Below are positions 1 through 64,000 of a stretch of DNA of 64,000 bases, one piece after another. The translations under genes and the position numbers were made by a program. The stretch is from Branchiostoma floridae (Eukaryota > Chordata > Leptocardii > Amphioxiformes > Branchiostomatidae): NCBI RefSeq assembly GCF_000003815.2, contig NC_049995.1, positions 17,903,075 through 17,967,074 of the forward strand, read 5' to 3'. How positions within the stretch are numbered: the stretch's first letter is position 1; the number at the start of each line of letters is the position of its first letter. The notes beneath the pieces are model-generated. The model did no database searches, was not told the origin of the DNA, and saw only the letters and a program-made list of their open reading frames with translations.

Positions 1-97
1 CTGACCCTGATGTTTGTTTAGATGCTGTACGTGCCTGACCCTGATGTTTGTTTGTTTAGATGCTGTACGTGCCTGACCCCGATGCCTGGACCGATGA
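1..97 (+). repeat. Acceptor-spanning duplication at first OXR1/NCOA7 exon
   Basis: A 38 bp unit (22-59) carries ATGCTGTACGTGCCTGACC and then TGTTTGTTTGTTTAG, and it precedes the real exon start at 60. A third, partial unit occupies 1-21. The unit therefore contains exon start plus acceptor. Confidence 0.8.
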
Positions 98-3000
98 GGA
101 AACGTCCGTGTCCAGCAGTCCTGCCTCCCCCCCACCCTCGCCTGCAAGCACAGAGATTCCTTCGAGGAGATTCGTAAGTTCTTAGATTCCCTTAGAGGAG
201 TTCCTGTGTTTGGGGAGAGCCACACCCAACACACATTAAAGAACCCACCGCACTTATTGAAAAGCGTAGGGGACCTTACCGATGTGATTGGATCAAACCA
301 ACAGACTGGTCTCCTTGTTGACATCTTTGAAAGGTGATAGTCACCTGTTTTGTCAATCCCTCCACAAATGTGGTAAATCTAAATATTAAATAAACAAGTT
401 TTTTTATTCCTTCCAGGAGATTTGTAAGTTTTCACTAGATTCCCTTAACAAGATCTCTTTTGCTATTCTTAGCATTCTTTTATTAACATTTTTTAGTCAA
501 TACCATGTTTATTTACAAATGTGTGTGTTCATGACACGTTTGTTGATTGACATTTTTAACTTGCCTCTTGTTTTTCCCAAGGATTTGCCAGTTGTACGGG
601 AAAAGGAACCCGCCGTAAGTTGCTCTCCTATGTAATCTTCAAGACTCAAAAGACCTGAAATTTTTCTTACACTGCTGAGTAGAAAAACAAAGAAACAATG
701 CTGCTAGTAAGAGAGCATTAATTTTTGGGACGGTAGACAAGAAGAGGCTAATAACAAAGAGAGCCTTAACAAATCAGCACTTGCAATTAGCCCTCGGGAA
801 AGAACTTGCGAAGAACTATTAAAGTACCCTATTAACGCATGTTTCCAACTTCAGTCGCAGGACCCAGGTCATGTGACCAGCCCCGCCCAGGTCGTGACCC
901 CCAGCAGCAGCAGGCAGTCGTCGCTGGACGAGCTCGGCAGCCAGAAGGAAGACGAGTTCCACGAGCAGTTCCTCAAGATCAACGTCAAGTACATCACAGC
1001 TGGCAAGGTGAGTTCCTCAAGATCAACGTCAAATACATCACAGCTGGCAAGGTAAGTTCCTCAAGATCAACGTCAAGTACATCACAGCTGGCAAGGTGAG
1101 TTCCTCAATATCAACGTCAAGTACATCACAGCTGGCAAGGTGAGTTCCTCAAGATCAACGTCAAATACATCACAGCTGGCAAGGTAAGTTCCTCAAGATC
1201 AATGTCAAGTACATCACAGCTGGCAAGGTCAGTACATCACAGCTGGCAAGGTCAGTACAGCACTCTGTATCTGTATCTGTATAGCCGGTATAACCGTCCT
1301 TCGGCGTAACACACCAGCACTGCTGGCAAGGTCAGACAAGGCCGAGTGTTCACAGCTGCCAGGGTAAATACGGCACTGCTAAAAAGGTCAGTCAAGGTCA
1401 GTACAGCATAGCTGGCAAGGTCAGTACAGCACTGCTGGCAAGGTCAGTACAGCACTGCTGGCAAGGTCAGTACAGCACTCTGGCAAGGTCGGTCAAAGTC
1501 AAGTACAGCACTGTTGGCAAGGTCAGTCAAATCAAGTACATTACTGCTGGCAAGGTCAGTCAATGACAAGCACATCAAGGACAGTTCTGAATATCCAAGT
1601 CAAGTCAATGTGAGACTATAATGAAGGATATGTCATCTCAGTTCCCAAAAGACTAGTCTTGTCTTGTTATGTTGCTTAGCTTATTAATTACCATTTCACT
1701 TTAATGCGATTATGGGAAAAATTACATTTATAGCTAATTCCATTATGTTCCTCTCGGCATCAATTTCATTTTCCTGCAAACTGCAATTACAGGAAAACTT
1801 GTGTGACCTTTTGTAGGGGTCGATTGCTAATCAAAATGCTGAGCGGCAATAATTAAATCTTCTTTTGATGAGTGGCTCTTCGAGGACACGGTCGGTGTTT
1901 GGGAGGCAAAATGTTTTCCCTCTGTGGCAAAATTGCCTGTATTTTTTTTTGCAGTTAAAATCCTGTGTGCACCTGTATATTACAAGTATATATATATATA
2001 TATATGATACACCAGATTGAGTAACTATTTTTGGCGTATGATACACCAGGATTTTAAGAATTGGAATTCAGAAATAAAATCAGGCCTTAGAGAAGACTTT
2101 CCTCTGTAAAACTGCAACTATATTGTAAAGTTTTTCCTGCAATTTGGTAAAAAAAGTATGCAAGTATTCGCCTAAGAGTTAGTTCGCTTCAGAAAATGTA
2201 CAGCAATAGCTTCAAAGTTGTACTTTATTTATTACTAGTCACACTTCTTTCAGCTTGAATAATACAGACTACGGTAACACCGAACGTGATTGTGTCCCAA
2301 ACGCACATTAAGTATCTCCTGGAAATCAAGTTTAGGGATGAGGAGTGGTTTTATTTATCTGTCGGATTGTGACTTATCGTGTTTCCGACCGTTTAAAGGC
2401 ATGTTAAGCGGCGTTCTCCTGGTCACACTGATTGCGATCGTGTTCAACCAGCACAAGTCAAATCTGCTGATCATAGAGAAGGGATGAGAAGAGTATGGAC
2501 ACAGATCTTATATCGTGTTTCCGACTGTTTCAGGGCACGGTAAGCGGCATTCTTCTGGTCACGCCGAACGCGATCATGTTCGACCCTCACAAGTCGGACC
2601 CGCTGGTCATCGAGTTTAGGGATGAGGACAGAGTGGTCTTCTATATATCTGTCGGATTCTGACCCTTCTTGTTTCTGACCATTTCAGAGCATGTTAAGCG
2701 GCATTCTGCTAGTTATGCCGAATGCAATCATTTTCGACTTGCACAAGTCTAAATCTACTGGTCATAGAGTTTAGGGATGAGGAGAGAGTGGCCTGATATG
2801 TCTGTCAGATTCTGACTCGTTGTGTTTCCGACCGTTTAAAGGCATGTTAAGCGGCATTCCAATCTACTGGTCATCGAGTTGAGTGATAAGAAATGTTTCG
2901 TCTATGTCTGTCAGATTATGACGCGTCTCGTTTCCGACCGTTTCAGGGCACGGTAAGCGGCGTGCTTCTGGTCACGCCGAACGCCATCATGTTCGACCCT

Positions 3001-6000
3001 CACAAGTCGGACCCGCTGGTGATCGAGACGGGATGCGAAGAGTACGGCCTCATCTGCCAGATGGACACGGTTCTGTCCGCAGCCATGTACCACGATATCA
3101 GGCCCATGATGGAACCACACAAAAGGTAGGACACACAATAAACAAACAAACAAACAACAGCCACCATGTACCACGATATCAGGCCCATGATGGAACCACA
3201 CAAAAGGTAGGACACACAGTAAACAAACATACAAACAAACAACAGCCACCATGTACCACGATATCAGGCCCATGATGGAACCACACAAAAGGTAGGACAC
3301 ACAGTAAACAAACAAACAAACAAACAAACAACAGCCACCATGTACCACGATATCAGGCCCATGATGGAACCACACAAAAGGTAGGACACACAGTAAACAA
3401 ACAAACAAACAAACAAACAAACAACAGCCACCATGTACCACGATATCAGGCACATGATGGAACCACACAAAAGGTAGGACACACAGTAAACAAACAAACA
3501 AACAAACAAACAACAGCCACCATGTACCACGATATCAGGCCCATGATGGAACCACATAAAAGGTACAATAAATGAATAAACAACAGTACCATTGTTCAGA
3601 TATTTATTACAAAATGTTTTGCCTTTTTGTGTAAGCTCAGTTCGTTTTGGAGTATGTGTCATTGTTGTTAAGTGGTTGGTTAAGTTACTTTGATAATTAG
3701 TTTGATTGATTGATTGTTTAATTGATTGATTGATTGATTGACCATTGCAGAGATGAGATTTACAAGTCAGGTGACTACAGCCAGGAGGAGACCGAACCAA
3801 CCAGCTCCTCCAGGAGCAGTTGCCACGGCAACGGCGGAGCCCCGTTGCCGGGACAGCGGTCGGAGAGTTTGGAGGACGAGGTTTTCGGCGGTGGCGGTGT
3901 TCCCAAACCCCCGGCGGGACCTGGCGTAGAGGTGGCACAACTGGTGGATTTGGGGGACACGATAGCGGATGGCGGGGGCGTGGTAGCGGACAGCGGTGGC
4001 ATTCTCGTGGCAGAGGGTTCGACGGAGGGTTCGATGGAGGATTCTAACGTGCCAAAGCCGCAGAAGTTCGTTGAGGAGCTGGTACCGATTATCGAGGAAA
4101 AAGTGGACCCAAACAGACTCAGCCCTCGCGTGCTCAGTCCTGATGCAGGGATCGATGAGGAAACGGACACAAAGGGCGCGGGAAAAGGACCACCGGACAC
4201 GGTCGCAGACCAGGTCAGGAAAAGCGGCTGTAGCGACGCCAGCGACACGGGGAGCGTAGAGAGCGGCATCGCGGAAATGGTGGACTCAGCGAACCAGAAG
4301 GATAGCGTCAGGCCGGACAACAACGGTGCAATTTCCGAGACGTCGTCGTCCGGGCAACCCGGGTTGCCGGGCGTCGACCCTGCCACAGACACGGCAACAG
4401 ACGGTGTTAACGTGCAAGAGAGTTTAAACTTTGTAGACTTTTCGTGCGGCCTGTTCACCACAGAGGCGAACAGGTCTGGCGTACAGGACATCTCGGAGGT
4501 GATTCCGCAGGACTCCAGCGTACAGGAGGAGATCGCACTCCTTAAAGACGCCTCCAAACTCTCGGAACCCTCGGAAGACTCGGAGCTGAGGATGACAGAG
4601 ACGGTGCGAGAGAGGCCGACATTCCTTCCCTCCTTAACGGGCTCCTTCGATGGTTGGTGGCTTTTATTTCTTATCTATATCCACCGCACTACAAAATACT
4701 GTAAATGCATGTAAGTTTGCGGGGATTTAATTTCGCGGTAGCGGGAAAAAGGACTTTTCGCGGTGGATTTAATTTTGCGGTAACACCATAGACTGCAGTC
4801 TTATATCATGATAGAAAAATATTCGCGGTGGATTTAATTTCGTGGTGAAGTGGTCACCGCGAAAACTGCGAACATTAGTCCACCGCGAACATTTCTGCAT
4901 TTACAGTATGCCTTTTCTTATTTTCCTTGAACACAGAATACTGATCTTTCAGCAAGAATATTATTCTGTATATACAAGAATCCCTGTTTAGTGTTTTGAG
5001 AAAATTCAAGAAACCCAAGGCATATTTTTCTTGTGCAAAGAATTTTTGGTTTGTGGTTTTCATTTCAAATATTTACGTCGTTCACTTTTATTAGTCTTTT
5101 CCTGCGAAGTAATACAGTTTCTTTTTTCCAGCTGATTTGCCAAATCTCATCCTCAAGCTGATTGGCAAAGACATTTCAGCTGCAAATTTAGTGCTAAAAG
5201 ATACATTTGTATCTCTGAATTTTTGCAAGAGTCCAATTCAATTAAGATTGAAAACTAGAGTTGATAAATTTTTTCCCAGCCCCAGTTAAATGACATTGAA
5301 TGACCCATGTTGTAATTTGGCTAACAACCCATAACCTGTCTGTACCACAGAGCTCCTGCAGACCCAACCCTAGTTGGAACACAATGACGCAAACTGTAAC
5401 CCATCTTATGACCCACGTTTTAAGTTTAACCCATCTCATCTATTGACCAACACAGTAAACCATCTAATGGCCCTGCCACTTTTAATTCATGTATCATTTT
5501 AAACCAACATTGTTCACCATCTAATGACCCATGTTGCAACCCATCTGGTGACCAATGCAGTTACCCATTTCTCTGCCCCACAAAGCTTGTCATCCCAGCC
5601 CCAGTTAGAACATTATGACCCATGCCCTTACTCATCTAATGACTAAATCCTGTATCCTATATAATGAGCAACATTGTAACCCATCTAATGACCCATAACC
5701 CATATCAACACCCATAATGACCCACGCTGTAACCCATTTCTTTGCCCCACAGAGCTGCTGCGGTCCCAGCCCCAGTTAGAACATTATGACCCATGCCCTT
5801 ACTCATCTAATGACCAAATCCTGTATCCAATATAATGAGCAACATTGTAACCCATCTAATGACCCACGTTTTAACCCATCTAATGTCCCATATTAACACC
5901 CATCTAGTGACCCACGCTGTAACTCGTCTCTGTCCCACAGAGCTTCTGCCGTCCCAGCCCGTTAGAACATTATGACCCACGCAGTAACCCGTCTCTCTGT

Positions 6001-9000
6001 CCCACAGAGCTGCTGCCGTCCCAGCCCGTTAGAACATTATGACCCACGCAGTAACCCGTCTCTCTGTCCCACAGAGCTGCTGCCGTCCCAGCCCGTTAGA
6101 ACATTATGACCCACGCAGTAACCCGTCTCTCTGTCCCACAGAGCTGCTGCCGTCCCAGCCCCAGTTAGAACATTATGACACACGCAGTAACCCGTCTCTC
6201 TGTCCCACAGACCTGCTGCCGTCCCAGCCCCAGTTAGAACATTATGACCCACGCAGTAACCCGTCTCTCTGTCCCACAGAGCTACTGCCGTCCCAGCCCC
6301 AGTTAGAACATTATGACCCACGCAGTAACCCGTCTCTCTGTCCCACAGAGCTGCTGCCGTCCCAGCCCCAGTTAGAACATTATGACACACGCAGTAACCC
6401 GTCTCTCTGTCCCACAGAGCTGCTGCCGTCCCAGCCCCAGTTAGAACATTATGACCCATGTTGTAATCCATCTTGCGACCCATGCTGTAACCCATCTCTC
6501 TGCCCACAGACCTGCTGCCGTCCCAGCCCCAGTTAGAACATTATGACCCATGCAGTAACCCGTCTCTCTGTCCCACAGAGCTGCTGCCGTCCCAGCCCCA
6601 GTTAGAACATTATGACCCACGCAGTAACCCGTCTCTCTGTCCCACAGAGCTGCTGCCGTCCCAGCCCCAGTTAGAACATTATGACCCACGCAGTAACTTG
6701 TCTCTGTCCCACAGAGCTGCTGCCGTCCCAGCCCCAGTTAGAACATTATGACCCATGCTGTAACCCATCTCTCTGCCCACAGACCTGCTGCCGTCCCAGC
6801 ACCAGTTAGAACATTATGACCCATGCAGTAACCCGTCTCTCTGTCCCACAGAGCTGCTGCCGTCCCAGCCCCAGTTAGAACATTATGACCCACGCAGTAA
6901 CTTGTCTCTGTCCCACAGAGCTGCTGCCGTCCCAGCCCCAGTTAGAACATTATGACACACGCAGTAACCCGTCTCTCTGTCCCACAGAGCTGCTGCCGTC
7001 CCAGCCCGTTAGAACATTATGACCCATGTTGTAATCCATCTAGCGACCCATGCTGTAACCCATCTCTCTGCCCACAGACCTGCTGCCGTCCCAGCCCCAG
7101 TTAGAACATTATGACCCATGCAGTAACCCGTCTCTCTGTCCCACAGAGCTGCTGCCGTCCCAGCCCCAGTTAGAACATTATGACCCACGCAGTAACCCGT
7201 CTCTCTGTCCCACAGAGCTGCTGCCGTCCCAGCCCCAGTTAGAACATTATGACCCACGCAGTAACTTGTCTCTGTCCCACAGAGCTGCTGCCGTCCCAGC
7301 CCCAGTTAGAACATTATGACCCACGCAGTAACTTGTCTCTGTCCCACAGAGCTGCTGCCGTCCCAGCCCCAGTTACAACATTATGTGACCCATGTTGTAT
7401 CCTATATAATGATTGTAACCCATCTAGTGACCCACACAGTAACCCATCTCTCTGCCCACAGAGCTGCTGCCGTCCCAGCCCCAGTTAGAACATTATGACC
7501 CACGCTGTAACTCGTCTCTGTCCCACAGAGCTGCTGCCGTCCCAGCCCCAGTTAGAACATTATGACCCATGTTGTAACCCATCTAGCGACCCACGCAGTA
7601 ACCCATCTCTCTGCCCACAGACCTGCTGCCGTCCCAGCCCCAGTCCCTCAGCTCGCCCCAAGGTCCTCCGCTCTTCCTGTGTCTCAAGGTCATGCAGATG
7701 AAGAAGTCCTTCACCGGCGGCAAGGAGGTCGTTAACCCAGGGAGCACCAAGTTGCCTGAATACTGGTTCGCCATCCCGAAGGACAGGTAAACTCCGGTGG
7801 GAGACACAATTTTGTCAACATTGGTGGGAGACACTGATTCAATGGCTGGGGTTGCAGAAACATCTGTTGGAGATATTCAGTATATTTTGGTTTGCCATCC
7901 TGAAGGACAGATAAACTCCAGTGGGAGACACAATTTTGTCAACCTTGGTGGGAGACACTGATCATTCACTTTGGTAGGAGGCAGTCAAACCTAAGAAGAC
8001 ATACAATGGTATGAGACACTGGTTAGAGTTGCAGAAACATTGATAGGAGATATTCAGTATATTTTGGTTTGCCATCCCAAAGGACAGGTAAACTCCGATA
8101 GGAGACACTGATACACTTCAGTAGGAGACAGTTCAACATTGGCATGAGACACTGGTTGGGGTGCAGAAACATTGGTAGGAGATATTGTGGTCACAAATGT
8201 ATTACCTAAAGCTTGTTAAAGCTGCTCAAATTGGTGTGAGACTGATAAACCTTGATGAGAGACGGTAAACAATGGCAGGGAAAATGTCATTTATGTACAG
8301 GACTCTCCTGACTGTTTGAATTAGAGTGATATTGCCAAAATATTGGGTTGTTAAGTTTCTGAAAACGTGGGTCTAAATCACAGTAAAGAACCATGGTCCA
8401 AACTAAAGCACTAGAGACTGCTCAGACAATGCTAAAAGTAAATGTAGCTAGAAAAGACTGTTTAGAGTCATATTGCCAAAACATTGGGTTGTTGAGGTTC
8501 TAGACGTTAGAGTCTAAATCACAGTTAAGCCCCGTTTACAAATCAAGAATTTAGTTGGCCGAGTTNNNNNNNNNNNNNNNNNNNNNNNNNNNNNNNNNNN
8601 NNNNNNNNNNNNNNNNNNNNNNNNNNNNNNNNNNNNNNNNNNNNNNNNNNNNNNNNNNNNNNNNNNNNNNNNNNNNNNNNNNNNNNNNNNNNNNNNNNNN
8701 NNNNNNNNNNNNNNNNNNNNNNNNNNNNNNNNNNNNNNNNNNNNNNNNNNNNNNNNNNNNNNNNNNNNNNNNNNNNNNNNNNNNNNNNNNNNNNNNNNNN
8801 NNNNNNNNNNNNNNNNNNNNNNNNNNNNNNNNNNNNNNNNNNNNNNNNNNNNNNNNNNNNNNNNNNNNNNNNNNNNNNNNNNNNNNNNNNNNNNNNNNNN
8901 NNNNNNNNNNNNNNNNNNNNNNNNNNNNNNNNNNNNNNNNNNNNNNNNNNNNNNNNNNNNNNNNNNNNNNNNNNNNNNNNNNNNNNNNNNNNNNNNNGCG

Positions 9001-12000
9001 AGTTGTCAGCGAACTCTAAAGTCACGAGGAGGCATGCCCCTGATTTTTTGGAGAAAACGGCAGAGTTTCTTCGTCGGCATCAGGGTCATACCTCCTCATA
9101 ATTTAGAGTTCGCTGACAACTCGGCCGAGCTAAATTCTTGATTTGTAAACGGGGCTTAAAGAACCATGGTCCAAACTAAAGCACTACGGACTGCTCAGAC
9201 TATGCTGCATGTAGCTAGAAAAGAGGATGTTTTCTTCCTTACCAGAGCCGACCACCTCTACGCGTTCTTCCTGCAATGGTCGCCGGACGTGTACGGCCAC
9301 GAGGTCAACAAGGCCGACCTGGAAGTGTCCGGTTTCGTCGTGCTCGGGGAGGAGACGGACTCGCTGGAGGTCGTCGACGACTTCTACTCATCAGAGTCAA
9401 GTCTGTACAAGGACTGGGAGGTCAGTTTGTTTGTTTGTTTGTTATTATGAAAAACAAGCTGTCGGGTTTCATGGTGCTCGGAGAGGAGGCGGACTTGCTA
9501 GAGGTCATCAATCATTGCTACTCCGAGGAATCGAGTCTGTACAAGGACTGGGAGGTCAGTTTGTTTGTTTGTTTGTTTGTTTTTATTTAATATGACTGAG
9601 AAGGGGTTCGTGGTGCTCGGCGAGGAGACCGACTCGCTGGAGGTCGTCGATGACTTCTACTCTTCAGAGTCGAGTCTGTACAAGGACTGGGAGGTCAGTT
9701 TGTTTGTTTGTTTGTTTGTTATTATTTATATGAAAAACAAGCTGTCGGGATTCGTGGTGCTCGGAGAGGAGGCAGACTTGCTAGAGGTCATCAATCATTT
9801 CTACTCCGAGGAATCGAGTCTGTACAAGGACTGGGAGGTCAGTTTGTTTGTCCGTTTGTTTGTTTGTTTTTATTTCATATGACTGAAAAGGGTTTTGTGG
9901 TGCTCGGCGAGGAAACAGACTCGCTGGAGGTCGTCGATGATTTCTACTCTTCTGAGTCGAGTCTGTACAAGGACTGGGAGGTCAGGGGTCACATTCTTGA
10001 TAAGAATGAAAAAAATGACATTTTTTTGCAGGTTGATTTCTCGTGTTATTTTGTTTGAAATGAAGATTGATTGCTCGAAGAAAATTATGATTGGAAACTA
10101 AAGTGAGCTGGGTTTTTCCTAACAGGTGTGTAAGGCTGGTTCTCCTACCTGAAAAATCGTGCCTTCCTAAATGAGAGGGGTTGGAAGTATATTTAATGTT
10201 ATGTCATATGCAGTTCTCGACTTTAGGTGCTATTTCACAACGACAATGATATTAGAAAAAGAAAATGTATCAAAGTTAACCAAACCAGATTTCCTTCTAA
10301 GAGATTCTGAGCATGATAGAGATTACAGCTGCCACACGTACAAGAATTTACAGTTTGTTTATTTTGTTGTTTACATCAGATCGTCACGGCGATGGAGGCC
10401 AGGCGTAGGTTGTCCATGCTGGAAGTTGAGGACAGTTTACCGCAGCCAACACTCCTGGGCAAGAGCAACCTACTGGACTCCAAACATGTCTCACTGGTAA
10501 GACTGAACTCTGAACTCCAACCCCTAACCTTCCTTAGCCAACACTCCTGAGCTAGACTCCAAACACGTCTCACTGGTAAGACTGAACTTTGAACTCCAAC
10601 CCCTAACCTTCCTTAGCCGACACTCCTGGGCAAGAACAACCTGCTGGACTCCAAACACGTCTCACTGGTAAGACTGAACTTTGAACTCCAACCCTTAACC
10701 TTCCTTAGCCGACACTCCTGGGCAAGAGCAACCTGCTGGACTCCAAACATGTCTCACTGGTAAGACATGTTCCCCCAGCTTGTCATTGACAGGTGTCATG
10801 TTCCCCAGCATGTGATTGACAGATGCCATGTTCCCCAGCGTGTGATTGACAGATGTCATGTTCCCCAGCATGTGATTGACAGATGCCATGTTCCCCAGCG
10901 TGTGATTGACAGATGTCATGTTCCCCAGCATGTGATTGACAGATGTCATGTTCCCCAGCTTGTGATTGACAGGTGTCATGTTTATAACTGTGTGTGATTG
11001 ACAGGTGTCATGTTCCCCCAGCTTGTGATTGACAGGTGTCATGTTCCCCAACGTGTGATTGACAGGTGTCATGTTCCCCCAGCTTGCCCAGTTCCTGCCC
11101 CCGAGGACCGAGGGTTACGCCTGGATGCTGATATACTCCACGTTTGAACACGGCATCAGTTATGACTGTGTGATTGACAGGTGTCATGTTTATGACTGTG
11201 TGTGATTGACATGTGATTGACAGGTGTCATGTTCCCCCAGCTTGCCCAGTTCCTGCCCCCGAGGACCGAGGGTTACGCCTGGATGCTGATATACTCCACG
11301 TTTGAACACGGCATCAGCCTCACCACCATGTACAAGAAGATGGTCGGAGTGGACTCACCTGTGCTGCTCGTGGTGCAAGACTCGGAAAATAACGTAAGTC
11401 ACAAGAATGGATGAAGGGATGGAGGGATTTGATGGGTGAATGGAGGGAGGGAGGGAGGGAGGGAGGGAGGGAGGGAGGGGTGAATGATTGAATGGATTAT
11501 GAGTGGACTGTTGGATGAATGAATGAGAATGAATTGGTGGATGGATGGATTTGTGGATGGATGGATGGGTGGATGGATTGATAGTTGTATGGATGAGTAT
11601 ATTTAATGAGTGGATGGATGAGTGAATGAATGAGTGAATGGATGAATGCACTTTGAAATTTGTATCAGATTCTAATCGAAATTATATGATATTGATTGAA
11701 ACCTGTCTATCCTCAGGTGTTCGGAGCTCTGACGTCCAGTCCAGTTAAGATCAGCGAGCATTTCTACGGCACAGGAGAATCTTTCCTTTTCACCTTCTTC
11801 CAAGACTTCAAGGTAAGTGTAGGAAGTGTAGTAATTGTCTTAAGTTGGACTTGACATTTCATTATTAGGAGGTCTGTTGGACTGTAGATTAAGTGTTGGG
11901 TTAATCTTATGTATGTTTTATGATTTTGAGGTTGCCCCCAAACCATGTCTGATGTGAAATTCTGCGTAAAATACCGGTATGGCGTGCAAAACTCTGCAAA

Positions 12001-14347
12001 ATGTGTATACAGATTGCAGTATCCTAAAGTCAAAATTTGATGCAGAATTCTGTGTACTACACAATTCTGCCTCTAAATGTACAATTCTGCAGAACTGACT
12101 TATATAAGTTCCACGAAATCTATGAAATGTAATCATCATATGAAGGAACTATGCAATGTACAATGTACATGTATACCCTAATAATTAGAGTCCTCCAAAT
12201 TGAAGATGGTAATGAAAGTAGTCCGAATTCAAAATAGTAGTTACTCTGGATTTATAATCATATTAATGTCACATGTTTAAGGAAACAGTGGAATATTTGG
12301 AGTTTGTTGGAAACTCTCCTCACCTGAGACTGTGCTCCTTCCCCAGGTTTACAAGTGGACAGGTGACAACACTTTCTTCATCAAGGGGGACAAGGACTGT
12401 CTGGCCATCGGGGGAGGAGAGTAGGTCACGTCTTATACACCTTCTTAGATCCTCACATTTTCGTTAAGACATCCTTACTATGGCTTTCTTTGGGGGAGGA
12501 GAGTAGGTCACGTCTTATACACCTTCTTAGATCCTCACATTTTCTTTAAGACTGTCTGGCCATCGGGGGAGGAGAGGAGGTCACGTCTTATACACCTTCT
12601 TAGATCCTTAGAGAATTTTCCTTAGGACATTCTCGTTATAGCCTGGTATCCTGCCATATAATAGCTCCTGAGTCTCCGATCCTCTCTGCAAGGACTGTCT
12701 GGCCATCGGGGGAGGAGAGTAGGTCACGTCTTATACACCTTCTTAGATCATCAAATTTTCTTTAAGACATCCTTATTATGGCTTTCTTTGGGGGAGGAGA
12801 GTAGGTCACGTCTTATACACCTTCTTAGATCATCAAATTTTCGTTAAGACATCCTTATTATGGCTTTCTTTGATTTTCTTATACACCTTCTTAGATCCTA
12901 CCATTTTCATTAAGACATCCTTATTATGGCTTTATTTGATTTTCTTATACACCTTCTTAGATCCTCACATTTTCTTTAAGACATCCTTATTATGGCTTTA
13001 TTTTATTTTCATGGTGTCATGTTTCCGCTCCTCCCTGTGATTGGATGAGATGTTATGACTGACTGTATGATTGACTTATTAGATCCTCAAATTTTCCGTA
13101 TGGTATTCTTATTGTAGCTGTGTGTTGCTGTCGTATGATATGATTGACAGGTGTCATGTTTCCCCTGGCTGCCTGTGGTTGGATGAGATGTTATGACTGT
13201 ATGATTGACAGGTGTCATGTTCCCCCCCAGCGGCCAGTTTGGCCTGTGGTTGGACGAGATGTTATGACTGTATGATTGACAGGTGTCATGTTTCCCCCCA
13301 GTTCGGCCTGTGGTTGGCCGAGATGTTATGACTGTATGATTGACAGGTGTCATGTTTCCCCCAGTGGCCAGTTTGGCCTGTGGTTGGACGAGATGTTATG
13401 ACTGTATGATTGACAGGTGTCATGTTCCCCCCCAGCGGCCAGTTCGGCCTGTGGTTGGACGAGATGTTATGACTGTACTGTATGATTGACAGGTGTCATG
13501 TTTACCCCCAGTTCGGCCTGTGGTTGGCCGAGATGTTATGACTGTATGATTGACAGGTGTCATGTTTCCCCCAGTGGCCAGTTCGGCCTGTGGTTGGACG
13601 AGATGTTATGACTGTATGATTGACAGGTGTCATGTTTCCCCCCCAGCGGCCAGTTCGGCCTGTGGTTGGACGAGATGTTATGACTGTATGATTGACAGGT
13701 GTCATGTTTCCCCCCCAGCGGCCAGTTTGGCCTGTGGTTGGATGAGATGTTATGACTGTATGATTGACAGGTGTCATGTTTCCCCCCCAGCGGCCAGTTT
13801 GGCCTGTGGTTGGACGAGATGTTATGACTGTATGATTGACAGGTGTCATGTTTCCCCCCAGTTCGGCCTGTGGTTGGCCGAGATGTTATGACTGTATGAT
13901 TGACAGGTGTCATGTTTCCCCCAGTGGCCAGTTCGGCCTGTGGTTGGACGAGATGTTATGACTGTATGATTGACAGGTGTCATGTTTCCCCCCCAGCGGC
14001 CAGTTCGGCCTGTGGTTGGACGAGATGTGGTGCCTGTATGATTGACAGGTGTCATGTTTCCCCCAGCGGCCAGTTTGGTCTGTGGTTGGACGAGATGTTA
14101 TGACTGTATGATTGACAGGTGTCATGTTTCCCCCCAGCGGCCAGTTCGGCCTGTGGTTGGACGAGATGTTATGACTGTATGATTGACAGGTGTCATGTTT
14201 CCCCCCAGCGGCCAGTTCGGCCTGTGGTTGGACGAGATGTTGTACCACGGAAGAACCCACGCCTGTACGACCTTCAACAACCGGCTGCTGACCTCCCAGG
14301 AGGACTTCACCATCAAGGGGCTGGAGGCCTGGGGCTTCGAGATGTAA
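60..14347 (+). CDS. OXR1/NCOA7: OXR1/NCOA7-family protein with GRAM-like and TLDc domains (5' partial)
   Basis: Exons read: 60-173, 582-614, 855-1007, 2947-3125, 3751-4652, 7621-7786, 9246-9420, 10380-10496, 11241-11393, 11717-11812, 12347-12420, 14209-14347 (stop TAA). All phases join, giving 766 codons. The first exon begins LYVPDPD, as I recall follows the LysM domain in OXR1, so the 5' exons lie before the window. Residues about 85-160 are the GRAM-like block (SGVLLVTPNAIMFDPHKSDP, then EEYGLIC). Exon 3751-4652 is a long acidic, low-complexity linker. LFLCLKV, EYWFAIP and FLQWSPDVYG mark the conserved middle. Residues about 614-766 are a full TLDc domain (FGALTSSP, YGTGESFLF, FGLWLDEMLYHGR). 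Family members protect against oxidative damage, and TLDc proteins bind V-ATPase (family knowledge). The sequence looks like a pre-duplication relative of both vertebrate genes, somewhat closer to NCOA7. Nearly every exon border carries a tandem repeat, so acceptor choice at 7621 and 14209 is inferred from phase and from the full exon lying there. Confidence 0.93.
409..445 (+). repeat. Relic copy of exon end plus donor
   Basis: ATTCCTTCCAGGAGATTTGT followed by AAGTTTT closely matches the end of exon 60-173 and its GTAAGT donor, 250 bp downstream of the original. One substitution has created TTCCAG upstream of the copied donor. Confidence 0.7.
966..1260 (+). repeat. 44 bp minisatellite spanning exon 3 donor, six donors
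   Basis: The end of exon 855-1007 (AAGTACATCACAGCTGGCAAG and its GTGAGT or GTAAGT) is repeated with a 44 bp period, putting donor sites at about 1008, 1052, 1096, 1140, 1184 and 1228. The period is not a multiple of three, so use of a downstream donor would shift frame. Confidence 0.9.
1262..1316 (+). repeat. Single dispersed copy of the 56 bp satellite
   Basis: TCTGTATCTGTATAGCCGGT, then ATAACCGTCCTTCGGCGTAA and CACACCAGC, matches the unit of the large array at 45.1-45.9 kb. Confidence 0.85.
1317..1570 (+). repeat. Degenerate short tandem repeats (about 23 bp)
   Basis: Repeated CTGGCAAGGTCAGTACAGCA units derive from the last bases of exon 3 plus a GTCAGT donor-like sequence and continue the neighbouring 44 bp array in decayed form. 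Between 1571 and 2300 I see no gene. Confidence 0.7.
2320..2890 (+). repeat. Four decayed copies of the GRAM-exon acceptor half
   Basis: Copies near 2385-2486, 2515-2620, 2675-2770 and 2825-2880 resemble the acceptor and first 80-90 bases of exon 2947-3125. The second copy is almost intact (TTTCAG, then GGCACGGTAAGCGGC, through GACCCGCTGGTCATCGAG); the others have many substitutions. Confidence 0.85.
3081..3570 (+). repeat. Compound minisatellite spanning exon 4 donor, six copies
   Basis: Exon end CATGTACCACGATATCAGGC through CACAAAAG plus GTAGGACACACA and a (CAAA)n tract is repeated. The copied ATG falls at 3085, 3166, 3251, 3340, 3433 and 3522, so unit lengths are 81, 85, 89, 93 and 89 bp, stepping by the 4 bp microsatellite. 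Retained sequence reads AGG-TAG, an immediate stop. Confidence 0.95.
4697..4908. mobile_element. MITE with TACTGTAAATGCA termini
   Basis: Perfect short inverted ends (TACTGTAAATGCA / TGCATTTACAGTA) enclose a foldback interior rich in TTCGCGG and CCGCGAA. A second copy lies at 19789-19983. It sits in the intron after exon 3751-4652. Confidence 0.8.
5270..7620 (+). repeat. 69 bp minisatellite spanning exon 6 acceptor, about 26 acceptors
   Basis: The unit holds TCTCTGTCCCACAG, exon start AGCTGCTGCCGTCCCAGCCC and intron sequence TTAGAACATTATGACCCACG. It is degenerate before about 5.9 kb and regular afterwards. Most units begin AGAGCTG; four and the real exon begin AGACCTG. Two blocks of about 250 bp (6441-6689 and 7009-7257) are near identical at 568 bp distance, a higher-order repeat. 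The 69 bp unit is open in the gene's frame, while AGACCTG spacers shift it. Confidence 0.95.
7764..8140 (+). repeat. Copies of exon 6 end plus donor
   Basis: The exon end TGGTTCGCCATCCCGAAGGA and CAGGTAAACTCCGGTGGGAG recurs in altered form near 7890-7925 (donor changed to CAGATAAAC) and near 8066-8100 (donor kept). Confidence 0.8.
8529..9155. mobile_element. Foldback MITE with TTAA target duplication
   Basis: Arms GCCCCGTTTACAAATCAAGA and its complement TCTTGATTTGTAAACGGGGC (offset slightly) continue inward as GCCGAGTTGTCAGCGAACTC; the centre is the gap. TTAA flanks both ends (8525-8528, 9156-9159). A tandem duplicate of the host sequence at about 8324-8450 preserves an uninterrupted version (AAATCACAGTAAAGAACCAT). 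TTAA duplication suggests piggyBac-type mobilisation. Confidence 0.8.
8566..8997. other. Assembly gap (432 N)
   Basis: Run of N lying inside a foldback element between the exons at 7786 and 9246. The flanks are the inverted arms of the element, which probably explains why it was not assembled. Confidence 0.99.
9345..9980 (+). repeat. Five tandem exon-tail copies of two alternating types
   Basis: After the real exon end (9420) come copies ending at 9554, 9693, 9837 and 9980, each followed by GTCAGT or GTCAGG. Types alternate A-B-A-B-A: A encodes EETDSLEVVDDFYSSE, B encodes EEADLLEVINHFYSEE, and all end SSLYKDWE. Each copy has an AG shortly before it (9457-9458, 9602-9603, 9740-9741, 9889-9890) and no internal stop. 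Confidence 0.9.
10466..10764 (+). repeat. Tandem copies of exon 8 end plus donor
   Basis: TGGACTCCAAACATGTCTCA and CTGGTAAGACTGAACT recur about four times with periods of 70-93 bp, giving donors near 10497, 10576, 10664 and 10760. Confidence 0.85.
10767..11240 (+). repeat. Minisatellite before exon 9, with a 77 bp exact exon copy
   Basis: Units of about 30 bp (GTGATTGACAGATGTCATGT then TCCCCAGC) repeat roughly a dozen times. At 11083-11159 the first 77 bases of exon 11241-11393 occur without a difference, preceded by the same acceptor, and then break off into intron sequence. Confidence 0.9.
11405..11650 (+). repeat. (GGAT/GGAG/GAAT)n microsatellite
   Basis: Imperfect tetranucleotide tract immediately after the exon 9 donor, including nine GGGA units near 11450-11478. 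Confidence 0.9.
12395..12965 (+). repeat. Copies of exon 11 end plus donor
   Basis: CATCGGGGGAGGAGAGTAGG followed by TCACGTCTTATACACCTTCT recurs near 12490, 12560, 12695 and 12790. The real donor is GA|GTAGGT at 12421. The copy near 12583 has lost the GT (GAGAGGAGGT). Confidence 0.85.
13135..14208 (+). repeat. 71 bp minisatellite spanning the last exon's acceptor, about 16 copies
   Basis: The unit is TTATGACTGTATGATTGACA, GGTGTCATGTTTCCCCCCAG, then exon start CGGCCAGTTCGGCCTGTGGT and TGGACGAGATG. Some units lack CGGCCA. Each decoy exon start is followed in frame by TTA-TGA, so use of a decoy without further splicing would truncate the TLDc domain by about 35 residues. Confidence 0.95.
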
Positions 14348-15401
14348 TCCGACCCCCACACGGCTTCAACAAGGAACCCGACACCGACAGGGCTTCAATA
14401 CGTAACCTGATATACCCATTGGCTTCAAATGTTGTACCTGATCTTTAGCGAAAAGTCCCAGAGGAACCTTGAATTTACAGTTTTGGATGATTCTGAAATG
14501 TAACCTGATCTTATGCAGTTGTAATCTTATCTCACTGCTAGGGTGGTGAGATGTAACCTGATCTTACAGCTGGGCTTGTGAGGTGTTACTTGATCTTATG
14601 CAGGTGTAACCATATCTTAATGCTGGTGTTGTGAGACGTAATGTGATCTATCACAGAGATGTAATCTGATCTTACACAGCTGTAACCTTATCTCGTCCCT
14701 GCCCTGCACTGTTGTTGTACTTAGTTAGCTGCAGGGTGAGTAACAGTTGCACATCCATGTAGTTTTGTATGGGGAAAGGTGCATCCACTTCAGGCTGTTG
14801 GGCTAAACTGAGGCAAATTCTAGGCAAATTCTATTCACTCTGTTCTTCTTAGATCCCAGCTGTGTGCAAGCATGTCAATTCCGTCTGACTAGAGAAAGTT
14901 GGTCCAGGTGCTATATCCACGCATCCAACAGTCTGTAAAGACCTTTGTTCTCTTTATGTCAACGTACTTGTGGCTGAATTCCATAGAATTTGATCACTAT
15001 CATGGTTCCAACCTTGACAGCAAGTATTCAATGCCAGAGGACGCCCCCCCCCTCTACAGTATCAAGTTTCCTACCAAACAGGCTGCAATGCTGCAGACCG
15101 AAGTAGTTTCTTCTGTTCAGCTTCATCAGTGCCTAATGACTATACCTGGAGTTACTATTAGAAGGAAATATGAAATAGGGAGACAAAAGATTGGGCCTCA
15201 GCAGTTAAATTCATTGTTTTTGGACGCAAGTGTCAAATGGGATTCCTAAAGGTATCAGACATGAAGCTAATACAATGGGTTGTAAAGTACAGTCCGATCT
15301 GACTGTGTTCACTCTCAGAAACTGAATGAGCCAAATTGAAGACCATGGAAGACCCTGTTTTATATTTCAAATTTTAACATGTTTTGTTTCTGAGATAAAC
15401 T

Positions 15402-15806
15402 TGCCTGGTTACCAAACCTCAGCCCGATCTCAAGTATCTATCGTGCAGGGGTCTGGCAGGATGACATGGGAACTCTTCTCAATTTTGCCCCTTATAGTGG
15501 GCAAAAAACTCCACCAATAGAACAGTAGCAGGATCAGCAGGAGGTAACTACACCCCACCATGATTGGTTAAAGACCCCAACTGTATTTTTTGAATCCATA
15601 ACAGTGACCACTAAGTACTTGATTCGCTTAACTGTGATAGCCTGCTGACCAACTGTGGTGTGTTGTAGCTGGCTACCTGTGGTGTGAGTGGTCATCAATC
15701 CTAGGTTCTCCTCCCTCTGATCAAGGGCCTTCGAGAACCTTTCTACAGCCATCCTGCCAGACCCCAACACGAAAGATATCTGAGGTTGGGGTATGGTATC
15801 CAGGCT
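15402..15806. mobile_element. Foldback element with CCTGGTTACC / GGTATCCAGG ends
   Basis: About 60 bp imperfect inverted arms: CCTGGTTACCAAACCTCAGC to TCTGGCAGGATG on the left and CATCCTGCCAGACCCCAAC to GGTATGGTATCCAGG on the right. A shorter relative lies at 20969-21156. Confidence 0.7.
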
Positions 15807-15953
15807 AGAGATAGACCAACTACAGGTTCGATTCACAGATGTGGCATGAGAGATGGGGCACCTAGACTGACTGTGAGAAGTGTACTAAGCTGATGTACAT
15901 AATTCATCTTGCTTATAAAATTATACATTATTTACATATTACTGGATCATCAG

Positions 15954-15959
15954 AATAAA
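15954..15959 (+). terminator. Possible poly(A) signal of OXR1/NCOA7
   Basis: AATAAA about 1.6 kb after the stop codon; position is plausible but untested. Confidence 0.35.
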
Positions 15960-16176
15960 TCATATTACCATATATTTGGACATTTAGGCTATGTTGAGTT
16001 ACTTTACTTTAACTTTATTTGATTGTTGTATATGTTACTTGGACAGTGAACTTTTTTTTTCAACATTGTCTGTCACACGTCAAGCAGTTTTGGCACTGCA
16101 TTTTACGTTGACCTACTCTCAACTTCTTGTACTAAAGTGCACGAATCTCTCTATCCAATGCTGAGATAGTCTTCAC

Positions 16177-16517
16177 CAGGGCTCTAGCCAGCGTCCATTT
16201 TTCCGTCAATTGACGGAAATTTGCTGCGTGTGACGGAAAATTTTTAAAACCAATCCGTCAACCTTGACGGACAAAAATCCTTGGTGGAAGCTACAGGCAG
16301 CTTGGGGACACTGTCCACGGTCGGAAAGCCACACACTGTTTGTTTTGCTATTGTTATGATTGATGACTTAGTGTGTCGGCGACCTTTCGCATACGATAAT
16401 CTCATTAAAAACCTGTATTGCAAGGTCTCAGTTCCGTCTTTCTAACTTAATTTTTGCCGTTTTCGTGACAATGGGAATTGGCTGACGGAAAAAAATGTCG
16501 AGCTGGCTAGAGCCCTG
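16177..16517. mobile_element. hAT-like MITE, 341 bp, perfect 8 bp target duplication
   Basis: Ends CAGGGCTCTAGCCAGC / GCTGGCTAGAGCCCTG, flanked on both sides by GTCTTCAC. No coding capacity. Relatives lie at 43846, 56937 and 59707. Confidence 0.88.
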
Positions 16518-17422
16518 GTCTTCACACATGTCTACGTAAATGTGTGACAGTGACTTGACTGAAGCTTGTCCCGACTACTGCTAGCGATGAAAGTGTGACG
16601 GAAGTCGCAAAATCATATACGACGCAGTACATTATTTATTAGAAGTGGGCCCATATGGGGGTACTTGGATCTAGAAAAGGATTCTTGTCGAAAAGACGAG
16701 GTAACTTTGTGAAAAGTAGGGTGCATTTTGTATCCCCCCAAATGTATTATCTATCGGAAAGTAACAGTTCCATTTGGAGTGGAATGCCCCCTCTATATAT
16801 AAGAGCAGGTGCGAACAGCTAAAATTGAGTACATTTAAGTCCATGCAGTATGTTTAGCAGTGTTTAACTCATTTGCATATAACCAGTTCTTAATGACTTC
16901 TGTTAATTAGTGGGGTTGAGGCAGGAAGCTAGAGTCAAAGTATAGCCACCATGGCTGTAGCCAAGATGTATGTAAAAATGCTGTTAAGTAAATTAGAGTA
17001 TAGAAAACTCTTTATTTTCTTAATATAGAAAAGGAAGTATTGTCATTCCAGAATGATTGTAAAACAGAAAGATTTATTATAAACGGGCACAGTGCTTATG
17101 CCTTATGCTTTTCATGTCAATATGCTGTTATATATGTATCGCTAAATGTATAAATCTAACTATGATTGGCACCAGTTTGCTCATAAAGATTAATCTATGA
17201 GTCATTCTAAGATGTTATTAGAGAGAGTTCGGTCCAACAGAAGGAAAAGTGGTGACTAGAATTTTACTCATCACAATTTTAGTCAGCATGTATAGAGAAC
17301 AAGCTCCTAGGTGGTCGTGACCCACTATTTGTTGTGTCTTACTATGGCTGCCTGTCAAAATCAGCAATTTTGCATTCCTAAACTTTATTTTGTTGTTTGC
17401 AGTAACTGTTGTACATCATGTA

Positions 17423-17708
17423 AAGGTGGGGTCACACGTGCGTATATATTTAAGCCCGTATGAGGCGCGCATGGGAGTATTTACCTCCACCAGGCCCCAT
17501 AGGTCGCTGGAAAAATAATAGAAATTGGACAAACGTAAACAGGTAACATGTCAGGCGAGTCAGCTAACTCATCTAGAATGTTATGTATGTATATTTGTCC
17601 AATTTGTACTATTTTTCCCGCGACCCGTGGAGCCTGGTAGAGACTAAGAAAGAGCTTCATACGCACCTCAAATGGACTTGAATATATACGCATGTGTGAC
17701 CCCACCTT
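17423..17708. mobile_element. MITE with AAGGTGGGGTCACAC ends
   Basis: Inverted ends AAGGTGGGGTCACACGTGCG / CGCATGTGTGACCCCACCTT continue inward as an imperfect foldback through ATATAT and GGACAA/TTGTCC blocks. Confidence 0.75.
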
Positions 17709-18026
17709 AAATGGCTAAAGCCACACAATGTAATAATTGTAACCCTTAGAAGGAATTTCATGTCATCATATTTCTTAACGTCGGGCTGAGCTTTTGCTTA
17801 ATTTTGATAAAATGAATCTTAATATGTGAATGCCACATCTCTGATTATAATCTAAACTGCTAATATGCATTTCATTTGTCACTAAGGGTCAAATCAGAAA
17901 TATTGTTGAAAGCAGCACGAATGCAATACCTGGGTTTCTGTTTTGATTTATTTTTTAAGACATCTTCAGTAGGAGAAATTGTGATTGTACATGAGAAAAG
18001 GTCACAGCCATTTCTGATAACTGATA

Positions 18027-18201
18027 TACTGTAAAACTTTAAACTTTCGTGGAGGTTTTATTTTTGCCGTGATCTTTCCTCTGTCACTAAGAAAATCTGT
18101 ATTATTGCTTTAGTACAGAATTGTTCCAACCGCGAACTCACAGCGAAAACCTCCTTCTACCGCCAAATAAAACGTCCGCAAAAGTATAGAGATTTACAGT
18201 A
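18027..18201. mobile_element. MITE with TACTGTAAA ends
   Basis: TACTGTAAAACTTTAAACTT ... AGATTTACAGTA encloses a foldback (GTGGAGGTTTTATTT / AAATAAAACGTCCGC). Termini resemble the 4697 element, interior differs. Confidence 0.65.
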
Positions 18202-18252
18202 CTTGCTCGTTGTGGCCTGGACTCCATATATTTGGCCTCCTTTGGTCAATAT

Positions 18253-18647
18253 ACACCTTTCTCACCCGGCGGCCATGATAGATCGAAGATGAGGTCAATG
18301 AGGCAAACAGACAAAACTTATTTCTAAAATCAGGTCCCATTTAGTTTTCCCCCAAACCACACAATTTTTTATAATACAAGATGGAATAATAAATATTACA
18401 AGTAGTGTTATGCACTGAAAGATGTAGCGATTTAGAGTAGTGTAGACTGATCTCATAGTCCCGTAAGAGATGCAAAACAAAAACATAATAACGCAAATTT
18501 TTGATTGATTTGCAGCCATTCACTTATTGGTCACTTTCCTAATTGGCAGGTTATCATTGGCTGAACTGCTAATTATGATGGACAGTCTTTTGTTTGCCGC
18601 ATTGAACTCGTTTTAGATCTATCATGGCCGCCGCGTGAGAAAGGTGT
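18253..18647. mobile_element. MITE with ACACCTTTCTCAC ends
   Basis: ACACCTTTCTCACCCGGCGG then CCATGATAGATC on the left is mirrored by GATCTATCATGGCCGCCGCG and TGAGAAAGGTGT on the right; TA lies on both sides. Confidence 0.75.
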
Positions 18648-19656
18648 ATATGGCCTCCTTCGGTCAACCATATTGACCATGGCAAGATGCTGTAGTGTGG
18701 CCTGAACAATTCTGTAATAAGTCAGACCAGCTGCTGCAGAGATAGCCTGTTTGCTGGGAGGACGTTAGGGAAACTGTTGTAATCGTTAACTAGTCATGAG
18801 TATGTGCATATACCTGTGCATCCTGTCAGTGGGTGCAATTTCAGATACAAGTTCCCGGGCGCTTTCGACCCCACAAAACTTGGTGTATCTGAGTTGTCCC
18901 TCGTGTTCCCGGGAGAGTGTCCCTGTGGATATCCATGTATGTACAGACTAGAGTGTACAATGTACGTACGTACAAGCCAGCGCAGGACTGTAGAATTACT
19001 GTTATATGATGTATTCGCTGGCAATTAAGAGTTAAGAAAAAGTGTCTGGATTGAAAAAAAGTCCAGATTAGAAGACTGTCAATGTTCCATGTACAGAGTC
19101 AAAGTGACCATATTCGTATAGCCTCCGCGGCAGGCTTCATGGGGCCAGTTTTTGGCCTTGTCATTTCCAGGCTAACTTTTGGTATAATGCTAAAGCTAGG
19201 CTTTTTGGCTACACCTTAGTAGTGGAGCCATTACTTATAGTAATCAAACTCAGCCCAATGTGATGTAAAAAGTTGTGCAATGCATTCCCATAGAAATTTG
19301 TTGCTGTTTTTTTTTTTCTGAATGTAGCAAGTACTAATTTTGCTTATCTTTTCGCGGACAAGTCTTACGATTTTTCTGCTTCGATGTGTTATGCCTAAAA
19401 TGGTTCTCATAAAAATACCTTGAACAGGGGTTCAGAAAATGGTTCCAAAACGAAGCCTTCAAATGCTCAGACCACCTCCTGGCTACACAAGGCCTGTCGC
19501 GCGGGGAAACAGTCGTACTTAAAATACATGTACTGGCCAAGTGGGAGGTTTACATGTAGGAATACAGTGTAGATAGATAGATGTAAAATAAAAAGAAAGG
19601 TATTCTATCCAGTCCCAGTGGGCTGCAGGGCTGTAGTTCCAGCCTGGCAGTTTATT

Positions 19657-20160
19657 ACATTCTCCTATAGTACACAGAGACATCTATCTGCGCCAGCAAA
19701 CCACCTCTTGGCTGTACTCTGCTATCTTAACTGTCACCATCAGTTCCTAAATGCCCTGCTTATAAATATTAATGAACTTACCCTGATGTACTGTAGATGC
19801 ATTTATGTTTGCGGAGATTTAATTTCACGGTAGTGGGGAAAAGGACTTTTTGCAGTGGTTTTAAGTTCGGGGTAGCACCATGCACTGTAGTCTCTTACTG
19901 CCATGGAAAAATGTTTGCGGTGGTTTTAAGTTCACAGTGGTCGCGAACATTAAACCACTGGGAAAGTTTCTGCATTTACAGTATGCGAGGTCCATTTTGA
20001 AAACTGCAAGGCCTATTCTCTGATTGGCTGACATTTGATTTGTGGCGACGCCCACAGGAACTGATGGTGACGGTTGAGATAGCAGAGTACAGACAAGAGG
20101 CGGTTTGCTGGCGCCGTTGGACGTCTGCGTAGGAGAATGGTTTGTTGTAACCCTCCTGTA
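19657..20160. repeat. Large inverted repeat with a nested MITE
   Basis: The 19657-19750 arm (TTCTCCTATAGTACACAGAG to GATGGTGA-type end in complement) is the inverse of about 20045-20145. The element at 19789-19983 lies between them. Confidence 0.6.
19789..19983. mobile_element. MITE with TACTGTAGATGCA termini, second copy
   Basis: Same family as 4697-4908 (TTTGCGGAGATTTAATTTCA, AAAGGACTTTTTGC, TGCATTTACAGTA), diverged and slightly shorter. Confidence 0.75.
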
Positions 20161-20810
20161 TCTGGTAGCTGGTGCAACTGGTGAAGTTTAGATTGTGCAA
20201 ATAAAGGTGACACTTTCTAGTCTTGTGTACTTTGTCTTTTTGTGTGTGTGTGTTGTGGGGGGGAGGGCGGAGGCTTGCAGCTGGTGAGTATGTCAAAGTT
20301 CAGTTCAGTTAAAAGCCTCTGGTTGACAACACGCTAAGTGCATTCTTTCAGCGTAATAGCTGTAACTTGTCTGTATTCCGCTAAAGGGCGCAGCTACGTG
20401 AGAGGCTGGCCATTTGTAGGGTATGAATGGGGGGATCTTGGTGGCCTTACGTGATAGACAGGCCAGCTAGACATCCCTGGGGCACAGCCCAGCTTTTTCA
20501 ATAAACCCCTGCCGTGATATGCTGTACTTAAAAGTATTGTTTTTTCAACAACAACAAGTATCACAGATGTATTTCATTTTGACATTAATTACACATTTTA
20601 TTCTTGGATGCTTTATAGATATGGTTTTTCCTCTGAATGAAAAAAAAATAACCTCTGTCCCCCCTCCCTCTTTACCTTTAGAACAATCCGTTAACCTCTA
20701 ACCTCTGACTCCTGGCCCCGTGCGTGCATGCTACCGGTCTACTAAAAACAGAAACCCCGTAAGACCGAAGCGATCCCGATTGAACCTGTGTCGGTGAGGA
20801 CTCGGACACG

Positions 20811-23800
20811 ATGCCGACAGACTCCAGACGGGTCCCCGGGCCGCAGGACAGCCGGTCCCCGCACTGGTACGGGAAACACGCGGTAAGGACGTAGCTTCAC
20901 TCTCCTCTCTCTGTTGCCCCCCTCCCCCCTCACACGCAGTGCAGACGGAACTGTGAGAACAGTTGTGCTAGCCTGGATACCAGTCCCTCGCTCTATACTA
21001 TAGCCCTTTCGCGCTAGTGTATAATCCTTATCCCAGGGAAGGCCACAAGCCCCAGTCTCTATTTGCACTCAGTACCATACCCCAACCTCAAAATATATCT
21101 TTCGTGTTGCATGATAGATACTTGAGATCAGGCTGGGGTTTGGTAACCAGGCTAAATGGCACCCGGTTTCTGATAACTATTGTACAGTGCACAGGTACAA
21201 AACCGGTTTTTCTTATTGTACCGGTCCGGAAAAACCGGACCTGAAAACATTTGGTGGACCGGATGTTGGACCTTTTCGAAAATGAACAGACTATATGATC
21301 AGGAATTCACGCATTCGGGGCCTTACCGATCGAAGAAAGTAACAAGAGCGAAGCAGACTACAGTCATTTCTACAAAGTTTTGCAGTCAATCGTACAGAGG
21401 CAGTTATTAGTCTTGTAGGATTTTAGAACGCCAGTGGGAGTCAAATACTCCACAATGTCAAACATACTTTTTTGCAGCGAAATGGACCATTGTTTTGAGT
21501 ATCGTCCATTCATATGGTTTCACATACTGAATCAGGTCCAGGTTCAGGTCTGGACCTGAACCTGATCCTTTGGACCTGAACCGGACCTGGACCTGAATTT
21601 TCTGTTCCGGTACTCTCCCCTAATGTATACTGTTAATGTAAGGAGGCAGTGCAGAGCAGATTTAGACGTAAAAGGTTTTGTTTTTATTTCCAGACTCGGC
21701 AGGAAGGCGATACCAGACCTGACGGGAGAGGAGACCACGACCTCCGACCTGTGTGTGAGTAAAATTAACAAACAACAACAACAACAAAAATTGTACACAT
21801 ATTCTATTCCAAGCCAAAAATGTTTTGGCCTGATTTTGAGTAACACCTCCACTGTCTTTGATGCCAATTTGCCCAAAGAAGGTTTCAAAAGTCTAGTGTC
21901 AGTTTCCCGCTTGCTTGATGAGTGATCCATGTTGACTTGTTTTTTTACACTTGTTTCAGACCTCCACGCGGGCGTTGTCAGCCAGGCCACGGGGTCGGCC
22001 TACATCGAGATGGGTCAGACGAAGGTCATCGCAGCTGTGTGAGTACGACCTCTGACCTTTGCCCTTGCCAATAGACTGCTTCAGGGTTCAAACTGCTTAT
22101 GGTGCATTGTGGGTAATATGTCAAAGTTGAAACACGTCTGGACATGTATCAAGCCTTGTATTTGCCTTCACCTTTGACCTTTGAACAGGTACGGCCCGCG
22201 GGAGATTGCTCGGCGCGAGGAGTTTACGATGAAGGGTCGGCTGTGCTGTGAGCTGAAGTTCGCCACGTTTGCCTGCAGACGGAGGAGACAGCACATCCAG
22301 GTGGGTACAGCAAGGGTAGCACACTTCCATGTAATGTACAGCAAAGGTACAGCACATCCAGGTGGGTACAGCTAAGGTGTAGCAAAGTACAGCACATTCA
22401 GGTTGTACAGCAAAGGAACAGCACAGGTACAGCACATCCAGGTGGGTACAGCTCATCTAGGGAAAGCACAGCACAGCACATGCGGGTGGGTACAGCAAAG
22501 GTATAGCACATCTTGGTGTACAGCNNNNNNNNNNNNNNNNNNNNNNNNNNNNNNNNNNNNNNNNNNNNNNNNNNNNNNNNNNNNNNNNNNNNNNNNNNNN
22601 NNNNNNNNNNNNNNNNNNNNNNNNNNNNNNNNNNNNNNNNNNNNNNNNNNNNNNNNNNNNNNNNNNNNNNNNNNNNNNNNNNNNNNNNNNNNNNNNNNNN
22701 NNNNNNNNNNNNNNNNNNNNNNNNNNNNNNNNNNNNNNNNNNNNNNNNNNNNNNNNNNNNNNNNNNNNNNNNNNNNNNNNNNNNNNNNNNNNNNNNNNNN
22801 NNNNNNNNNNNNNNNNNNNNNNNNNNNNNNNNNNNNNNNNNNNNNNNNNNNNNNNNNNNNNNNNNNNNNNNNNNNNNNNNNNNNNNNNNNNNNNNNNNNN
22901 NNNNNNNNNNNNNNNNNNNNNNNNNNNNNNNNNNNNNNNNNNNNNNNNNNNNNNNNNNNNNNNNNNNNNNNNNNNNNNNNNNNNNNNNNNNNNNNNNNNN
23001 NNNNNNNNNNNNNNNNNNNNNNNNNNNNNNNNNNNNNNNNNNNNNNNNNNNNNNNNNNNNNNNNNNNNNNNNNNNNNNNNNNNNNNNNNNNNNNNNNNNN
23101 NNNNNNNNNNNNNNNNNNNNNNNNNNNNNNNNNNNNNNNNNNNNNNNNNNNNNNNNNNNNNNNNNNNNNNNNNNNNNNNNNNNNNNNNNNNNNNNNNNNN
23201 NNNNNNNNNNNNNNNNNNNNNNNNNNNNNNNNNNNNCTGGATTTTCGGAGATTTTTTTGCAGTCTGTAGATATTCATCAGAAATGCATAAATGGGGTGAC
23301 ATGAATTCATGGTTACCGTAGAAATAGCAAAGTATAACCTCATTTGAACATTTGAAGACTTACGGTATCCTGGGAAGACATCTTCTCCTTGTTTGTGTTT
23401 CAGGATAACCAGGAGAAGGACGGGGCGTTGATTGTCCTACAGGCCCTGGAGCCTGCGGTCTGCTTGGTGAGTGGAACATTTTTATCATGATCAAGATTGA
23501 CATCTAAACTGCCAATCCTCCTACGCAGGGACATCAACGACGAGACCGCCTGCTCTCTCAACCGTCATCCTTAGTTCCTGGACGCCTAGCTTATAAATAC
23601 AGTCAAACCTGTCTATAGCGGCCACTCAAGGGTTTGGAGAAATATTTACTTGTACTGATAGAAATAAGAAGTAAGATAGTGCGCTGAAGTTGTGTCGTTG
23701 TGTTTTTTGTTTTTTTGTTTTGTTTGCTTTTAGACAGATGAGGACAATGTGGCACTGCAATCAAGTTAGTAACTTATTTTAACAGTGACACAGTACAGAC

Positions 23801-26646
23801 AGAAGGTAAAGGTAGTTCTTTCTTTTACCTCCCCTCTCAGGTACCCATTTTTACACCTAGATGAAGCAAGGAAGGTCGTGTAAAGGGCCTTTCCCAAGGG
23901 AACAATGTTGGGGCACGGCAAATATCAAACTCTGGACCTCTAGATTCCCAACCCAAATGCTCTACCAGTTATGCCACACAAGACACCACAATTATAACAG
24001 TGGTTTGTAAGTTTGTTTGTTTGTTTGTTGTTTTACAGGACAGGTTCCCAAAGTCTCAGGTCGATGTTTACATCACAGTATTACAAGACGACGGCAGCGG
24101 TGGGTAAACAATAGTAAACGATCTTGTACTTTTCTTATTCTTCTACTAACACATAAGTCATGACACATGAGTCACGTAAGCTTCAAAAAGTTCAAGGCCA
24201 CCCTGACAAAGGGTAGAGGAATTTTCTGACCTCTGACAGGGCTTGAAATACCACCTGCATATGCAGGTTAGTGCAGGTAAAATTGGAGCTGTGCAGGTAT
24301 CTCTGGTGTCTACCTGCACCTAACCTGCACTGGTCCATGTACATTAGCTACATTAAAAGAAAAAATAGCAATGGTTTCTGAACTATTTTAGTATGATCCA
24401 TATTTCCTAAATTCAGAGTAGTGCAGGTAAAGTTTGTCTGGTGCATGTTCAATGTTATCTGCACCAGTTCAGGTATATGCAGAAAAAAAGTATTTCAAGC
24501 CCTGTCTGACCTCACAGATTGACAAAATCTGGTAGCATACATCGAATTTGTTGTTCATATTTTGAAACGCCGAGCTGCCGATAAAGCAAAGCCTATAAAA
24601 AGTTTCCTGACCAGTATACTGTAATTCCTGATTTTTTCAATGTACTGTTATGTTCACGGTTTTCACGGTGACGACTGTAACGTGAACTTATCATTACTGA
24701 TAACAAATAATTCACAGACTTTTTTATGTGCACTTGCCTCGACAGTGAACATTTAGTTCCGAGAACAAGTTAAATTTTCTCAGACCGTTGAAAGTTTGGT
24801 ACCGTGAAGACAAAGTGAATTACAGTATGTAATACTATGCATTAGTGTTTTCCCTGTGACATGTTTTGTTGCTGTACTTATTGATGCAACAGTTTCTTTC
24901 CCTGTGATGTGTTGTTGTTGTTGTTTATTGGTGTTGTTTTTGTTTTTGTTTACAGCCCTGGCAGCTGCGATCACCTGTGCCGCCGCGGGATTGGCCGATG
25001 CGGGAGTCATGATGTATGACATCGTGGCGGGGTGTTCCGTGGTAACCATGGTTTCCTCGACTTTTAAACAGTTATAATCATCCAATATACACTTTCAGTC
25101 GTAATTGTGAATTCAGCATTTGATGAAACCAAACTTTGACCCCTGACCTACATCTATGGTATAACCAAATCTTGACCCCTTACCTAAAGTGGAACCCCAA
25201 AACCTTGAGTGCTGACCTTTAGAGGAATCCTTAACTTGCCCCTGACCTTTTGAACCCTAACCTTGAAGCCTGGCCTATGGTGGTGAAACCTAAGATAGAC
25301 CATGACCTCTGACCTATAGTGAAACCCTAGCCTCAAACTCTGACCTTAGTGGAACCCCACCCTTTACCCTGCCCTATTGTTGAACCCTGACCTTGACCCC
25401 TGACATACAGCTTGACCCTAACCTTGACCCCTGACCTGTTCCAGAGACAGTGTGGGGAGAGACAGTTGTTGGACCCCAGTGTGGGTGAGGAGTTAAGTCA
25501 GGAGGTGAGTGGTTGACATAAAAGCCTATCCACTCAGTTTGGTGTGTAGATGGTTCTGTTAATTTTGAAAATGAAGTGGATGCTTAGCAGCCTGGGTTTA
25601 CACAATTTCTTGCTGGCTGGGGTTATGGCTCAATCTATGGCAACTATCGGACCAGCTGTTCGGAGTGCAATAACTTTTAAAATGTCACTAAGTATGAGCG
25701 AATTAAGGAATGGGTTTAAGTGCTCGTTCGAACAGGCATTCCAACACCCGAAACACCCTCCTTCCACTTGTGGGAGGGCCCATTGTTATCAAATGAGCGC
25801 TCTAGAACCTATTTTTTAATTCGCTCATTAACTGACGTTGCCACCAAACAGTTTGATAGTGCATGTCGACATCTCCAGACAGAAGCAAACATAAGAGCAA
25901 ACTACTATCCGGATGGTACCCAGGCTAGTACTGTGTATAAGGTGTTTCATTTTCAGGGGGAGAGTGCAGAGGACCATGGGATGGTGACGGTCGGACTGCT
26001 GCCATCGCTGAACCAGGTGTCGGCACTAACGTTAGACGGACATCTGCAGCAACAAACAGCTGTACAGGTCAGCACACAGTATTTGTTTGTTTCTTTCTTT
26101 GTTTATTTGTTAATCAAGTGTTATGACTCTACTTCTGCTCTGCATCTATGTCAAAAGGTTCGGGCAGACCCCCACCCATACTGTTTTGAGAACTTTCCAG
26201 TCCCACAGACACACACAGAAGGACATGCACACACACCAATACACACACAGACACACACACAGACAAACACAGACACACACAGACAGACACACACAGACAC
26301 ACACACACACACAGACCAACACACACACACACACATATACACACACAGACATGCTAAAAACAACACCTTGCTATTACAAAAGGTAAGTAAAGTTGAACTA
26401 TAAAGCACCAATCTGACAACTCCGAACTTAGGGAGATTCATTTGAAGTGACCACAATATCTTAGACAAATTCCTTCTAAGACCATGCTTCTTGTGTCCCC
26501 AGGCCGTGAAGACGTGCATCGGTGGATGCCAAGGAATCTACCCCATCCTTAAAGACTGCTTAGTCACGTCTACAAGAAAGAAGATCCCCGCCTTGGATCC
26601 GAAGTCGAGCCATGCGAGCACAGAGGGACAAAACGGGCAGACATGA
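20811..26646 (+). CDS. EXOSC6: Exosome complex component MTR3 (EXOSC6), RNase PH-like
   Basis: Exons: 20811-20882, 21694-21754, 21960-22038, 22189-22300, 23404-23466, 24039-24099, 24956-25041, 25445-25504, 25957-26067, 26503-26646 (stop TGA). Phases agree throughout and give 282 residues, close to the 272 I recall for human EXOSC6. Recognisable blocks are RPDGR, SQATGSAYIEMGQTKVIAAV, YGPRE, LQALEPAV, ALAAAITCAAAGLADAGVMM and GCQGIYPIL. The protein is one of six RNase PH-like subunits of the exosome ring, which is catalytically inert in animals and channels RNA to the nucleases (family knowledge). The gap at 22525-23236 falls in the intron between exons 4 and 5. The exon 4 to 5 join matches the family without missing residues, so no exon need be hidden there. 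The start ATG at 20811 gives the expected short N-terminus; an upstream non-coding exon cannot be excluded. Confidence 0.93.
20969..21156. mobile_element. Small foldback related to 15402-15806
   Basis: Ends AGCCTGGATACC / GGTAACCAGGCT with ACCCCAACCTCAAAATATAT facing TACTTGAGATCAGGCTGGGG internally. It lies in EXOSC6 intron 1. Confidence 0.6.
21185..21614. mobile_element. Foldback rich in ACCGG/CCGGT and GGTCCAG
   Basis: GTACAGGTACAAAACCGG-like left end and CTGTTCCGGTAC right end, with repeated GGACCTGAACC near 21540-21595. In EXOSC6 intron 1. Boundaries approximate. Confidence 0.45.
22285..22524 (+). repeat. Degenerate repeats spanning EXOSC6 exon 4 donor
   Basis: Exon end GCACATCCAG plus donor GTGGGTACAGCAAAGG recurs six or seven times (about 20-60 bp apart) and runs into the gap. 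Confidence 0.85.
22525..23236. other. Assembly gap (712 N)
   Basis: Run of N in the EXOSC6 intron between exons 4 and 5, directly after a tandem repeat built on the exon 4 donor. The array probably continues into the gap. Confidence 0.99.
23770..23990 (-). mobile_element. tRNA-derived SINE relic
   Basis: The complement begins TGTGGCATAACTGGTAGAGC (A-box-like) and continues GTCCAGAGTTTGAT (B-box-like), then GGAAAGGCCCTTTACACGAC and GTGTAAAAATGGGTACCTGA, a tail typical of tRNA-SINEs of marine animals. EXOSC6 intron 5. Confidence 0.65.
24237..24504. mobile_element. MITE with CAGGGCTTGAAATAC ends
   Basis: CAGGGCTTGAAATACCACCT ... AAAGTATTTCAAGCCCTG; interior has repeated GTGCAGGTA. CAGGG-type ends suggest hAT, but the flanks (ACCTCTGA / TCTGACCT) do not give a clean 8 bp duplication. 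Confidence 0.7.
24617..24827. mobile_element. MITE with TACTGTAATTCCTGA ends
   Basis: TACTGTAATTCCTGATTTTT ... AGTGAATTACAGTA. An inverted copy lies at 63653-63858, sharing GTTCACGGTTTTCACGGTG and AACAAGTTAAATTTTCTCAG. Confidence 0.8.
25130..25444 (+). repeat. Degenerate CTTGACCCCTGACCT repeats up to exon 8 acceptor
   Basis: About ten units of roughly 30 bp containing TTGACCCCTGACCTA and GTGGAACCCTAAC end directly at the acceptor before 25445. TGACCT resembles nuclear-receptor half-sites, but the tandem origin explains their number. Confidence 0.75.
26205..26352 (+). repeat. (CA)n / (ACAG) microsatellite
   Basis: Imperfect CA repeat in the last EXOSC6 intron; open frames across it on both strands are artefacts. 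Confidence 0.95.
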
Positions 26647-26946
26647 GAGTACATATAAGCCACTTCACCGTATGAACTGCTCATGCACAAGGTCAAAGGT
26701 CATATTAGAAGATGAACGGACGGACATGAGACTGAAGAGACCAGCAGGCTTTTAGCCAGGCATGCGTCATGGCGTCATCTGGACGCGCTTTTCTTAAAAT
26801 AACAAGAAATTGTACGCACTAGATGCTCTTACACTGGGGAGCAGATCCTCTGACAAGCATGAAATTCTGATTGACCAGGGATGCCACCAGGTCATTTGTG
26901 GTCACAGTCTTCTACTATGACCTCTTTCACAGTCCACTTTCAATGC

Positions 26947-26972
26947 CCCCCCCCCCCCCCCCCCCCGCCCCC
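26947..26972 (+). repeat. Poly(C) tract in EXOSC6 3' UTR
   Basis: A run of about 20 C within the probable 3' UTR; its length is unreliable in sequencing. Confidence 0.8.
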
Positions 26973-27404
26973 CAAGAAAAAACCCAGCCCCATTCGAAGA
27001 TTGCAACCGAGTCTAAGAAAACCTCAACTTTAGCTGTTTCTCACACTGTTGTAAGAAAATGTTGCTGCCATCCTGTGAAACTGGTATGGTACAGTAGAGC
27101 GGCAAGTAAAACAGATAAACACTTAACAAAACAGATACGGAAGTAATAAATGAATTGTCCATTTTGCTTGGGAGTAGTTTTGGTATAAACTATTTTTTCA
27201 CATATGTAAGCTAAGACTTTTGAATATTCCATTATTTTATACAATGTATGGACATAGTTAAATAATCGACATGACTCTTTGTAAGGTCTACTCTATCTGC
27301 ACACAACGATACTTTAGTGCCAGTACTAGTAATTATTTTAACTATTTCCGTAAAACTAAGCTAGAAATGTATTTCGAGTCTTGAGCAAGGTCTCAATAGT
27401 CTGA

Positions 27405-27426
27405 AATAAAAAAGATAAGAAATAAA
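27405..27426 (+). terminator. Poly(A) signals of EXOSC6
   Basis: AATAAA at 27405-27410 and 27421-27426, about 0.76 kb after the stop codon. Confidence 0.55.
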
Positions 27427-27429
27427 GAA

Positions 27430-28240
27430 TTTATAGTTTGTGTGCCATGTTCTATGTGTTCTGTTATTTGTTCAGTATTAAACTGCCGGATCAGGTAGAT
27501 TTCATAATAAGGGTAAAATTTTTTTAGTACTCACAGTTTTGTGTTGCCCTTGAACTCATTGTAATATCCAACCAAAGAAAAATTGGACTCACCCAAATTT
27601 TCGACTGAACAGCACCAGTCTTTGTCAAGGAATGAACAACCCAACTAGCTACAACGTGCTACATAATTGATTCGACTGAGAATGCTTTACAATTTGCTGA
27701 CAACGCTTAAATCATATATACTTAGTATATATTACTAGTGGGCTTATTTAGGAGAAGGCATTACAGACCCTAAAAGTGGGGCATCTCTTGAGGACAAGGT
27801 AGAAGGAAGGTACTTAACTTTTAAAACTTTCTTTAAGTTAGAAAAAAGGATTCGTTATTTGTGTAATTATATGTTTTGTTTTGCTTTTGTTACATTTCAA
27901 CGAAAGAGGTTTAATATCCTCGTATTGAAAAATGTCCTGTGAACTCTACAACTGAAGTGCCACCTGTCCGTGTTGGGTAGAACTGCAGTGGTGACGTACT
28001 TGCTGCCATGGCGACGATAGCAAAACAAAGCATCCAACCGCATCAAAACGCCAAGACCGCCTTCATATACATGCATTTTGGTTTTAGTTTATCCGATCAT
28101 TGTAGTACTTATTAATCCACTAATACATGTACTAGTTAATTACCAAATTTTTAATTAATGATTTTAGGTCGTTTTTTTTTTCCTTGTTGTGTTGTGTTTC
28201 ACGAAAGCTGGTTGTTAAGCGTTTGGCGCGTCTTGTCCAA
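27430..28240. other. EXOSC6 to UPF0193 spacer
   Basis: Nothing recognisable except a short stretch at 27590-27650 (ACCCAAATTTTCGACTGA, TCTTTGTCAAGGAATG) that recurs at 58018-58075, so a dispersed repeat. Confidence 0.5.
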
Positions 28241-28245
28241 ACGGT

Positions 28246-28259
28246 CCAAGATGGCGGCC
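28246..28259 (+). promoter_or_regulatory. YY1-type element at the UPF0193 start codon
   Basis: CCAAGATGGCGGCC contains the AAGATGGCGGC core of YY1 sites that lie just downstream of many metazoan start sites; here it also supplies the ATG. This suggests transcription starts very close to 28240. Confidence 0.5.
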
Positions 28260-31200
28260 CGACAGCCCGTCGCGCGAGGAGGGATGTGGAACACTCAGCA
28301 GGCCCAGTACAGTAAGGAGACTCAGGAGCTCCTTAAAGGTGCGGGACCGAGATAAGAACACAGGGAAGGGTCTGGGGTTAAAACTGATGGTGTCTTGTGG
28401 CGATTTAAGGCGGTATCTGTGTGTGTGTGTGTGTGTGTGGTATACCAAGCGTCCGTCACAAAAATAATTTGTTGTTTTTGTTGCTCTGTTTAGCACCAAC
28501 TCTCATAAATTCCACCGGATATGCCATAATACCACCACATGGGGAAAATACATGAATTTAAAGTCATTGAAAGAGATGTACCGATGCAGTATAAGTAACG
28601 TTAATCTATCTACATGTTTTATTTAAAGAAGTCTACCTACTCTACTCTTGAAATGAAGTTGTGCCAAATTATGACATATCTTTGTTTTGAATCCCCAGTC
28701 ATGATGCAGGAGTCGAAGCTGACGAATTTCCAGCAGAGAAAACTCAAGCAGACGATGAAAGGTGCGTTTACCTGTGGTTGTGCTGGTTCAGTTTTATTTC
28801 CAGACAAATTAGACAACAAGGATCTTACTGTATTAGTACAGACTTAACAGTGAGTAATGGTACATGTAGTAGTCAGGGTTCTCCCCAGAATTTGTAGTAT
28901 AGTGGAGGGGCTGGCAAAAATAACCCGCACCAACGCGTTGCGCTTTCATGGAAATGGGTTCATTTTGCAATGACAGAGGGTGTCAAATACTACAAGTATA
29001 ATATATTGTTGTGATTCCTTTGTTGTGAAGTGGCAAAACGACTATTGTTTTGATCATTGCTCATTCACAAGTTTTTGCAGACAATGCTGACTGAAAAAGT
29101 GATGCCACTTGGCACAAAAATCTGTGAATTGTCATTAATTTTAGCAAAGGTAACAAAGAAAATAGGGAAGAAACACACTAAATTTGAAAAATAGTATAGT
29201 AGTGGAGCTGGCTGAGATTATATTGGAGGGCCTCCCTTATTCCACCCTCTAGGGAGAACCCTGGTAGTAAAAACAGTAGTTGAATGTTGTATAGTTAGTA
29301 GTTATAATTACTGTAGTAGATATACTACTAGTAGTATAGAGTCAGAACTATCAATGGTTTAGAAGAGATAGAATAAAGAAAGCTAGATGGTCATCAATTT
29401 TACCTGAGTTGAGTGAAGAAAATATGGGTCTAAAGTACATTTGCCAAACTCACAACATCCAAGGGCCTGCTGGTCTAGAGATTGGAACCAAGAATTTTGT
29501 TTAAACTAAAGCATGCAAAAAACTCATCTGTTTCTGTTCCAGATGGCGGCACCCTCCCCCTCAACTGTCCACCAACCAGCAGCCAGCGTCCCCAGCGCCC
29601 CGTCGCGCCCGTGACCCCCAGCAAAAAGGTCAACCCACGGACATACCTGGGAGGTCGGAGGTCAAAGGAAGCTTGCGAGAGCTCACCGGCCGCACAGCCA
29701 GAGGATTATAGACCCAGACCAAAGAGTCAGTACTTGTTTATTTGTTTGTGTGTTTCTTTATATTAGTGATCACTCAAGGTATAGTAGAAGCCAGTTAATT
29801 GCACAATGGATTGCCGTACACTTCTGTTAGTTCTTTAGCGGCATTCCAAAATCCAAAACCAGAGCGGTCCAGCTGGATAACTTCGCATTGTTGCACCATC
29901 TGGATAACTGCACAAAATACACTGGCAAATCGGGTGTGCAATTAAGCAGCTTCTACTGTACACACAAAAAAAAGGTTAGGGCAGCATGATGGCATATGGA
30001 GATAACATGTTTGTTTGTTTGTTTCTTTGTATTTACAGAGGCGGTGTGTACAGATAAAGAGAAGGCGCGGTTAGGCAGCTTGATGGCATATGGAGATAAC
30101 ATGTTTATTTATTTGTTTGTATTTACAGAGGCGGTGTGTACGGATAAAGAGAAGGCACGGTTAGGCAGCCTGGTGGCGTATAGTAATGTTTGTTTGTTTG
30201 TATTTACAGAGGCGGTGTGTACGGATNNNNNNNNNNNNNNNNNNNNNNNNNNNNNNNNNNNNNNNNNNNNNNNNNNNNNNNNNNNNNNNNNNNNNNNNNN
30301 NNNNNNNNNNNNNNNNNNNNNNNNNNCTTAAAAAGAGAAGTTTTTCTCACACCTTACCTCACCGGTCCCTTAGCCTCACTGGTCGTATAGGGGCAGCAAT
30401 ATAATCAGCAGAAGTTTTCCATCATACTGTAACTTGTATATAAGTTACGTGACTGTGCCCATCTCTGTTTTGTAGCCCTTGTGCACTAAAGCCCCCTTTA
30501 CAAATCAAGAATTTAGCTCGGCCGAGTTGTCAGCGAGCTCTAAATTATGAGGAGGTATGACCCTGATGCCGACGAAGAAACTCTGCCATTTGTTCGTCGG
30601 CATCAGGTTCATACCTCCTCGTAATTTAGGGCTAGTTCACTGGTTATGGTGTGTGTTCAACTACCATTCTCTTTCACAAATGCTGAGAGCAGAGAAAGCA
30701 GCATGTACCAATTTTCAGTCTTCATTATGGCATCGGTATGATCAAACTCACAACCTATCAAGTCAAGCATCCAACTTACTTTTAGCCACAGCAAATCCAC
30801 TGACCAAAATTGTAATCCTTCCATCATTGTGACAAGATGTTTGTTTGTTTATTTGTTTTGTTTATTTCCTTCTGTTTACTCTCTCTCCAGTACAAGCAGA
30901 GATTGAAGAACGGGCAGAATTTCTGGAGGAAATGGAGCAGTTAGGTCGGGGAAAAGACTACCGGACGATCATCCGTACTGAGATATCACAGGTCAGCCTG
31001 GGTACTATTTACCAGCAGCTTTTATGTTATAACGCATACACTATGCACTGTGGCTTCTTTGCTAATCCGTCGGGGAAACTTGACATCTCTAACAAATTTT
31101 GGATGAGGGCGCTGATTGGTTCCTGCTCATAAGCAAAATAGGTTCAAGCGCTCGTTTGAACAGGCGTTCCAACACCTGAAACGCCCTCTGTTTCAGCAGC

Positions 31201-31405
31201 TTAATAAAGGGACAGAGGTAGGAAAATGTAGTCCGTTTTCCTGAATTTTGTCATTTTTCTCTTGTAGAAAATCCGTGAGATGGAGGTCATCGACCGGAAG
31301 CGGACGGAGCAGCTGAAGAAGCAGATCGAGCTGCAACAAAAGCAGTCTGATCAGAGGAGACACCTAGCAGAACAGAAGGAAACTGCAGGGACATCTGAGT
31401 TGTGA
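28251..31405 (+). CDS. C22orf23: UPF0193 family protein (C22orf23/EVG1-like), one exon interrupted by gap
   Basis: Exons: 28251-28338, 28699-28761, 29543-29725, an exon beginning AGGCGGTGTG near 30039 (or a later copy at 30129 or 30211) and lost in the gap 30227-30326, then 30891-30991 and 31268-31405 (stop TGA). The order of motifs fits UPF0193 as I recall it: YSKETQELLK, MMQESKLTNFQQRK, LPLNCPPTSSQR, TDKEKARL, EEIEQ-like IEERAEFLEEMEQLGRGKDY and ISQKIREMEVIDRKR. The C-terminus is a Glu/Lys/Gln-rich probable coiled coil. The function of the family is not established. The exon interrupted by the gap is present as about three tandem partial copies with their acceptor, so the real acceptor and the exon's 3' end cannot be fixed. 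The preceding exon ends in phase 1 and the 30891 exon needs phase 1, which constrains the missing piece. The start ATG lies inside a YY1-type motif. Confidence 0.85.
28874..29263. mobile_element. hAT-like MITE with CAGGGTTCTCCCCAG ends
   Basis: CAGGGTTCTCCCCAGAATTT ... TAGGGAGAACCCTG; flanks GTAGTAGT / GTAGTAAA are similar over the first six bases. In UPF0193 intron 2. Confidence 0.7.
29780..29962. mobile_element. MITE with TATAGTAGAAGC ends
   Basis: TATAGTAGAAGCCAGTTAAT ... ATTAAGCAGCTTCTACTGTA with a foldback interior (CAGCTGGATAAC). Intron of the UPF0193 gene. Confidence 0.7.
29970..30226 (+). repeat. 91 bp minisatellite spanning a UPF0193 acceptor
   Basis: The unit has TTTGTATTTACAG, exon start AGGCGGTGTGTACAGATAAA, then GAGAAGGCGCGGTTAGGCAG and GATGGCATATGGAGATAAC. 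Acceptors fall near 30038, 30128 and 30210; the array continues into the gap. Confidence 0.9.
30227..30326. other. Assembly gap (exactly 100 N, probably of unknown true size)
   Basis: Run of exactly 100 N, a common placeholder length. It interrupts a tandem array of UPF0193 exon copies and hides that exon's 3' end. Confidence 0.95.
30489..30635. mobile_element. Second copy of the TTAA-type foldback (short)
   Basis: GCCCCCTTTACAAATCAAGA, GCTCGGCCGAGTTGTCAGCG and ATGCCGACGAAGAAACTCTG match the 8529-9155 element. The right arm stops at CTCGTAATTTAGGG without the terminal part. Confidence 0.7.
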
Positions 31406-31567
31406 GGGGGCTGACTGTGACACTAATGTGTGTGTTACAAAAAAAACTTTATTCTTGAAATAGTTGTAGAGGATTTTGCAGTTTTTGTGATGATCTTCAC
31501 GAATTGACCACAAACTGTATAAAAAATAGCAAAAACCACCTCGACTGCGAAGTTGAATTCCTGCAAA

Positions 31568-31573
31568 AATAAA
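31568..31573 (+). terminator. Possible poly(A) signal of UPF0193
   Basis: AATAAA 163 bases after the stop codon. Confidence 0.4.
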
Positions 31574-31599
31574 TGGATTTTCGGTTGCAGACTGGTCGA

Positions 31600-33978
31600 C
31601 AAACCAGTTTGGTTGTGTGGGGAATGTCTATGATTTAGCTATCTTGCACTGAAATGATTTGTACAGTGTTTCTTTGGTGTATAGATTTGTTGATGAAATA
31701 ATGAGTCATTTCAGCATGACATTCCAGATGTTACTGTAGGTAATGTTAAGGTTCTAAAGTCGGTTTTACATTCTATAGTGTGGTGAGGCGGGTATGGTAT
31801 TGTGTCTACAAAATGTATGTATTTTAGTTTTTTTTTTTTTACATTTTATCTAGTAGCGCCTTTCTGTATCTAAACTGTACAGTTCACTTGTTTTAAAAGG
31901 GCTTAGGTTGGTCAGGTAAAAATTGTATGTTGAAACAGTGTTTATGTCTCAAGAGATTGTTGACCATTTTAACTCTAACTGTGGTTAAAATCAAATCAAA
32001 CTGTAGGTTGTTTACTTTGCTGATAAGTATTGTTAGATTGTTAGGTATTGTTTTAACCATCTTGGACAGAGTGTGAATAATAATGGAGAATCAGTCAATG
32101 GCTTCTTTCTGACATCTTAATTTATGTCTGGGTGGATTTTTTTTTTTGCAAATGACAGGCAAAAATGATGGCTCCTCTGCTGTAAATAATTTGTTGATTA
32201 TAAAAACAAATGTTAGATCAACCTACACCAAGAAGTGAGCTTGGGTTTCATAGAAAAAGTTTGTCTGAAAAATTCTAGAGTCGGACTTACTTATATTTAC
32301 ACTAAGATGCAATCGCTGGGAACTATAGATACCTATAAGAGTCTGATGATATTTTGCTGGAATTGGTGTTTTAAGTCACTTAAGAGATTAGGAGAAAGAA
32401 ATGTCAGTGTGGATTTTTATCTTCACAAGGTGTCTAGAGAAAATGTATAGCCAATTTTAAAGAGTTACTGTCATAAGCCCTTTCACAGAGATCAGGACGC
32501 ATGTGTGGCGACAGGAATTCTCGGTAATATGTCAAAGGTAAAAGCCTCAAAAAGAAAACAATACCTGTCTGGACGTTGTTAATGTTATGCAAATCGAAAC
32601 AATGGTCGAGACAAGGACTGTTTTTCTTTTTCCACACCTTTCAGTTCAGTTCACACCTTTACCTTTGACATATTCCCTAGAATTCCTGTGAGAGGGCTTA
32701 TTAATTAAACATGTTGTTGTTGAAGCTGTTGAAGTGAAACATTCCAAAATAGCTGTTAAATGAAGGAAAGTATTATCATAGTTCATACTGTTCCTGTGCC
32801 TTTGTCTAGGAATGAAACTTAAGTTAGCTTCCTACCCACATTCCATTAAGGTCGGGGGTAACGAAAACCTTACTATATTATAGTGATACACTCTTTGAAT
32901 TTGAAATGTAGCCCTTTAATGTTGGATATAGTTTTTCCTGGGACACTGCGACTAATGTACATTATGTATTTGTCATATATTGCAATGTTACAAAATGCAA
33001 ACACTTCATTAAAAAACACAAAATGAGCATGATTGACCAGTTCTGGTTGCATTTTTATTCTTTGCATTGTACACTACAATTGCATGCTATACACAGAACT
33101 TCAGAGTTTGAATGATGAGATATATTGAAATTAATGAAGAAGGATCCCGTAATTTTCTACTGTTTATACGAAATAATCAAGTGACATGGCTACTTAGTCC
33201 TTTTACCCACCACCAATCTCATTTCAAAATGCAAATCAAAATGTATTCTCATTGACAAATTTAAAGTATTTAATGAGTTACTTCGTTAAAGCACATATCT
33301 CACTGGACAGCAGCATGTTGGCAATGTTGCATTCTAAATTAGATTTCTACTTAGTATTTTAGAGCATTCATTATTTAAAGGACAAGCAAACCCGCAAAAA
33401 GATTTCTATTTATCGCTGGAATTTGTAGAGCGCTCTCTCAAATCGCTCGGCTAAAGCAACACCGCCAACTTGCCACAGATTCAGTGAGATGTCCACTTAC
33501 ATGTATTAGTAATAACTGATCCCCTTAACTTTTACACTACCAAAAACTATCTACTGGTTCTTCTGGGTCTCAATCTGACTTACATTATTACTGACAGATA
33601 TTCCTAACCCTCTCATAAAGGACTGTTTAGCCACAGTCGACGCTGATATCTATTAGGATTTTACCATGGTCAATATTGACCGAAGAAGGCCATGTATAAA
33701 CCCTCTCATGCTTGCCATGTTGTTAATGCTCATCTTGTTTCATCTCTTGATTTTTAAATTTAAAAGTTGCATAAGATTATTATCATTTGCATATTCTTAA
33801 TATCCACTCTGCACTGAATGGACATTTCTACATTTGACTCTTTCAAGTGCGTTCGCTACAACTGTGCAAGTAGTGGTTTCATACGGCTAAACATGTACAT
33901 TGCGGATGGGCACTTCCGAAAGGTGTAAGAATGACTTCAACAAAAGCATAGATGGTGGACTGTATAAAAGTGAAACCA
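31600..33978. other. Convergent spacer between UPF0193 and zinc-finger gene
   Basis: AT-rich, with one MITE (32470-32702). I see no coding exon. TTTATT at about 33053 could be the minus-strand poly(A) signal of the zinc-finger gene, nearly 1 kb from its stop. Confidence 0.4.
32470..32702. mobile_element. MITE with AAGCCCTTTCACA ends
   Basis: AAGCCCTTTCACAGAGATCA ... CCTGTGAGAGGGCTT, with AGGAATTCTCGGTAATATGT and TCAAAGGTAAAAG mirrored by CTTTGACATATTCCCTAGAA. Relatives at 44735-44850 and 47150-47372 share CTGTCTGGACATTGTTA and AATGGTCGAGACAAGGACTG. Confidence 0.7.
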
Positions 33979-36900
33979 TCAGCCCAGTTTCTGGTGCACC
34001 TTTTTAGAGTGGTTGTGCAGAAGGGTCGACTGTTTGAAGCCCTTTCCGCAGATCTCGCAGACGTAGGGTGTCTCTCCGGTGTGCTGCCGAAGGTGCCTGT
34101 CCATGGAACACTTCTGAGAGAACCTGAAACATGAAATCAAAAGAAAAAAGTTTTGCTTTGTTTTTGGGTAAGCAAAGTTTGGATAACATACAAATGCATA
34201 TTATCTATAAGCCTGAGAAGAGTCTTTAACTTATTCCTACAATATGTCTTAGAATGTTTTTAATGACAATTTGGGGTAAGTCTCAACTTACAATGTATTT
34301 GTAGTGTTGGTTAATTGAAGTTTAATTCATCCATTGTGCATTGGATTTTGTACTGTAGTTTTCATTGCCGTTAGTTGCTTTGCACAGATCAATAGTCTGT
34401 ATAGAGTTATCCATTATGTTTCCATGCTGTTAAAAGTACTTTAGACATAGTTTAGTGGGGTTTTTTTCCATGACGGACCTCTGCTGATTTAATCTAAAGG
34501 ACGATTTAAATACAATTCAATCTCTACAACTGAATAAAAATGGATATTTACTTCCGAACGTTTCGAGTGACGCTGAAGAAGAGTGATGGATGTCACTTGA
34601 AACGTCCGGAAGTAAATCTCCGTTTTTGTCCAGTTGTAGAGATTGCATTGTATTTGAATATTGCTTACCTGGATGTCTAACCTTCATAAACGTCTAAAGG
34701 ACGATATCTAGGATAAGTGAGCACTCTTCCTTCTTAATGTATTACACAATTCAGCCTATAGGTTGACGGTTTTACAAATAAATGATATAAAATCCATCAC
34801 AAAGACCTTCGCTCGCAGAAGGGGCACTTGTGCGGCTGGCTCTTGTTGTGGGTCAGCTCATGTCGCTTCATGCTGGAGTACTGCACGAAAACCCGCCCGC
34901 AGTCCTTACACGAGTACTCTTTCGCTCGCGTGTGGATGTTTTCGTGAACCTGTGGATAAAAGAGAGAGAGAAATTCAACACTCGCAACCAGTAAACTACG
35001 CATGCTACCTTCCCTAGCTTCGGCAGTGTGCATGTTGTTTGCGTCATACAGCCGAGAGTCCAACTCATGGCTACTTGGTTCAGAGGCTGAGTCACTATAA
35101 CCACCGTGCAAAAACCCGCCCGCAGTACTCCTTACAGGCGTACTCCTTCGTTTGTGTGTGGATGTTCTCATGGACCTGTGGATAAAAAAAGAGAATTTAA
35201 GGTGATCTTAAACCAGTTTAGCTAATCATACACTCGTTAAGACGCATGGCATATGCTCAAAGGTTCGTTAATGCTAGCGTCAGGAAAATTTAGAAATCTA
35301 AACCCTCTGAAGCGCTATTTTCTGCATTTGGGGGGCAAATTTTGCTGGTAGACTCAGCTTGGTTGAATGGTATCTGTGCTGAATTTCTGGAGATCCTTGC
35401 AAAATTTTGTTTAATATATTTACATGCCGATTTTTGTCCATCACAGAGGATGCTGGATGGTTGTCTGAAATGGCTGACTGTTTCCAAAATCAAAAATATC
35501 CAGTTGCTTGAGTATCTGCCGTTTTGGCATACCATGTCTTCTTGGTTTAGAGACTGGTACACTAACTACTGGTCTACACACTACTTGTTGGTTCAGAGAC
35601 TATGCACAGTTTATCTACCTGTAGGTGTGCGACATCCTTGAAGCCCTTTCCGCAGTGCGGACAGAGGAAGGGCGTCTCGTCGGAGTGGATCTTGGCATGC
35701 TTCAGCAGTCGGTTCTGTTGCTCATGGTATGTGTTACACACCGCACAGTGCCACGGCGTTTCCCCCTGGGATTTAAAATATTGATAATAATCTGTGAATA
35801 GTTTCATCAGGTTGGTACATCACTGAATAAAGAGACTCTTTTTACATATATTAACCATAATCAGTGCTTTATTCTCATGTTGTGTTTTTTTATGAATAAA
35901 GGCATCCAAAAAGAGTTGAGGAGTTTTTTAATAATTAAATAGATAACAGTAAAAGACCAAACCTTTGCCACGTGTTCGTCGATGTGGGATCGGAAGGCGG
36001 GCATGGCGGGGAAGGTTTCCCTGCAGACGGGACAGGCGTGTGTGGCACCAGTACTGCAGTGTTGTGCGACGTGCTTCACATACTGGCTCAGGAACTTTGT
36101 CATCTTACCGCACACTGAACACGTGAACCGGAACTCCTGAGGGAAGGAAGGAAGAAATGAATGACTAATGAATGAATGAATGGATGAAAGGATGAGTGCA
36201 CGAATTTGTACTGCAGTGTTGGGCGACATGCTTCGCATACGGACTCAGAAACTTTGTCATCTTACCGCACACCGAACAGGTGAACCGGAACTCCTGAGAG
36301 AGGAAGAAATGAATGACTAATGAATGAATGAATGGATGAAAGGATGAGTGCATGAGTTAGTGCTACAGTGTTGGGCGACATGCTTTGCGTACTGGCTCAG
36401 GAACTTTGTCATCTTACCGCACACTGAACAGGTGAACCGGAACTCCTGAGGAAAGAAAGGAATGAATGAATGGTGAATGGATGAATGAAAGATGAATGAA
36501 TGAAAGGATGGAATGATGAATGAATGAGTTGGTACTACAGTTTTGGGCAACATGTTTCGCGTACTGGCTCAGGAACTTTGTCATCTTACCGCACACCGAA
36601 CAGGTGAACCGGAACTCCTGAGGGAAGGAAGGAATGAATGAATGACTAATGGATGAATGGATGAGTTGATACTACAGTGTTGTGCGACATGTTTTGCGTA
36701 CTGGCTCATGATCAGGAACTTTGCCATCTTACCACACACCGAACACGTAAACCGGAACTCCTGTGGGAAGGAAGGAAGAAATGAATGACTAATGAATGAA
36801 TGAATGGATGAAAGGATGAGTGCATGAGTTAGTGCTACAGTGTTGGGCGACATGTTTCGCGTACTGGCTCAGGAACTTTGTCATCTTTCCGCACACCGAA

Positions 36901-39900
36901 CATGTGAACCGGAACTCCTGAGGGAGGGAAGGAAGGAAGGAAAGAATGATGAATGGATGGATTAAACTTTAAGGATGAATGAATGAGTGAACCGGAACTC
37001 CTGAGGGAGGGAAGGAAGGAAGGAAGGAAGGAATGAAGGATGGAAGGAATGAAGGATGGAAGGAATGAAGGATGGAAGGAATGAAAGATGGAAGGAAGGA
37101 AAGAATGATGAATGGATGGATGAAAGGATGAATGAATGAGTTGGTACTACAGTGTTGGGCGTTTGCCATCTTACCGCACACCGAACACGTAAACCGGAAC
37201 TCCTGAGGGAAGGAACGAAGGAATGAAGGATGGATGGATGAAAGGATGAATGAATAAGTTGGTACTACAGTGTTGGCCGACATGTTTGGCGAACTGGCTC
37301 AGGAACTTTGTCATCTTACAGAACACGTGAACCGGAACTCCTGAGGGAAGGAAGGAAGGAAGGAACAAAGGATGAATGAATGGATGGATGAATGAATGAG
37401 TTAGTGATGCAGATTGCACGTACGGCAGGTTGTGCCCTTAGCTTTTACGACAGAGGAATTGTTTCCCACCTTCTCGCCACGACAGGTCGCCAGCTTGTGT
37501 CGCTCATAGTTTATTTATTTATTTATCGGTTTTGCTGTTCAGCACGCACAGCCAGGGCTGCCCAACTAGCCTGTGGCTATTACGAAGGGCTAGCCCTGCA
37601 AACTTATTGTTTTGAACTTGTTGTTTCCATATAGTTCCCACCTTTTCGCCACGACATGTGGCCAGCTCGTGTCGCTCGCAGTTCTGCTTCTTACGGAACG
37701 TCTTGCCGCACACGCCGCAGGCAAACGTCTTCCCATGGGTCTCAAGATGACGCAGAAAGTCTGCTTCCTTCAGAGGGAATGATTGAATGAACGTTTTATC
37801 ATGTTGCTATCAAACACAATGTACTATTATATATATATAATAATTCCTTTATTGGCTGAAATGCAGTATGACTTTAAAGGTAATCTAAAAGATAATTTTT
37901 AGAAAAACAACAACACTTATTGTTGTGCAAAGCTTATATGTATATATTTAGTAATATCTAATTTTGTATGCATTTTTCTGTATACCATTTTGCTACTTAC
38001 TAATAAATGAGTTTGTTTTGATTTGATTTATCTAATTTGTAACTGTTTCATCTTATTTTTGTTCAGGAATTGTCCTTGTCCAATCTTATGAAGCTTTTCT
38101 GTGGCACTGTGATATAAGTAACTGTACTTGAGTGCAGCGCCACTATGTCTACATCTTTTCCTAGCCTGTGTTTACACAATCTCTCGCTGGCTGGGGTTAA
38201 TGACGACTTGCCCAACTGTAGGGCTGGCTGCAAGGAGCACAATTCTAGTTAGGCTATGTCTTTGACTATTGTATTCATAATATAACAAACACAAAACAAA
38301 CCTTCAGGAACTTCTGCCCACAGACGTTGCAGGTGTGTGCAGTACCGTCGTGGAGTGCTGTGTGGCGCTGCAAGTGCAGCATAGACATGTACTTCTTACC
38401 ACACTGCTGGCAGGTGTAGCGGTGTGTGGGGCGCCTGGTCAAGTTCTTCTGTCTCCTGTACAGGCTGTAAACAAACAATCAAGTAAATAAACAAATAAGT
38501 AAATAAACAAACAGGTGTAGTGCTGCGTGAGGCGTCTGGTCCAGTTCTTTTGTCTTCTGTACACTCAGGCTGTAAACAAACAGTTAAATAAACAGGTAAA
38601 CAAACAAATAGGTAAATAAACAAACAGGTGTAGCGATGTGTGGGGCGTCTGGTAAAGTTCTTTTGTCTTCTGTACAGGCTGTTAACAAACAGGTAAATAA
38701 ACAGGTACATAAACAGATAAACAAGTAGGTAAGTAAACAAACAAGCAAGCAGGTTCTTCTGTTTCCTGACACTGTATAAACCAACAGATGGATTTTCAAA
38801 AATTTGGAAAACTTTGGAATTCTAACTGGAAATTGTAAGACTCCACTGCTCACCCAAAAACGCCTTTGGTTGGCAGGATTTTCTCGGGTAGGAAACAGGA
38901 AACACAACATTTGTTTCCTAGACCTCACCTTGACTTTCGTTTCTCGTCCTCTGAGATCTGGTCAGGATGCAGCCGGTACTTGTGATCCATTAGATCAGAC
39001 AGGATCCAGGTACGATGGCCGCAGATCTCACAAACGTGTCGCTTCAGCGCAGGGTCGTGGACCTTCGCTACATGGCCTGGAGAGCGAGGGGCAACAAACG
39101 AGGCAATCAGAGATGGCAGACTTCACCCCCTCGGGTTTGTGAAATTTTGCTACATGGCCTGGGAGGAGGGATGCCAGACATGGGAATCAGAGATGGCAGA
39201 CTTCACCCCCTTAGGATTGTAAACCTTTACTAATGGCTTGGGTGGTCAGAAATGGTACAACATTCATATCTGACTAATAGTATGTAGCCCACAAAACCTC
39301 AAATGCTTCTTTGTCAAAGTTTGTAGCAAATTGCTTAACATGTCTTCACATATAGACATACTAGTAATCAGACATTCAAGTAAACCTTGAAAAAAAAAAA
39401 CACAACAAACCTGTTTGTGGTCATGCGTTACCATGGGTCTCTAATTTAACCAACAAACAAACAAACAAACAAACAAACAAACCTTACAGCTCCTTTTTGC
39501 AGTTGAACCGTTTCCCACAGTAGTCACAAAGACAAGAATTCGTCCCCCTGTGCCTGAGTAGATGTGCCTTGAGCGAGACCATGGAAACAAGCAAACAAAC
39601 AAACAAGCAAACAAACAAGCAAACCTTGCAGCTCCTTTTTGCAGTTGAACCTTTTCCCACAGTAATCACACAGACAGGAGTTTGTCCACCTGTGCCGGAG
39701 TAGATGCGCCTTGAGCGAGACCATAGAAACAAACAAACAAACAAACAAACAAACAAACCAACCTTGCAGCTCCTTTTTGCAGTTGAACCGTTTCCCGCAG
39801 TAATCACACAGACAGGAATTCGTGCCCCGGTGCCTGAGTAGATGCGCCTTGAGCGAGACCATGGACTTGAACATGGCGCCACACTCCTCGCAGCGAAGCT

Positions 39901-42900
39901 TGCGTTCCCCGTGCGTGAGTCTTCGGTGTGTTGCGAGTGAGTGGAAGGGGGTGATGGTCTTGTGGCACTGGTGACACCAGGAGCGCCTCGCCTCGTGCAG
40001 CAGCCGGATGTGGGCATTCATGTGGAACCTGGAGTTATACACACAATGTTTTAGCTGAACAAAGAGACTATTAGCTGCAATATACCATCAATGCTTTTGC
40101 TGTAACTACCATATTTTCTTGGTTGTTGATGAGGTTGTGTAAAAAGAGTCTCTTTGTTTGTTGTATCAAGAAAGGCCAGCCAACAGAGGTAACCTCATGG
40201 CCACATAACCACATAGAGTTTGTTGTGTACTAGTACTACTTTGTGCAAGGTTTGCTTGTTGGGAGTCATGTTCATTAGCTTTTGATGCAGATAGTTGACT
40301 GCACAGCAACTTGACACAAAGAAGCACGCAAGGTTTTCTTGGGAGGTATTCGTTTGTGACAACACGATGCAGTCCCTGTATGTCTGCCAGCCGGATGTGC
40401 GCGTTCATGTGGAACCGGAAAAACATTTTACTGGTGTGAACTTCAAGTTCAAAGACAGTAAATTCATTTATCAGTTTTCATGTGGAAAATGTGTTTTGAT
40501 TATTTGTACTGAACACAAGAGGCAAATAGAAACACAGCTTGCACAACTTGAGGCATATCTTGTGAAGGTTACTATGAAACATTTAGGAGACAGTCAGTGT
40601 AATCTTTTAAGAAAGTTTACTTGCATTACATTTGTATGGATCTTTCGATGCTGTTCCGAGTGCCTCAGGTTCCTGATTTGGTCTGGGAACTTCCCATTAG
40701 GTCTGGGAAGTAACCTCAAATAAAGTGCCAACCCAACTTTGGCAACGCCTTGCGACCACTTTTGGATTTTGAAAAAGTCTAAAATATATAGTGCGTGTAC
40801 TACTTTAATCAAGAATATACAGTAAGAGTTGAGGTTACAGCATTGATGGTATATTTGAGTTAGTAACTGTTTATAAAAACCCTTGATATGTGAACTTTAT
40901 CCATTGTCACAGTGGCAGAAATATAGTTTTAACTTAAAAGATCTTCTTAATTGAGAACGCCCACCTCGTTGGTAAGAACTCTGCGCAGTACAGACACTTC
41001 TGTAAGACACTTCTGTAAGACACCCACCTTGTCGGTAAGAACTCTGCGCAGTACAGACACTTTTGCAGGTCCTTAAAGTGGTGCAGCTCCTCCAGGTGCC
41101 TCCTCAAGTCTTCCTCCTCCTTGTAAGACATCTTACAGACGGTGCACAGGTGAGGCTGGTACCCCAGGTGTTCGGCCAGGTGTTGCTCCAGCAGGTGGAT
41201 CTTGTGGAACAGCTGGTGACACTCAGGACAGATGAAGGACACAACTCCGTGCACCTGGGGACAGATTTAAAGTTTACATAATTATATAGTGGGGTTGTGT
41301 AGGCACCGTGTTCCATTCATAATCCAGAGGTTCTGGGTTTGAATCCACCAATGTACCACTAATCTTGTACCAACTGTAACATGCGTGGAAAACATGATTT
41401 ATTCCCATTTGTAACTGGATTAGAATATATTTGTATAACCTTAAAGTTTGTTTGTTTGTTTGCTTGAACCTTTGTTTAGTAACAAACTGTGACTTAACCT
41501 ACCTTCTCCTCATGCCGCGCTAGAGATTCTCGACTAGGCAGCCAGTCTCCGCACGTGTTACAGTGGTGCCGGTCGCTTCCGCTGGTCGCTGGGCCGCTGG
41601 GAACGCAGTTTGATGCCTCGTCTCTGCACGGTCCATCCTCCTCAGACATTCCTACATCAGCAGCAGCTCCCATCTCTCCTGGAATACAGCAATCATCTGT
41701 TACAGTGACAAGCAAATGGTAATTTTACCAACTTTATCTGTCACTATTCAACTGCTAAAATTCTATCAAAGCAATCATTTGAAAATGTTCTTTCTGTTAT
41801 TAAAATCAAATGCTGCGAGGTACATTTTGTACTACCTTTCCAGTAAGCTTCTAAAATTACCGATCACAAACATTAAATTTTACAGTACCTGCTCCAGTAG
41901 ATCTTTCAGTGTCATCGAATTCGCCATTACAGGTTGTGACCTCTGACCTCTCCAACAAGCTGTTCCGTTCCTGTGGTTGGGTTTCTAGCAACTCACCAAC
42001 ATCTTCAATGCGATGCAAGTTTTCCTGTACCTCTAGATCTGCACTTTTCTTCTCTGTGACATTAATTTTGTTTTCGAGAAGGTTTGGCCGTGGTTGTTCT
42101 CTGCTTTCTGCAACATTAACCACCCCATCATTCATGTGTAAGTCAAAAGTCTTCTCACTACTTTTTCTTCTAGACTCTACACCTTGCTGTAGTAGGGGCT
42201 CCAGTGTCTGTAACTCTGTAATATTCTCCATCTCACCCTGGTTGTTTCCTGAGTCTGTCTGTTTTCTTTCCTCTGTTCCAGAAAGTGACGTTGCATTTTG
42301 TTGCAGGGTTGCCCCAGCTGGCTGTAACTCATCTGTTTCACCCTCCACAGTACCTGAGTTCATTGTGATGGGATTGTTTTCTAAGACTAGGTCGGTTTGT
42401 TGTTGTGTTACCAACCTGGAGTGTGACGGACTTCCAGAGTGTGACAGTGTTTTTTCTCTGCCTGTCTTGTTTTGTGACTGTCCCAGTGGTCCAGTGTGTG
42501 TTAAAATGTCAGAGTTTGACTCATTTTCTGTCTGTTCTGTTGGTGTAGAGCTAGAGTGTGACAAAATTTCAGAGTCTGCTTCCATTTCCGACTGTTTTGT
42601 GGAGTGAGGCATGTTTTCAGAGTTTTCCGGCTGTTTTGATGGAGCAGAGCGAGACATGTTGTCAGAGCCCACCTCCTCAACAGAGTGACACATTGCCATG
42701 TGCCGCGGGATCTCACCTGCCATGTACACCTTACCACACTTTACACACCTGGCCTCGCTGGCCGCTGACTTCTTCACCTGCAAAACAAACAAATGAATAA
42801 ACAAACATAAACAAAGACAATGATCATGCAGATTATTTCTCCTCAAACTTAGAGCTCAATGTTTGAGATTAATGAAATTTCCCTTTTAGCTGCTGCAATG

Positions 42901-44532
42901 CGGCTTTTAGTTTTACATAACATACATATGCGAAGCTAAGCTCACAAAAAAAGCCCTGTGCTTTGTCTTTAGTCTGACTCTAAGGTTTGACTGCTTTGCA
43001 ATTTACAATGCGCAGGTGACAAATAAATGAGTTACCTGTTCATCCGGCCAGGTGTGTTGTATGAGCTCGTGCCGCTGTAACGCGTCCCGACGCTTGTACG
43101 ATGCGGAACACAGCTTACACTTGAACGGGCGCTCCTTGCTGTGCACCTGGACAGACAAATTCAACAACAGTCTTTAGATGACATGTGCTCGAAATACCCA
43201 CTTGCACACTTGCAGATGCAACCACATTTCTTGCTCGGCACAACATAGTTTTGCAGTTGGAACACCACTTTTGTCCCACCTTAGTGCAAGAGCTTTTATA
43301 CTTATTTCCTGATGAGACAAAAAATAAGAAGTTACATGTATCTGGGAGAAAAGATAATGGATGAGTAGCTCATTTGAAGAATGTAATAACTTGAAGTGTG
43401 GCAAACTGAAATGTTGATGACACAACCTGGCTTTTGTCTCAGGTTGTCGCCAATACCATAGAATTGAAGTTAAGTTAAGTTAAGCTTATATTTCTTTGAT
43501 TACAATATGTGTACAAAAGTATACAATTCAGTCATTGGCTGCTATGCGTTTGAATAAATCATAAAACAGTCAAATACCTCCTGATGTCGTCTCAACCAAT
43601 CGGAGCGGCTGAAGACTTTTCCGCACGTCTTACAGGGGAATGAACCAAAGGTGCGGCGCGTCTTCGTCTTGGCGGAGCGACACGTCTTGGCGGAGGTACA
43701 CGTCTGGACGTGCCTCTTGAAGTGGTGGGCCAGGCTGAAACGTCTACCGCACTTACTGCAGGTGTGGGACTCGGAGTCGTCCGATTTCTGCTAGGAGGAA
43801 TAAATCACAGTTCTTTTTTTTGTTCATCTGTTTCTACTAACTGACCAGGGCTTTAGCCAGCTCGAATTTTTTTTCCGTCAGCCAATTACAATCGTTGCGA
43901 AAACCGCAAAAATTAATTAGAAGGACTGAACTGAGACCTTGAAAAACGGGTTTTAATGAGATTATCGTATGCGAAAGGGCGCCGACACACATTGTCAACA
44001 ATCATAACAATAGCAAAACAAACAGTGTGTGGCTTTTACGGCCGTGGACGGCGTCCCCAAGCCGCCTGTAGCTTCCACCAAGGATTTTTGTCCGTCAAGG
44101 TTGACGGATTGGTTTTAAAATTTTTCCGTCAGACGCAGCAAATTTCCGTCAATTGACGGAAAAACGGACGCTGGCTAGAGCCCTGTAACTGACTAACCCT
44201 TACAAACAAACCAGCTAGGAGAGCGTCTTAAAACCTCAGAGCAAGTTTATCACAAAGTCAACAGCCATGTTCCCCATTGAGTGGCAGGAAGTGATCAAAG
44301 GAAACTTATTGTTGATCAAAACCTTACTATTATACTAGCATGATGGAATTCTTTTACAAGACACACGAGAAGTTATCACAAAACAAATTCTATTAGTATT
44401 ACAAGACAGCGCACTTGAACTTTCTGATTTCTTGAGTCGTACCTCCCGTGCCTGTAAATGCTCGTCCAGTGGGTGTTCGTCCGTTAGGGGGCGCTTCTGT
44501 CTCCTGCGCAGCGAGTACCGACACTCAGCCAT
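33979..44532 (-). CDS. Multi-C2H2 zinc finger protein, about 22 fingers
   Basis: Exons in transcript order: 44443-44532 (start), 43578-43790, 43036-43146, 41889-42777, 41503-41678, 41028-41254, 39763-40028, 38929-39076, 38302-38464, 37642-37767, 35963-36136, 35619-35765, 34807-34949, 33979-34123 (stop TGA). Every phase joins, giving 1005 residues. I count about 22 C-X2-C ... H-X3-5-H/C units, for example CKLCSASYKRRDALQRH, CHQCHKTITPFHSLATH, CQQCGKKYMSMLHLQRH and CEICGKGFKQSTLLHNH; a few end in Cys instead of His. Exon 41889-42777 encodes one finger followed by a Ser/Thr/Glu/Gln-rich linker of about 260 residues, dividing four N-terminal fingers from the rest. Several introns split a finger, unlike vertebrate KRAB-type genes, where all fingers lie in one exon. 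Only the last fingers show a TGE-type linker (HTGETPY). It is probably a nuclear nucleic-acid-binding protein; I cannot name an orthologue. Confidence 0.9.
34508..34656. mobile_element. Small foldback element
   Basis: ACAATTCAATCTCTACAACT and TGGATATTTACTTCCGAACG on the left are mirrored by CGTCCGGAAGTAAATCTCCG and AGTTGTAGAGATTGCATTGT on the right. Zinc-finger gene, last intron. Confidence 0.7.
35098..35176 (-). repeat. Decayed copy of zinc-finger exon 34807-34949 with acceptor
   Basis: The complement reads TTTATCCACAG then GTCCATGAGAACATCCACAC and AAAACCCGCCCGCAGT in complement. A small insertion between the two cysteine codons would break the finger, and the copy ends before the donor. 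Confidence 0.8.
36137..37345 (-). repeat. Eight extra copies of a zinc-finger exon start plus acceptor
   Basis: The border GGAACTC|CTGA (exon start and acceptor on the minus strand) occurs at 36136 (real), 36293, 36445, 36617, 36760, 36917, 37000, 37202 and 37340. Each copy holds about 90 bases of exon coding EFRFTCSVCGKM and FLSQYAKHVAQH, separated by (GAAT)n and (GGAA)n tracts of variable length. Confidence 0.95.
37460..37510 (-). repeat. Copy of exon 37642-37767 end plus donor
   Basis: TCCCACCTTCTCGCCACGAC and AGGTCGCCAGCTTGTGTCGC match the donor side of the exon, 176 bp further downstream in the transcript. Confidence 0.8.
38465..38775 (-). repeat. Three copies of exon 38302-38464 start plus acceptor
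   Basis: CAGGTGTAGCGATGTGTGGG, GTCTGGTAAAGTTCTTTTGT and CTGTACAGGCTGTTAACAAA recur near 38510-38575, 38625-38685 and, partly, 38750-38780, spaced by (AAAC/AAAT)n tracts. Confidence 0.85.
39070..39245 (-). repeat. Copies of exon 38929-39076 acceptor region
   Basis: CTACATGGCCTGGGAGGAGG and ATCAGAGATGGCAGACTTCA repeat with a period of about 85 bp; three copies, the last decayed. Confidence 0.75.
39483..39762 (-). repeat. Two copies of exon 39763-40028 end plus donor
   Basis: About 98 bases coding VSLKAHLLRHR, CDYCGKRFNCKKELQ and the donor recur with donors at 39482/39483, 39624/39625 and 39762/39763 (spacings 142 and 138 bp, differing by one CAAA). The copies lack an acceptor AG directly before them. 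Confidence 0.9.
40385..40415 (-). repeat. Copy of exon 39763-40028 start
   Basis: CAGCCGGATGTGCGCGTTCA and TGTGGAAC match the first 28 bases of the exon (MNAHIRL); the acceptor has changed from CCAG to TCCG. Confidence 0.75.
40958..41027 (-). repeat. Copy of exon 41028-41254 end plus donor
   Basis: GCCCACCTCGTTGGTAAGAA and CTCTGCGCAGTACAGACACT repeat about 70 bp from the real border, with the short direct repeat CTTCTGTAAGACA between them. Confidence 0.85.
43846..44185. mobile_element. hAT-like MITE, 340 bp, perfect 8 bp target duplication
   Basis: CAGGGCTTTAGCCAGC / GCTGGCTAGAGCCCTG, flanked by TAACTGAC on both sides; inverted relative to the copy at 16177. Confidence 0.88.
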
Positions 44533-44646
44533 GGTGGTCCTGCTGTTATACCCAAACTCTCTAGGGGGAGTTGCTGCGCAGCGAGTACCGACACTCAGCC
44601 ATGGTGGTGCTGCTGTTATACCCAAACTCTCTAGGGGGAGCTGCTG
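44503..44646 (-). repeat. Tandem duplication of the zinc-finger start-codon region
   Basis: CTGCGCAGCGAGTACCGACA, CTCAGCCATGGTGGTCCTGC and CCCAAACTCTCTAGGGGGAG occur twice about 70 bp apart, almost identical (one C/G change seen). Confidence 0.92.
44561..44602 (-). other. Short upstream ORF made by duplication of the zinc-finger start region
   Basis: The start-codon region of the zinc-finger gene is tandemly duplicated with a period of about 70 bp. The upstream copy has its own ATG (complement of 44600-44602) in the same CCACC-ATG context. It encodes the same first nine residues (MAECRYSLR), then four others and TAG at 44561-44563. The main ATG follows 28 bases later. If the transcript starts upstream of 44602, this is a 13-codon uORF. 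Transcription of the segment is not shown by the sequence. Confidence 0.6.
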
Positions 44647-45071
44647 TACAGGACAGTTTCAGTCAGGACGATGGTCAGGTATGGTTTTCCTGGGGAGAAA
44701 CAGTACATACCATAACTAACGTAAGTGCATTATAGTTCGGAGTCCACATGTGCAGCGACAGGAATTGTGGGTAACATGTCAAAGGTGACGGCTCCTGAGA
44801 CATAAACAATTGCAAGTCTGGACATTGTTATGCATGTGGAAAAGCCCTTCAGAAGAGCCATAGGGCCTTCGCCTACCGGGGACCCAACATCTTTAACAGT
44901 CTACCACCGGACATGGACATACGCACAGCCCCAACTCTGGCTTCCTTTAAGAGATTCTTAAAGTAACAGAAACGATCGAAATGAACGGACTCGAATCATG
45001 TATCAACTCTCACTCTTTTTCGATTTTGGACCATATGTAATTTATATTAAAGGTTAATTAAAGGATATGTC

Positions 45072-45909
45072 TGTATTTGTATCTATATAGCCGGTATAAC
45101 CGCCCTTCGGCGTAACACACCAGCTTCTGTATCTGTATCTATATAGCCACTATAACCGCCCTTCGGTGTAACACACCAGCTTCTGTATCTGTATCTATAT
45201 AGCCGGTATAACCACCCTTCGGCGTAACACACCAGCTTCTGTATCTGTATCTATATAGCCGGTATAACCACCCTTCGGCGTAACACACCAGCTTCTGTAT
45301 CTGTATCTATATAGCCGGTATAACCACCCTTCGGCGTAACACACCAGCTTCTGTATCTGTATCTATATAGCCACTATAACCGCCCTTCGGTGTAACACAC
45401 CAGCTTCTGTATCTGTATCTATATAGCCGGTATAACCACCCTTCGGCGTAACACACCAGCTTCTGTATCTGTATCTATACAGCCGGTATAACCACCCTTC
45501 GGCGTAACACACCAGCTTCTGTATCTGTATCTATATAGCCGGTATAACCACCCTTCGGCGTAACACACCAGCTTCTGTATCTGTATCTATATAGCCACTA
45601 TAACCGCCCTTCGGTGTAACACACCAGCTTCTGTATCTGTATCTATATAGCCGGTATAACCACCCTTCGGCGTAACACACCAGCTTCTGTATCTGTATCT
45701 ATATAGCCGGTATAACCACCCTTCGGCGTAACACACCAGCTTCTGTATCTGTATCTATATAGCCGGTATAACCACCCTTCGGCGTAACACACCAGCTTCT
45801 GTATCTGTATCTATATAGCCGGTATAACCACCCTTCGGCGTAACACACCAGCTTCTGTATCTGTATCTATATAGCCGCTATAATCGCCCTTCGGCATAAC
45901 ACACCAGAT
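45072..45909. repeat. 56 bp satellite array, 15 units with higher-order order
   Basis: The unit is TTCTGTATCTGTATCTATAT, AGCCGGTATAACCACCCTTC, GGCGTAACACACCAGC. Variant B has CCACTATAACCGCCC and CGGTG. The order is A B A A A B A A A B A A A A C, a four-unit (224 bp) periodicity. It lies between the divergent zinc-finger and RNGTT genes. Confidence 0.95.
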
Positions 45910-45961
45910 ATAAGCTGTACCTCTGTTATAACATTTTGTCTGACCCTTACCTCTTCCCTCA

Positions 45962-45969
45962 TGACGTCA
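45962..45969. promoter_or_regulatory. CRE-like palindrome
   Basis: TGACGTCA in the divergent upstream interval, the consensus for CREB/ATF binding. A single motif match only. Confidence 0.3.
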
Positions 45970-46254
45970 ATAAAAAGCAGCCTGCAGGCCCACTTGAGCT
46001 TCTCATGAATAAACAAGGCTCCAAACCAAGTCCTTGTTCAAACAACCAAAAACAAAAGACGAGTTTTTCTTCAAATTAAACCGCCAATGAACTTAACTTA
46101 TTTTGTAAAGTAACTTGTTTTCAAACCTTGTCGGACACATTGAAATCAGCCTCATCGTTTGAAAACCGTTCTTCCAAACTTAACAGTCGGTTCTCAGACT
46201 ACAGTATCTTCCCCAAAGTTGAAGTCGGTAGCCTCAAAAACAAAGAAGACGCAG

Positions 46255-46520
46255 ACAGTTCTTCCCGCCTTTGTGTCTTGTCTTTTGCCCTTACCTTTTC
46301 CCGCCTTTTCTACGTTTCCCCGCCTATTTCCCTGAACCTACCTCACGACAATAACTCACTGGTGTAAGCCGTGTGTCTCGGTTCCTCTGTTCCAGAAAAC
46401 CCGCAGATTTGTCCCCAAAACAGGATTTCTTCGCAGGTTTACAGAAAAAAACTCTGTCAGGCCGCCATGTTTGCAGGTCAGAGGCTAGAGGTCAGAGTTT
46501 ATCAGACTGTCATGGCGGCT
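46255..46520. promoter_or_regulatory. Candidate divergent promoter region
   Basis: TTCCCGCC-type motifs (46261, 46296, 46316) resemble E2F sites. GCCGCCATG at 46462 and CATGGCGGC at 46511 resemble YY1 sites in both orientations. No open frame is convincing. Weak evidence. Confidence 0.3.
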
Positions 46521-47149
46521 GGAAGACTTCATTTGGGACTCGGTACGTTTTGAAGACGGAAAATAACACGAACATCAAGGTCAGACGGCTGGAAGGAAGT
46601 TTTCTCACTTGTTAAGAAACTCTTCTTTATCTGTTGAAGGTAAGCGGCAGCGTAAAAGATGGAGAAATTGTCATATTTTGTTGTTATTTCCATCTTTTTC
46701 TCAGAAAATTTATTGTGTGTTATTGAATGTATTGTCGTGTAAGGGCATGTTCCTAATTCTTTGCCATAATTTGAGGAACATGTACTCATTTTTAAACAAA
46801 CATGTTTCATTGTGTTGTCAGGTTTCTGTGAAAGTTTTTGGACAGTTCATGAATCTATGAATGTTTGTATGGCCATGGCATTTATCTGTAAGCTATAAAT
46901 AAACAAGGCGAAGGGGGGGGGGGGGGGGGGTATGAATGATAACTGTGACAAGTCACATCTTTTACATATTTTATGGTTTGGGATTGCCCTTGAATTCCGA
47001 AATTTAAAGTTAAAGTAAGGAAGTCAGCTACAACGATACCCATAATGGGGGGGGACGTGACTCTAAGTACTGTTAGGGAATGTTGGGCAAACTTAGTAAG
47101 GATACCCCAAAAGGTTAGGGCCCCCCAACTGCAAATATTTCAGGGAAAT

Positions 47150-47372
47150 ATTCTCCAGAACAAAACCTTAATGTGAATTCTAGGTATCTATGTCAAAGGG
47201 TAAGGCCCTGAAATTGAAAACCAAACCTGTCTGGACATTGTTAGGCAAATCGAAACAATGGTCGAGACAAGGACTGTTTACAATTTCGGGGCCTTACCCT
47301 TTGACATATTACGTGGAATTCCTGTCGCCGCACATGCGTTCTGGCCTCTGTGATAGTGTGAAAGAGCTTAAT
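47150..47372. mobile_element. MITE related to 32470-32702
   Basis: TGTCAAAGGGTAAGGCCCTG mirrored by GGGGCCTTACCCTTTGACAT, with CTGTCTGGACATTGTTA inside and AGTGTGAAAGAGCTTA at the right end. Confidence 0.7.
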
Positions 47373-47564
47373 GCAAGGGTCTGTAATGGCAGCATGTATA
47401 CAGGGCTTGGTGACCTCAATACAACATTATTACCCCAGGTGCGGCCCTAGGGCTGAAGGTTGCAGCGCTAACTCCCGTTCACGTCTCCCCAGGACAGGAG
47501 GTAATCTGATCTGGTCAGCGGTACAGGCGTCGTCGGCGAACGGAGCGTAGACTGCGGAAACAAC

Positions 47565-50500
47565 ATGGCGGTTCCGCCGCGATGGCTCAACTGTCCGCGG
47601 AAAGGGCAACTTGTGGCAGGTAATGTGACTGTTGAGATAATCGACATAATAAAACTTTTACACCTTCTTTCTGTACACAAAGTAAACTTTTTAAGCTCTT
47701 ACTTAAAAGTTAGAGAAAGGACACATTTTTGATGAAAATCCAGGATGTTTCCAAAGAGGAGAAAGAAATATGTCAAAAGTGCAATACCTTGTTCGCATAA
47801 TGAAAGCGTTGTTTGTATAAAATGTTCGTCTAAAAATTGAAAAAAAGAAGAAGAGAGAAGAAAACTTCCAAGGTGGGACACGAACCCCCGTCCTCTAGCA
47901 TCATAGACGGTTGCACTGCTTTTTTGCTGTGCTACTGGTGCCTGTATGACGTAATGGTGATTTTTAAGATATGTACGTTTCATAACGTCATCAGCCAACT
48001 TGATTGGCTAAAGGCCACACCAATTTAATTTCTTGGTTCACGGATTTTTTCATAAAAAATATGGAGCGAGAAGGCGAAATACAAATAAAAATAAAAATTG
48101 TCAAATGCTTCGGGTAAAGGTAAGGGCTAATCCCAAACATAAAGAAAAAAGTTTTCAGCTTTGAAAAAAGTACAAAAACACTATTACTGTACAGTAACAG
48201 CACCTGTTCGTTGAAATTACAAAAGTAGTGTCAGTTTTTATGTTTGCTACACCAGAAAGTTGGTGAATGTTTTCATTAATGGTGAAAATTTGCTGAGTGG
48301 TAAGTTTTATTTTTATTTTTTTTTCCAAAAAATAGGAGCGAGCGAATCTGTGAAACAAGAAATTAAATTGGTGTGGCCTAAAGTTGGAAGAACGTGGCTG
48401 ATAGGCTGGCAAAAACAATAAGTTTTCCTTTCTACAGTGTCCGTACAGATCTGCAATAAGCTAATTTTAAACCTAAAGAATAGCGACTAATGTGGCCTTA
48501 CTTCCCTCTTCAGAGAAGTTTCTCCCGTTTAAGACACCGCTTGGCCCGCGGTACGATGACCAGGTCCCGGAGGAGAACCGGTTCCAGTGGCCGATGCTGT
48601 TCGCTTACGTAAACGGCATGGGGGTGAGATGGCTTCTCTTTGTACTGTCTGTACTCATAAGCTTATGCAGAAGCTAAGGTTGTACAGGTACAGATATACA
48701 GCTACAGGTACAGCTTGTAGTTATACTGAACCGGTTCCAGTGGCTGATGCTGTTTGCTTACGTCAACGGCATGGGGGTGAGGTCTTTGTACTTATAGTCT
48801 TAAGCTTGTACATATAACAGAAGATGTGGTTGTACAGATACAAAATGATACAGTGTACATAGTTTGTGGATTTACGATTGGTGCTTTACATCTTTTGTGC
48901 TTATGAGTGATCCAAAACATTTGCTTATATAGTATATAACTTACAAAATGTAAAAGCACTCCCTTTTATATATGAAGATGGCTTATTATTAACCTGTGTT
49001 AGTTGATAGTTTAAGCTGTGTTAGTTAATAATTTGTCTATTGACCCACAGCTGAAGATGGGTTTGGTAATTGATCTGTGTTAAAAAATTAAGCTGTGTTG
49101 GTTAATGAGTTATTTTATGTTAGTTAATAAGTTATCTATTAACCCACAGGCTAAGATGGGGCTGGTTATCAACCTGTGTTAGTTAATAAGTTAACCATTG
49201 TTAGTTAATGAGTTATCCATTAACCGAAAGGCTAAGATGGGGCTGGTTATTGACCTGTTTAGTTAATGAGTTAACCATTGTTAGTTAATAAGTTATCTGT
49301 TGCCCGACAGGCAAAAATGGGTCTGGTTATTGACCTGTGTTAGTTAATAAGTGAACCATTGTTAGTTAACGAGTTATCCATTAACCCACAGGCTAAGATG
49401 GGGCTGGTTATCGACCTGTATTAGTTAATGAGTTAACCATTGTTAGTTAATAAGTTACCTGTTATCCCACAGGCTAAGATGGGTCTGGTTATCGACCTGT
49501 GTTAGTTAATAAGTTAAGTCATGTTAGTTATTGAGTTATCCATTAACCCACAGGCTAAGATGGGTCTTGTTATCGACCTGTGTTAGTTAATAAGTTATCT
49601 GATTTTAGTTAATAAGTTAACAATTGTTAGTTAATAAGTTAACGATTGTTAGTTAATAAGTTAACCATTGTTAGTTAACCATTGTTAGTTAATGAGTTAA
49701 CCATTGTAAGTTAATAAGTTAACCATTGTTAGTTAATAAGTTACCTGTTATCCCACAGGCTAAGATGGGTCTGGTTATTGACCTGACCAACACCAACAGG
49801 TTTTACAACAAGGAACAGGAAGTGGAGAGGAATGGAGTCAAACATGTCAAACTGCAGTGTCGGGGGTGAGTTTTCATTTCTGCATTTCTAAAGTTGATTG
49901 TTATAAATCTTATAATTGTCTCATCTCTACCAGCAAATAACCTATATATATATATATTCATGTGTATGTCATTTACTAGATCACACACATGGATTTTTTT
50001 CAGAAAAATGTGTCAAGAGAGACCTCCAAAGCCAAGTCCCCCAGTATACTGCACTCCTGTATGTCAAAACTGTGCATACCTGGGGGTTCTGCACTCTCAA
50101 ACATGCTGCAATTAGTTTAAATTGAATAGAAATAGATGCATGTAACCTGGTGTGTATAACTGTTATTGAACTGAATACTTTTGTATAACTGCCATTTGAT
50201 TTTATCTAATGAAGGTTCCCGTCCTGATTAGTAATGAAAGTTTCCATTAATGAAGTCTGACATTTTTGTCCCCCTTGTATACAATATTTTGTATGATGCA
50301 TGTCACCTTTATGATTCATTCATTCATTCATTCGTCCCATAGCCTTTTAATCGGCCATAGGCTGATTAATCAGCCGTAGGGGCAGCACAACATGCTGTGC
50401 TGTATCAATAGGCATTTTAGTCCTCTGGCGGCGCCTATCTCCTCTCCGGGGCATGGTGAATGATGTAAATCACCGTATGGCTGATACGACACGAAGGTTC

Positions 50501-53500
50501 GCCAGGCCTCCGTCCGGGTGATTTTTAGTGAATCACCAACTCCAGACAGAATGGTTTGCTCCATCGCACACCACACCATCGCACGTGTGGGGGTTCTTTA
50601 ACAATATTTTTATGAAAAGATAAATAAAAGACATTTTTGTTTCACCCACAGTCATGGAGAGACCCCTAACGAAGAACAGACGTCAGCATTTGTGAACCTC
50701 TGTGCCAACTGGACAGCCAGGAACCCCACAGATCTCATAGGTAAGGCTTCCTTCTTAAATAACTTATAAGGAAGAAGTTGTTACATGTTTGATACATTTG
50801 GGGCTGCATTCTTCACACTGTAACAGCGATACCTAGCTGCAGTTTGGAGTACTGCATCAGGGACACCCATAGCTACAGTGCAATGTTATTAGTTATTGGG
50901 TGGGCCGACTACTCTCTTTTTGCAGCCAGGGGCTGAATTGCGAGAAGCTTATAATAGGCAGGGCTAAATCGCAAGTGTCTGGAGCGAGCTGCCATTCGGC
51001 GCCACTCAGGTGACCTCAATACGACAGTAATTGCCCCAGGTGCGGGCATGGGACTGTAGGTTTTGAACCATTCAGACTGGGAAGGACCCCTACTTTTTGA
51101 GATAAGTGTGGTGGGTTCTTTAATGTGCTCAAGGTGTAACCACTCAAGTGAACGAGTCCATCCTAGTGCAAGAGCACCTTTACCTGTTTAAGTCTAACCC
51201 TTTGTTCTCACCTGCCACAGGTGTTCACTGCACCCACGGGTTCAACCGGACAGGTTTCCTCATCGTGGCTTACCTGGTGGAGAAACACTCTTGGAGGTGA
51301 GGTCATAGCTTTCTGTGTACCGCCGCTGGTAAAGTCACTTATTTCGGTGTACTTTCAATTGACTGGTGACATCACTGATTTCTGTACACTTACATTGGTG
51401 ACACCTCTTGTGTCTGTGCACTGCTGCTGGTGACATCACTAATTTCTGTGCACAAATATCACAGTGTCAAATCAACTATTCAGGCCTTTAGAGTTGATAA
51501 CTGTTTACTTCTGCTAATTACATCACTGATTGTTGTGCACTTCTGCATGTGACATCACTGATCTGTGCACACACATTGCAGTGTCGAGGCAGCTGTCCAG
51601 GCCTTCACTGTCGCTCGGCCCCCTGGGATGTATAAAGGTCACTACCTGGAGGAGCTGTTCCGTCGCTATGGCGATGCAGACGATGCCCCGCCCGCCCCGC
51701 CGCTCCCTGATTGGTGCACGGAGTCTGATGACTTGGACGATGATGGAAACCCGACCCAGCAGCCATCCAATGGGATGAAAGGTCAAAGGGCAGGGGGCAC
51801 GACCTATAAGGTAACTGTGCTGATAGATGAAGTCTTTCTTCTTATATTTTGTTCCTTTTTTGAGCTAGTTACAATATGGCACACTGTGTAAACATTTAGG
51901 CTGGTCAAATGTTATTTACATTGTGTCAAGTTCTTCCTATAATTGTAAGACTTGTACTAAATTTTCAGCATGATTGGAAATTCAACAAGCAAATATCTGC
52001 CATAATTTCTGTTGACAACAGCTTCATTTAAACAAAATAAAAAATGTTGCTAGACTAAGTATAGGATCAAATCTTTGGTGTTGATAATAAATGTTAGCTT
52101 GTCTAGTATTTGTTTTGCTTTCTCTGTATTTGCAGGTTTGTATGAAAGATAATTTTGATAGTAAATGATATTGTTTCATTATAGCTCTTATGTTAACACT
52201 GATTACATTTTGTATAATATTACGAATGTTGGTAACTTTTAAAGTTAGTTTTTCTGTCCCCCAGCCCTTTATGGACGGGCTGGTACCCGGAGTGGACACC
52301 GTCACGGACCAGCCGCGGCTACGCAACGTGCAGCAAAAAGTACAGCACATGTGTGGCTGGCACAAGTGAGTACTGTTTCTGTGCTACTGTTGTACTGTTT
52401 CTGTACTACTGTTCTCTTTATTTGCACGCTGTTGCAATTTTGCCTACTGACAGTAGTTGTATGCTTTTCTATTCTACACAGTTTCAGCGACTGAATAGTG
52501 TCAGATTAGATTTTCCTCCCACCCTTCTGTTGTCATTTTGCCATTGAAATTTCTTACCTATATGTTGGTACCTCGGATGATACGAAGCACACTGTGTTGT
52601 ACATTCATTCTGTTGATTCTGTCGATTGAGGCAGACTTTCTCAGGTGCCCAGCCAGTCCCCATGTGTGTTCTACATGTTTTCTGTCCTGACATGTGTGTT
52701 CTACATGACTGTGTTCTGTCCTACAGACAGGGTTTCGCAGGCATCCAGCCGGTCTCCATGTGTGTTCTGTGTGTGTTCTTGTTCTTGTTCTGTACTGATG
52801 TGTGTTCTACGTGTGTTCTGTCCTGCAGAAATGGTTTCCCGGGTGCCCAGCCTGTCTCCATGTGTGTGTTCTGTACTTACATGTGTTCTACATGTGTTCT
52901 GTACTGACATGTGTTCTACATGTGTTCTGTCCTACAGACAGGGTTTCCCGGGTGCCCAGCCCGTCTCCATGGACAGGAAGAACCTGAGTTTTCTGGCACA
53001 GAAGCCGTACAAGGTCAGCTGGAAGGCCGACGGTGTCAGGTAAGGTCACCTAACACATGTCTGTTCTGTAAATTTGTCATTTTTGCAGTGGTCTCGTTTT
53101 GCTCAAGGGGGAAAAAGACTCTGTGATTTCTTTGCATTATTATTTTTTATTCCAATTTGGGGTTGAAACAAGTCTACAGTGCAAGGGGTGATGAGACAAT
53201 GAGACAATACAGTGTTCCATCCCCCCAGATCTCTTGGTTGTCCATTGTAATAGAACCTTGATTGTTGTTCTCAAAAGGCCAGCCTCAGAACTGCCCCCCT
53301 GTAGAAAGAGTCTGACAGACACTAACGTACCCCCCTGTACCCCCCCCCCCCCAGGTTGATGTTGTTAATAGACGGCCCCCAGCAGGTTTACCTAGTAGAC
53401 AGAGACAACACAGTGTTCCACCCCCCCCTGGAAGTACCCACCGGAAGTACCCCACTGAAGTACCCCCCTGTACACTAATGTACCCCCTGTATCCCCCAGG

Positions 53501-56500
53501 TTGATGTTGTTAATGGACAGCACCCAGCAGGTGTATCTAGTAGACAGAGACAACACCGTGTTCCCTTCCACCCCCCCCCCCCGGGGAGTACCCCCAGCCC
53601 TGTACACTAATGTACCCCCCTGTCTCCCCCCCCCAGGTTGATGTTATTGATAGACGGTGCCCAGCAGGTATATCTAGTAGACAGAGACAACACAGTGTTC
53701 CACCCCCCCCTCCTGAAGTACCCCCCTGTAGACAGACACTAATGTACCCCCCCTGTACCACCCCCCCTACAGGTTGATGTTGCTAGTAGATGGCCCCCAG
53801 CAGGTGTACCTGGTAGACAGAGACAACACAGTGTTCCATGCGCCCCAGCTCACCTTTCCCCGCAGAAAGGAACCGGACAAGCAGATCTGTAACACACTAC
53901 TGGACGGGGTAGGTGCATGATTTCTGGAATTTGTAAGAACTTGATGTAAATGCACTGCATAAGACTATTGACAATGTATGTAGTACCTGTATCTCTAAGT
54001 GTTGCAGTCCTTAGGATTAGAAATCAAGCTATTGGCCACTGTTGCAAGAATCTGACACACATATACTAACAACAGTGCTAATACACTGTTATAGTGAGCA
54101 CCTGTCTACTATGGCCATTTTCATAAAGTTACTGGTTTCCAGTGACTATAGTGCAGGTTAGTAAATCTGTGATCTACTGCTAGTTTTACTGAAAATCACA
54201 GTTTTCTAACTGTGCACAGCTGACTGTAATTGTTTTCTCCTCATGAACTAGAATAGATGGACATTTCACAGTTGATGAGGTTCTTATTAGAATAAATTAG
54301 CATTTATTTTTCCCATGTGAGAATCCTGGATTTGTGAAAAAAAATTTCAAACTCGCACAGAAGATTTTTTTCTCTTAATTTCCCAGGAGATGATAATAGA
54401 CAAGGTGGCTGGGAAGGACCGGCCGAGATACCTGGCCTATGACATCATCAAGTTTGAGGTGAAGTACTGATTCAGTTTTGTTGTGGAGTGTATACGTAGA
54501 GAGATTTCGTGGTTGGTGACTCGGAACCTGAGTTCAAATCTGTGACAGGTCTGATGTTTTGCACTTGCTTCTGTTTCCATGATTCGAGTTCTAGCCAGCA
54601 AAATTTTCCATACTACCTGGTCCCTTTTTTCTTAACAACAATACTAACAGTGCAACAATCATCCCCACCCCAGGGGCAGCCCGTGGGGGAGTGCGATTTC
54701 TCGCGGCGGCTCCTGTGCATCAGGAAGGAGATTGAGGAAACGCGGGACAGCCAGGCGCAGGCCGGCGCGCTCGACAAGTCCCGCGAACCCTTCAGCGTGC
54801 GCCACAAACCCTTCTGGGACATCACCATGTCTCCTAAGGTCAGGTCATAGGTCAGAAATTGTCACAAAAGGTCAGCTCATAGGGCACAAACTCTGACATA
54901 AGCAGACTTGCAACAATTGGAGCAAAGTGTGATTGGTAGTTGGAAGTAAAAAAAAATTGTTTCACTAGACTAAGTTGGTATATGATTACACATCCTCAAG
55001 ACATGCCATTTACCACACTCATCATCATTATGGCCCCACTACTTAACTTGCTAAATGACACACCAAAGCTAAGGAGGTTATAACCAATGCCAGATAACAG
55101 TTACTCAAGCAACGGTCAGACATTTCAAGTAGCACCCACACCATTGTACCTTTGTCTGTGACTCTGTCAGTGAAACATCTGACCATTTCCAAAATCATAT
55201 CCAGTTGCTTAAGTAACCTTCATCAATGCAATGCTATACCTTTAACTGCACCACAGTGCTGAAACACGGTCTTGCATGGGTGTGAGATTTGATCAAGTGA
55301 TGCCCACCCCCACCCCCCAACACCCCTGCTTCTAGATGATAAGTTTCCATAATCTCAATGTGTGCTCCGGAAACACGTTTTTCTGATCATTTACCTGCAC
55401 CACTTAACTGTTAACCCATGGTAACAAGGTTGTAGAGAGACATGTATAAGTTCAAATCATGGCCCCCTCCCCCCAGCTCCTGGTAACACAGGGTACATGT
55501 ATACAAACGTGTACAAATTTTTTATGACATCTACCACCACCCCTGCAGCTCCTGGATGGCAGTTTCTCCTCACAGGTTAGCCATGAGGTCGACGGGCTCA
55601 TCTTCCAGCCAGCAGGACCCAAGGATGTGAGTCTGGCTTCCTTCTGGTTCTTAAGACATGAAGAGTTTATCCTTAAAATGACATCTTCTGGGCTCTAGCT
55701 TTTCTAGGGATGTTTTACACCATGTACATTTTCAGTTACTAGGATGTAGGTCTGGGTTCCTTCTGATTCTAAATATGTGGTTCTTCATAAGATTATCATT
55801 AAGATGACCTTCTGGGCTCTAGCTTTTTATAGGGATGTTGTAAACCATGTACATTTTCAGTAAGAAAATTAGAACAGACAATTTGGATATCGAAAAAGTA
55901 CACACTGCCTTACCTGGTAGACCTTAACTCATCGACAAAGAGCATTTTTTAAGGTCTTTAACATTTAGGAAGTGTATTGTGCAGTGATTGCTTTTACTTG
56001 TTTGAAGAAGAAGATAGACAGACCAAAGACAATATCTTTACCTTCCATGAAGGCTAACATGATAAAAAGTTCAGTAGTGATCAGGCTTTTAGCTAGGATT
56101 TTATCATTGGGAGTCCAAATTTATTCGTGAGTTGTGGTGACTGTCTATTGTAGGGGGGTCTGGGGGCATCCACCCTCCATCGTGCAGAGTTTTTGATGAT
56201 TTTAAGTTAACATGGTGCATTCTAAGCATCCTAAGAGGCAAAAATACTGAATTTCATGCTTGTCAGAGGATTTTCTCCCCAGTATAAGGGTGTCCAGTGC
56301 GTCAAATTTTTTGTTATTCTAAGAAAAGAGTGTCTAGATGACGCCTTGACGCATGCCTGGCTAAAAGCCTGGTAGTGATTTATGCCTGTCTGTGGTGCCT
56401 GTGCAGAAATATGTGGGAGGGCGGTGTGACGACATCCTGAAGTGGAAGCCTCCAACGTTAAACACGGTCGACTTCAAACTGCAGATCAGAAGGGAAGGTG

Positions 56501-59415
56501 GAGAGGGGTGAGTAACAACGTTGGTCAGGATTTTTAAAAAAAATATATTTTACCAGCTGAGGGGTGACATGTCACCTCATTTTGGCGCTTTTTAATATGC
56601 CCTGGGGGTAACCCCAGACATACATGTACATCACATATCAAATATAATAAAAAGTAACATAACGATTGTGTTTGTACTGAAGGCAGCTGTGCCAGTTAAG
56701 ACTCAAAAGCCACACAATATTAAGTTAAGGGTTTTCTCTGAAACCTAACACTAAGACAGGACTGTACTCAGATAAGGATGGACCCCTATTTTTAGATCTT
56801 TTGGGATCTTAAATGTTCTCAAAGTGTTCATGTCTTCAAATATGGGACCTCCGGTCTATTGCAGTGGATGGCCCTAGCCAAATCGTAAATCACCTGAGGA
56901 CATAATGTGCACAGTACAGGGCTCTAGCCAGCGTCCGTCTTTCCGTCAATTGAAGGAAATTTGCTGCGTGTGACGGAAAATTTTTAAACCAATCCGTCAA
57001 CCTTGATGGACAAAAATTCTTGGTGGAAGCTACAGGCGGCTTGGGGACACTGTCGGAAAGCCACACACTGTTTGTTTTGCTATTGTTATGATTGTTGACT
57101 TGGTGTGTCGGCGCCGTTTCGCATACGATAATCTCATTAAAAACCTGTTTTTCAAGGTCTCAGTTTCGTCTTTCTAACTTAATTTTCGCGGTTTTCGTGA
57201 CAATGGCAATTGGCTGACGGAAAACATTTTCGAGCTGGCTAGAGCCCTGGCACATTACTAAGATTCTGATCTGAATTTGTGTATACAGTCAAACCTGCCC
57301 AAGACGACCACCCGGGGACCGGAAAAAAGCGGTCGATTTGGACAGGTGGTCGCTGAGAAGAGTATCGACTCAAAACATGCCCGATGGAAAGTATAAATGG
57401 TTTCCATTGTGCTTAATGGCATAAAGCAAGCACACTGCACGCACGCAAAGAAGCGAGGTCTTTAATCTCAAATACAACAGGCACACTGTAAACTGTAAAT
57501 TTAACCCCAAAATCCGACGCAAACTGGCCGATTTCGGCACAAAATCGTGCTAGTTATCATCAAAAATCGATGAAAACCTCAATTTTGAAAATGATGCGGT
57601 CGTTATGGGTCCCAATTTGGGCCGGTCGCGGTCGCGTTGGCCAGGTGGTCGTTGAGAAAAGGTTGCTTAATGCTTACGTCAATGGGAAAATAAATCGGGA
57701 CCGAGAAATAGTGGTCGAAATGGCCAGGTGGTCGCTGAGAGGAGGTGGTCGTTCGGGCAGGTTTGACTGTATAAGGGGACTCAAAGCAACTGCTTCATCT
57801 CTTGTTGTTCTCCTTTTTCAGAATGTTGGTGCAAACGAAAGGGTTTTTATACGTCGGAGGTTTTGAACAACCGATCGCTCAAATGAAGGTGAGTGCAAAA
57901 ATAGGTTTATGCACAAAATTTTATTCCTCGCAGCCGGTGATGTTGAACACCATTAAGATCCTCTTGGTGTTCTGAACAAAGTTCAACATACGGTAATTTC
58001 TAACACAACAAATTATTATACCCAAATTTTCGACTGATCATCACCATTCTTTGTCAAAGAATGGACAATCCCCTGCTTCTGTGGCATCATGTTATGTAGA
58101 TAGAACACATGACTCAGTGAGCAGTGGATCATAAGTTGCAGGAAGTCTATGGCACCCTCCGTCTCTGTATAGGGATGGTTGTAAAGATCTGGTGTAGCTA
58201 GTTTTTTTGATACCCTCTTTTTGTGTTTGTTTAGCTGTAAATTCCTTAGGCCTGTAGTTTTCAAAATGATAATATATGAATCCATTTGAAAGTGAAGCAT
58301 CTGTTTTTCTCTTGTTGCAGGTGACCAAAGATCTGAAGAAATACGATGGTAAGATCGTGGAGTGCAAGTTTGACGGGGCGACAAAACAGTGGCTGTTTCT
58401 CCGTGAGAGAACGGACAAGAGCTTCCCTAACTCCTACACAACTGCTGTCGGTGGGTGCTTCTCTCTAATACTTTATTAACTATATGGTAGAACCCAGGCT
58501 GCTTTCTACAAATTTGGTATGCTCTCTGGTAACTATTTTTGGGTTCATCAGGTAACTATTTCTGCCGTATGGGTTCATCAGGTTAACTATTTCTGCAGTA
58601 TGGGTTCATCAGGTATCTATTTCTGCAGTATGGGTTCATCAGGTATCTATTTCTGCAGTATGGGTTCATCAGGTAACTATTTCTGCAGTATGGGTTCATC
58701 AGGCAACTATTTCTGCAGTATGGGTTCATCGGGTAACTATTTCTGCAGTATGGGTTCATCAGGTAACTATTTCTGCAGTATGGGTTCATCAGGTTACTAT
58801 TTCTGCAGTATGGGTTCATCAGGTAACTTTTTCTGCAGTATGGGTTCATCAGGTTACTTCTGCAGTATGGGTTCATCAGGTTACTTCTGCAGTATGGGTT
58901 CATCAGGTAACTATTTCTGCAGTATGGGTTCATCAGGTAACTATTTCTGCAGTATGGGTTCATCAGGTTTACTATATTACTATTATGCGAACAGAGCCTG
59001 TAACCAGGGATATCTGATAAGTGAACAGTACTGTATGTTTGTAACCATGGAGATCTGTTCTGTTTCCCTCCCAGCTGTGTTTGAGAGCATACAGAACCCC
59101 GTAACCATGGAGATCTGTTCTGTTTCCCTCCCAGCTGTGTTTGAGAGCATACAGAACCCCGTAACCATGGAGATCTGTTCTGTTTCCCTCCCAGCTGTGT
59201 TTGAGAGCATCCAGAACCCCGTTACCAAGGAGATCCTGTTCGAGTTCATCACGAGATCGAGGTACCAGCAGCACCCTCCCCCGGGATCAATGCACCCTCC
59301 CCCTGGCTCCTCACACCCTCCCCAGTCATCGCTGGACAGTCCCCGCGGCCAGAAGAGACCACTGTCACAAGGAGACCACTTAATGCCGCCACCAGAGAAG
59401 ATGCCAAAAAGATAA
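47565..59415 (+). CDS. RNGTT: mRNA capping enzyme: RNA triphosphatase plus guanylyltransferase
   Basis: Exons: 47565-47619, 48514-48623, 49759-49865, 50652-50740, 51221-51296, 51582-51810, 52265-52365, 52938-53039, 53773-53908, 54387-54458, 54674-54838, 55549-55626, 56407-56507, 57822-57888, 58321-58450, 59195-59415 (stop TAA). All phases agree; 612 residues against 597 recalled for human. The N-terminal half is a cysteine-phosphatase-type RNA 5'-triphosphatase with [10 protein letters not shown], nucleophile Cys at about 124. The C-terminal half is a nucleotidyltransferase with WKADG (GMP-accepting Lys at about 285), [22 protein letters not shown] and ILKWKPP, then an OB-fold. The enzyme makes the 5' cap guanylate on RNA polymerase II transcripts in the nucleus (family knowledge). 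An acidic and proline-rich linker (about 200-245) and a His/Pro-rich C-terminal tail are ordinary. Exons 2, 3, 8, 9, 12 and 16 have tandem copies of their borders beside them. Confidence 0.96.
48012..48379. mobile_element. MITE with AGGCCACACCAATTTAATTT ends, 368 bp
   Basis: AGGCCACACCAATTTAATTT ... AAATTAAATTGGTGTGGCCT with inner foldback (GCGAGCGAATC region). An inverted copy of exactly the same length lies at 60619-60986. RNGTT intron 1. Confidence 0.85.
48624..48790 (+). repeat. Copy of RNGTT exon 2 end plus donor
   Basis: GAACCGGTTCCAGTGGCTGA, TGCTGTTTGCTTACGTCAAC and GGCATGGGGGTGAGG recur about 160 bp downstream of the real exon end, in frame and with a donor. Confidence 0.85.
49035..49758 (+). 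repeat. About 80 bp minisatellite spanning RNGTT exon 3 acceptor
   Basis: AACCCACAGGCTAAGATGGG and CTGGTTATCGACCTG (first 27 exon bases) followed by GTTAGTTAATAAGTTAACC-type spacer recur at about 49051, 49150, 49231, 49311, 49393, 49475, 49553 and the real 49759. Confidence 0.9.
50270..50605. mobile_element. Dispersed repeat (SINE/LINE-tail-like)
   Basis: (ATTC)n at one end and GTGGGGGTTCTTTAAC at the other, with CTCTGGCGGCGCCTATCTCC inside. GGTTCTTTAA recurs near 230 (complement), 51116 and 56800, suggesting a common element end. RNGTT intron 3. Confidence 0.45.
51000..51190. mobile_element. Dispersed repeat fragment
   Basis: GTGACCTCAATACGACAGTA and ATTGCCCCAGGTGCGG match 47410-47455 (TGACCTCAATACAACATTAT), and the tail GTGGGTTCTTTAATGTGCTC matches 225-250 in complement. 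Confidence 0.55.
52632..52937 (+). repeat. Four copies of RNGTT exon 8 acceptor region
   Basis: TTCTGTCCTACAG plus ACAGGGTTTCCCGGGTGCCC and AGCCCGTCTCCATG recurs with exon-like starts at about 52635, 52727, 52829 and the real 52938. Confidence 0.9.
53341..53772 (+). repeat. Three extra copies of RNGTT exon 9 start
   Basis: Copies begin at 53355, 53500 and 53637, 145-136 bp apart; the real exon begins at 53773. Each has an acceptor (CCCCCAG) and about 70 in-frame exon bases coding [20 protein letters not shown] or close to it, then C-rich spacer instead of the exon remainder. Confidence 0.92.
55618..55865 (+). repeat. Copy of RNGTT exon 12 end plus donor
   Basis: AAGGATGTGAGTCTGGCTTC and CTTCTGGTTCT recur near 55740 as TAGGATGTAGGTCTGGGTTC; the following 100 bases (TGACATCTTCTGGGCTCTAG) also repeat. 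Confidence 0.75.
56937..57249. mobile_element. hAT-like MITE, 313 bp
   Basis: CAGGGCTCTAGCCAGC / GCTGGCTAGAGCCCTG, flanks GCACAGTA / GCACATTA (7 of 8 equal). RNGTT intron 13. Confidence 0.85.
57284..57772. mobile_element. Tc1/mariner-like MITE with TACAGTCAAACC ends
   Basis: TACAGTCAAACCTGCCC / GGGCAGGTTTGACTGTA flanked by TA, with GGTGGTCGCTGAGAAG inside and in inverse. A fragment of one end lies at 23600-23640. Confidence 0.75.
58519..58975 (+). repeat. 30 bp minisatellite of alternating splice motifs, about 15 units
   Basis: Unit GGGTTCATCAGGTAACTATT TCTGCAGTAT. Each holds a donor consensus (CAG|GTAACT) and an acceptor (TTTCTGCAG). It reads openly as a ten-residue repeat in the frame of the last RNGTT exon but lies in the intron. 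Confidence 0.95.
59041..59220 (+). repeat. 60 bp repeat spanning RNGTT last acceptor, three copies
   Basis: Three exact-length units at 59041, 59101 and 59161; the first two are identical and the third, real one differs at one base (ATACAG to ATCCAG). The unit has GTAACCATGGAGATCTGTTC, TGTTTCCCTCCCAG, then exon start CTGTGTTTGAGAGCAT and CAGAACCCC. Confidence 0.95.
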
Positions 59416-59706
59416 GATGTCTTAAAGATACGAGTTTCTTATTTACTGTTTGTTGGACCTTATTTTATAGTTAGGACATTTTCTAATGTTGGTTCATTGA
59501 AATTTGGAAAGACAATGAGAATTTTTGAAATACTATTCACTGTCCCTGTAGCTATAAATGAAATGAAGATGCAACAGTTTTGTTTGTTTGTCAACCTTTG
59601 TTTGTTAAAAATGGCCTGCAAATGTTCTATGAGTTTTAGGCTATGAGGGAGATGTTAATGATAGGACAAAATATACAGGAGAGAAGCATGCCTTGACAGA
59701 CCATAC

Positions 59707-60050
59707 CAGGGTTGTAGCCAGCACCCGTCCTTTGACAGAATTTTGCAGCTTGGGAGGGAAAATTTTTTGCGCATTCCGTCTATTCCATTTGACGGACAAA
59801 AATCAATACGGAAAGATATAATAAAACTGTCTCCCTTAAGTAATTTTTCACCAATTGAAAACAGATGCTGTTAGTCTTCCATCAAAATTTAAACCTCAAA
59901 ATGCAGGATATAGCGATTCAGAGGGTCTAGATTTCAAACTTTTCCAGGGTAGAATGCGCGGACCCCTAGGAACGTCGCGCCTTTGGCACTCAGTAGGTCT
60001 GTTCAAAATTTGAGGGGACAGAAAATGACTTCAGGCTGGCTACAACCCTG
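59707..60050. mobile_element. hAT-like MITE, diverged subfamily
   Basis: CAGGGTTGTAGCCAGC / GCTGGCTACAACCCTG, flanks GACCATAC / GACTATAC (7 of 8). RNGTT 3' flank. Confidence 0.8.
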
Positions 60051-60618
60051 GACTATACATACAATCATACATAAAATTAGTGTACTTTTTAACAGTGCAT
60101 TAGTCACCAAGTTGTGCAACATTGTATAAAGCTTAACATCAATGTGTTGTTGACTGTTGCCGTTGAGATATTTTCAAAAACTTCTATCTTTCCAACCTGA
60201 AAAAGTGAAAAGTCTGATAAGTTTGCTGTTCTCGTTCTGAGGTTCATGTGGTAAAAGATAAGAATAGCACCCAGGTTACATTAAACTTGACAGTCATTTT
60301 TCAAATGCCGAGGCCTCCAAAGTGCAGATTTACTTAATATTGACTGTACAGTTAGGTTTGACATGTCATTAGAAATATTCAGCCCACTATGGATATGATA
60401 TCTTCTTTTATATAATATGATGGTTCTGCCCTACCATACTGTCATTCAGAGGTTTGAATCGTTGTCAGAATCGTTTACTGGTCTTCAATTAAAAAAATGA
60501 CCACCAAACTCAGTACTGGAAATCAGGTCAGACCTTCACCTCATTGTCCATTTTGCTACAAAGGATACAATATACACATGGACAGTGGTTAAAATGAAGT
60601 GTCAATTTTAGGTTAGTA

Positions 60619-60986
60619 AGGCCACACCGATTTAATTTCTTGGTTCACGGATTCGCTCGCTCCTATTTTTTTGAAAAAAATAAAAAATAAAAATGACCAC
60701 TCAGCAAATTTTCACCATTAATGAAACCATTCACCAGCTTTCTGGTGTAGCAAATTGGCCTTTATATTATAAGCTCCTTAAAGTGTGGGTACAGGTGCTG
60801 TTACTGTACAAAAATAGTGTTTTTGTACTTTTTTCAAGCTGAAAACTTTTTTTCTTTATGTTTTGGATTAGCCGTTACCTTTACCACAACCATTTTCCAA
60901 TTTTTATCTTTATTTTTATTTCGCCCTCTCGCTCCATATTTTTTATGAAAAAATCCGTGAACCAAGAAATTAAATTGGTGTGGCCT
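60619..60986. mobile_element. MITE with AGGCCACACC ends, inverted copy of 48012-48379
   Basis: AGGCCACACCGATTTAATTT ... AATTAAATTGGTGTGGCCT, 368 bp, the same length as the other copy and in reverse orientation. Confidence 0.85.
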
Positions 60987-61000
60987 AAAGAAAAGTTGTG

Positions 61001-61006
61001 AATAAA
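61001..61006 (+). terminator. Possible poly(A) signal of RNGTT
   Basis: AATAAA 1.6 kb after the stop, 15 bp past the end of the 60619-60986 element. Confidence 0.3.
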
Positions 61007-61605
61007 TGTACAATACAGACAGTCAGCATTGTGTTCAGTAGTCATTTTATTACAAAAGTCATAAACAGATGAAGGTTGTTTCATTCTTTTTTATCTCCAT
61101 GACTCCTTTTGATTTGTAGATAGTGGTGATCATGTTACAAATGTAGCTTTATAAAAGGTTTGGTCGGGATGCTTCTTGCACCTCTCTAAAGATAGCACAT
61201 GTGGAAGAATTTTTCCACTTTTCAGTGAAAAGCAGAAGTATCTAATAGTATCGATTTTATTGTTTAAAAATGCATGTTAAGGTCCAGCAATTTCAAGTCG
61301 TTTTAATAAGTCAATCTAATTGCTTAAAGTGTATGGAAATAGGGCCAGTCCAAGCTCTCACAGTCGTTAATTTTGGGGATCCACCAATTGAAGGACAAAA
61401 CAACATCTAGCTACAGTTTTGGAATCTTAGCATCAAGATGTTCTTTTCTGCTTGTACACAAACCGTGAGTGGGGATAATGGGCGGTGCTGACAACCCTTA
61501 ATTACTTAAGATGTATTTTTGGTCAGCGTTAAGCTAGCAACCCTCAATTAGAGGTCCTTTTTAATTTGATTTGACTAACTATGCTGGACAGTTTAGAATA
61601 GACAG

Positions 61606-62015
61606 AAGCTCCACCGCTCAGACCGCCGACACTTGGTACGGTCCGGACGACGTCTCCTTATTTGGTGTGCTGGCGGCTGAGTCCGTGAGCTCCACCCCTC
61701 AGACTGCCGACACTTGGTACGGTCCGGACGACGTTTCCTTATTTGGCGTGCTGGCGGCTGAGTCCGTGAGCTCCACCCCTCAGACTGCCGACACTTGGTA
61801 CGGTCCGGACGACGTTTCCTTATTTGGCGTGCTGGCGGCTGAGTCCGTGAGCTCCACCCCTCAGACTGCCGACACTTGGTACGGTCCGGACGACGTCTCC
61901 TTATTTGGCGTGCTGGCTGTTGAGTCTATAAGCTCCACCCCTCAGACTGCCGACACTTGGTACGGTCCGGACGACGTTTCCTTATTTGGCGTGCTGGCTG
62001 TTGAGTCTGTGATCT
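61606..62015 (-). repeat. 81 bp minisatellite duplicating the Patched-like C-terminus and stop
   Basis: Five units: CTCAGACTGCCGACACTTGG, TACGGTCCGGACGACGTCTC, CTTATTTGGCGTGCTGGCGG, CTGAGTCCGTGAGCTCCACC. On the minus strand the unit codes STPNKETSSGPYQVSAV and TGA. The copy nearest the coding region supplies the real end; the other four lie after the stop. The 81 bp period makes both strands open. Confidence 0.95.
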
Positions 62016-62958
62016 CCTCCTCTTTGGATGGCCCAACCACGGTCATGATCACAGGCATGACGACCAAAGCGTGTAGCAAAACCAGCGCGCACAGCGTGAA
62101 AACCGCCTGGAACAAGCTGTAGAAGATGTAGGACGGCGCCGTGGTGAACGGCAAAACCGCAAACATCAGTGTTAGACATGTCTGCACCACAGGCATACTG
62201 TAGTACACCAGGGTGGACTGCATGCACTTAGTCCTGGTGGGGCCCTGCGCGCGCACGAACGCGAACACGGTCGGAGAGGTGGCCTGGATCGTGAAGCCCA
62301 AAGCAAACACGGAGTACCCCAAGGTGGCCGGGTCAAGGTTAGTGCCAAGGACCGTGAGAAATCCGATCAGACCGGTCATGACGGACATGGTTAGGATAGC
62401 CACCCACATGCTGCTTCGGAAGTTCGTCACAGTAAACATCGCGAACACGAGAAAACAGAACCCGGTGATCCCAAGGTTCTCCAACGCTTCTGGTAGAATC
62501 GGCGCGAACTGGTCCAGGAACATGAACGCCGGGTTGTACACGGTCACGTTCAAGTCGCTTTCTCTCGCGACCTTTCGTGCCGAGGTCATCACCTCAATCA
62601 ACTCCTTGTAGTTTGCTGTTTTCTTGCTCTGTAGGAAGATCCTGCTGGCGCGAATGTTCTTCTGATTGTTTTTGAACACGATGTCATGTCTGTATCTACG
62701 GAAAGCAGTGGTGTTGAGAAACTGCCGGAGCCTCTTGATGTACTTTAGCTTGTCCGCACGTTTGCGGCCGCCAACCGTGTTTAGGAAGGCGCGGTAGTCT
62801 CGGAACCAGGCATCGGTGTCGGGCGCGGAGATGTGCGGAATGCTCTCGAACGTCCGGGTGAGGTTTTCGAGCCCGTCCTGAACCGCAGGGTCCCAGTAGC
62901 GCAGGTCGCCGCGTAGGATCACAGCGATCCTGGGCCCAAATTCCGTGAAGTAGACATC
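61942..62958 (-). CDS. Patched/RND-family membrane protein, C-terminal exon (partial)
   Basis: A single exon of 338 codons plus TGA is open from an acceptor at 62958 (CCCACAG before GATGTC, phase 0). The first 165 or so residues look like the second extracellular loop of a Patched-domain-containing (PTCHD/PTR) protein, with YFTEFGPRIAVIL and WFRDYRAFL. The rest has about five hydrophobic segments (starting near LGITGFCFLVFAMF, MWVAILTMSVMTGLIGFL, LGYSVFALGFTIQ, LTLMFAVLPF and LFQAVFTLCALVLLHALVVM), matching transmembrane helices 8-12 of the RND fold. The acidic residues usual in the GxxxD-type helix of Patched relatives are not evident in LGYSVFALGFTIQATSP, so proton-driven transport is uncertain. 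The tail is hydrophilic and ends inside an 81 bp tandem repeat that also duplicates the stop codon. The 5' exons lie beyond 64000. Substrate unknown. Confidence 0.75.
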   Translation of the reverse strand, partial: DVYFTEFGPRIAVILRGDLRYWDPAVQDGLENLTRTFESIPHISAPDTDAWFRDYRAFLNTVGGRKRADKLKYIKRLRQFLNTTAFRRYRHDIVFKNNQKNIRASRIFLQSKKTANYKELIEVMTSARKVARESDLNVTVYNPAFMFLDQFAPILPEALENLGITGFCFLVFAMFTVTNFRSSMWVAILTMSVMTGLIGFLTVLGTNLDPATLGYSVFALGFTIQATSPTVFAFVRAQGPTRTKCMQSTLVYYSMPVVQTCLTLMFAVLPFTTAPSYIFYSLFQAVFTLCALVLLHALVVMPVIMTVVGPSKEEEITDSTASTPNKETSSGPYQVSAV

Positions 62959-63054
62959 CTGTGGGAAGAAGAGGAGTAAGTTACAAATTGTGACCACAGC
63001 CAGCTAATGAAACACATGGAAAGGAAAAAAAAGGAAAGTGATCTCGATCCAGTT

Positions 63055-63330
63055 TTAGCTCACTGAAGAGCTAGTCTTCCACTGGTCGTGACAGAGAGGA
63101 CAGACGCTATGTACAGTATTTACAGGTTCATTGTACCGGGGAAATTCCCCTAGCTCTTTTCGACAAGCACAATGAACAGTGGACCACGGCTTAACGTCCT
63201 GTCCTAAGGACTGCAACCCTTTCCAGTAGTGTGCATGTCGGGTGAGCGACACAACCGGAATTGAATTCACGGCTTCTGGTTCCAGAGGCAGGGCCGCTAA
63301 CCACTGGACTACGCGCGCAAAGCTAGTCTA
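63055..63330 (-). mobile_element. tRNA-derived SINE
   Basis: The complement has GTAGTCCAGTGGTTAGCGGC (A-box-like), CCTGCCTCTGGAACCAGAAG and GAATTCAATTCCGG (B-box-like), the order and spacing of a tRNA head, then an unrelated body to about 63055. Upstream intron of the Patched-like gene. Confidence 0.7.
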
Positions 63331-63652
63331 ATGGCACCTGCGGTACTCTACATGCGGTTTCATCATACTGGTATGTTATATGGAGCACACGAATATGGCA
63401 TGCGGCTTGATAATATGTCAAATGAGGATTGGTACTGGTAGTACTTGTAATGATGAGATGTTGTTGTACATGTATGTTTTGTTATGCTATGCTGTCCATT
63501 CTGGATAAAGTCTAACTGTATTTTCCAACACAAAAAATGAGACCAATTTTTTTATGCTGTGCATGTTTTCTGTCATATATTAAGTCCTGGAGAGTAGCTG
63601 CGCCCCATTCTACGTGCGACAGTTAACAAAGGAGTTAGTAAACCACCGTGGA

Positions 63653-63858
63653 AACTCAACTTTGTCTTCTCCGTACCAAACTTTTACGGTCTGAGAAAAT
63701 TTAACTTGTTCTCTGAACTAAATGTTCACGATGGCAGCAGGTGCGCATAAAAAAAGTCTGTGATTTATTTGTTATCTGTAATGATAAGTTCACGTTACAG
63801 CCGTCACAGTGAAAACCGTGAACATAAAAGTACAGTGAAAAAATCAGGAATTACAGTA
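63653..63858. mobile_element. MITE, inverted copy of 24617-24827
   Basis: CTGAGAAAATTTAACTTGTT, GATAAGTTCACGTTACAGCC and CAGGAATTACAGTA match the other copy in reverse; left terminus decayed. Confidence 0.75.
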
Positions 63859-64000
63859 TTCTTCCTACGCAAAGGTATGCACGGATCAAATTTTCAACGA
63901 CCACTGTTGCCTCCAATACTCAGTACTGATCCTGAACAAGGTAATAGTAGTTGCTAAAAATTTGCTCTGTGTATACCTTTGTGTGGAAGAAAGTTAAGCA

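Follow-up and report, generated by a model that had tools for sequence, protein, structure and literature searches.

Based on the analysis of a 64-kb window of Branchiostoma floridae (the whole stretch of DNA studied) and of a genome sample, we found that tandem arrays carrying an exon edge with its splice site are two- to three-fold more common at exon edges than random placement predicts once every array is counted as a single unit, and that the spare copies in these arrays are conserved codon by codon. The window set comprised 105 curated splice junctions from six genes, whose curated exons gave open spliced frames across the inner junctions. Using an automatic rule (a TRF period of at least 20 or a self-BLAST pair, with at least 8 bp on each side of the junction), 25 of the 105 junctions, in five of the six genes, were spanned by local repeats (Table 1). 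The exon-edge repeats are real and belong to the mirage minisatellites, previously described from individual amphioxus genes; the preliminary description had named this class correctly, and its arrays are present on several chromosomes.

That description listed 26 edges, 25 of which lie within 1 bp of a GT/AG junction of the curated set; the remaining one, 30039, marks a copy located upstream of the UPF0193 junction that we placed at 30210. Repeats span 24 of the 26 edges within 2 bp, but 7787, with diverged copies ~120 bp apart (68% identity), and 55627, where the exon contributes only ~5 bp to the unit, fail the automatic rule; at the exact junctions the coverage is 23/26, because 37641 lies just outside the 8-bp limit. 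The same rule identified two additional spanned junctions, 174 and 51582; a single short copy at junction 40028 falls outside it. Repeats had also been attributed to all six genes, which holds for five but not for the patched-like gene, whose array crosses the stop codon and leaves its sole window junction, 62958, unspanned. At 25/105 junctions, the word systematic, as formerly applied to the straddling, is too strong.

Table 1. Tandem arrays at exon edges and stop codons in the window (coordinates are those of the window).
Gene	Feature	Coordinates	Strand	Unit	Remarks
OXR1/NCOA7-like	acceptor mirage at 60	1..84	+	38 bp	
OXR1	donor mirage at 174	156..447	+		two diverged copies; absent from earlier list
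OXR1	donor mirage at 1008	967..1574	+	44 bp	then shorter repeats of similar sequence
OXR1	acceptor mirage at 2947	2513..2961	+	154 bp	stop codons in copies
OXR1	donor mirage at 3126	3083..3583	+	89 bp	
OXR1	acceptor mirage at 7621	5336..7644	+	69 bp	24 aligned copies
OXR1	diverged donor mirage at 7787	7765..8100	+		copies at least ~120 bp apart; under automatic threshold
OXR1	donor mirage at 9421	9326..9986	+		five copies, two types
OXR1	donor mirage at 10497	10444..10766	+	79-92 bp	
OXR1	array up to an acceptor, and duplication with acceptor 11241 and exon start	10766..11317	+	30 bp (array); ~158 bp (duplication)	
OXR1	donor mirage at 12421	12391..13010	+	82 bp	
OXR1	acceptor mirage at 14209	13139..14246	+	72 bp	16 aligned copies
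OXR1	stop-codon repeat	14332..14407	+		first unit includes stop codon and 3'UTR start; no splice border
EXOSC6-like	donor mirage at 22301	22288..22508	+	30 bp	
UPF0193	acceptor mirage	29974..30226	+		last acceptor, 30210, adjoins assembly gap
C2H2 zinc-finger	acceptor mirage at 34949	34888..35194	-		
zinc-finger	acceptor mirage at 36136	36050..37405	-	~157 bp	8 aligned spares
zinc-finger	donor mirage at 37641	37463..37683	-		one spare; just outside 8-bp rule
zinc-finger	acceptor mirage at 38464	38411..38754	-	113 bp	
zinc-finger	acceptor mirage at 39076	39064..39245	-		
zinc-finger	donor mirage at 39762	39448..39865	-	142 bp	
zinc-finger	donor mirage at 41027	40957..41065	-	46 bp	
RNGTT (mRNA capping enzyme)	donor mirage at 48624	48575..48842	+		
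RNGTT	acceptor mirage at 49759	48975..49785	+	81 bp	
RNGTT	diverged acceptor mirage at 51582	51415..51605	+		absent from earlier list
RNGTT	acceptor mirage at 52938	52629..52971	+	109 bp	
RNGTT	acceptor mirage at 53773	53314..53846	+	136 bp	
RNGTT	borderline duplication beside donor 55627	55622..55861	+		~5 bp of exon only
RNGTT	acceptor mirage at 59195	59041..59241	+	60 bp	
patched-like	repeat	61607..62017	-	81 bp	last codons through stop codon into 3'UTR

The earlier argument that random placement must fail where exons are rare is not valid as stated; tandem repeat makes up 21% of the window. Set against shuffled positions, as had been proposed, the repeats of the window and the sample are in excess at junctions at the unit level, but not by raw coverage. 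In the window, the 25 spanned junctions compare with 24.4 +/- 4.5 under circular shift and with 32.4 expected from the introns of the same genes, i.e., no excess of raw coverage in either comparison. Raw intron coverage is inflated, since an array grown to n copies is counted n times and its junction once; in the unit-level test, every array was reduced to one unit and counted once. Among the arrays of the window, which was chosen for its exon-edge repeat pattern, 23 of 36 were at junctions versus 8.8 expected, with the EXOSC6 array taken as two families, the patched-like gene left out, and neighbouring OXR1 pairs merged (10497 with the next array, and 12421 with the next array). In the genome sample, which covers 230 kb, 13 of 37 arrays, five of the 13 having been added by eye, were at junctions versus 6.25 expected (P ~0.001), and so were 7 of the 21 sample arrays with a TRF match of at least 85% (2.7 expected). 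An excess at exon edges may also be expected if selection keeps the spare copies alike, so that arrays stay detectable longer. A GC bias of array formation was considered and rejected (GC relative to the own region was +0.008 for non-junction arrays and +0.046 for junction arrays).

The sample consisted of 58 regions, 21 of them hand-chosen for exon density; 10/19 arrays were at junctions in the hand-chosen regions (5.5 expected) and 3/18 in the automatic loci (0.7 expected). The region at C2:31.97 Mb was picked after a mirage had been seen there; without it, the count is 12/35 versus 5.85 (P 0.002), and without both it and C10, 8/31 versus 4.62 (P 0.04). The sample is based on 198 of the 403 HMM matches listed, two of which lie outside the stretches examined. 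Five odd-length matches and one duplicate do not enter the refined edges; the 270-edge set excludes edges under the splice score, while the 365-end set restores them and omits two long TCP1 matches. The borderline array C6:18691097 was scored as non-junction. Across the 58 regions, some of which are neighbours, repeat density tended to decrease with distance from the chromosome end (Spearman -0.34, P 0.008). Only three regions lie less than 3 Mb from an end (densities of 0.27, 0 and 0.53); mean density was 0.043 at 3-5 Mb (n=3), 0.036 at 5-8 Mb (n=32), 0.020 at 8-12 Mb (n=14) and 0 at 12-20 Mb (n=6). Repeats thus look denser towards the chromosome ends, as a trend in which the ends are thinly sampled.

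Comparison of the window spares with the functional copy gave a pN/pS of 0.14 (22 junctions given), versus 1.84 and 1.87 in the wrong frames, and comparison of copy with copy gave 0.19. This codon test was run without junctions 174, 7787, 22301, 30210, 39076, 51582 and 55627; at 51582, an alignable spare copy was sought and none was obtained. In all 14 window arrays with at least four differences, pN was lower than pS, and 205 of the 215 third-position differences in 14 arrays were synonymous, versus 62% expected. At OXR1 9421, two spare copies have 7 and 10 synonymous differences and no nonsynonymous ones; the seven spares at RNGTT 49759 show 13 synonymous and one nonsynonymous difference, the two at zinc-finger 39762 show 15 and two, and the differences at zinc-finger 36136 are mostly synonymous. 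In the sample, 11 of the 13 junctions had alignable copies, and the spares gave a pN/pS of 0.12, with 1.97 and 2.50 in the wrong frames. An origin of the signal in zinc-finger repeats was rejected: without that gene, S is 145/538, N is 89/1837 and pN/pS is 0.18, and the genome sample carries the codon signal too. Two comparisons count against selection on the spares. The intronic parts of the units look less diverged than third positions (0.084 versus 0.187). A rougher comparison, of all pairs over exonic stretches of fixed length, gave 0.057, 0.064 and 0.124 at positions 1, 2 and 3, and 0.053 in introns; out-of-register ends, indels and simple repeats may be the cause of this weaker codon contrast.

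Simulations of array turnover with neutral spares, run for a single lineage and for a small population with simple rules and few seeds, gave a pN/pS of at least 0.49 in every setting run; compared with this value, the observed 0.12-0.14 indicates that the spares look screened by selection. Germline turnover with functional passage, another candidate cause of the conservation, found no support in two simple simulations of small populations. The ratio of changes at codon positions 1+2 to those at position 3 was 54:49 for private changes and 15:34 for shared ones (P 0.015), and this greater constraint on shared changes is more easily reconciled with spares that once were functional than with continuous selection in place. 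Constraint is no higher in the copies next to the functional one (0.19 versus 0.14 for the others); contraction might favour near copies, and the lack of extra constraint in these counts against this route.

The leading explanation, which we consider about as probable as all else together, is that mirages arise by duplication with random breakpoints and that their spares are selected via array contraction. A tandem duplication would copy ~30-240 bp, its breakpoints falling at random with respect to the splice site; at an exon edge such a duplication would be tolerated, because the edge adjoining the exon body remains functional, and the tolerated array would then expand into the intron. We infer that the unstable array would contract, most plausibly in somatic cells, putting a spare into the functional place, and that in a very large population even the tiny cost of a bad spare would be visible to selection. 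The edge excess would then be partly a matter of persistence, with conserved spares keeping arrays recognisable longer. Somatic instability has been detected at the Adh3 mirage, according to the available part of PMC3087553. It is possible, with a clearly smaller probability, that the spares form a conserved reservoir of interchangeable exon ends selected genome-wide, via somatic instability or an RNA-level route that would regularly bring them into the protein, each lancelet then having several versions of many exon ends.

Spares resembling functional edges could also be alleles captured when recombination between divergent chromosomes adds the edges of other haplotypes, which later decay. 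This origin is consistent with the strongly synonymous shared variation, with the less synonymous private variation and with the very high heterozygosity given in the available part of PMC12862219. Nevertheless, 231 of 750 synonymous sites differ between window spares and the functional copy, and this value of ~0.31 is more than seven times the published, not local, synonymous diversity of 0.0397 in the same part of PMC12862219. Taken with an Ne of ~1.7 million from that source, this diversity makes mere sampling of living alleles unlikely for a spare difference of ~0.3, and we regard captured alleles as improbable. An OXR1 exon query gave one full match in the one assembly searched, i.e., no second haplotype.

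In 37 arrays (25 from the window and 12 of the 13 from the sample), with lengths partly read by hand, the exonic share per unit is approximately uniform (mean 0.49, KS P 0.35), and no preferred breakpoint position with respect to the splice site was found. Both border types are duplicated (20 acceptors to 17 donors), and unit lengths modulo three are mixed, not multiples of three as a rule; thus, read-through of the array cannot hold the copies in frame. Additionally, two arrays, in OXR1 and the patched-like gene, straddle stop codons and not splice sites. Random breakpoints, acceptor/donor parity and stop-codon arrays leave unsupported the mechanism formerly suggested, acting via splice-site sequence, RNA intermediates or R-loops. 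Targeted formation of border duplications by a process of this kind, tied to splice sites or exons, would agree with the two- to three-fold unit-level excess and with its persistence at TRF matches of at least 85% (7/21 versus 2.7 in the sample), but the same excess arises from longer persistence of conserved copies, and together with the breakpoint data this makes it quite improbable.

Slightly less credible still is a use at the RNA level, with some spares serving as alternative exon ends or small cassette exons. At OXR1 9421, an AG stands before the spares, in two cases following a T-rich tract, and their phase would fit a cassette exon; however, a spare in an acceptor array, such as RNGTT 53773, needs joining to the exon body at the homologous point, which splicing does not provide, unit lengths are generally not multiples of three, and RT-PCR and Adh3 data in the available part of PMC3087553 suggest that regular splicing is kept. 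Least probable, and already disfavoured, is neutral debris, in which random tandem duplications leave a working inner splice site and unselected spares that turn over by unequal exchange: raw base coverage no higher at junctions than in introns, random-looking breakpoints and unit lengths, stops in some copies (e.g., 2947) and the weaker all-pairs codon contrast favour it, but pN/pS is 0.12-0.27 in the reading frame only, and both neutral-spare simulations stay at or above 0.49.

The known amphioxus mirages (Adh3, the globins BflGb6 and BflGb9, PGBD5 and troponin C), as described in the available parts of PMC3087553 and PMC3902484, likewise have units of ~10-160 bp with an exon edge and AG or GT, occur at both 5' and 3' borders and consist mostly of imperfect copies. 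Our analysis differs in covering 105 junctions and a genome sample against a random-placement null, and in finding a trend to chromosome ends and spares conserved codon by codon; counts against a null, the chromosome-end trend and codon conservation are absent from those parts of the mirage reports (PMC3087553, PMC3902484). In the open-licence literature, we found no genome-wide mirage study or selection on copies, only the globin and PGBD5 mirage papers, and mirages have so far been noted as single-gene curiosities. Conserved spares are unexpected, as worn-out copies should not keep protein-level conservation. If spares are conserved at the protein level in several unrelated genes, either the arrays are read in ways not yet known, or selection in very large populations reaches sequence that matters only upon array rearrangement.

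The intron-gain model of Rogers, cited in the available part of PMC3087553, also begins with a tandem duplication carrying splice signals, whereas here the exons stay in place, the extra copies are intronic and no new intron is seen. The arrays bear on intron gain and minisatellite instability, and also on gene prediction, because the copies resemble coding exons. Human subtelomeric hypervariable minisatellites cluster near chromosome ends; in contrast to these, many of the arrays described here sit at the edges of coding exons and include conserved stretches of coding sequence.

Local repeats were identified by a TRF period of at least 20, or by self-BLAST pairs 20–1000 bp apart with identity of at least 75%, and a junction was considered spanned when such a repeat reached at least 8 bp on each side. 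By this rule, 25 of the 105 curated splice junctions in the window are spanned. The window, at 17.90–17.97 Mb of a 19.12-Mb contig (assembly of 513 Mb, 431 contigs, one individual, DNA alone), contains an OXR1/NCOA7-like gene with a TLDc domain; an EXOSC6-like gene encoding an RNase PH protein; a UPF0193 protein gene, one exon of which adjoins an assembly gap; a C2H2 zinc-finger gene on the minus strand; RNGTT, encoding the mRNA capping enzyme; and a patched-like membrane protein gene, also on the minus strand, named by look alone and with no match in a Pfam search. The names OXR1, EXOSC6 and RNGTT rest partly on presumed orthologues. The junctions, repeated and unrepeated alike, were curated by eye from the reading frame and presumed orthologues. 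GT or AG is present at all 105, and the joined exons of the four main genes give open frames of about 767, 277, 982 and 593 residues, with a stop at the end alone, where the end is reached; the UPF0193 frame is open too when the gap-adjoining exon is omitted. The preliminary description had listed 26 repeat-spanned exon edges in all six genes: 24 are covered within 2 bp, 23 of them at the exact junction, but 7787 and 55627 are uncovered and 37641 falls just outside the rule, and spanned junctions occur in five of the six genes.

Whether these junctions exceed random placement, as had been proposed, depends on what is counted. Repeats occupy 36% of the introns of curated genes and 8% of the sequence outside gene spans, and raw coverage shows no excess in the window (25 spanned versus 24.4 ± 4.5 under circular shifts of the repeat mask) or in a genome sample of 58 regions (230 kb) around myosin, TCP1, kinesin and HECT exons, where repeats span 8 of the 270 refined edges (3.0%, versus 4.5% of non-exon and 1.3% of exon bases). 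However, an n-copy array counts n times in an intron and once at a junction, which is why the two nulls disagree. When every array was reduced to one unit before random placement, 23 of 36 window arrays lay at junctions versus 8.8 expected (one EXOSC6 array counted twice, two pairs of OXR1 arrays merged). In the sample, the count was 8 of 37 versus 4.1 for the 270 strict edges (P 0.03) and 13 of 37 versus 6.25 for all 365 exon ends (P 0.001; 5 of the 13 recognised by eye). Arrays with a TRF match of at least 85% gave 7 of 21 versus 2.7 (P 0.008), and the excess holds with any one of the four chromosomes tried omitted (P 0.026 or less). The region at C2:31.97 Mb was fetched after its array had been noticed among HMM matches; without it, the count is 12 of 35 versus 5.85 (P 0.002), and without C10 as well, 8 of 31 versus 4.62 (P 0.04). 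The unit-level excess at exon edges is thus about two-fold or more, and is strongest in the window, which was picked for this pattern.

Sampled regions farther from the contig end tend to have lower repeat density (Spearman -0.34, P 0.008): it averages 0.04 at 3–8 Mb, 0.02 at 8–12 Mb and 0 at 12–20 Mb, while the only three regions within 3 Mb of an end, too few for a firm trend, have 0.27, 0 and 0.53. Two additional stretches, at 0.6 and 1.6 Mb and chosen for nearness to ends, are 15% and 14% repeat; the window, 1.2 Mb from its contig end, is about 24% repeat.

In these arrays (mirages), the unit holds an exon edge with its AG or GT; one copy, the functional one, is joined to the exon body, and the others lie as spares in the intron. 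We aligned the exonic part of the spares to the functional exon at 22 window junctions. The functional and distinct spare copies differ at 231 of 750 synonymous sites and at 118 of 2661 nonsynonymous ones (pN/pS 0.14; wrong-frame controls 1.84 and 1.87); among copies, pN/pS is 0.19 (controls 1.69 and 1.40). In every one of the 14 arrays that have four or more differences, pN<pS. Of 215 third-position differences in 14 arrays, 205 are synonymous, versus 62% for random changes. Variable columns at codon positions 1, 2 and 3 number 42/387, 43/388 and 122/387. The aligned spares contain six stop codons, and exonic gaps are infrequent, five in all, two of them multiples of three. At 9421, two spares differ from the functional copy by synonymous changes alone (7 and 10). 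The genome sample (13 junctions, 11 with alignable copies) gave pN/pS of 0.12 (controls 1.97 and 2.50; no stops), 0.07 without the C10 myosin gene, and 0.27 among copies, with variable columns of 14/195, 11/197 and 42/194. A cruder all-pairs comparison using fixed exonic lengths showed a weaker contrast (0.057, 0.064 and 0.124 at positions 1, 2 and 3). Changes shared among copies (9, 6 and 34 at positions 1, 2 and 3) are more third-position-biased than private ones (27, 27 and 49; P 0.015), suggesting that selection screened the old history more than the recent. Proximity to the functional copy brings no extra constraint (0.19 for the nearest copies versus 0.14 for the rest).

The splice-site-linked mechanism put forward in the preliminary description found no support, as nothing singles out the splice site. 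Among 37 junction arrays (25 from the window and 12 of the 13 from the sample; lengths partly hand-read), the exonic share of the unit averages 0.49 with a spread no different from a uniform one (KS P 0.35), there are 20 acceptors and 17 donors, and unit lengths modulo 3 are distributed 10, 16 and 11. Two further arrays straddle stop codons, so mirage-like arrays also occur at coding/3′UTR borders, and one 21-bp array, of a length divisible by three, lies entirely inside RNGTT coding sequence. Together, these observations argue that any place where constrained sequence meets free sequence suffices. A (GTTT)n or (AAAC)n run occurs near the splice site in several mirage units. The stretch CTGTATCTGTATAGCCGGTATAACC, within an OXR1 intron near 1266, resembles an intergenic minisatellite, so the 56-bp unit of the latter may be mobile.

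Arrays and repeats of the window and the genome sample
Feature	Location	Remarks
(GTTT)n/(AAAC)n unit	window 3083-3583	
(GTTT)n/(AAAC)n unit, 9421 array	window 9326-9986	five copies of two alternating types, 287-bp higher-order repeat; protein sequence conserved in one type, several amino acids changed in the other
(GTTT)n/(AAAC)n unit	window 29974-30226	
(GTTT)n/(AAAC)n unit	window 38411-38754	
(GTTT)n/(AAAC)n unit	window 39448-39865	
(GTTT)n/(AAAC)n unit	C10:21155620 (L084)	
OXR1 stop-codon array	window 14332-14407	
Patched-like gene stop-codon array	window 61607-62017	
Intergenic minisatellite	window 45070-45907	56-bp unit, 15 copies
Kinesin mirage	C2:31967610-31968130 (L067)	visible from HMM matches alone; two partial copies (profile 75-103) ahead of the full exon (75-147), starts 151 and 154 bp apart
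Myosin gene array	C13:602340-602605 (L087)	at 0.6 Mb; 74-bp array, 3.6 identical copies; looks like a donor mirage

To account for the codon pattern, we favor a process in which array contraction would put a spare into the functional place, exposing it to selection. For an acceptor array like that at RNGTT 53773, a spare can become attached to the exon body only through a DNA-level (or template-switch) event that links homologous points. Contraction confined to the germline fails in simulations, in which spares cannot pass into function without diversity being lost as well; contraction in body cells is therefore the better guess. The apparently lower divergence of intronic unit parts (0.084) versus third positions (0.187) is not fully explained. 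A second possibility, that spares were captured from living alleles, is strained by their synonymous differences of about 0.3 versus a published synonymous diversity of 0.0397, given with an Ne of about 1.7 million and a mutation rate of 5.89e-9 in PMC12862219. Neutral spares, with only the functional copy constrained, predict a pN/pS of about one half or more and are disfavoured: simulations gave 0.49–0.64 versus the functional copy and 0.70–1.15 among copies for a single lineage with block duplication and deletion, and 0.49–1.37 and 0.70–1.14 for a small population. Since most unit lengths are not divisible by three, reading through the array cannot be what keeps the copies in frame.

The persistence of conserved spares would also partly explain the over-represented arrays at exon edges. 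Among open-licence papers, we found neither a genome-wide test of mirages nor a codon-level study of their copies. The class itself is known, as the preliminary description had suggested: mirages in globins are described in PMC3087553, which also cites Adh3; further cases, PGBD5 and troponin C, come from PMC3902484; and PMC2206037 notes tandem repeats within the huntingtin gene. At the Adh3 mirage, somatic instability has been detected, according to PMC3087553.
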